From positions 1 through 34,211 of the forward strand of contig LNEG01000235.1 in NCBI GenBank assembly GCA_001464865.1: a stretch of 34,211 bases of DNA. Reading direction: 5' to 3'. Positions 1-34,211 of the stretch are shown piece after piece. Under the pieces are notes generated by a model that saw only the letters and a list, made by a program, of their open reading frames with translations, did not search any database and was not told where the DNA came from. Position 1 is the stretch's first letter; each line of letters starts with the position of its first letter. Source of the DNA: Burkholderiales bacterium Ga0074133. GTDB taxonomy: Bacteria > Pseudomonadota > Gammaproteobacteria > Burkholderiales > Burkholderiaceae_C. The position numbers and the translations under genes were made by a program.

Positions 1-476
1 ACCAGCAGGTCGCCCGCCACGATCAGCGCCAGCCCCGCGGCCCGCAGGGGCGTGATGTGGTCGCGCAGGATCACGGCGGCCAGCAGCGCCGTCCACAGCG
101 GCAGGCTGCCCGGCATCAGCACCGAGGCGTGCGTGGCCGGCGCATGGAAGAACCCTGCATAGGCCAGCATCGCGTACAACAGCCCGCCAAACGTGCCCAG
201 CAGGGCAGTGGTGCGCAGGGGCAGGGGAGAGATGCCCCGCAGGCTGGACGGTGCGGGTGGTGCGCCAGCGGCGATGGCCGCACGCATGCGCCGCCGCACC
301 AGCCACCAGCCCCACGGAACCAGGACCAGGCTGGCACCCACGATGCGCAACAGAGCAATGTCGAACGGCCCCAGCGTGCGCTGGGCCGAGGCGCGGGCAA
401 TGATGATGAACCCCGTCCAGATGGTGACGGTCACTAAGGCCGCCAGAAGGCCCATGGCGCGGGGAGACAGACGCAT
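1..476 (-). CDS. EamA/DMT-family membrane transporter, N-terminal part (cut by window edge)
   Basis: Reading the minus strand from ATG at 476 gives 158 codons that stay open to the window edge. The start is MRLSPRAMGLLAALVTVTIW, and at least four hydrophobic segments follow, with a short basic loop (VRRRMRAA) after the second. This is the usual N-terminal EamA repeat of drug/metabolite transporter exporters: a first helix with a TIW motif, then a segment like HAPATHASVLMPGSLPLWTALLA that fits the conserved stretch before helix 4. Such proteins are about 300 residues with ten helices in the inner membrane, so about half is missing. The substrate cannot be told. It is divergent from the dacB gene, with 107 bases between the two starts. 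The family is fairly certain; the specific role is unknown. Confidence 0.8.
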   Translation of the reverse strand, partial: MRLSPRAMGLLAALVTVTIWTGFIIIARASAQRTLGPFDIALLRIVGASLVLVPWGWWLVRRRMRAAIAAGAPPAPSSLRGISPLPLRTTALLGTFGGLLYAMLAYAGFFHAPATHASVLMPGSLPLWTALLAAVILRDHITPLRAAGLALIVAGDLL

Positions 477-583
477 CGGGCGATTATCGGCGGGCGATGC
501 CGAAGGCTGCGGACAGGTGCAGTCACCGGACTGGCACAGGGCCACGCAGCTGCCGGCCTTGCCCGGGCGATAGACTCCGCGCC

Positions 584-2074
584 ATGCGATTTGCCTCCCA
601 TTCCCCTGGCCACTACGGCCTGCCTGTATTGCGTGCGTTGATGGTGGCTGCCTTCTCATGGCTTTGTGCGGGTCTGCCCGGTCTCGCGCAGGCTCAGACC
701 GCCGCATCGGCCCCTGCACCCCAGGCAGTGCTGCCGGCCGAGGTGGAAGCCGCGCTGGCCCGCGCCAAATTGCCGCGCGATGCATTGGCCGTGATCGTGG
801 TGGATGCGCAGCCCGGCGGCCGTGCAGCGCCCCGGCTGGCCCACCGGGCGCAGGTGCCGGTCAACCCCGCATCGGTCATGAAGCTGGTGACCACTTACGC
901 TGCGCTGGAGCAACTGGGACCGGCCTACACCTGGAACACCCCTGTGTACGTACAGGGCACGGTGCAGGACGGCAGCTTGCGGGGCAACGTCTACATCGAA
1001 GGCCGGGGCGATCCCAAGCTCGTCATGGAACGCCTGTGGATGATGGTGCGCCGCCTGCAGGCGCAGGGCATCCAGGTGATCGTCGGCGATATCGTGCTGG
1101 ACCGGTCGGCGTTTGATGTGCCCGAGCAGGATCCGGCGCGCTTTGATGGCGAGCCCCTGCGCCCCTATAACGCCGCGCCCGATGCGCTGCTGATCAACTA
1201 CAAGTCGTCCGTGATGACCTTTGTGCCCGACCCGGCGGCGGGCCTGGCGCGCGTGCAGTACGACCCGCCCCTGGCGGGCGTGCAGCGCCAGGCCACCGTG
1301 GCGCTGGCCGCCCCCGGAGCCGAGTGCGGTGACTGGCGCGCAGCCCTGCGCGCCGAGCTGACCGACCCGGCCAGGGTGGTGTTCCAAGGGGTCTATCCGG
1401 GTGCTTGCGGCGAGCGGGTGTGGCCGGTGGCGGCGGCCGACCCCCGCGGTTTTGCAGGCCGCGCCGTGGAGGGCATGTGGCGCGAGCTGGGCGGCAAGCT
1501 CACTGGCAGCGTGCGCGATGGCAAGGTGCCGCAGGGGCTCAAGCCCGCGTTTTTCGTGACTTCTCCCTCGCTGGCCGAGGTGGTGCGCGACGTCAACAAA
1601 TTCAGCAACAACCTGATGGCCCAGCAGGTGTTCCTCACGCTGTCGCTGCACAAGAACGGCGTGGCCACCTTCGAGGGCGCCCGCGAAGCGCTGCGCCAAT
1701 GGTGGGTGGCGCGCCTGGGCGATGCCGACCTGCCGCTGGCCGACAACGGCGCAGGGCTGAGCCGGGACGCCCGGCTGACCGCGCAGGCGCTGGCGCGCAT
1801 GCTGCAGGTGGCATGGGCATCGCCGGTGATGCCCGAACTGGTCGCATCGTTGCCCATCTCTGGTGTGGACGGCACCTTGCGTCGCAGCCAGAGCCGTGCG
1901 GGCACCGCCCACCTCAAGACTGGCAGCCTGCGTGACGTGATGGCCATTGCGGGCTATGTGCACGGGGCCAGCGGCCGGCGGTATGTACTGGTCGCCGTGG
2001 TCAACCACCCGAGCGCAGGCACGGCACGGCCCGTGCTGGACAGTCTCATCGACTGGACCGCGCGCGACCAGTGA
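584..2074 (+). CDS. dacB: D-alanyl-D-alanine carboxypeptidase/endopeptidase, PBP4 family (peptidase S13)
   Basis: The protein has 496 residues and would be exported to the periplasm, where PBP4-type enzymes trim terminal D-Ala and cleave peptide crosslinks in peptidoglycan. A signal peptide is clear (hydrophobic core LMVAAFSWLCAGLPGL, then AQAQTA around residue 38). All three penicillin-binding motifs are present: SVMK at 97-100 with Ser97 as nucleophile, SNN at 341-343, and KTG at 445-447. The long insert between the first two motifs is typical of the S13 family. The open frame extends upstream to 497, but the ATG at 584 directly precedes the signal peptide and is the better start. A GATAGACT stretch just upstream could be a weak -10. 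It appears to be a stand-alone gene. Confidence 0.93.
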   Translation: MRFASHSPGHYGLPVLRALMVAAFSWLCAGLPGLAQAQTAASAPAPQAVLPAEVEAALARAKLPRDALAVIVVDAQPGGRAAPRLAHRAQVPVNPASVMKLVTTYAALEQLGPAYTWNTPVYVQGTVQDGSLRGNVYIEGRGDPKLVMERLWMMVRRLQAQGIQVIVGDIVLDRSAFDVPEQDPARFDGEPLRPYNAAPDALLINYKSSVMTFVPDPAAGLARVQYDPPLAGVQRQATVALAAPGAECGDWRAALRAELTDPARVVFQGVYPGACGERVWPVAAADPRGFAGRAVEGMWRELGGKLTGSVRDGKVPQGLKPAFFVTSPSLAEVVRDVNKFSNNLMAQQVFLTLSLHKNGVATFEGAREALRQWWVARLGDADLPLADNGAGLSRDARLTAQALARMLQVAWASPVMPELVASLPISGVDGTLRRSQSRAGTAHLKTGSLRDVMAIAGYVHGASGRRYVLVAVVNHPSAGTARPVLDSLIDWTARDQ

Positions 2075-2161
2075 GCGTCTTTGCAGCGGCCTTGCCCTTC
2101 GTCCACCCGGCCATGCGGCACAGGCCGTGCGGCCATTTGCTGAACGGTACCTTCCTTGTCC

Positions 2162-2431
2162 ATGCCTTTTTCTGAACTCATCGGCTATCTGGCCGCCACC
2201 CTGACCACCTGCAGCTTCGTACCGCAGGCCTGGCACACCTTCCGCACCCGCGATGTGAGCGGGATATCACTGGGCATGTACAGCGTCTTCACGGCGGGCG
2301 TGGCGCTGTGGCTGGCCTACGGACTGGCGCTGGGGGCGTGGCCCATCGTGATTGCCAATGCCGTAACGCTCGTGCTGGCCAGCACCATCCTGGGCATGAA
2401 GCTGCTCTACGGGGCGCGTCGGGACGACTGA
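2162..2431 (+). CDS. SemiSWEET-type PQ-loop small sugar transporter
   Basis: This 89-residue protein has three predicted membrane helices (about residues 5-25, 37-56 and 60-80). A Pro-Gln pair at 21-22 sits in the context FVPQAWHTFRTRDVSGIS, the PQ-loop signature. An Asn in the third helix (IANAVTLVLAS, about residue 66) matches the conserved Asn that contacts substrate in SemiSWEETs. The family works as homodimers and moves mono- or disaccharides across the inner membrane; the substrate here is unknown. A TTG at 2156 could also serve as start and would add two residues; the ATG is preferred. No strong ribosome binding site is visible. It lies 87 bases after dacB on the same strand, with no functional link apparent. 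Confidence 0.85.
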   Translation: MPFSELIGYLAATLTTCSFVPQAWHTFRTRDVSGISLGMYSVFTAGVALWLAYGLALGAWPIVIANAVTLVLASTILGMKLLYGARRDD

Positions 2432-2583
2432 GCGCGCCCGCGCGGCCACCGGGGCGGGTGCACCCTGTGATGCTGTCGCGCAGGTGTCTGGCCCGGCCCA
2501 TGTTGCGCGTTATCCCCTATGGATGGTGCAGTGCAGGTGCGCGCACGATGCGCCTGTCTGTTTCTGACCAGAGGAATCCATCC

Positions 2584-3891
2584 ATGACATCCTTGCGCCT
2601 TACCAGCGTGGCCGCGGCCGCGCTTTTGCTCGTTGCCTGCGGAGGCTCTGACGATCCCGTCCGCGGCGCGCTGATCGATCCACCTGCCACGTTGGCCACA
2701 CTGACTGCCGCCCAGATCGATGCGGGTACCGCTGGCAGCGGCCTGCAGGCCATCACCGGCAAGGCCAAGTGCGACGTGAAGGTGGTTGCGCTGAACTATG
2801 TGACGCCTGGTGCCAAGAGCGGCGAGAGCAGCAACGCCTCGGGCGTGATGCTGGTGCCAGCAGGCAGCTGCACCGGTGCTGCGGCACTGGTAGCCTATGC
2901 CAAGGGCACCGATGTGCAAAAGCCACGCACGCTGGCCAACCCGCAAGACAGTGAAACCTTCCTGCTGGCAGCGATGTACGCTGCGCAGGGCTATGCCGTG
3001 GTGGCCACCGACTACCTGGGCTTTGCCAAGTCGGGCTACAGCTACCACCCGTACCTGCATGCCGACTCGGAGGCGACCACCGTCATCGACTCCGTGCGCG
3101 CCGCGCGCAATGCTGCAGGTTCTGTCGGTGCCAACCTGTCAGGCAAGGTGATGTTCACGGGCTACTCGCAAGGCGGCCATGCATCGATGGCAGCACACCG
3201 CGCTGCAGAGCGCGACTACGGCACCGAGTTCAACGTAGTGGCCGGTGCGCATCTGGCTGGCCCTTACAACATGTCCGGTTCGCTCAGGCTGACCGAAGCG
3301 ATTGCCGGGTACCAGTTCTTCGTACCGTATCTCGTTACTGCCTGGCAAAAGGTGTACGGTGACGTCTACACCGACGTGAACCAGGCGTTCAAGGCACCGT
3401 ACGCCAGCTACATCGAGACGCTGCTGCCCAGCCCTACACTGAACTACACCACGCTGGTCACCACCGGGCGCCTGCCTGGTGGTCCTGGTGTGACGCCGAA
3501 CCAGGCCCGCGACGCGGTGTTCCAGCCGGCCTTCCTGCAAGGTGCTCAGACGAGCGCTACGCACCCGTTGGCCGTTGCGGCGAAGAAGCAGGATCTGCTG
3601 GGCTGGAATCCCAAGTCTCGCGTGCTGCTTTGCGGCGGTGCTGGTGACCCGACCGTCCCACCCGCCGTGCACCAGATCCCGATGAAGGCCGACTTTGACA
3701 GCCGTGGTCTGACCAATGTGGCCTCGGTTGACGTGGATCCGTTTGTACAGGCCACTTTCGGCCCTGGCGGCAAGGCACCTACCGATCCGACCTCCGAGGC
3801 TTTTGCCACGTACTACGGCAACTACCATGGGACCTATGAGCCACCGTTCTGCCATGCCCAGGCGCGAGGCCTGTTCGATCTGGTGAAGTAA
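2584..3891 (+). CDS. Lipoprotein alpha/beta hydrolase (secretory lipase-like)
   Basis: This 435-residue protein has a lipoprotein signal (lipobox LVAC, lipidated Cys19) followed by a GGSDDP spacer, so it is probably membrane-anchored and faces the periplasm or outside. The nucleophile elbow GYSQGG places Ser195 as the catalytic serine. LCGGAGDPTVPP provides a likely acid at Asp355, and His415 or His424 near the C-terminus could complete the triad. The overall pattern resembles secretory lipases and prolyl-oligopeptidase-like esterases (GYAVVATDYLGFAKSGYSYHP precedes the elbow). The substrate, lipid or polyester, is not determinable. An AGAGGA-like ribosome binding site lies about 8 bases before the ATG. 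It converges on the GDSL-fold lipoprotein across a shared terminator. Confidence 0.82.
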   Translation: MTSLRLTSVAAAALLLVACGGSDDPVRGALIDPPATLATLTAAQIDAGTAGSGLQAITGKAKCDVKVVALNYVTPGAKSGESSNASGVMLVPAGSCTGAAALVAYAKGTDVQKPRTLANPQDSETFLLAAMYAAQGYAVVATDYLGFAKSGYSYHPYLHADSEATTVIDSVRAARNAAGSVGANLSGKVMFTGYSQGGHASMAAHRAAERDYGTEFNVVAGAHLAGPYNMSGSLRLTEAIAGYQFFVPYLVTAWQKVYGDVYTDVNQAFKAPYASYIETLLPSPTLNYTTLVTTGRLPGGPGVTPNQARDAVFQPAFLQGAQTSATHPLAVAAKKQDLLGWNPKSRVLLCGGAGDPTVPPAVHQIPMKADFDSRGLTNVASVDVDPFVQATFGPGGKAPTDPTSEAFATYYGNYHGTYEPPFCHAQARGLFDLVK

Positions 3892-3975
3892 CGAGCGCCA
3901 AGGGTTGCAGGCCGGTGGTCTGCTCCCTGCGCTTCCAGGAGGCAACGGAGCCTGATCCGCGCCAGCCGGGAATTG

Positions 3976-4002
3976 AAAAAGCCGACCATGGGTCGGCTTT
4001 TT
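3976..4002. terminator. Bidirectional intrinsic terminator
   Basis: A perfect hairpin is formed by AAAAAGCCGACC, the loop ATG, and GGTCGGCTTTTTT. The stem has A-tracts and T-tracts on both sides, so it should work as a Rho-independent terminator in both directions. It sits between two convergent genes, the hydrolase ending at 3891 and the GDSL-fold lipoprotein ending at 4045. Confidence 0.88.
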
Positions 4003-4044
4003 TGCGGGCCAGCCCCGAAGCGGGGTACGGCGATACCTGCTGAC

Positions 4045-4998
4045 TTACCAGCGAGCCCGCAGGCGGTCGTAAGCGTAGGTGGCGAACTGGCGCTGCGCCG
4101 ACGGTGTGAGGTACACGTTGTCTGCAAACACGTACGCTGTTGCGTTGGCATTGGGCAGCAGGGTCGAGGTGTTGCACAGCGACGAGTTCACCTGGCCTGC
4201 GCCAATGCCGATGCCATGGCCAGCGTCCACCGACGTACACACTGCCGTGGTCGCGTTATTGAAGCCGAAATTGCCTGGCGTGCTGGTGTACAGGTTCACG
4301 TAGTAGGCCAGGTCCACGTACAGAACGTTCGCACCCAGGTCCACGATGTCCACCAGCAGGCCTTCGTTGAAGCGGCTGCTGGCGGTGGACAGCAGCGATT
4401 CGCGCTGGATGGCCTTGGCCCAGGGGGTCTTGCCCAGGTCGTAAGTACCGGTGACGACCACGTACTTGGCGCCAGCGTTCACCAGGCGGCGCACCTGTGC
4501 GGCCAGGTCTTCGCCAGCCTTGCGGGCAGCGGCTGCCATTTGGGCCTCGGTCTGGGTGCCTGCATTCACGGCGGCCATGCCCGCGATCACGTCGCTCACG
4601 CCACCCGTGATGAACACGACCTCATTGCCGGCGAAGGTGCCGCTGGCCAGGTAGGTGCTGATCTGTTCGGCCACGGTGGGCGTTGTGGTGTTGCCTGCGG
4701 CATCGGGCTTTGCATTGACGCGCGCGTTGCCGACTGCATAGCTCAGGCCACCGGCCGAGGCAGCGGCCAGAGGCTTGCCGTAGTTGGCCGCCACCTGCAG
4801 CGTCCAGTTGTTCACGCTGCCGTCATTGACGGTGTAGCGCGAGCCCTTTTGTCCCACATCGCTCACCGCATCGCCGAACGCGATGAAGCGCTGGGGCGAG
4901 ATGGCCGATTCGGTGGTGCTTGAACCGCAGGCCGCAAGCAACGCGGCCGACGCACATGCGGCGACCACAACGGTACGACGCATCCAATTTGCTGCCAT
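4045..4998 (-). CDS. SGNH/GDSL-fold lipoprotein, predicted catalytically dead
   Basis: The 317-residue protein starts with a lipoprotein signal (LLAAC, Cys24); the ATG at 4998 is preceded by a TGGAGA ribosome binding site, which supports this start. The body follows the outer-membrane-type GDSL esterase layout: block I FGDAVSDVG (41-49), GGLSYAVGNAR (83-93), block III ITGGVSDV (130-137), and block V FADNVYLTPSAQ (291-302). In active family members these read GDS, GxND and DxxH. Here the nucleophile is Ala44, the block III Asn is Ser135 and the His is Tyr296, while Asp293 is kept. The fold is confident, but ester hydrolysis is unlikely; a binding or structural role is possible. Identical frame and length to an intact gene argue against simple decay. 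Confidence 0.8.
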   Translation of the reverse strand: MAANWMRRTVVVAACASAALLAACGSSTTESAISPQRFIAFGDAVSDVGQKGSRYTVNDGSVNNWTLQVAANYGKPLAAASAGGLSYAVGNARVNAKPDAAGNTTTPTVAEQISTYLASGTFAGNEVVFITGGVSDVIAGMAAVNAGTQTEAQMAAAARKAGEDLAAQVRRLVNAGAKYVVVTGTYDLGKTPWAKAIQRESLLSTASSRFNEGLLVDIVDLGANVLYVDLAYYVNLYTSTPGNFGFNNATTAVCTSVDAGHGIGIGAGQVNSSLCNTSTLLPNANATAYVFADNVYLTPSAQRQFATYAYDRLRARW

Positions 4999-5107
4999 GT
5001 GTATTTCTCCAGAAAAGTGGCGGTTAGTTTAACGACGCAATGCAAACGCATGTAAATCGACCCCGAACACGCCACGCGCATGGGCTGGGGTTTCTGGCGC
5101 CGGCATT

Positions 5108-6124
5108 TCAAGCCGCGGCTGCGCGCTGCAGCCGGTCGCGCACGCCTTCCCATTCGGGTGTGGCCGGTGGTGTTTCCACCCAGATCAGTTTCACGCCCTG
5201 CTCGTCGAAGCCGCGCAGCGCGGCAAACAGCTGCTGCGCCGTGGCCGCGGCGTCATCGGGCATGCGGCGCAGCACCAGCCGGGCCGACGGGGTGCGCAGA
5301 GCGGCGCGTGAATACACCGCAATGTGCGCGGCCTCGGCTCCCAGGAGGTCCAGTGCCGTTTGCAGGGCCTTGGCGTCCATCAGGCGCACCTTGGCGGTGG
5401 GTGCGTAGTGGGCTTCCAGCGTGCCGGATGCGCGCGGGGTCAGCGCCGGCAGGTCGTCGCGGGACAGCGGTGCCACGCCGCAGGCTCCGGTGATCTGCGC
5501 GCGCGTGATGCCGCCCGGGCGTAGCAGCACCGGTACGCCGCGTGTGCAATCGACGATGGTGCTCTCGATGCCGACCTGGCAAGGGCCTCCGTCGACCACC
5601 AGCAAATCTGGCCCGAGCTCGTCCTGCACATGCTGGGCGGTGGTCGGGCTCACCCGGCCAAAGCGGTTGGCGCTGGGCGCTGCCACGCCCCAGACGGGCG
5701 CATCGCCGGGGATGGAGCCGTCTGCCGGCGCGGCACAGGCCACCAGCAGCGCGTGTGCCACGGGGTGTGCGGGACAGCGCAGCCCCACGCTGTCCTGCCC
5801 GCCCGTGGCCCCTGTGGCCACGCCCGGCAGCCGCGGCAGGATGAGTGTGAGCGGGCCGGGCCAGAAGGCATCCACCAGCTTCTGGGCAAAGGCCGGCACC
5901 TCGCTGGCGAAATGCGCGATGCCCGAGGCATCTGCCACATGCACGATCAGGGGGTGATCGCTGGGGCGGCCCTTGGCGGCAAAGATCTGCGCCACCGCGG
6001 TGTCGCTGCCGGCGTTGGCGGCCAGTCCGTACACCGTTTCGGTGGGCAGGCCCACCAGCGCCCCGCTGCGCAAGGCGCGTGCGGCGGCGGCGATGGCTGT
6101 GGGGTCGTTGCCGTCAAGAATCAT
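5108..6124 (-). CDS. tsaC: L-threonylcarbamoyladenylate synthase (Sua5/YciO/YrdC family, long form)
   Basis: This 338-residue enzyme makes threonylcarbamoyl-AMP from threonine, bicarbonate and ATP, the first step of the t6A37 modification of ANN-decoding tRNAs. The YrdC domain covers about residues 8-210, with the substrate pocket motif LPTETVYGLAAN (26-37) and the KGRPSDHPL nucleotide/threonine site (51-59). The remaining C-terminal portion, from about 230, is the Sua5 domain, so this is the Sua5-like long form rather than the 190-residue TsaC. It is the third gene of a purE-purK-tsaC row on the minus strand, 39 bases after purK, and is probably co-transcribed with it. Confidence 0.93.
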   Translation of the reverse strand: MILDGNDPTAIAAAARALRSGALVGLPTETVYGLAANAGSDTAVAQIFAAKGRPSDHPLIVHVADASGIAHFASEVPAFAQKLVDAFWPGPLTLILPRLPGVATGATGGQDSVGLRCPAHPVAHALLVACAAPADGSIPGDAPVWGVAAPSANRFGRVSPTTAQHVQDELGPDLLVVDGGPCQVGIESTIVDCTRGVPVLLRPGGITRAQITGACGVAPLSRDDLPALTPRASGTLEAHYAPTAKVRLMDAKALQTALDLLGAEAAHIAVYSRAALRTPSARLVLRRMPDDAAATAQQLFAALRGFDEQGVKLIWVETPPATPEWEGVRDRLQRAAAA

Positions 6125-6163
6125 GGAGGCGATGTCTGCCGAAAAGGGGTCTGCCGCAGCGCG

Positions 6164-7372
6164 TCAGAACGGGGCAATGCCCAGGATGGCCGCGGCCTGG
6201 AGCGCCGTGGCACGGGCAGCTTCGGGCGTGGCGGCCGTGATGTTGAGGTGGCCCATCTTGCGGCCGCGCTTGGCATCGTGTTTGCCGTACAGGTGCAGGT
6301 GCGCGCCGGGCAGTGCCAGCACTTCGGCCCAGGGCGGCGTCCTGTCTGCATCACCATGGGCAAACCACAGGTCGCCCAGCAGGTTCAGCATGACGGCAGC
6401 GCTGTGCTGGCGCGGCTGCGTCAGCGGCAGCCGGGCCATAGCGCGCACCTGCAGCTCGAACTGCGACACATCGCAGGCGTTCTGGCTGTAATGGCCGCTG
6501 TTGTGGGGGCGGGGGGCAATCTCGTTGACCACGAGGCTGCCGTCCTGCAGCACGAAGAACTCCACGCACAGCACGCCAACATACTGAAGGCCTTGTGCTA
6601 CAGATTTTGCAGCAGCCACTGATTGTTTTACAAGGGCTTGCGGCAGATTTCCTTCGTAAACCTCGGTCACGGCCAGAATGCCGTCGCGGTGAAGGTTGCG
6701 CTGCACGGGCAGGTGCACCATGGTGCCGTCCAGGCCCCGCGCCACGATCACCGAGCATTCGAGCTGCAGCGGCAACATTTGTTCGAGCACGCAAGGAACC
6801 TGGCCCACCGAATCCCACGCTGCGGCCAGCTCTGCCGGCGTCTTCACGCGGACCTGGCCCTTGCCGTCGTAGCCCATGCGGGCCGTCTTGAGGATGCCTG
6901 GCAGCAGGTCGGGCGCAACGGCGGCAAGCTGCCCTGCCGTCTCGATGACGGCATAGGGCGCGCAGGGCACACCGCAGGCCACAAAGTGCGCCTTCTCGCG
7001 CGCGCGGTCCTGCGCCACCGAGACGGCGCTGGCGGCAGGCGACACCGGGCGCTGAGCGGCCAGGGCAGCCAGCGCGGCAGCGGGTACGTTTTCGAATTCG
7101 GTGGTGACCGCATCGGCGAGGCGGGCCAGCTCGGCCAGTCCGGCGGCGTCTTCGTAGCCGGACTGGATGTGGTGGTGGCTCACCAGCCCGGCGGGACTGG
7201 TGGGGTCGGCATCCAGCACGGCCGTGAAGTACCCCATGGCCTGCGCCTGGTGCACGAACATGCGGCCCAGCTGGCCGCCGCCCAGCACGCCCAGCGTAGC
7301 GCCTGGCAGGAGCGGTGCCCCCACGCTTGCCCCTGTGTGTGTGGCAATGGATGGCTTGGTTGCGTTCGTCAT
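6164..7372 (-). CDS. purK: 5-(carboxyamino)imidazole ribonucleotide synthase
   Basis: PurK (402 residues) carboxylates AIR to N5-CAIR with ATP and bicarbonate in de novo purine synthesis; PurE then rearranges the product. The N-terminal nucleotide-binding motif [11 protein letters not shown] is at 28-38. The ATP-grasp domain carries [13 protein letters not shown] and the late [14 protein letters not shown] motif that binds substrate. The start overlaps the purE stop in ATGA, so translation is probably coupled. Compared with E. coli PurK (about 355 residues) it has an N-terminal extension of about 25 residues and a longer C-terminus. Codons around plus-strand 6597-6658 are unusually AT-rich and match a dispersed repeat found elsewhere in the window. 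Confidence 0.96.
6597..6658 (+). repeat. Degenerate copy of the AT-rich dispersed repeat inside purK
   Basis: The plus strand starts GCTACAGATTTTGCAGCAGC and then continues through ACAAGGGCTTGCGG. It aligns with the copy in exbB (GCTATCGAATTTGCAGCAAC read on its minus strand). In purK the patch is antisense and encodes [14 protein letters not shown] in frame, with codons such as GTA, AAA, CAA and TCA that are rare in the flanking gene. The internal palindrome is not kept here, so this is the weakest of the six copies; convergent codon choice is an alternative. Confidence 0.4.
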
Positions 7373-7863
7373 GCGGCGGGCGGCAAGGCCATGTTGCGGG
7401 CGACTTCCGTCTGCTCGGCGCGGAATGCGTCCAGCCGCTGGCGCAGTTCGGGGCTTTCGTTGGCCAGCAGTGCCACGGCAAACAGCGCTGCGTTGGCGGC
7501 ACCGGCAGTGCCGATGGCAAACGTGGCGACCGGAATGCCCTTGGGCATCTGCACGATGGAGTGCAGCGAATCCACGCCCTGCAGGTGGCGGCTGGCCACG
7601 GGAACGCCCAGCACCGGCACCGTGGTCTTGGCGGCGATCATGCCGGGCAGGTGGGCAGCGCCGCCCGCACCGGCAATGATGGCCTTCAGGCCCCGGCCAG
7701 CGGCGGCCTCGGCGTAGGCAAACATGTCGTCTGGCATGCGGTGGGCCGAGACGACGCGGGCCTCGTGGGCGATGCCGAACTGCTCGAGGATTTGCACTGC
7801 ATGCTGCATGGTGTCCCAGTCGCTGCTGGAACCCATGACCACGCCGATCTGGATGGGATTCAT
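7369..7863 (-). CDS. purE: N5-carboxyaminoimidazole ribonucleotide mutase
   Basis: This 164-residue class I PurE converts N5-CAIR to CAIR, the step after PurK. Visible motifs are [10 protein letters not shown] at 10-19, which binds the ribose phosphate, SAHRMP at 39-44 with the catalytic His41, and the [11 protein letters not shown] loop at 65-75. Its length is normal for the bacterial octameric enzyme. The stop codon overlaps the purK start (ATGA), so the pair is one translational unit, and tsaC follows. The gene is divergent from cnoX, with 151 bases between start codons that should hold the operon promoter. purC lies farther along on the same strand but is separated by two opposite-strand genes. 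Confidence 0.97.
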
Positions 7864-8014
7864 GGTGTGTGGAGTGGCGCTGCCCCGGGCCGGATGCCCG
7901 CTGGCGCTGTAGGTGGAACCCGCGATTTTACGTTTTGCATCCGCCCAGCCAAAGGGCCATCGGGCGATGGGCGAAAATAGGGATCACGCTTCACCGGCCT
8001 GCGCCCGCACCATC

Positions 8015-8923
8015 ATGATTGACGTCACCGTAGAAAATTTTGAAGCCGAGGTGGTTGCCGCCTCGATGAACGGCCCCGTGCTGGTCGATTTCTGGGCCCC
8101 GTGGTGCGGGCCCTGCAAGTCGCTCGGGCCCGTGCTGGAAAAGCTGGAGACCGACTACGCCGGCCGCTTCAAGCTGGTCAAGATCGACTCCGACCAAGAG
8201 CAGCAGATCGCCGGCATGTTCGGCATCCGCAGCATTCCCACCTGCGTGTTGCTGATGAACGGCCAGCCCGTGGACGGCTTCATGGGCGCGCTGCCTGAAG
8301 GCCAGGTGCGCGCATTCCTGGACAAGCACATCCCTTCGGCCGAGGCGATCGAGGCCGAGATCGAGGAAGAAGAAGCGCTGCAGGCGCTGTCGGCCGGCGA
8401 TACCGGCGCTGCGCTCGAGAAGCTGCAGCATGCCGTCGTGACCGACCCCGGCAACGACGATGCCCGCTTTGATTACGTCAAGCTGCTGTTGCAGCTAGGC
8501 CGCGACGATGACGCCAAGGTGGCGTTTGCGCCGGTCATTGCCAAGGCTGCAGGCTCGGCCCGGCTGGGAGCACTCAAGGCGTGGATGGATGCTATTGATT
8601 TCGTAGCTGCAGGCGCTTATGGAGAAAGCGCCTATGCCGAGTTTGATGCAAAAATTGCCGCCAACAAGCGCGATTCCGATACCCGCTTTGCCCGTGCACG
8701 CTGGCATCTGGCCCACCAGCGCTTCACGGACGCCATGGACGAGCTGCTGGAAATCCTCATGCGCGACAAGGCCTGGAACGACGAGACGGCGCGCAAGACC
8801 TACGTGCACATCCTGGAACTGATCGAGCCCCCGAAGGTAAAGGTGGCCGACGGCCAGATACCGCCATCCGACCCTTTGGTGGCAACCTACCGGCGCCGCC
8901 TGTCCAGCGTGGTCCTGAGCTGA
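8015..8923 (+). CDS. cnoX: Thioredoxin-TPR chaperone, CnoX (YbbN) family
   Basis: The protein (302 residues) has an N-terminal thioredoxin domain (about 1-110) with WCGPC at 30-34 (Cys31, Cys34) and the cis-Pro segment SIPT (73-76). A TPR-like helical C-terminus follows (from about 120). This is the CnoX layout: a holdase that protects clients from oxidative damage and hands them to GroEL. E. coli CnoX lacks the active CxxC, whereas the Caulobacter type keeps it; this protein has the redox-competent form. The frame is open upstream to 7913, but the ATG at 8015 begins the domain directly (MIDVTVENF). Residues near 193-214 are encoded by a dispersed repeat (8591-8656). Confidence 0.92.
   Translation: MIDVTVENFEAEVVAASMNGPVLVDFWAPWCGPCKSLGPVLEKLETDYAGRFKLVKIDSDQEQQIAGMFGIRSIPTCVLLMNGQPVDGFMGALPEGQVRAFLDKHIPSAEAIEAEIEEEEALQALSAGDTGAALEKLQHAVVTDPGNDDARFDYVKLLLQLGRDDDAKVAFAPVIAKAAGSARLGALKAWMDAIDFVAAGAYGESAYAEFDAKIAANKRDSDTRFARARWHLAHQRFTDAMDELLEILMRDKAWNDETARKTYVHILELIEPPKVKVADGQIPPSDPLVATYRRRLSSVVLS
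8591..8656 (+). repeat. Palindromic dispersed repeat copy inside cnoX (forward)
   Basis: The element starts GCTATTGATTTCGTAGCTGC and ends GTTTGATGCAAAAATT. At its core is a perfect 7-bp inverted repeat, GGCGCTT at 8612-8618 and AAGCGCC at 8626-8632. It is read in frame as AIDFVAAGAYGESAYAEFDAKI, in the linker between TPR-like helices of cnoX. It aligns over its whole length with the intergenic copies at 22778-22839 and 29299-29361 (reverse orientation). It carries more A/T than the flanking coding sequence. Confidence 0.72.
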
Positions 8924-8943
8924 CGCTTGCCCGCGCGGCATCC

Positions 8944-9834
8944 ATGGTCGATGCGTTGCACCGCATGTTGGGCGCGGCCAAGGCATCTCGCCCTGCGGCA
9001 GGGGTGAATCCGGCGGATGGGCCTGGGCGGGACAGCACCGCCACCCGTCTGCTGCTCTGCAGCCTGGGTTCTGCGCTTGTGCTCGCGGTGGCCGGTTGCG
9101 CCTCACGCCCCCCGACACCAGACGCCGTCGTGACGGGCGTTGCCCTGTCACGCGAACGGGTGGTGCTCCCGCCAGAAGCCGTGCTGGAAGCGGCACTGCT
9201 GGACGTCAGTGATCCCGACGCCCCGCCTCTGGTACTGGGCCGCCAGCGGCTAGCGCCTGCGGGCCAACCTCCGTTCGCATTGGCCATTCCGTACCCTGCG
9301 TCTCGCTTCGTGGTGAAGGGCCGCTACGAGGTGCGCGCCACCGTCACCCTGGAAAACCGCCTGCTGCTCGCGACCGTGCAGCGCTACCCCGTGCCGCAGG
9401 ACGCGGCGTTCCGTCATGTCAGCCTGCAGTTGCAGCGCATCTGGCCCCAGGCGGCCACTGCCGACGCCGCGGTGCCGCTGCTGCTGACACACTGGCGGCT
9501 GACGGAAATCCAGGGCGAAGCGGTAGCCCGTCCTGCAGCAGGTGCGCTGCCGTCGCCGCACCTGGTCTTTCAGGCGGATGAGCCGCGCGTGACGGGGGCC
9601 GGAGGGTGCAACCGGTTCCTTGCCGACTACACGGCGCAGGGCGCGCAGCTGCGCTTCGGGAGGGTGGTGTCCAACATCACGCTGTGCCTGCAGAGCGCCG
9701 CGACCGAAGAGCGCCTGTTTGCTGCGCTCGCCCTGGTGGCTAGCTACCGCCAGCAGGGTACGCAGCTGCTCCTCAGGGATGCAGACGGGCAGCCCGTGCT
9801 CAGATTCGAAGCGGACGAAGCGGTGTTGCAGTAA
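8944..9834 (+). CDS. Lipoprotein with YbaY (YscW) and META (HslJ-like) domains
   Basis: The 296-residue frame contains a lipobox LAVAGC (Cys52). A YbaY/YscW-type beta domain (about residues 60-150) has the hallmark run RVVLPPEAVLEAALLDVSDPDAP. A META domain (about 180-290) has LLLTHWRLTEIQGEAV, GAGGCNRFLADYT and VVSNITLCLQS, matching the HslJ family. It is a predicted periplasm-facing lipoprotein, perhaps stress-related; no enzymatic role can be read from it. The ATG at 8944 leaves an unusually long stretch before the signal segment. ATG 8965 or GTG 9004 are possible alternatives, and no convincing ribosome binding site chooses between them. It follows cnoX by 20 bases on the same strand and may be co-transcribed. 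Confidence 0.8.
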   Translation: MVDALHRMLGAAKASRPAAGVNPADGPGRDSTATRLLLCSLGSALVLAVAGCASRPPTPDAVVTGVALSRERVVLPPEAVLEAALLDVSDPDAPPLVLGRQRLAPAGQPPFALAIPYPASRFVVKGRYEVRATVTLENRLLLATVQRYPVPQDAAFRHVSLQLQRIWPQAATADAAVPLLLTHWRLTEIQGEAVARPAAGALPSPHLVFQADEPRVTGAGGCNRFLADYTAQGAQLRFGRVVSNITLCLQSAATEERLFAALALVASYRQQGTQLLLRDADGQPVLRFEADEAVLQ

Positions 9835-9907
9835 GCGGCAAACCGATGTGCCCATAGCCCGCGGCCGGCGAGCAGGCGTCGATTCGCTGTCAGCGCCTCG
9901 CAATGCC

Positions 9908-10828
9908 TCAGGCTGTGAGCCGGTCCAGGGCTTCGCGGTACTTGGCGGCGGTTTTTTCGATCACCTCGCGCGGCAGGCGGGGCGCTGGCGCGGTCTTGTC
10001 CCAGGGCTTGCCTGCGATCTGCGCCTGCTCCAGCCAGTCGCGCACAAACTGCTTGTCGTAGCTGGGCGGGTTTTCGCCACGGGCCAGCGCGTCTGCATAG
10101 CCCTCCACGGGCCAGTAGCGCGAGCTGTCGGGGGTCAGTACTTCGTCCATCAGCACCAGCGTGCCGTCGGGTGCCAGGCCGAACTCGAACTTTGTGTCGG
10201 CAATGATCATGCCCTTGGTGAGCGCAATTTCGGCCGCGGCCTTGTAGATGGCAATGCTCAGGTCACGGATGCGGGTGGCCAGGTCGGCGCCGATCATTTC
10301 CACCGTCTGCTCGAAGGTGATGTTTTCGTCGTGCTCGCCTGCAGCCGCCTTGGCAGCCGGGGTGTAGATGGGCTCGGGCAGCCTGGCTGCGTTGGTCAGG
10401 CCTGCGGGCAGCGGTACGCCGCACACACCCTGCGAGTCCTGGTACTCCTTCCAGCCGCTGCCGGCCAGGTAGCCGCGCACCACGGCCTCGACGGGGATGG
10501 GCTTCAGGCGCTGCACCAGCATCGAGCGGCCGCGCACCTGCGCCGCTTCGGCCGGGCTCACCACGCTTTCGGGCGCATCGCCGGTGAGGTGGTTGGGGCA
10601 GATGTGGCCGAGCTTGTCGAACCAGAAAAGCGCCATTTGCGTGAGCAGCTCGCCCTTGCCCGGAATAGGTTCGCCCATGATCACGTCAAACGCCGACAGT
10701 CGGTCGCTGGCCACCATCAGGATGCGGTCGTCGCCCACGGCGTAGTTGTCACGCACCTTGCCCCGCGCCAGCAGGGGCAGGGATGTGAGGGCAGAGGTGT
10801 GCAAGGCGGGGGAGCTTGGCTGGTTCAT
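9908..10828 (-). CDS. purC: Phosphoribosylaminoimidazole-succinocarboxamide synthase (SAICAR synthase)
   Basis: PurC (306 residues) joins CAIR, the product of PurE, with aspartate using ATP to make SAICAR. The N-terminal motif [29 protein letters not shown] (from residue 21) and the central [20 protein letters not shown] are diagnostic. It is longer than the 237-residue E. coli enzyme and matches the roughly 300-residue form found in many betaproteobacteria. The frame is open upstream to 11074, but the ATG at 10828 just precedes the conserved domain and the upstream part looks like non-coding antisense of the MFS leader. It is followed on the other side by the divergent MFS gene; promoters should lie in 10829-11063. 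Confidence 0.95.
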
Positions 10829-11063
10829 GGTGTGGTGTGGCGGTCGGTATCCACCGCGGCCTGGCCTGCGGGGCGGTGTGGTGTCGGGGCACTGCCCCGC
10901 GCAACCGGCTGATTTTACGCGTCGGGCGCAGCCCGCTGGCGGCGACGGCGGGCGGCCTGCGCCGGACGCCACCGGCCGCTGGCCATGCGTCCGCTGCAGT
11001 GTCTGGCGCATTGCGGCACACTGCGCTGCTTCGATCTGTTCGGCCGCCGTCCGGCGACTCCCC

Positions 11064-12329
11064 GTGTCCTCCACCCCCTCCGATCCTCGCAGTGCCGCGC
11101 CCGTGCCTGCACCTGACCCCGTACTTCAGCGCCGCGAGTTCTGGCTGCTGATCACCCTTGCGGGCGTGCAGTTCACCCACATCCTCGACTTCATGATCAT
11201 GATGCCGCTGGGGCCGCAGTTCACCCGGCTGTTCAGCATCAGTGACGCCCAGTTTGGCATGCTGGTGTCCGCCTACACCCTGGCTGCGGGCGCCTCGGGC
11301 CTGCTGGCTTCGACCTACATAGACCGCTTCGGGCGCAAGCGGTTGTTGCTGGTGCTGTACTCGCTGTTTGGCCTGGCCACGCTGGCCTGCGGGCTGGCGC
11401 CGACGTATGGATCGCTGATGGTGGCGCGTGTGCTTGCCGGCTTCTTTGGCGGGGTGCTTTCGGCCCTCTCGCAGACCATCGTGGCCGATGTGGTGCCGTT
11501 TGAGCGGCGCGGCCGTGCCATGGGCATCGTGATGACGTCGTTTTCGGTATCCACCGTGGCCGGGGTCCCGCTGGGGCTGCTACTGGCGCAGTGGGGCAGC
11601 TGGCATACGCCGTTCTTCGCCATTGCTGCCATGGTCGGCCTGCTGGCAGTCATCGCGGCGCGCACCATGCCGCAGCTTTCGGCGCATGTGGAGGGAGCCT
11701 CGGGCCGGTCCGTCGTCCAGGGCATCACGCAAGTGCTGGTCGATGCCAACCACCGGTGGGCGTTCCTGTTCACAGCGCTGCTGATGTTCACGGGGTTCAC
11801 CGTGATTCCATACATCACCATCTACCTGCAGACCAACGCCGGAGTGCGCCCTGACCAGATCCCGCTGGCCTACCTGTGCGGCGGCGTGGCCACGCTGTTC
11901 ACCGCGCGCCTGTTCGGGCGGCTGACGGACCGCTATGGCAAGGTGGAAACCTTCCGGGCGCTGGCGCTGGGAGCGGCGCCTTGCCTTCTCGGAATCACGC
12001 TGGTCGAGGGTTTTTCGCTGTGGGTGGTGCTGTTGGTGTCCACGCTGATGTTCGCGATCGTCAGCGGGCGCATGATTCCGGGCATGGCCATCGTGGCCTC
12101 GGCGGCCCAGCCGCAGCTGCGCGGTACCTTCATGACGCTCAATGCGTCGGTGCAATCGGCGTCGATGGGTGTGGCGTCGGTGGTGGGTGGCCTGGTGATC
12201 AGCCGCGATGCGCAGGGGCTGGTGCAGGGCTACTGGATGTGCGCGGTGCTGGGCATCACGGCCAGCCTGTTGTCGATGCTGGTCGTCGCCAAGCTGAAGA
12301 TGCACGGGGCGCCAGTCAGCGCCCGCTGA
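11064..12329 (+). CDS. MFS transporter (12-helix major facilitator)
   Basis: From a GTG at 11064 the protein has 421 residues and about twelve hydrophobic helices. Motif A lies between helices 2 and 3 as [14 protein letters not shown] (about 83-96), and a second copy appears in the C-terminal half as [17 protein letters not shown]. The TM1 stretch [24 protein letters not shown] resembles the sugar-efflux/AraJ-like group, but the substrate cannot be assigned. No ATG lies near the N-terminus. GTG 11064 and GTG 11103 are the available starts, and neither has a clear ribosome binding site. The longer upstream frame overlaps purC antisense and is not credible. The gene is divergent from purC. Confidence 0.85.
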
Positions 12330-12567
12330 GTCGCAGGGCCCGCGAATGCGGTCTGCAACCTATTCCCTCCAGCATTGTGCGCGGGTTTCAGGCCGACCGC
12401 ACCTTGCCGGGCATAACCCAGCAATACGTGACGGTATGGGATTGCTTTTCGCCGGTGGCAGGGGCATAGTGAACTCAAGTCAGCGGATCCATCGACGCGT
12501 TCTTCCCCGGGCCACTCCTCTACCCAAGGATGGCGTTTTTCCACCGAGAGCCACAGGAGACTACTTT

Positions 12568-12903
12568 ATGAATCTGACGATCAGCGGGCATCACCTTGAA
12601 GTCACTCCAGCCTTGCGCAGCTATGTCACGTCCAAGCTGGAACGCGTCACCCGGCATTTCGACCAGCTGGTGGATGTCAAGGTGCTGCTCACGGTAGAAA
12701 AGCAGAAGGAAAAGGAAAAGCGCCAGCGGGCAGAGTGCAACATCCACGTCAAGGGCAGCGATCTGTTTGCAGAAAGCTCCCACTCCGACCTGTACGCCGC
12801 GGTGGATGAGCTGATCGACAAGATGGACCGGCAGGTGGTGCGCCACAAGGACCGGCTGCAGGACCACCACCACGAAGCCGCCAAGCGCGAGATGCACGCC
12901 TGA
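12568..12903 (+). CDS. hpf: Ribosome hibernation promoting factor, short form
   Basis: This 111-residue protein begins [20 protein letters not shown] and has the classic beta-alpha-beta HPF/RaiA fold sequence, ending [19 protein letters not shown]. It binds the 30S A/P sites and promotes 100S dimer formation in stationary phase. Its length fits the short form that acts with RMF-type factors in gammaproteobacteria and alone in many others. A CAGGAG ribosome binding site lies 8 bases before the ATG. It is followed by ptsN and hprK. In many proteobacteria rpoN precedes hpf; here the upstream neighbour is an MFS gene instead. Confidence 0.95.
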
Positions 12904-12930
12904 CGCGCCGGCCCTGAGCCCGGCCCGCAA

Positions 12931-12953
12931 CCGCCCTGACGGGCGGTTTTTTT
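12931..12953 (+). terminator. Intrinsic terminator after hpf
   Basis: The stem CCGCCC (12931-12936) pairs with GGGCGG (12941-12946) around a TGAC loop and is followed by seven T residues. It lies 28 bases after the hpf stop and should separate hpf from ptsN, at least partly. Confidence 0.88.
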
Positions 12954-12990
12954 GTTGCCTGATGCGCCGGAATCAGGGTTTTCGCCAACA

Positions 12991-13000
12991 TGTGCATAAT
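12991..13000 (+). promoter_or_regulatory. Possible extended -10 promoter of ptsN
   Basis: TGTGCATAAT is an extended -10 element (TGn then CATAAT). It lies just behind the hpf terminator and about 15 bases before the ptsN ATG. No good -35 is visible, which is acceptable for an extended -10. The leader would be very short. Confidence 0.35.
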
Positions 13001-13014
13001 TGTTACCCTTGACC

Positions 13015-13482
13015 ATGAACCGACTCGCCTCCATCCTGCCTGCCGCTCAAGTGCTTGTGAGCGTGGACGCCACCAGCAAAAAGCGTGCTTTTGAAGAGGC
13101 AGGTCTGCTGTTCGAGAGCCAGCACGGGCTTTCGCGTGCGTTGATCACCGACAGCCTTTTTGCGCGCGAGCGTCTGGGCTCTACCGGTCTTGGCCACGGC
13201 GTGGCCATACCCCACGGCCGCATCAAGGGCCTCAAGGCCCCGATGGCCGCTGTGTTCCAGTTGCTCAACCCCATCGGTTTCGATGCACCAGACGAGCTGC
13301 CCGTCGGCTTGCTGATCTTTCTGCTGGTGCCCGAAGCGGCCACGCAAAAGCACCTGGAAATCCTGTCGGAAATCGCGGAGCTGCTCAGCGATTCCGCCTT
13401 GCGCGAAAAGCTCAAGTCCAGCAGTGATGCCGCCGAATTGCACGGCATGATTGCCGGCTGGCAGTCCACCCAGGCCGCCTGA
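13015..13482 (+). CDS. ptsN: Nitrogen PTS EIIA component (EIIA-Ntr)
   Basis: PtsN (155 residues) is the terminal phospho-acceptor of the regulatory nitrogen PTS. Unlike sugar EIIA proteins it has no transport partner; it controls K+ uptake and other targets by its phosphorylation state. The phosphorylated histidine lies in [11 protein letters not shown] (His67). In E. coli the dephosphorylated form binds TrkA, and a trkA gene is present later in this window. The ATG at 13015 is chosen over an upstream TTG at 13000. It sits between hpf and hprK, the usual order in beta- and gammaproteobacteria. Confidence 0.95.
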
Positions 13483-13522
13483 CCGCTACCTACCGTTCAA
13501 CGCGCAGCCGCCGCCTCCTGCC

Positions 13523-14479
13523 GTGAAACCCAATGTTGTCAGTGCCGATGTACTTTTCGAGGAATTTCGCGGCCTCCTGAAATGGGAATGGGTGGCTGGC
13601 CTCGGCGCATCCGAGCGCCGTTTTGACGAAGTCGCCGTCCGCTCGGCCCGCTCGGGCGCCGATCTGGTCGGCTATCTCAACTACATCCATCCCTACCGGG
13701 TCCAGATCCTGGGCGAGCGCGAGATCGCCTACGTGGGCAGCGCATCCCCCGAGGATTGCAAGCGCCGCATTGCGCGCATCGTCACCCTGGAGCCGCCCGT
13801 GCTGGTGCTGGCCGACAACCAGGTGGCGCCCGATGAACTGGTATCAATGTGCGAGCGGGCCCAGATCCCGATGTTCTCGACGCACGAGTCATCGGCGTTC
13901 GTCATTGATGTGCTGCGTGCCTATCTGTCCAAGCACTTTGCCGACCGCACCACGATGCACGGCGTGTTCATGGACATCCTGGGACTGGGCGTGCTCATCA
14001 CCGGCGAGTCCGGCCTGGGCAAGAGCGAGCTGGGGCTGGAACTGATTTCGCGTGGCAACGGTCTGGTGGCCGACGACGCCGTGGACCTGTTTCGCATCAA
14101 CCAGACCACCATCGAAGGCAAGTGTCCCGAGTTGCTCCAGAACCTGCTGGAAGTGCGCGGCATTGGCCTGCTGGACATCCGCGCCATCTTTGGCGAGACG
14201 GCAGTGCGCCGCAAGATGCGCCTTAAGCTCATCGTGCATCTAGTGCGCAAGGAAACGCTGGAACGCGACTACGAGCGCCTGCCGTACGAGCCGCTCACGC
14301 AGGACGTGCTGGGCGTGCCCGTGCTCAAGGTCGTCATCCAGGTGGTGGCCGGCCGCAACATCGCCGTGCTCGTCGAAGCCGCCGTGCGCAACACCATCTT
14401 GCAACTGCGTGGTATTGATACCTACCAGGAATTCGTCGAGCGCCACCGCCGCGCCATGGAGCGCGACACCGGCGGTTGA
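13523..14479 (+). CDS. hprK: HPr kinase/phosphorylase
   Basis: HprK (318 residues) phosphorylates and dephosphorylates a serine on HPr-type proteins, tying the PTS to energy state. The N-terminal regulatory domain ends near residue 135. The kinase domain has the Walker A loop GESGLGKS at 161-168 and the family signature [15 protein letters not shown] at 210-224. The start is a GTG ([15 protein letters not shown]), 41 bases after ptsN; the reading frame extends further into ptsN but homologues begin about here. No HPr or EI gene is in the window. Order hpf-ptsN-hprK is typical of Burkholderiales. Confidence 0.94.
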
Positions 14480-14563
14480 GTTCGCCAACGGTCGGGTTAC
14501 CAGGGATTCAGACCCCGCAACAAACCTGGGGCGAGCTGTCAAAACGGCTACCGCCCGATGCCA

Positions 14564-14640
14564 GCGCCCCCGTGCAAGGGCCGCCCCGCCGCACCGGGGG
14601 CGTCCCCCTCAGGGGGAAGGCGCGCCGCGCCTCAGAGGGG
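14564..14640 (-). repeat. GC-rich dispersed repeat, copy 2 (between hprK and fur)
   Basis: Read on the minus strand it starts CCCCTCTGAGGCGCGGCGCG, then GCGCCTTCCCCCT (14611-14623) and GAGGGGGACG. It finally contains GGGGCGGCCCTTGC (14574-14587). The 13- and 14-base blocks are identical to those of the copy at 16612-16733 and in the same order. A CCCCCT/AGGGGG hairpin could serve as a terminator for the convergent hprK and fur genes. Confidence 0.72.
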
Positions 14641-14641
14641 A

Positions 14642-15058
14642 TTATTTAGTTGCACAGGCAGCGCACTGGCCGTACAGCGCCATGGTGTGGTCTTGCACGA
14701 GCCAGCCCTTGGCCTTCGCGACGGCCTGCTGGCGTTTTTCGATCTCGGCATCGTAGAACTCTTCCACCTTGCCGCATGATGTGCAGATGAAGTGGTCGTG
14801 GTGCTGCCCCTCGTTGAGCTCGTACACCGCCTTGCCGCTCTCGAAGTTGCTGCGGATCAGGATGCCCGCCTGCTCGAACTGGGTGAGTACCCGGTAGACA
14901 GTAGCCAGGCCAATGTCCGAGCGATCTTCCAGCAGCACCCGGAAGACGTCTTCAGCCGTCATGTGCCGCTGGGCGCCTTTCTGGAAGATCTCCATGATCT
15001 TCAGGCGCGGCAGGGTGGCCTTCAGGCCGGTGCTCTTGAGTTCGTCGATGTTGGTCAT
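14642..15058 (-). CDS. fur: Ferric uptake regulator
   Basis: Fur (138 residues) is the iron-responsive dimeric repressor. The N-terminal winged helix includes [14 protein letters not shown] and the recognition helix region [18 protein letters not shown] (48-65). The metal sites are clear: [12 protein letters not shown] (86-97) with HHDH, Cys92 and Cys95, and a C-terminal QCAAC with Cys132 and Cys135 as a further structural zinc pair. The length is normal. It is divergent from bamE, an arrangement conserved in pseudomonads and Burkholderiales. No obvious Fur box was seen in the 82-base gap. Confidence 0.96.
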
Positions 15059-15104
15059 GGCATGCGCTTTCGGGGGAAGGCCCGGTCCCGGGGAGGCCAG
15101 CCGC

Positions 15105-15110
15105 TACAAT
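15105..15110 (+). promoter_or_regulatory. Probable -10 box of bamE promoter
   Basis: TACAAT lies 30 bases before the bamE ATG, in the 82-base gap shared with divergent fur. The -35 region is weak. The same TACAAT-plus-short-leader pattern occurs before gshA at 32441-32446. Confidence 0.4.
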
Positions 15111-15140
15111 GGTCCGATCATATCCTCAGCCCTTTTATCC

Positions 15141-15701
15141 ATGCCCGTTCAAGCCCGTTGCAGCACCCGTCCGGCGCTCGCCCTGATGATCGGCGCCAGC
15201 CTGATCGCCCTGGCCGGGTGTGGCAGTTTCAGTGGTGCGTCCGACCGCATTGCCGGCATCGTCAAACCGTACCGGATCGACGTGGTGCAGGGCAATTTCG
15301 TTTCGAGCGAGCAGGTTGCTGCGCTGCAGCCCGGCATGGGCCGCCAGCAGGTTCGCGAGATCCTTGGAACACCGCTGGTGACCAGCCTCTTCCACGCAGA
15401 CCGCTGGGAATACGTGTTCACGCTCAAGCGTCCGGGCCAGGAACTCCAGACCCGCAAGCTGACCGTTTTCTTCAAGGGCGATGCCATGGACCGGGCCGAG
15501 GGCGATGACATGCCTTCGGAGACCGAATTCGTGGCCTCGCTGGGCAAGCGCAGCGGCAATGTGAAGGTGCCGACGCTCGAAGCAACGCCCGAGCAGCTGT
15601 CCAAGTTCCCGGCGCCGTCGCGCCCGGCCACTGCGCCCACCGCCGCACCGCTCGAGCCTGCCTCCATCAGTTATCCCCCGCTGGAAGCGCCCACGCGCTG
15701 A
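15141..15701 (+). CDS. bamE: Outer membrane protein assembly factor BamE (SmpA/OmlA)
   Basis: This 186-residue lipoprotein has the lipobox LAGC with Cys27. The SmpA/OmlA fold follows at about 37-125: VQGNFVSSEQVAALQPGMGRQQVREILGTPLV, then DRWEYVFTLKRPGQE and LTVFFKGDAMDRAEGDDMPSE. BamE is part of the BAM complex and helps BamA-BamD fold beta-barrel proteins in the outer membrane. A low-complexity Pro/Ala/Thr tail (about 150-186) extends past the E. coli protein, which is about 113 residues. The start is the ATG at 15141. It is divergent from fur and followed after 57 bases by dapB on the same strand. Confidence 0.93.
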   Translation: MPVQARCSTRPALALMIGASLIALAGCGSFSGASDRIAGIVKPYRIDVVQGNFVSSEQVAALQPGMGRQQVREILGTPLVTSLFHADRWEYVFTLKRPGQELQTRKLTVFFKGDAMDRAEGDDMPSETEFVASLGKRSGNVKVPTLEATPEQLSKFPAPSRPATAPTAAPLEPASISYPPLEAPTR

Positions 15702-15758
15702 CCTGCGGCCTGCCAGGCCACAGCCACGGCCGCCGCGGATTTTCATCACAGGACTCTC

Positions 15759-16607
15759 ATGACCGGGATCACCTCGCCTGCCGTTCCTTCGCCCACCTCC
15801 GCCGACCGCTGCCGCGTGGCCATTGCAGGTGCCTCGGGCCGCATGGGCCGCATGCTCATCGAAGCCCTGCGCGACAGCGACGACTGCGTGCTGGCAGGCG
15901 CCCTGGACGTGCCTTCCAGCCCGGCCATCGGTTCGGATGCCGCCGCCTTCCTGGGCCATGCCAGCGGCGTGGCCATCACGGCCGATGTGGCGGCGGGCCT
16001 GGCCAACGCCGACGTACTGATCGATTTCACCCGCCCCGAGGGCACGCTGGCCCACCTGGCGGTGTGCAGCCAGCTGGGCGTCAAGGCCGTGATTGGCACC
16101 ACCGGTTTTTCGGATGCCCAGAAGGCCGAGATCGCCGTCTACGCGCAGCGCAATGCCATCGTCATGGCACCCAACATGAGCGTGGGCGTGAATGTCACGC
16201 TCAAGCTGCTGCAGATGGCCGCGAAGGCCATGTCCAGCGGCTATGACATCGAGGTCATCGAGGCGCACCACCGTCACAAGGTGGATGCGCCCTCGGGCAC
16301 GGCGCTCAAGATGGGTGAGGTGATGGCCGAGGCCATGGGCCGCGACCTCAAGGAGTGCGCGGTGTACGAGCGCTATGGCCACACCGGCGAGCGCGATCCG
16401 TCGAGCATCGGCTTTGCCACCATCCGCGGCGGTGACATCGTGGGCGACCACACCGTGCTGTTTGCGGGCATCGGCGAGCGCATCGAGATCACGCACAAGT
16501 CCTCCAGCCGCTCCACATACGCCCAGGGCAGTCTGCGCGCCGTGCGGTTTCTGGCAGGGCACCGCACCGGCATGTTCGACATGTTCGACGTGCTCGGCCT
16601 CAAGTGA
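15759..16607 (+). CDS. dapB: 4-hydroxy-tetrahydrodipicolinate reductase
   Basis: DapB (282 residues) reduces the DapA product with NAD(P)H in lysine and diaminopimelate synthesis, so it supplies both amino acid and cell-wall precursors. The dinucleotide fold motif [13 protein letters not shown] is at 20-32. The catalytic segment [21 protein letters not shown] contains the two adjacent histidines and the Lys that act as acid and base. It is slightly longer at the N-terminus than the 273-residue E. coli protein. It lies after bamE and before the exbBD pair, with a dispersed repeat in the 206-base gap. Confidence 0.96.
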
Positions 16608-16611
16608 AACA

Positions 16612-16733
16612 ACCCCCTGTGGCGCGATGCGCCTTCCCCCTTCTCTCGAATGGCGGTGCCATTCGGGAAGGGGGACACCGCGAGCGCACGCATGTGAAAC
16701 CCCGCTGCGCAGATGGGGCGGCCCTTGCGCCGC
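16612..16733 (+). repeat. GC-rich dispersed repeat, copy 1 (between dapB and exbB)
   Basis: It starts immediately after the dapB stop and contains GCGCCTTCCCCCT (16629-16641) and GGGGCGGCCCTTGC (16714-16727), blocks shared with the copy at 14564-14640. Between these blocks this copy has an extra hairpin: CGAATGGC (16647-16654) pairs with GCCATTCG (16658-16665), extended outwards by CCCCCTTC and GAAGGGGG. The hairpin probably ends dapB transcription. The extra arm is absent from the other copy, so the element is modular. Confidence 0.75.
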
Positions 16734-16813
16734 GGTCCCCGGCCTCGGCTGCGCGCGCATTGCCAGCAGAGGTCAACGCGGCGCGCTGTGCGCATTCGAC
16801 AAGGGGCTGATCC

Positions 16814-17527
16814 ATGGACCTTCTCCACTGGTGGCGCCAGGGCGACGCGGTCACGCAGGGCACGGCCCTGGTGTTGCTGGCCATGTCGGTCGCCAGCTGG
16901 GTGGTGATTGTCTGGAAGCTGCGCACCATGCGCCGCGCCAGTGCCGACGTGCTGCGCTGCACGGCCGCGTTCTGGCAGGCCCCTTCGCTGGACCTTGCAG
17001 AGCAGCGTTTGCGGTCTTTTGACCGTGAAGCGCTAGTGCTTCCATTGGTTGTTGCTGCAAATTCGATAGCAAGGCGGCCCCTCGCTCCGCACGGCGCCGG
17101 GACCCTGGCTCATGCGGGCAGCCTGCCCCAACAGCTCACCCGCGTGCTGCGCGATGCACTGCACGGTGTGCTGGGCAAGCTGCAGTTTGGCCAGGTGCTG
17201 CTGGCCACCGTGGGCTCGACCGCACCGTTCGTGGGGTTGCTGGGCACCGTCTGGGGCATCTACCACGCGCTTACAGCCATTGCGGGTGCCGGGCAGATCA
17301 CCATCGACCGTATCTCCGGCCCGGTGGGCGAGGCGCTGGTGATGACGGCCGCGGGCCTGGCCGTGGCCATCCCGGCCGTGCTGGCCTACAACGTGTTCGG
17401 CCGCCTCATCGGCCGGGTCGAGGCCGACCTGGAAGGTTTTGCACTGGATTTGCGCGAGCTGCTCGTTGACACGGCAGCGGGGCCGGGCGACGGTGCAACC
17501 GTATCGGTGGAGCGCGCAGCGCCATGA
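16814..17527 (+). CDS. exbB: MotA/TolQ/ExbB-family proton channel subunit
   Basis: ExbB-type protein of 237 residues with three membrane segments (about 15-35, 135-160 and 175-200). The diagnostic segment is GSTAPFVGLLGTVWGIYHALTAI, and VGEALVMTAAGLAVAIPAVLAYN lines the channel. With its partner it turns proton flow into work for a TonB-like or TolA-like protein. No tonB or tolA is nearby, so the partner is not known. The stop overlaps the start of the ExbD gene (ATGA). The cytoplasmic loop near residues 66-86 is encoded by AT-rich atypical codons (CTA, ATA, AGG) matching a dispersed repeat at 17011-17070. The symbol is by family; TolQ is less likely because of the gene context. Confidence 0.88.
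   Translation: MDLLHWWRQGDAVTQGTALVLLAMSVASWVVIVWKLRTMRRASADVLRCTAAFWQAPSLDLAEQRLRSFDREALVLPLVVAANSIARRPLAPHGAGTLAHAGSLPQQLTRVLRDALHGVLGKLQFGQVLLATVGSTAPFVGLLGTVWGIYHALTAIAGAGQITIDRISGPVGEALVMTAAGLAVAIPAVLAYNVFGRLIGRVEADLEGFALDLRELLVDTAAGPGDGATVSVERAAP
17011..17070 (-). repeat. Palindromic dispersed repeat copy inside exbB (reverse)
   Basis: Read on the minus strand it begins GCTATCGAATTTGCAGCAAC. It includes the near-palindrome AAGCACTAGCGCTT (17028-17041) in the position of the core stem of the other copies. It is translated in the sense of exbB as REALVLPLVVAANSIA without breaking the frame. The codons CTA, CTT, TTG, GTT, GTT, AAT and ATA are a sharp local departure from the surrounding GC-rich usage. 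Confidence 0.55.
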
Positions 17528-17988
17528 GCTTCGGCCGGCTGGAGCGCACCACGGGCCCCCAGCCCATGAGCGACATCAACATGACACCGCTGGTGGACGT
17601 GATGCTGGTGCTGGTGGTGATCTTCATCCTGACCGCACCGCTCCTGAGCAGCGCCATCCGGCTCGATCTGCCCCGTGCCGAGGGTGGCTCGCCCGGTGCC
17701 GTGCCCCAGGCTGTGACGGTGGTGGTGGATGCGCAGGGCCAGGCGTTTCTGGATGACCAGCCGCTGGCGCAGGGCGCCCTGGTTGAACGGCTGCGCCGCA
17801 TTGGCGCCCAGCAGCCCGATACCGAATTGCAGCTGCGCGCCGACGCCGCCGTACCCTACGGCCGTGTGGTCGAAGTCATGGACGCCGCGCAGCGCGCGGG
17901 CCTGGCGCGCATCGGTTTTGTCACCGAGCCCGCGAAAGGCGCTGCGGCTCCAGTCTTCGGCCCTGAGACAACCGCACCAGCGCGCTGA
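17524..17988 (+). CDS. exbD: ExbD/TolR-family biopolymer transport protein
   Basis: The 154-residue protein has a short cytoplasmic N-terminus (RLERTTGPQPMSDINMTPLVDVM) and a single membrane helix (about 20-40, VDVMLVLVVIFILTAPLL). The helix holds the conserved Asp of the ExbD/TolR family, in the DINMTPLVDVML motif, that takes part in proton flow. A periplasmic domain follows. The start ATG overlaps the exbB stop by four bases, so the two are translationally coupled and form one complex. The C-terminal tail is Ala/Pro-rich. Confidence 0.9.
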   Translation: MSFGRLERTTGPQPMSDINMTPLVDVMLVLVVIFILTAPLLSSAIRLDLPRAEGGSPGAVPQAVTVVVDAQGQAFLDDQPLAQGALVERLRRIGAQQPDTELQLRADAAVPYGRVVEVMDAAQRAGLARIGFVTEPAKGAAAPVFGPETTAPAR

Positions 17989-18133
17989 CGACGCGGCAGC
18001 AACAGCCGGTTGCCAGCGGGTCGGCGGCTGTTCCGCTCCGGCCTTGCCGGGTACCGGCGGTGCAGCATGACCGCCTAGAATCTGCGCAGCGCGGCCACGG
18101 ATGGGCTGCCCACTTCTCTCACCCTTTTGCCCC

Positions 18134-20827
<2,694 letters not shown>

Positions 20828-20841
20828 GGGAGCCCTGGCCT

Positions 20842-21342
20842 ATGAACAAGCGCACGCTGCTCACCCTGGCGCCCGCCGCCCTGCTGCTCACCGCATGCGG
20901 TTTTCGCCTGCGCGGCGTGCCCGAGTTCGGGTTCCAGTCGCTGTACATCAACGCCAGCGCTGCCTCAACGCTCGCGCGCGAACTGCAGCGCACGCTGGAG
21001 GGCTCGGGCAGCCAGCTCAAGGTGCTGCGCGACGCCACCAGCATGCCCACCGCGCAGGTGATCATGGACTTGCTGCAGGAGCAGCGCGAGCGTGTGGTGG
21101 TGGGCCTCAATGCCTCGGGCCAGGTGCGTGAACTGCAGCTACGGCTGCGCGTGAAGTTCCGCCTGCGCACCCAGACCGGGGTGGAGCTGATCCCTGATAC
21201 CGAGCTGCTGCAGCAGCGCGACATCAGCTACAACGAAACCATCGCACTGGCCAAGGAGGCCGAAGAGGCGCTGCTGTACCGCAACATGCAGACGGACATC
21301 GTGCAGCAGCTGCTGCGGCGGCTGGCGGCTGTGCGGCTGTAG
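20842..21342 (+). CDS. lptE: LPS-assembly lipoprotein LptE
   Basis: LptE (166 residues) is the lipoprotein plug of the LptD barrel that delivers LPS to the outer leaflet. The lipobox LTAC gives Cys19, followed by the conserved GFRLRGVPEFGFQSLYIN opening. The segment ELQLRLRVKFRLRTQTGVELIPDTELLQQRDISYNE matches the family core. It follows leuS with a 14-base gap, and leuS-lptE-holA is the usual order in proteobacteria. Here holA is displaced by about 2.8 kb, with two minus-strand genes in between. Confidence 0.95.
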   Translation: MNKRTLLTLAPAALLLTACGFRLRGVPEFGFQSLYINASAASTLARELQRTLEGSGSQLKVLRDATSMPTAQVIMDLLQEQRERVVVGLNASGQVRELQLRLRVKFRLRTQTGVELIPDTELLQQRDISYNETIALAKEAEEALLYRNMQTDIVQQLLRRLAAVRL

Positions 21343-21390
21343 CAATAACGATGGTGCGGGCAGGCGCCTGGACTGCGTGGATACGCGGCA

Positions 21391-22665
21391 TCAAAACCGC
21401 GTGCTGAGCGCCCCCGTCACGGCCCAGTTGTCCTCCACCACCGCCAGCCAGCGCCACTTGTCAAACGTGGTGCACGGGTGCGATATGCCCAGCGCAATCC
21501 GGTCACCCACTGCCGGGGCGGTGGCGCCATCCGCATCAAAGCGCAGGTACGCGTGCTGGTCATTCAGCGCCGTCACGGCCCAGCCGGAGGGTGCATCCAC
21601 CGCCGACCGCGCGCCGCGCGGCGCCCAGCGCACGGGCACCGGCATGTCCAGGTCGTACGACAGATCACGCCGCCCGCCGGTCAACAGCGCCAGGCCGGGC
21701 TCGGGCACCGATTGCACCAGGGTCCACACCTCCAGCGCCGGGCGCAGCGATGCATCGAGCCCCTCGCGCTGCTCCACCTGCGCCAGAAACCGCTGGTAGT
21801 TGCCATGGTCGTGCGTGATGTAGCAGCCCGAGCGCAGCACGCCCAGCACGGGGCGTGACAGCCCCTGCGTGCGCAGCAGCGGCACCACCAGGTCGAACAC
21901 GGCCGAGCCACCGGCGGTCAGCAGGATCTCGCCATCGGCAAAGAGGCCCTGCGCATCGCACTGCCGGGCCACTTCAGTCACGCGGCGCACCAGGGCGGTC
22001 ACTTCGCGGGCATCGTGGTCGCTGTCGCAGCGGGCCACGCCGCCTTCGTAGCACTCGATGCCGCACAGGCGTACCGCGGTGGACCGGGCCATGGCGTGCG
22101 CCAGTGCCATGGCGCCCTCCAGCGTGCGGCAGCCGGTGCGCTGGCCGGGGATGCCGATCTCCAGCAGCGTGTCAAAGCGCCGGGTGCCGCCTCGCCGCGC
22201 AGCCCAGTCTTCAACGCACGCCAGTTGCGCCAGCGAATCCACCAGGAACCACACGCGCAGGTCGGGGTGGCGCTGCAGCAGGGCGTGCAGGCCGTCCAGG
22301 TCTGCATCGCACAGCACCTGGTTGGCAATGATGGCGCGGCGCGCACCGGCCTCCACCCCCACCGCCAGCTGGTACACGGTGGCCAACGTCAGGCCCCAGG
22401 CTCCGGCGGCCAGCTGGCGCGCAAACAGTTCGGGCGACATCGTCGTCTTGCCATGCGGTGCCAGCGCCACGCCCTTGCGGGCGGCGTAGGCCTGCATCCA
22501 GGCAATGTTGTGCGCCAGCGCGCTGCCGCGCACCACGGCCAGCGGATAGGCCAGGTCGTCGGCCAGCAGGTTCCAGCCGTGGCGGGCGATCTCGTCGGGG
22601 TGGCACGGCGTAGCGGTGAGCGGGTAGCTCTTGCAGTGGTGGTTGAGCACGAAGTCTTGTGTCAT
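21391..22665 (-). CDS. PLP- and metal-dependent D-threonine aldolase/D-serine dehydratase-like enzyme
   Basis: The 424-residue protein has the fold type III (alanine racemase-like) PLP barrel. PLP binds Lys73 in ALAPHGKTTMSPELF. The C-terminal domain of the DSD1/D-threonine aldolase family carries the metal-ligand pair His396 and Cys398 in ISHPCTTFDKW, next to the HDHGNY segment of the barrel. Members deaminate D-serine to pyruvate or split D-threonine to glycine and acetaldehyde; some genomes label this subgroup amino acid deaminase. The substrate cannot be decided from sequence alone. It is convergent with lptE and followed on the same strand by an arginase gene, suggesting an amino-acid catabolic pair inserted here. 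Confidence 0.85.
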   Translation of the reverse strand: MTQDFVLNHHCKSYPLTATPCHPDEIARHGWNLLADDLAYPLAVVRGSALAHNIAWMQAYAARKGVALAPHGKTTMSPELFARQLAAGAWGLTLATVYQLAVGVEAGARRAIIANQVLCDADLDGLHALLQRHPDLRVWFLVDSLAQLACVEDWAARRGGTRRFDTLLEIGIPGQRTGCRTLEGAMALAHAMARSTAVRLCGIECYEGGVARCDSDHDAREVTALVRRVTEVARQCDAQGLFADGEILLTAGGSAVFDLVVPLLRTQGLSRPVLGVLRSGCYITHDHGNYQRFLAQVEQREGLDASLRPALEVWTLVQSVPEPGLALLTGGRRDLSYDLDMPVPVRWAPRGARSAVDAPSGWAVTALNDQHAYLRFDADGATAPAVGDRIALGISHPCTTFDKWRWLAVVEDNWAVTGALSTRF

Positions 22666-22777
22666 GGCGGGGCGGGCGTTGGCCAGGCGCAGGGGGCGAT
22701 GGACCTGGTGGGCAATGCTACGCCCGCTGCGGCGGCGCCGCCCTGCAACGCGCGCCCAAGGTCTCCATCAGGGCGAT

Positions 22778-22839
22778 ATGAAGCCAAAAGTGCCTGGGGT
22801 CCAGTTTTTATCATGCCCATTTGCTATAAATTAGATAGC
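22778..22839 (-). repeat. Palindromic dispersed repeat copy, intergenic (reverse)
   Basis: Read on the minus strand it begins GCTATCTAATTTATAGCAAA and ends with CACTTTTGGCTTCAT. A short core hairpin CTGG (22794-22797) / CCAG (22801-22804) replaces the GGCGCTT stem of the cnoX copy. It lies in the 210-base gap between the two minus-strand genes ending at 22666 and starting beyond 22875, and is visibly AT-rich. Confidence 0.68.
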
Positions 22840-22875
22840 ATATGACTGCATTCGGTCCTGCTGCTTGTGCGTCCC

Positions 22876-23829
22876 TTAACCCACCCGCGCCCGCATCAGC
22901 GTGCTTTTGCCAAACAGCGACTCCACCAGGTCCACCGCCAGCACGGCCGTGCTGTTGCGCACGTCCAGCGCCGGGTTCAGTTCCATGATGTCGAGCGACG
23001 CCAGGCGGCCGCTGTCGGCGATCATTTCCATGCACAGCTGCGCCTCGCGGTAGGTGGGCCCGCCGGGCACGGTGGTGCCCACGCCGGGGGCGATGGCGGG
23101 GTCGAGAAAGTCCACGTCAAAGCTCACATGCAGGTGGGTGTCGGCATCCACCCCCTCCAGCGCGCGCTCCATCGTCTGGCGCATGCCCACCTCGTCGATG
23201 TAGCGCATGTCGAACACCTCCAGCCCGTGCTGCTGCACAAAGCGCTTTTCGCCCGCATCGACGCTGCGGATGCCGATCTGGCGGATCTGGTCGGTGCGCA
23301 GCGCCGGGCCGCCGCCGGGCATGCCGGCCAGCTGCGTCAGCTCGCCCGGGCCAAAGCCGCACAGGCAGGCCACGGGCATGCCGTGCACATTGCCACTGGG
23401 GGTGAGCTCGCTGGTGTTGAAGTCGGTGTGCGCATCGAGCCACAGCACGCGCAGCTTCTTGCCGGCTTCTGCACAGTGGCGCGCCACGGCGCCGATGCTG
23501 CCCAGGCCCAGGCAGTGGTCGCCCCCCAGCAGGATGGGGAAGTGGCCCTGCTGCAGCTCGGCATACACCGCGTTGAACACGCGCTGGTTCCATTCGACCA
23601 CCTCGGCCAGGTGGCGGTAGCCGCCCTGCGCGGGCTGCCAGGGGTTGGCGGGGCCGCTGAGGTTGCCGCGGTCCACCACCGCCAGGCCGTGGCTTTCCAG
23701 CGCCTGCTGCAGGCCCGCCACGCGCAGGGCCTCGGGGCCCATCGATGCGCCGCGCGCGCCCGCGCCGATGTCGGTGGGGGCGCCGATCAGGCTGGCGATG
23801 GTGTGAGGGGCGGTGTCGTTGTGCGGCAT
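22876..23829 (-). CDS. rocF: Arginase (ureohydrolase family)
   Basis: Arginase (317 residues) splits arginine into ornithine and urea. The three binuclear Mn motifs are present: LGGDHCLGLGS with His105, LDAHTDFNTSE with Asp132, His134 and Asp136, and SFDVDFLDPAIAPGVGT with Asp238, Asp240 and Asp243. The frame runs upstream to 23991, but the ATG at 23829 begins the conserved domain (HTIASLIGAPTDIGAGARG). The family also contains agmatinase and formimidoylglutamase; the SGNVHGMPVA segment and SDxD-like context favour arginase. The gene is on the minus strand next to the D-amino-acid enzyme, with a repeat between them. Confidence 0.9.
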   Translation of the reverse strand: MPHNDTAPHTIASLIGAPTDIGAGARGASMGPEALRVAGLQQALESHGLAVVDRGNLSGPANPWQPAQGGYRHLAEVVEWNQRVFNAVYAELQQGHFPILLGGDHCLGLGSIGAVARHCAEAGKKLRVLWLDAHTDFNTSELTPSGNVHGMPVACLCGFGPGELTQLAGMPGGGPALRTDQIRQIGIRSVDAGEKRFVQQHGLEVFDMRYIDEVGMRQTMERALEGVDADTHLHVSFDVDFLDPAIAPGVGTTVPGGPTYREAQLCMEMIADSGRLASLDIMELNPALDVRNSTAVLAVDLVESLFGKSTLMRARVG

Positions 23830-24165
23830 GGTCGTCGGGCTTTCTGGTGCAAAGCGGCAGGCGGTGAATGGATGGTTTGTGGCGTGCAGCGGGGGCGGGC
23901 AGTGCAGGCGCGGCCGGGATGGGGGCCGGGCCCGTATGCACAAAGCGGTGGGCCTCGTCCTTCGCTGCGGGGTGCCGGGATTTTGCGGCAACGCACAGCC
24001 AGCAGTCAGTCAGCCAACGGCGCAAACGGGGCATCCTTTTGTGCAAAGTGCACGACCCCGTTGCCGTTTTGGCAGATGGAGCCCACGTCCGGCCATTGGC
24101 ACCGGCCGCATCACCCTCGCCATTGCCTGCCGCGCCGCCGCCAGGCCAGGCGATAAACTTTGCCC
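23830..24165. other. 336-base divergent intergenic region with one palindrome
   Basis: This gap between divergent rocF and holA must hold promoters for both. I see no coding sequence I can support. A perfect palindrome GTGCA-AAG-TGCAC occurs at 24041-24053, preceded by a T-run, and could be an operator, but no regulator gene is adjacent. A GATAAACT close to the holA ATG resembles a -10 with a very short leader. The rest is GC-rich with no clear hairpin-plus-T terminator. Confidence 0.35.
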
Positions 24166-25221
24166 ATGCAAGTCGCCCTGGCCCAACTCTCGAACCACCT
24201 CCAACGGGGCCTGTCGTCGCTGTACGTGCTGCATGGCGACGAACCCCTGCTGCAGCAGGAGGCAGCCGACGCCATCCGCGCCACGGCCCGGGCCCAGGGC
24301 TACACCGAGCGCAGCAGCTACACCGTGGCAGGCGCGCACTTTGACTGGAGTGCGGTGCTGGCCGCAGGCGGGTCACTCAGCCTGTTTGCCGACAAGCAGA
24401 TCGTCGAGATCCGCATCCCCTCGGGCAAGCCCGCCAAGGACGGCAGCGTGGCCCTGCAGCAGGTGGCCGAATCGGCCCGGGGCAACGACAGCACCCTCAC
24501 GCTGGTGATGCTGCCGCGGCTGGACAAGGCCACGCGCACCGGTGCCTGGTTTGCGGCGCTGGAGGGCAACGGCACCTCGATCCAGATCGACCCCATCGAG
24601 CGCGGCATGCTCCCGCAGTGGATCGCCCAGCGCCTGGCCGCACAGGGCCAGCGCGTGGTGGGCGGCGAGGAAGGCCAGCGCACGCTGCAGTTCTTTGCCG
24701 ACCGGGTCGAAGGCAACCTGCTGGCCGCGCACCAGGAGATCCAGAAGCTCGCACTGCTGCACCCACCCGGCGAGCTGACCCAAGCCCAGGTCGAGGCCGC
24801 CGTGCTCAACGTGGCGCGCTACGACGTGTTCAAGCTGTCCGAGTCGGTGCTGGCCGGGCACACCGCCCGCGTGCAGCGCATGCTGGACGGCCTGCAGGCC
24901 GAAGGCGAGGCCGAGGTGCTGGTGCACTGGGCGCTGGCCGAAGACATCCGCGCGCTCAAGCGCGTGAAAGACGCCATGAACGCCGGCCGTCCCCTGCCCA
25001 TGGCCCTGCGCGAAAACCGCATCTGGGGCCCCAAGGAGCGTTTGTTCGAGCGCATCCTGCCCAAGGCCAGCGACGCCGCCCTGGCGCGCCTGCTGCAGTC
25101 GGCCCACACGGTGGACGGCATCGTCAAGGGCCTCAAGCAGCCCGACTGGCCGCAGGACGGCTGGCAGGCGCTGCAGCGGCTGGCGTTTCAGGTGTGCAGG
25201 GTGACGGGGGCGGCGCGGTAG
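24166..25221 (+). CDS. holA: DNA polymerase III delta subunit
   Basis: HolA (351 residues) is the clamp-opening subunit of the clamp loader; it binds the beta clamp during loading. The N-terminal AAA+-like fold begins LSSLYVLHGDEPLLQQEAADAIRATARA, the DEPLL segment being typical for delta. The body includes the family segment LPRLDKATRTGAWFAAL and a C-terminal collar domain with VFKLSESVLAGHTARVQRMLDGL. The length matches the family (about 340). The ATG at 24166 is preferred over a TTG two codons upstream. In other genomes it follows lptE directly. Confidence 0.94.
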   Translation: MQVALAQLSNHLQRGLSSLYVLHGDEPLLQQEAADAIRATARAQGYTERSSYTVAGAHFDWSAVLAAGGSLSLFADKQIVEIRIPSGKPAKDGSVALQQVAESARGNDSTLTLVMLPRLDKATRTGAWFAALEGNGTSIQIDPIERGMLPQWIAQRLAAQGQRVVGGEEGQRTLQFFADRVEGNLLAAHQEIQKLALLHPPGELTQAQVEAAVLNVARYDVFKLSESVLAGHTARVQRMLDGLQAEGEAEVLVHWALAEDIRALKRVKDAMNAGRPLPMALRENRIWGPKERLFERILPKASDAALARLLQSAHTVDGIVKGLKQPDWPQDGWQALQRLAFQVCRVTGAAR

Positions 25222-25238
25222 CGCGGCCCTGCCAAGAT

Positions 25239-25694
25239 ATGCCGAGGGGCGTATTCCGTCGCGTATTTCTGAGAAGCGGCTACGTCATAAAGATACCGCG
25301 CTGGAGCCAGCTCGCTGCCGGGATGCGCAGCAATCGCTGGGAACGGGAGATGTGGACAACCTGGCGGCTCAAATTCCAGTGGGAGACCTTGTGCCCCGTG
25401 ATCTACGCCGATCGGTTCGGGCTGGTGGTGATCATGCGTCGGGCTGAGCAGCCCGTTTCGCAAGCCGTGGTCGACGACCTGCCTTGCTACTACCCGGATA
25501 TCACCGCTGAAACCAAGCACGCGGACTTCGGAGCTCTGGATGGAAGAGTTGTTGCGCTCGACTACGGCTTGCCGCTTGCTCAGGCAGTGACAGACAAGCG
25601 TCGCTACTACGCAGGGTTCGCAAACATGCCCGCACAACAGTTCCCGCGCTCACCCCGAAGCGACGCCTGGCCTGATACCGATTCACCGGATTGA
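25239..25694 (+). CDS. Small orphan protein, possible kinase-like fold
   Basis: This 151-residue frame is not a shadow: it has ordinary coding composition, is less GC-rich than its neighbours, and carries a dense aromatic pattern. Segments include VFRRVFLRSGYVIKIP (5-20), MRSNRWEREMWTTWRLKFQWETLCPVIYADRFGLVVIMRRAEQP (29-72) and ETKHADFGALDGRVVALDYGLP (91-112). I infer, without proof, a truncated or minimal kinase-like layout: Lys18 as the beta-3 lysine, Glu34 or Glu36 in helix C, and Asp108 in LDYG as metal aspartate. No HRD-type loop is evident. The N-terminus begins abruptly in what looks like a glycine-rich loop, so a few residues may be missing. It follows holA by 17 bases and may be a phage-type or mobile accessory gene. 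Confidence 0.6.
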   Translation: MPRGVFRRVFLRSGYVIKIPRWSQLAAGMRSNRWEREMWTTWRLKFQWETLCPVIYADRFGLVVIMRRAEQPVSQAVVDDLPCYYPDITAETKHADFGALDGRVVALDYGLPLAQAVTDKRRYYAGFANMPAQQFPRSPRSDAWPDTDSPD

Positions 25695-25711
25695 AGAGCC
25701 GCTTTCGTGCG

Positions 25712-26050
25712 TCAGACGCCAGATGCACGGCTTTGCTGAAGTGTCCCCGCCGCCTTCCCCACCCACATCTCCAGATTCGCCACCAGATCCTTCTGGCTGA
25801 ACGAACAGCTTTCTTCCGAAAACAGCGCGCTCGATTCCAGCCGGTCCAGCAGGCCCAGCAGCACCTCGCCGTAGCGCGGGGGCAGAGCGGCAAGCAGGGC
25901 GGTCTGGGCGCGGGCGGTGTCGGCCAGGGTGCTGGCCGGGCAGGCCTGGTCGCGGAATCGGGCCAGGGTGGATTCGATCAGCGCGAGCTGCTGCAGGGGC
26001 TCGGCCCTGGCTGTAGCTGTGGCTGTGGGGGTGGCAGTGGTGTCATGCAT
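25712..26050 (-). CDS. Conserved hypothetical protein
   Basis: The 112-residue protein (ATG at 26050; a TTG at 26059 would add three residues) starts with a Thr/Ala-rich low-complexity stretch. It continues as a helical, soluble domain: LQQLALIESTLARFRDQACPASTLADTARAQTALLAALPPRYGEVLLGLLDRLESSALFSEESCSFSQKDLVANLEMWVGKA. No signal, membrane segment or catalytic motif is visible. It lies in the gap between holA and proA, on the opposite strand, and is divergent from the next gene. I do not recognise the family. Confidence 0.65.
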   Translation of the reverse strand: MHDTTATPTATATARAEPLQQLALIESTLARFRDQACPASTLADTARAQTALLAALPPRYGEVLLGLLDRLESSALFSEESCSFSQKDLVANLEMWVGKAAGTLQQSRASGV

Positions 26051-26127
26051 GGGGCGCAAGCGTACTGCAGCACTGCTGCCCGCGCACTGCGGGCAAATCC
26101 CCAGCAGGGCTGAGGCTGCGCGCAGCT

Positions 26128-27903
26128 TTGGGCGGGCGGCTGCGCCGGGCGCTGTCAGAATCCACGCGTTTTGCCCGAAAGCCTGCCCTGACCCTTCAAC
26201 CCGTCCAGACCCCTGCGCCGCCTGCTGGGCCAGCCCGGCCCTGGTGGCACGCCCTGCGTCCTTTTGCGTGGGCGGCAGCCGCCGTGCTGGGGCTCGTGGC
26301 GCTGGGGCACGACGGGCGGCGCGTGGTGCAGCTCATGGCGCTGGCGCTGCCGGTGCTGGCATGGCTGGCCTGGCCGGTGCACAGCGCGGCGGTGCACCGG
26401 GTGCGGGCGGTGGTGGTGTGCGTGTGGGCGCTGCTTTTTGCGGGCGATGCCGTGGTGCGCGCTTACCTGCTGGATGCCTACCGGGCCGCGCCCGACAGTA
26501 CCGTGGTGCTGGCTGCAGCGGCCAACACCACGGCGCGCGAGGCGGGCGAGTATCTGTCGATGCACTGGCGCGCGCTGGCCGTGGGCGCGGGACTGGTGGC
26601 GGCAGCCCTGTGGCTGGTGGCGCGCAGTGCGAAGCGGGGTGTGCGCGCAGCCGCGCCGTGGCCGCGCTGGGGCGTGGCACTGCTGTGCGTGCTGCTGCTG
26701 CCCAGTGTGCTGGGCTATGCCAGCAAACCCTGGCGCAGGCTGCACCCGGTGGCTTTCTGGGCGCAGTGGAATGAGTCGGTGCACGCGCTGCGCCAGGGCT
26801 GGCGCGACCAGGCAGCGCAGCGCGATGCGGCGCTGGAGCGTGCGAGGGCGGCGGCGCCAGTGCTGCGGCACACGGGGCCGTCCACCGTGGTGCTGGTGGT
26901 CACCGACAGCATCAACCGCGACAACATGGGCCTGTACGGCTACGCGCGCGACACCACGCCGCGGCTGCAGTCGATGCACGGGCTGCTGGGCGACGACATG
27001 GTGGTGCTGCGCAATGCGTGGTCGGTCGATGCGAACACGGTGGAATCGTTGCGCAACATCTTCGGTTTTGGCCAGCATGCTGCAGACATGTCTTTTGCGG
27101 CGGCGTCCACCGCGGCATCGCCGGCGGCAGCGGGTGCCGTCAGTGCCACTGACGGCCTGCACGCCATCGCCCTGGCCCGGGCCGCGGGCTACAAGGTCTG
27201 GTGGATGAGCAACCACGACGACCTGGCCATCGAGCAGGAGCATGCGCGGCTGGCCGATGTGGTGGACATGGTCAACCGCACGCCGGGCCGTGCCGGTGCG
27301 TCGCTCGATGGTGAGCTGCTCGACTGCCTGCAGGAGGCGCTGGACGACCCGGCCGAGCGCAAGCTGATCGTGTTGCACCTGATGGGCGCGCACCCGCACT
27401 ACCGCCTGCGGTTTCCGCGCGGCGAGAACCCGTTTGACGACAGCGCCGACGCGGTGGACGCCCAGCTGGCCGGGCAGGGTCGCCCGGCCTGGGTGCGGCG
27501 CTTTCGGCACGAGTACGACGCCGCCTTGCTGTACCACGACTTCGTGGTGTCCGAGACGCTGCAGCTCACCCGCCAGGGCGCGCGGCCGGGTGAATACCGC
27601 GCGTGGATGTATCTGTCGGACCACGGCCAGGAGGTGGGCCACGGCAGCGACCGGGCGGGGCACAGCCCCAGCACTGCGTCGGGCTACCGCATCCCGGCCA
27701 TCGTGTGGCGCAACCGGGCTGCGCAGCCGGTGTCGGCGGCCATGGCGCAGGCACCGTTTCGCACCGACTGGGCGGGCTGGACGCTGGCCGATGTGCTGCG
27801 CATCGACTGGCCCGGCGCGCAGCCCGAGCGCAACGTCCTGCATCCCGGCTATCGCTGGCAGCCGCCGGTGCTGCCGCCGGGCGTGGTGTCGTTCACCGAC
27901 TGA
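26128..27903 (+). CDS. Phosphoethanolamine transferase-like membrane sulfatase-fold protein
   Basis: The 591-residue protein has an N-terminal membrane part (about five helices within 38-195) and a periplasmic sulfatase-fold domain, as in EptA/CptA/MCR enzymes that add phosphoethanolamine to lipid A or other glycans. Counterparts of the active-site elements are [21 protein letters not shown] (Asp260 in place of the usual metal Glu), NTVESL with Thr304 as nucleophile, and [17 protein letters not shown] with Asp498 and His499. The disulphide cysteines near the nucleophile in EptA are absent, so it is a divergent branch. No ATG lies before the first helix; TTG at 26128 is the best start and is uncertain. 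It is divergent from the hypothetical gene. Confidence 0.75.
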
Positions 27904-27977
27904 CGAGTCGGGGCCGCTGCGTCACTCGTTTGGCCGCCGCCTGGCCTGCCGGTGCGCAACTGCGTCAAAATCGCGGC

Positions 27978-29258
27978 ATGAACGCCCTCAACGTCGCTGA
28001 ATACACGCACACCCTCGGTTACCAGGCAAAAACAGCCTCTGCGCTGATGGCCAAAGCGCCGGCAGCTATCAAAAACAAAGCACTGCTGGCCCTGGCCCGC
28101 CTGCTGCGCGAGCAGACCGAAGCCCTGCAGGTGGACAACGCCCGCGACCTGGAGCGCGCCCGCACCGCTGGCCTGGCCGAGCCGATGGTGGACCGCTTGA
28201 AGCTCAGCCCCAAGGTGCTGGAGACCTGCGCCCAAGGCTGCGAGCAGCTGGCCGCCATGCCCGACATCATTGGCGAGATCATCGGCATGAAGCAGCAGCC
28301 CAGCGGCATCCGCGTGGGGCAGATGCGCGTGCCGATTGGCGTGTTCGGCATGATCTACGAGAGCCGTCCCAACGTGACCATCGAGGCCGCGTCGCTGTCC
28401 ATCAAGAGCGGCAACGCCTGCATCCTGCGCGGCGGCTCAGAAGCCATCGACTCGAACAAGGCACTGGCCAGGCTGGTGGCCCAGGCGCTGGCCGAGGCCG
28501 GCCTGCCGCAAGACGCGGTGCAGCTGGTGCAGACCACCGACCGCGAGGCCGTGGGCCAGCTGATTGCCATGCCGCAGTTTGTAGACGTGATCATTCCGCG
28601 CGGCGGCAAGGGGCTGATCGAGCGCATCAGCCGCGATGCCAAGGTGCCCGTCATCAAGCACCTGGACGGCAACTGCCACACCTATGTGGACGACCCCTGC
28701 GACATCCCCATGGCCGTCAAGGTGGCCGACAACGCCAAGACGAACAAGTACAGCCCCTGCAACGCCAGCGAAGGCCTGCTGGTGGCGCGTGGTGTGGCGG
28801 CAGAGTTTCTGCCAAAGATCGGCGCGGTGTATGCCGCCAAGGGCGTGGAGATGCGCGGCTGCCCCGAATCTCTGGCCATCCTGAACAGCGTGTCAGGTGC
28901 CCGGCTGGTGCCCGCCACCGAGCAGGACTGGAGCGAGGAATACCTGGCCCCCATCATCAGCGTGAAGATCGTGGCCGGTGTGGATGAGGCCATCGCCCAC
29001 ATCAACCAGTATTCGAGCCACCACACCGACGCCATCCTGACCCGCGACCACATGCACGCCCAGCAGTTCCTGCGCGAGGTGGATTCGGCCAGCGTGATGG
29101 TGAACACCAGCACGCGCTTTGCCGACGGCTTCGAGTTCGGGCTGGGGGCAGAAATCGGTATCAGCACCGACAAGTTCCACGCGCGTGGGCCGGTGGGCAT
29201 CGAGGGCCTGACCTCGCTCAAGTACGTGGTGCTGGGCGAAGGCGAGGTGCGCGCCTGA
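27978..29258 (+). CDS. proA: Gamma-glutamyl phosphate reductase
   Basis: ProA (426 residues) reduces gamma-glutamyl phosphate to glutamate semialdehyde with NADPH in proline synthesis. The catalytic cysteine is Cys261 in [14 protein letters not shown], and [21 protein letters not shown] is the C-terminal signature. The overall length is close to the 417-residue E. coli protein, slightly longer at the N-terminus. The ATG at 27978 ([13 protein letters not shown]) is clear. Bases 28025-28081, encoding [20 protein letters not shown], align with the dispersed repeat. No proB is nearby. Confidence 0.97.
28025..28081 (-). repeat. Dispersed repeat copy inside proA (reverse)
   Basis: The minus strand reads GCTTTGTTTTTGATAGCTGC, then GGCGCTTTGG, and ends near GCTGTTTTTGCC. 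GCGCT (28041-28045) and AGCGC (28055-28059) form the short core stem. Fourteen bases, GGCAGCTATCAAAA, are identical to the intergenic copy at 29299-29361. It is in frame and encodes [20 protein letters not shown], at a position where ProA proteins normally vary. Confidence 0.6.
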
Positions 29259-29298
29259 AGCGGGCACCGCAGGCCTCTGTGAGGGCCGTGCAGGGCGG

Positions 29299-29361
29299 AT
29301 TTAGAGCCAAAACGGCCGCTGGTGCAGGTATTTATTGCACTGGCAGCTATCAAAATAATAG
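29299..29361 (-). repeat. Palindromic dispersed repeat copy upstream of trkA (reverse)
   Basis: Read on the minus strand it begins CTATTATTTTGATAGCTGCC and runs to the end through GGCCGTTTTGGCTCTAAAT. A core inverted repeat GTGCA (29322-29326) / TGCAC (29336-29340) corresponds to the GGCGCTT stem of the cnoX copy. It fills most of the gap between proA and trkA, ending 27 bases before the trkA start, so it may affect trkA expression. Confidence 0.7.
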
Positions 29362-29388
29362 TAAGCCACGGGCATTCGGGGGCGGCGC

Positions 29389-30870
29389 ATGAAGATCATC
29401 ATCCTGGGCGCGGGCCGTGTGGGCCAGAGCGTGGCCGACAGCCTAGTCTCCGAGCGCAATGACATCACCGTCATCGATACCGACGCCGCCCGCCTGCGCG
29501 ACCTGGAATCGCGCTTTGACCTGCGCGGCGTGGTGGGCAGTGGCATCGAGCCCGCCGTGCTGGCCGAGGCTGGCGCGCACGACACCGACCTGCTGATCGC
29601 CTGCGCCGCCCAGGACGAGACCAACCTGGTGTGCTGCAAGATCGCCCAGCTGATGTTCAACATCCCCACCCGCATTGCGCGGGTGCGCTCGACGGGTTTC
29701 AAGGCCGAGGAGCGGCTCGTGGGCCCCGAAGGCTTTGCGGTGGACCGCATCATCTGCCCCGAGGAATCGCTCACGCGGTACATCGGCAAGCTGATTGATT
29801 ACCCCGAGGCCATGCAGGTGCGCGAATTTGCGGGCGGCCGCGCCTGTCTGGTGTCGGTGCGTGCGCGGCAGGGCGCGCCCATGGTCAGCCACACCATTGC
29901 CGAGCTGCGCGAAAGCTCACCCGAGGTGGCCATGCGGCTGGTGGCCATCTACCGGCGTTTTCCGGACGAGCCCGACCGCTTCGTGGCCTGCTCGGGCGAG
30001 ACGCGCATCGAGCCGGGCGACGAGGTGTTTGTGCTGGCCGCGCAGGAAAACATTGCGCATGTGCTGTCCACCCTGCACCGGCAGGACGCCCGCACCGCGC
30101 CACCCGTGCGCCGCATCATGATTGCCGGTGGCGGGCATGTGGGCCTGCGCCTGGCGCACCAGCTGGGGCAGCAGGCCGGGCGGTTTCACGTCAAGATCAT
30201 CGAGGAAGACCCGCAGCGCTGCGTGGAGCTGGCCTCGCAGCTGCCGCCCGATGTGCTGGTGCTGCAGGGCGACACCACCGACGAGGACCTGCTGGGCGAC
30301 GAGGGCGTGGAGGAGCTGGACCTGTTCCTGGCGCTCACCGATGACGACGAGGACAACATCATGTCCAGCCTGCTGGCCAAGCGCATGGGCGCCAGCCGGG
30401 TGCTGGCGCTCATCAACCGCCGCAGCTATGCCGACCTGATGCACGGCACCGAGATCGACATTGCGCTGTCGCCCGCGCAGGCCATGCTGGGCGAGCTGCT
30501 GGCCTATGTGCGCCAGGGCGATGTGCAGGCGGTGCACAGCCTGCGCCGCGGTGTGGCCGAGGCGCTGGAGATCGTGGTGCGCGGCGACAGGAAGAGCTCG
30601 CGCGTGGTGGGCCGCAAGGTGAGCGAGCTGCCCCTGCCGCGCGACGTGCACATCGGCCTCATCGTGCGCGGCCTGCCGGATGTGCAGCTGACTGAAGCGG
30701 TCGAGGCGAATGATGGCGATGCCGACACGGCCACGACCATGCCCGAGGTCATCATCCCGCGCAGCTCCACCGTGCTGGAGAGCAACGACCACGTGGTGTT
30801 TTTCCTGCCGCACAAGCGCCTGGTGCGCGAGGTGGAAAAGCTCTTCCGCGTGAGCGCCACGTTCTTCTGA
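29389..30870 (+). CDS. trkA: Trk potassium uptake system NAD-binding subunit TrkA
   Basis: TrkA (493 residues) is the cytoplasmic gating ring of the Trk K+ channel. It has two RCK repeats: the first opens with IIILGAGRVGQSVADSL (about 3-19), the second with IMIAGGGHVGLRLAHQL. Each is followed by an RCK_C domain. Acidic motifs (VIDTD, IIEEDP) at the ends of beta-2 fit the nucleotide-binding fold. E. coli TrkA has 458 residues; an insertion near 431-450 (VEANDGDADTATT) in the last RCK_C domain accounts for much of the extra length. It is followed by trkH 21 bases on, as one operon. In other proteobacteria EIIA-Ntr binds TrkA; ptsN is in this window. Confidence 0.95.
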   Translation: MKIIILGAGRVGQSVADSLVSERNDITVIDTDAARLRDLESRFDLRGVVGSGIEPAVLAEAGAHDTDLLIACAAQDETNLVCCKIAQLMFNIPTRIARVRSTGFKAEERLVGPEGFAVDRIICPEESLTRYIGKLIDYPEAMQVREFAGGRACLVSVRARQGAPMVSHTIAELRESSPEVAMRLVAIYRRFPDEPDRFVACSGETRIEPGDEVFVLAAQENIAHVLSTLHRQDARTAPPVRRIMIAGGGHVGLRLAHQLGQQAGRFHVKIIEEDPQRCVELASQLPPDVLVLQGDTTDEDLLGDEGVEELDLFLALTDDDEDNIMSSLLAKRMGASRVLALINRRSYADLMHGTEIDIALSPAQAMLGELLAYVRQGDVQAVHSLRRGVAEALEIVVRGDRKSSRVVGRKVSELPLPRDVHIGLIVRGLPDVQLTEAVEANDGDADTATTMPEVIIPRSSTVLESNDHVVFFLPHKRLVREVEKLFRVSATFF

Positions 30871-30891
30871 CGCTGAGAAAAAGAGCCCGCC

Positions 30892-32358
30892 ATGGTGGAC
30901 ATGTTTCCCGTTTTGCGCGTGCTGGGCATGCTGGTGATGATCTTTGCATCGACCCTGCTGCTGCCCATGGCCGTGTCGTGGTGGACGCGCGACGGCATCT
31001 GGTTTGTGTACCTGATGTCGATGGGGGCCACGGTGTCGCTGGGCGCGTGGCTGTGGTGGAGCTTTCGGGTGTTTCGCCGCGAACTGCAGCCGCGCCACGG
31101 GGTCATGCTGGTGTCGCTGGTCTGGCTGCTGCTGCCGCTGTCGGCCGCGCTGCCGCTGATGCTGGCCGGGCACTACCTGGGCCGGCCCATGACGTTCACG
31201 CATGCGTATTTCGAGGCCGTATCGGGCCTGACCACCACGGGCTCCACGGTGATGGCCGGGCTGGACGCGCTGCCGATGTCGGTGAACATGTGGCGCACCT
31301 TTTTGCAGTGGGTGGGCGGCATGGGCATCCTGATCCTGGCCGTGGCTGTGCTGCCCCTGCTGGGCGTGGGCGGCAGCCAGCTCTTCAAGGCCGAGGCGGC
31401 GGGGCCTGTGAAGGACGCCAAGCTCACTCCGCGCATGACGGGCACGGCCAAGGGCCTGTGGGGCGTGTATGCGGTGTTTTCGCTGGCCTGCACGGCGGCG
31501 TACTGGGCGGGCGGCATGTCGCTGCCCGATGCGGTGATGCACATGTTCACCACCGTGAGCCTGGGCGGGCTGTCGCCGTACGACGCGAGCTTTGGTCAGT
31601 TCCAGTCGCCGCTGCTTGAAGCCATTGCGGTGGCCTTCATGCTGGTGGCCAGCTGCAACTTTGCGCTGTATTTTGTAGCCATGCGCAAGGGCGACTGGCG
31701 CGGTTTCTGGCGCGACCCCGAGCTGCGCGCCACGCTGGGCACGCTCCTCGGCGGCGGGCTGGTGGTGTCGCTGCTGCTGTGGGCCAAGGGCGTGTATGCG
31801 CCGCTGGATGCCCTGCGCTACGGCATGTTCAACACCATCTCGCTGGCCAGCACCACCGGGTACGCCACGGTGGACTACCTGGCCTGGCCGGTGTTTGCGC
31901 CCGTGCTGATGCTGCTGCTGTCGGGCGTGGCCACCAGCGCGGGCTCCACCGGCTGCGGCATCAAGATGGTGCGCATGCTGATCCTGGTCAAGCAGGCCCG
32001 CCGCGAGATGACGCGTCTGGTGCACCCGCGCGCGGTGCAGCCCGTGCGGCTGGGCGATGCGGTGGTGGACAACCGCGTCATCTTCTCGGTGCTGGCCTTC
32101 ATGCTGGTGTACGGCGCCACCATCATCGGCCTGAGCATGGTGCTGCTGCTGACCGACCTGGACCCGGTGACCGCGTTTTCGGTGGTGCTGGCTAGCGTCA
32201 ACTGCGCCGGGCCGGGGTTGGGCAGCGTGGGCCCAGCGTCCAATTACGCGGTACTGACCGACTTTCAGCTGTGGATCTGCACCCTGGCCATGCTGCTGGG
32301 CCGGCTGGAGATCCTGAGCTTCCTGGCCATCCTGACCCCGGCTTTCTGGCGCCGCTGA
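30892..32358 (+). CDS. trkH: Trk potassium uptake system channel subunit TrkH
   Basis: TrkH (488 residues) is the inner-membrane K+ translocating subunit that works with TrkA. It has the four-fold M1-P-M2 layout. The four filter segments are visible as SGLTTTGSTVMAG (111-123), FTTVSLGGLSPYD, SLASTTGYATVDYL and SVNCAGPGLGSVGP. Each has the key glycine, and the last diverges in the usual way. The protein is close to the 483 residues of E. coli TrkH. The AAAAAGAG stretch a few bases before the ATG could be the ribosome binding site. It directly follows trkA. Confidence 0.95.
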   Translation: MVDMFPVLRVLGMLVMIFASTLLLPMAVSWWTRDGIWFVYLMSMGATVSLGAWLWWSFRVFRRELQPRHGVMLVSLVWLLLPLSAALPLMLAGHYLGRPMTFTHAYFEAVSGLTTTGSTVMAGLDALPMSVNMWRTFLQWVGGMGILILAVAVLPLLGVGGSQLFKAEAAGPVKDAKLTPRMTGTAKGLWGVYAVFSLACTAAYWAGGMSLPDAVMHMFTTVSLGGLSPYDASFGQFQSPLLEAIAVAFMLVASCNFALYFVAMRKGDWRGFWRDPELRATLGTLLGGGLVVSLLLWAKGVYAPLDALRYGMFNTISLASTTGYATVDYLAWPVFAPVLMLLLSGVATSAGSTGCGIKMVRMLILVKQARREMTRLVHPRAVQPVRLGDAVVDNRVIFSVLAFMLVYGATIIGLSMVLLLTDLDPVTAFSVVLASVNCAGPGLGSVGPASNYAVLTDFQLWICTLAMLLGRLEILSFLAILTPAFWRR

Positions 32359-32440
32359 GGCCCGCGGTGTTGCCGTCAAGGCGTGGCGGGCACGGGCCAA
32401 GGGCATCGGCTTGCGAAATGGCCGCCGGGCCCCACATCCC

Positions 32441-32446
32441 TACAAT
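32441..32446 (+). promoter_or_regulatory. Possible -10 box of gshA
   Basis: TACAAT lies 31 bases before the gshA ATG, in the same arrangement seen for bamE. A TTGCGA at 32411 is too far upstream to be a standard -35. Confidence 0.35.
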
Positions 32447-32476
32447 CGACCGCAATCTGCATCCCGAGGGCTTCCC

Positions 32477-33772
32477 ATGGTTCCGCATCTCATCACGGCC
32501 CTGACGGGGCCCATCAACGAACTCGAACAGCGCATCCTGGACTCGATGCCCGCCATCGAGCGCTGGTTCCGGCTGGAGTGGATGGAGCACACCCCCCCGT
32601 TCTACACGTCGGTGGACATCCGCAACGCCGGCTTCAAGCTGGCCCCGGTGGATACCAACCTGTTCCCCGGCGGCTGGAACAACCTCACCAAGGAGATGCT
32701 GCCCCTGGCGGTGCAGGCCGCCATGGCGGCCATCGAGAAGATCTGCCCCGAGGCGCGCAACCTGCTGATCATTCCGGAGAACCACACGCGCAACACCTTC
32801 TACCTGGCCAACGTGGTGCAGCTGCAGCGCATCTTCAACATGGCCGGGCTCAATGTGCGCGTGGGCTCCATCAGCCCCGAGATCAAGAAGTCGACACTGA
32901 TCGAGCTGCCCAACGGTGAGTCTGTGACGCTGGAGCCGGTGGTGCGCACCAAGCGCCGGCTGGGCCTCAAGGATTTCGACCCCTGCACCATCCTGCTCAA
33001 CAACGACCTGACCGCGGGCGCGCCGGGCATCCTGGAAGACATCCACGAACAGTACCTGCTGCCGCCATTGCACGCGGGCTGGAGCGTGCGCAGGAAGAGC
33101 ACCCACTTCAAGAACTACGAAGAGGTGGCCAAGCGCATGGGCAAGATGCTGGGCATTGACCCCTGGCTCATCAACCCACTGTTCAGCCAGTGCGACGGCG
33201 TGGACTTTGCCACCGGCGACGGCATGGACGCGCTGCAGACGGCGGTGGACGCCCAGCTGACCAAAGTGCGCCGCAAGTACAAGGAATACGGCATCAACGA
33301 AAAGCCGTTCGTCATCGTCAAGGCCAACAACGGCACGTACGGCATGGGCATCATGACCGTGCGCGACGCCAAGGAGCTGGACGCGGTCAACCGCAAGACC
33401 AAGAACAAGATGGCCATCATCAAGGACGGCCAGCCGGTAAGCGACCTCATCATCCAGGAAGGCGTGCTGACCCAGGAGCGCGTGCACGAGGCCGTGGCCG
33501 AGCCAGTGGTCTACATGATGGACCGCTACGTGGTGGGCGGCTTTTATCGCATGCACGCCGAGCGCGGCGTGGACGAGAGCCTCAATGCGCCCGGGTCGAG
33601 CTATGTACCCCTGGCGTTCGAGCACAGCACGCACATGCCCCAGCCCGGCATGCGCCCGGGCGTGAGCGCGCCCAACCGCTTCTACATGTATGGCGTGGTC
33701 GCGCGGCTGGCCATGCTGGCGGCCAGCTACGAGCTGGAAGCGACCAACCCCGACGCCGAGGTGTACGACTGA
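32477..33772 (+). CDS. gshA: Glutamate-cysteine ligase (Burkholderiales type)
   Basis: This 431-residue ligase joins glutamate and cysteine, the first step of glutathione synthesis. It belongs to the proteobacterial type that is unrelated to the E. coli GshA sequence; the motifs EWMEHTPPFYTSVDIRNAGFKLAPVDTNLFPGGWNNL, ENHTRNTFYLANV and FVIVKANNGTYGMGIMTV are characteristic. The start is the ATG at 32477 (MVPHLITALTGP); the frame is open upstream to 32411. It follows trkH and precedes kup. No gshB is in the window, though it may lie beyond the right edge. Confidence 0.95.
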   Translation: MVPHLITALTGPINELEQRILDSMPAIERWFRLEWMEHTPPFYTSVDIRNAGFKLAPVDTNLFPGGWNNLTKEMLPLAVQAAMAAIEKICPEARNLLIIPENHTRNTFYLANVVQLQRIFNMAGLNVRVGSISPEIKKSTLIELPNGESVTLEPVVRTKRRLGLKDFDPCTILLNNDLTAGAPGILEDIHEQYLLPPLHAGWSVRRKSTHFKNYEEVAKRMGKMLGIDPWLINPLFSQCDGVDFATGDGMDALQTAVDAQLTKVRRKYKEYGINEKPFVIVKANNGTYGMGIMTVRDAKELDAVNRKTKNKMAIIKDGQPVSDLIIQEGVLTQERVHEAVAEPVVYMMDRYVVGGFYRMHAERGVDESLNAPGSSYVPLAFEHSTHMPQPGMRPGVSAPNRFYMYGVVARLAMLAASYELEATNPDAEVYD

Positions 33773-33962
33773 CGGGGTTGCTGCCGCCATTCGGGCGGTG
33801 AAAGTGGGGGGCGGAGCGGGCCGCGCTGGCTGAACGGCGTGGCGCATTCCGCCTTGCCATGCCACGCCGCGGCAAGCCTGCCAAGACCCAGTTGTTGCGC
33901 CGCAACATGGAGTGCCGACTCCAGACGCTTGATCTGGCTCAGGCGCACAATAGCGCTCCCTC

Positions 33963-34211
33963 ATGTTACGGAACCCCGCCACGCCCGGCGCGCGGGGGTG
34001 GTCAGTGCAAAGCTCCAAGTCATCGCTCGCAGCGCTCACGCTGGGTGCCATCGGTGTGGTCTATGGCGATATCGGCACCAGCGTGCTGTATGCCGTCAAG
34101 GAGGTCTTCGGGTCGGGCCACGTCCCCTTCACCACTGACAACATCTACGGCATCCTGTCGATCTTTTTCTGGACGCTGACGGTCATCGTCTCGCTCAAAT
34201 ATGTGGTGCTG
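33963..34211 (+). CDS. kup: Low-affinity potassium transporter Kup, N-terminal part (cut by window edge)
   Basis: The 83 codons to the window edge contain [30 protein letters not shown], the N-terminal signature of the KUP/HAK/KT family, followed by a second hydrophobic segment ([20 protein letters not shown]). Kup is a K+/H+ symporter of about 620 residues, so most is missing. The ATG at 33963 is used here; a GTG at 34005 ([11 protein letters not shown]) fits homologues equally well and gives a shorter start. A CACAAT motif about 17 bases before the ATG may be the -10. Position next to trkAH and gshA suggests a local K+/glutathione group. Confidence 0.93.

What the first reader, a model, noticed from the sequence alone, without database searches (positions are those of the whole stretch)
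8591..29361. An AT-rich palindromic dispersed repeat of about 60 bp, found both between genes and in frame inside genes
Six places share one element with a GCTAT...TAGC or reversed GCAGCTATCAAAA end, a central inverted repeat (GGCGCTT/AAGCGCC in the best copy) and a TTTTGnnnCAAAAAT-like end: cnoX 8591-8656, exbB 17011-17070, 22778-22839, proA 28025-28081, 29299-29361 and, weakly, purK 6597-6658. Two are intergenic. The rest are inside essential or core genes and do not break frame. This resembles the Rickettsia palindromic elements that insert in frame and add peptide segments. From general memory similar short repeats are common in Comamonadaceae, but I cannot cite a source. How it spreads (transposase in trans, gene conversion) is unknown.
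Basis: partly seen in the sequence, partly recalled or inferred. Interest (0 to 1): 0.72.

Follow-up and report, generated by a model that had tools for sequence, protein, structure and literature searches.

The report
Uptake-signal-like DNA motif in Comamonadaceae
A 65-letter DNA motif is scattered through this bacterium's genome and those of many relatives, even spelled out inside genes by choice of codons; it behaves like the 'self' tags that some bacteria use to recognise their own DNA, but that role is inferred and still needs a bench test.

Summary
A model built only from copies outside the window finds strong copies at 29298-29362, 8591-8655 (cnoX) and 28018-28081 (proA). purK and 22775-22839 are weak; exbB is not supported. 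The motif is 65 bp with a ~16-bp core between A/T tracts. It is abundant in 31 of 35 same-genus genomes and 18 of 160 family genomes, with no match in 24 other-family genomes.

The coding copies I could test are not insertions. cnoX and proA keep their length; the motif is written with AT-ending codons in motif-rich species and is missing in two motif-poor species of the genus. Of nine solved homologues that cover the motif none shows a clean 22-residue insert. Conserved motif columns diverge at half the rate of weak columns between close species.

This matches uptake signals of Pasteurellaceae and Neisseriaceae better than Rickettsia palindromic elements or REPs. Acidovorax and Verminephrobacter are competent, with apparently selective uptake (PMC4212676). 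Best explanation: a maintained motif, most likely a DNA-uptake signal (0.55); uptake is inferred, not shown. An integron cassette (DUF1010) carries a copy.

The parts
29298..29362 (+). best window copy, intergenic between proA (ends 29258) and the next gene (starts 29389, trkA-like by its product, recalled)
   Evidence: R1 59 bits, E 1e-12; HMM 37.8 bits. By eye, several relatives carry an oppositely oriented copy just after the proA stop
8591..8655 (-). copy written inside cnoX (ORF 7913-8923 +), 22 codons
   Evidence: R1 44.3 bits; no 22-codon gap in relatives; GC3 0.27 inside vs 0.83 outside
28018..28081 (+). copy written inside proA (CDS from 27978), codons about 14-35
   Evidence: R1 40.7 bits; found in 20 of 20 motif-rich genomes compared, own included, and not at this place in G005 or G002; aligns ungapped to 4ghk
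6597..6661 (-). weak copy inside purK (ORF 6164-7372 -)
   Evidence: R1 21.0 bits, E 0.002; purK-like genes of G178, G004 and G018 score 26.1, 12.3 and 13.2 at the same peptide; aligns ungapped to 4izo
22775..22839 (+). weak or decayed intergenic copy
   Evidence: R1 20.5 bits, E 0.003; HMM only about 2 bits for each end
17011..17070 (.). claimed exbB copy: not confirmed
   Evidence: no R1 match at E<=5; HMM 2.9 and 1.4 bits

Best explanation
The repeat is a 65-bp DNA recognition motif that arises and is kept in place by point mutation and recombination rather than by transposition. Shown here: in the coding copies that could be tested the motif is spelled by codon choice in a gene of normal or nearly normal length, and motif columns are conserved between species. 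Inferred: its most likely role is a DNA-uptake signal of natural transformation (USS/DUS-like). A type IV pilus receptor would prefer DNA with the motif, so fragments that carry it are taken up and recombined more often, which spreads and preserves copies wherever a gene end or a tolerant protein stretch allows (molecular drive). Intergenic copies may double as 3'-end hairpins.
For: In-situ origin: in cnoX, GC3 of the 22 motif codons is 0.18-0.59 in 18 motif-rich genomes (0.78-0.91 outside) but 0.86 and 0.95 in motif-poor G002 and G005, which align without a gap or one codon shorter. proA scores 12-34 bits in 20 of 20 motif-rich genomes; G005 has no match, G002 only 8.3 bits elsewhere on the other strand. 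Ten proteins were compared with solved homologues; nine cover the motif: 6 differ by a net 0-2 residues, 3 homologues lack 7-12, none 22. Maintenance: 27 orthologous intergenic pairs, top-information columns 39/540 vs lowest 87/615, p 1.5e-4; 11 pairs of strong copies 11/220 vs 32/250, p 0.004. No near-identical copies: best intergenic pair 50-56 of 65; AAA/TTT tracts swap. Both orientations occur alike. Competence with apparently selective uptake is reported in Acidovorax and Verminephrobacter (PMC4212676).
Against: No uptake was measured, and the genomes here are unnamed. The motif is longer (65 bp) and sparser (one per 4-11 kb) than known USS/DUS (close to one per kb, PMC1626085). A ComP-type pilin (PF16732) is found in 39 of 40 genomes whether or not they are motif-rich, own being the exception, so no receptor correlates. 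Regular spacing is not beyond what gene layout gives. Copies are slightly more alike than column-shuffled ones (nearest neighbour +0.7 to +2.1 letters intergenic, +2.7 in genes, several SD), so some shared descent or substructure exists. Four of 18 cnoX sites in motif-rich genomes score under 4 bits or nothing. A. temperans was not transformed by other Acidovorax DNA (PMC4212676), which a shared motif does not explain by itself. Three of nine homologues are 7-12 residues shorter at the motif, and a methylase copy may be a real insert.
Confidence: 0.55

Rival explanations
1. A chromosomal protein-binding motif (nucleoid organisation, segregation or replication) selected in place at many sites.
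For: Same in-situ and conservation evidence; A/T tract polarity is interchangeable, as for sites read by DNA shape.
Against: About 60-65 bits in chosen intergenic copies (inflated because strong copies were chosen) is far more than a binding site needs; near-total absence from 4 of 35 genomes of one genus fits a drive motif more easily.
Confidence: 0.2
2. A REP- or MITE-like mobile element, now mostly inactive, mobilised in trans (for instance by the mostly single-copy Y1_Tnp/RAYT-like gene), with later decay and selection.
For: Palindromic centre, high copy number, pile-up at gene 3' ends and in convergent gaps. Y1_Tnp in 16 of 18 motif-rich genomes. In 5 of the 20 fetched Y1_Tnp loci a copy of 8-29 bits lies about 330-350 bp from the 3' side of the domain, and in one more a 34-bit copy lies just upstream; 17% and 19% of predicted genes in G178 and G131 have a copy at their 3' end, so this is at most a mild excess. 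A methylase copy shared by two genera looks like an insert; its homologue did not cover the place.
Against: Tested coding copies are not insertions. Between two close genomes 26 of 36 and 23 of 26 copies are shared, 3 and 1 absent, 7 and 2 without usable flanks; the two absent sites that were aligned are not clean 65-bp gaps. Two motif-rich genomes have no Y1_Tnp match, while 15 of 22 motif-poor ones have one; the five own-genus loci G000, G004, G015, G022a and G001 have no copy over 10 bits. Columns decay unequally.
Confidence: 0.15
3. A transcript 3'-end hairpin (terminator or stabiliser) under selection at gene ends.
For: 133 of 157 copies of at least 20 bits are intergenic; 132 of 164 distances to neighbouring 3' ends are within 35 nt; convergent gaps 39/133 vs 89/742, divergent 8/133 vs 180/742.
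Against: In-gene copies on either strand; no clear stem covariation beyond controls. I did not score terminators.
Confidence: 0.08

Closest known systems
Uptake signal sequences (USS) of Pasteurellaceae
   Same: Core plus A/T-rich flanking segments, both orientations, non-coding preference with many coding copies, coding copies that arise by mutation and not insertion (PMC1626085, passages read)
   Different: 65 bp and partly palindromic here, several-fold sparser, uptake not shown
DNA uptake sequences (DUS) of Neisseriaceae
   Same: Variants between related groups ('dialects'), inverted arrangements at gene ends (PMC3630211, passages read)
   Different: DUS is a 10-12-mer (first found as a 10-mer) in thousands of copies; ComP receptor known there, none identified here
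REP elements with RAYT transposases
   Same: High-copy palindromes near gene 3' ends; intragenic copies are also known (PMC3733652, passages read)
   Different: No clusters, no consistent transposase link, tested coding copies not inserted
Rickettsia palindromic elements (recalled, and named in PMC3733652)
   Same: Found in frame inside genes
   Different: RPEs add a peptide by insertion; the tested copies here do not

Membership tests
DNA uptake sequences (USS/DUS) | Preferential uptake of DNA that carries the motif | not testable with these tools
   Only literature on relatives: selective uptake inferred in V. eiseniae, same-species transformation only in A. temperans (PMC4212676)
DNA uptake sequences (USS/DUS) | Strong genome-wide over-representation | tested here: met
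DNA uptake sequences (USS/DUS) | Coding copies arise by mutation, not insertion | tested here: met
   cnoX and proA across the genus; 9 solved homologues, 6 within a net 2 residues, 3 shorter by 7-12; a tenth (Mod) not covered. The genes were picked by me from 26 in-gene copies listed and the window; the rest were not tested
DNA uptake sequences (USS/DUS) | No orientation bias; preference for non-coding DNA | tested here: met
DNA uptake sequences (USS/DUS) | More regular spacing than random | tested here: inconclusive
   variance/mean 0.42-0.66 in 3 of 4 samples, but not beyond placement in random intergenic gaps
DNA uptake sequences (USS/DUS) | About one copy per kb, short 9-12 bp core | tested here: not met
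   one per 4-11 kb, ~16-bp core in a 65-bp motif
DNA uptake sequences (USS/DUS) | Cognate receptor pilin (ComP) | tested here: inconclusive
   PF16732 match in 17 of 18 motif-rich and 22 of 22 motif-poor genomes, 38 of 40 over the cut-off
Rickettsia palindromic elements | In-frame insertion that lengthens the protein | tested here: not met
REP elements / RAYT | RAYT transposase gene associated with the repeat in repeat-rich genomes | tested here: inconclusive
   16 of 18 motif-rich genomes have Y1_Tnp but 2 do not, 15 of 22 motif-poor ones do; a copy at the 3' side in 5 of 20 loci and upstream in one, background 17-19% of genes
REP elements / RAYT | Clusters of units | tested here: not met
   one gap under 500 bp among 188 copies of at least 15 bits in four samples
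Rfam RNA families | match to a described family | tested here: not met
   0 matches at E<=1 in the window

The most novel reading that the evidence does not exclude
Comamonadaceae have their own, third lineage of DNA-uptake watermark: a 65-bp composite, partly palindromic, shape-read signal, maintained by transformation drive, gained or lost between species of one genus, written into synonymous codons of core genes, and carried out of the family inside a class 1 integron cassette (orfD, DUF1010).
Probability: 0.5. Interest if true: 0.88.

Novelty: new variant of a known kind. Interest (0 to 1): 0.76.

Why it matters
The requirement for uptake sequences is described as unique to Neisseria and Pasteurellaceae (PMC3630211 passage). 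A third family, with species that have or lack the motif inside one genus, would let one test how uptake specificity arises, changes and is lost. It would also supply a candidate sequence for the selective transformation reported in Verminephrobacter and Acidovorax. Even if the role differs, a 65-bp motif imposed on codon choice in core genes is unusual, and it explains part of a Pfam family of unknown function (DUF1010).

Tried and rejected
RPE-like in-frame insertion: rejected for the tested copies. REP/RAYT: not excluded, see the rival. Hairpin as the selected object: no clear stem covariation beyond controls (one search has only 16 sequences). Regular spacing as support: withdrawn after the gap-matched control. 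ComP family as a discriminator: no. Empty-site test against motif-poor G002: no syntenic pair among 87 copies. Verminephrobacter was hoped for among named PilB loci but is not in the 80 returned; in those loci the profile hit Comamonas and Rhodoferax contigs (5 loci with a hit of at least 20 bits), three more had one weak hit each, 72 of 80 had none (no reversed control). exbB was dropped.

Rows dropped: cnoX G013 was mis-extracted and four distant loci (L122-L125) gave no frame by my filter, leaving 20 rows; one search used 27 of 44 G004 copies (in-gene, gapped or unmatched ones left out). G004 and G018 are close relatives, so pooled counts hold many copies twice. Gene calls are from my own predictor, which misplaces some starts; a few 'in-gene' rows are start artefacts or doubtful ORFs. 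One search's pattern counts are for one 16-mer, not whole motifs.

Literature: searches listed no description of this motif; sought six 15-16-mers of it in full text. The library is open-licence PMC only. Seen: PMC4212676 (outline, passages, section 21, section 23 part 1), PMC1626085, PMC3630211, PMC3733652 (passages). Others were seen only as listings.
Full report
Setting. The window is one whole 34-kb contig (C235) of a 4.34-Mb genome in 255 contigs, 92.8% complete. Genus and species are not given. Diaphorobacter and Acidovorax plasmid hits and Comamonas and Rhodoferax contigs with the motif point to the Comamonadaceae; that the genus is Acidovorax is inference.

The family is real. A pattern of its core found 75 places in the own genome against 13 for the pattern read backwards. 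Most of the fetched copies line up without gaps over 65 bp. Covariance model R1 was built from 16 of them, none from the window. In the window it finds 29298-29362 (59 bits), cnoX 8591-8655 (44), proA 28018-28081 (41), and weakly purK and 22775-22839 (21 and 20.5); exbB is not found. The own genome has 146 matches at E<=1 with 150 candidates scored. Four 400-kb samples of other genomes gave 57, 44, 99 and 120 hits against 0, 0, 2 and 0 in reversed sequence.

Distribution. In the genus 31 of 35 other genomes have 74-87 matches at E<=0.001 (87 were scored at most), while G002, G005, G030 and G031 have 2, 4, 0 and 2; 24 genomes of other families have none. With the 16-mer at one mismatch, 18 of 160 genomes of the family, in 16 of 141 genera, have 35 or more hits (up to 466), while no genome's control count exceeds 11; own has 15.

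Anatomy. A left A/T pair (TTTTG, then CAAAAT), an imperfect palindrome around GCGCTT-N7-AAGCGC, the nearly invariant GCAGCTAT, and a right A/T tract closed by ATAGC. Neighbouring letters switch together (AAA or TTT; CTT or CCC), but stem partners are not among the strongest correlations and do not clearly covary. Copies of one genome are almost independent: the best intergenic pair shares 50-56 of 65 letters. Nearest neighbours still exceed shuffles by 0.7-2.1 letters, several SD in two of three sets, so some shared descent or substructure is present. I see no sign of recent copying.

Where it sits. With a simple gene finder of my own, 133 of 157 copies of at least 20 bits are intergenic, although intergenic DNA is 10-16% of the samples. 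Of 164 distances to neighbouring 3' ends 132 are within 35 nt. Convergent gaps hold 39 of 133 (background 89 of 742), divergent gaps 8 of 133 (180 of 742). Of 54 in-gene copies of any score 41 are in phase 0, 24 along the gene and 17 against it.

Coding copies are written, not inserted. In cnoX, 18 motif-rich genomes have GC3 of 0.18-0.59 in the 22 motif codons and 0.78-0.91 elsewhere; in motif-poor G002 and G005 the same stretch, aligned without a gap or one codon shorter, has 0.86 and 0.95. The profile scores at least 10 bits at this site in 14 of the 18; G018, G015, G004 and G010 score under 4 or nothing, as do G002 and G005. In proA the motif is found in 20 of 20 motif-rich genomes, own included (12-34 bits), with nearly the same peptide in most; G005 has no match and G002 only 8.3 bits elsewhere on the other strand. 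Against solved homologues, AnmK, PurK and ProA align ungapped across the motif, Gph, RmlD and Lnt differ by a net 1-2 residues, and the YihE-, ThiL- and MtnN-type homologues lack 10, 7 and 12 residues; none lacks 22. A methylase copy in two genera looks like a real insert but its homologue does not cover it. The genes were chosen by me; other in-gene copies were not tested. This is the gap test that PMC1626085 used to show that USS are not insertions.

It is maintained. Between G004 and G018, 27 orthologous intergenic copies show 39/540 changes (0.072) in the 20 most informative columns, ranked in two other genera, against 81/593 (0.137) in the middle and 87/615 (0.141) in the lowest, p 1.5e-4 for the extremes; flanking non-coding sites 278/2401 (0.116), flanking coding sites 320/5641 (0.057). 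Columns 49-53 show 0 changes in 135. With strong copies only, which a few substitutions could not have removed from the sample, it is 11/220 against 32/250 in 11 pairs, p 0.004. Of 36 copies in one genome and 26 in the other, 26 and 23 are shared, 3 and 1 absent, 7 and 2 lack usable flanks; two absent sites were aligned and are not clean 65-bp gaps, the other two have about 1 kb of other sequence and were not aligned.

Mechanism. Copies in coding and non-coding DNA, both orientations, in-situ origin, A/T flanks and near-absence from some genomes of one genus are properties reported for uptake signals (PMC1626085, PMC3630211, passages). Independently, A. temperans, A. facilis and V. eiseniae are naturally competent, V. 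eiseniae needs type IV pili, and excess salmon DNA reduced its transformation only about tenfold and then no further, which the authors read as selective binding; the parts I read name no sequence (PMC4212676). I therefore put a DNA-uptake signal first. The steps from motif to receptor to uptake bias are inferred. Against it stand length, lower density, no receptor correlation and a spacing signal that gene layout explains.

REP/RAYT was tested and is not excluded. A Y1_Tnp gene occurs in 16 of 18 motif-rich and 15 of 22 motif-poor genomes. In 5 of 20 fetched loci (G131, G178, G179, G074, G063; 8-29 bits) a copy lies about 330-350 bp from the 3' side of the domain, and in G069 a 34-bit copy lies just upstream; in G178 and G131 17% and 19% of predicted genes have a copy at their 3' end anyway. 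Rfam has no match in the window. Plasmids: 3 of 72,556 records match; phages: none of 50,697.

Noticed in passing
L265 1987-2051 (CP076070, Vibrio anguillarum plasmid): The class 1 integron ORF annotated DUF1010 (between blaOXA-2 and qacEdelta1; the cassette name orfD is recalled) contains a 44-bit copy of the motif. Of four translated chromosomal copies scanned, one matches positions 1-26 of Pfam DUF1010 over its cut-off (25.6 vs 25 bits), one below it (17.9), two not at all. The cassette may thus stem from Comamonadaceae.
   Followed up: partly
window 14611-14639 and 16613-16641: A second, GC-rich inverted repeat (AGGGGGAAGGCGC... / ...GCGCCTTCCCCCT, 86% complementary); a similar GC-rich stretch stands in G018 where G004 has a weak motif copy.
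   Followed up: no
G000 whole genome: Own genome has few near-consensus cores (15 vs 224 in G001) and is the only one of 40 without a ComP_DUS match; it may be losing the system, or the assembly is incomplete.
   Followed up: no
proA to next gene, L071-L092: By eye, several relatives carry an oppositely oriented copy directly after the proA stop, while the own copy lies 39 bp downstream in the other orientation, so this gap gained a motif more than once or it was turned.
   Followed up: partly
Y1_Tnp loci L212, L214, L216, L218, L224: In five genera a copy or weak copy sits at a similar distance from the 3' side of the Y1_Tnp (RAYT-like) domain; with gene-end preference this may be ordinary, but it deserves a larger sample.
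   Followed up: partly
G074 C1: G074 has 20 Y1_Tnp matches, several of them in two pieces in different frames, unlike the one to three copies in the other genomes with a match.
   Followed up: no
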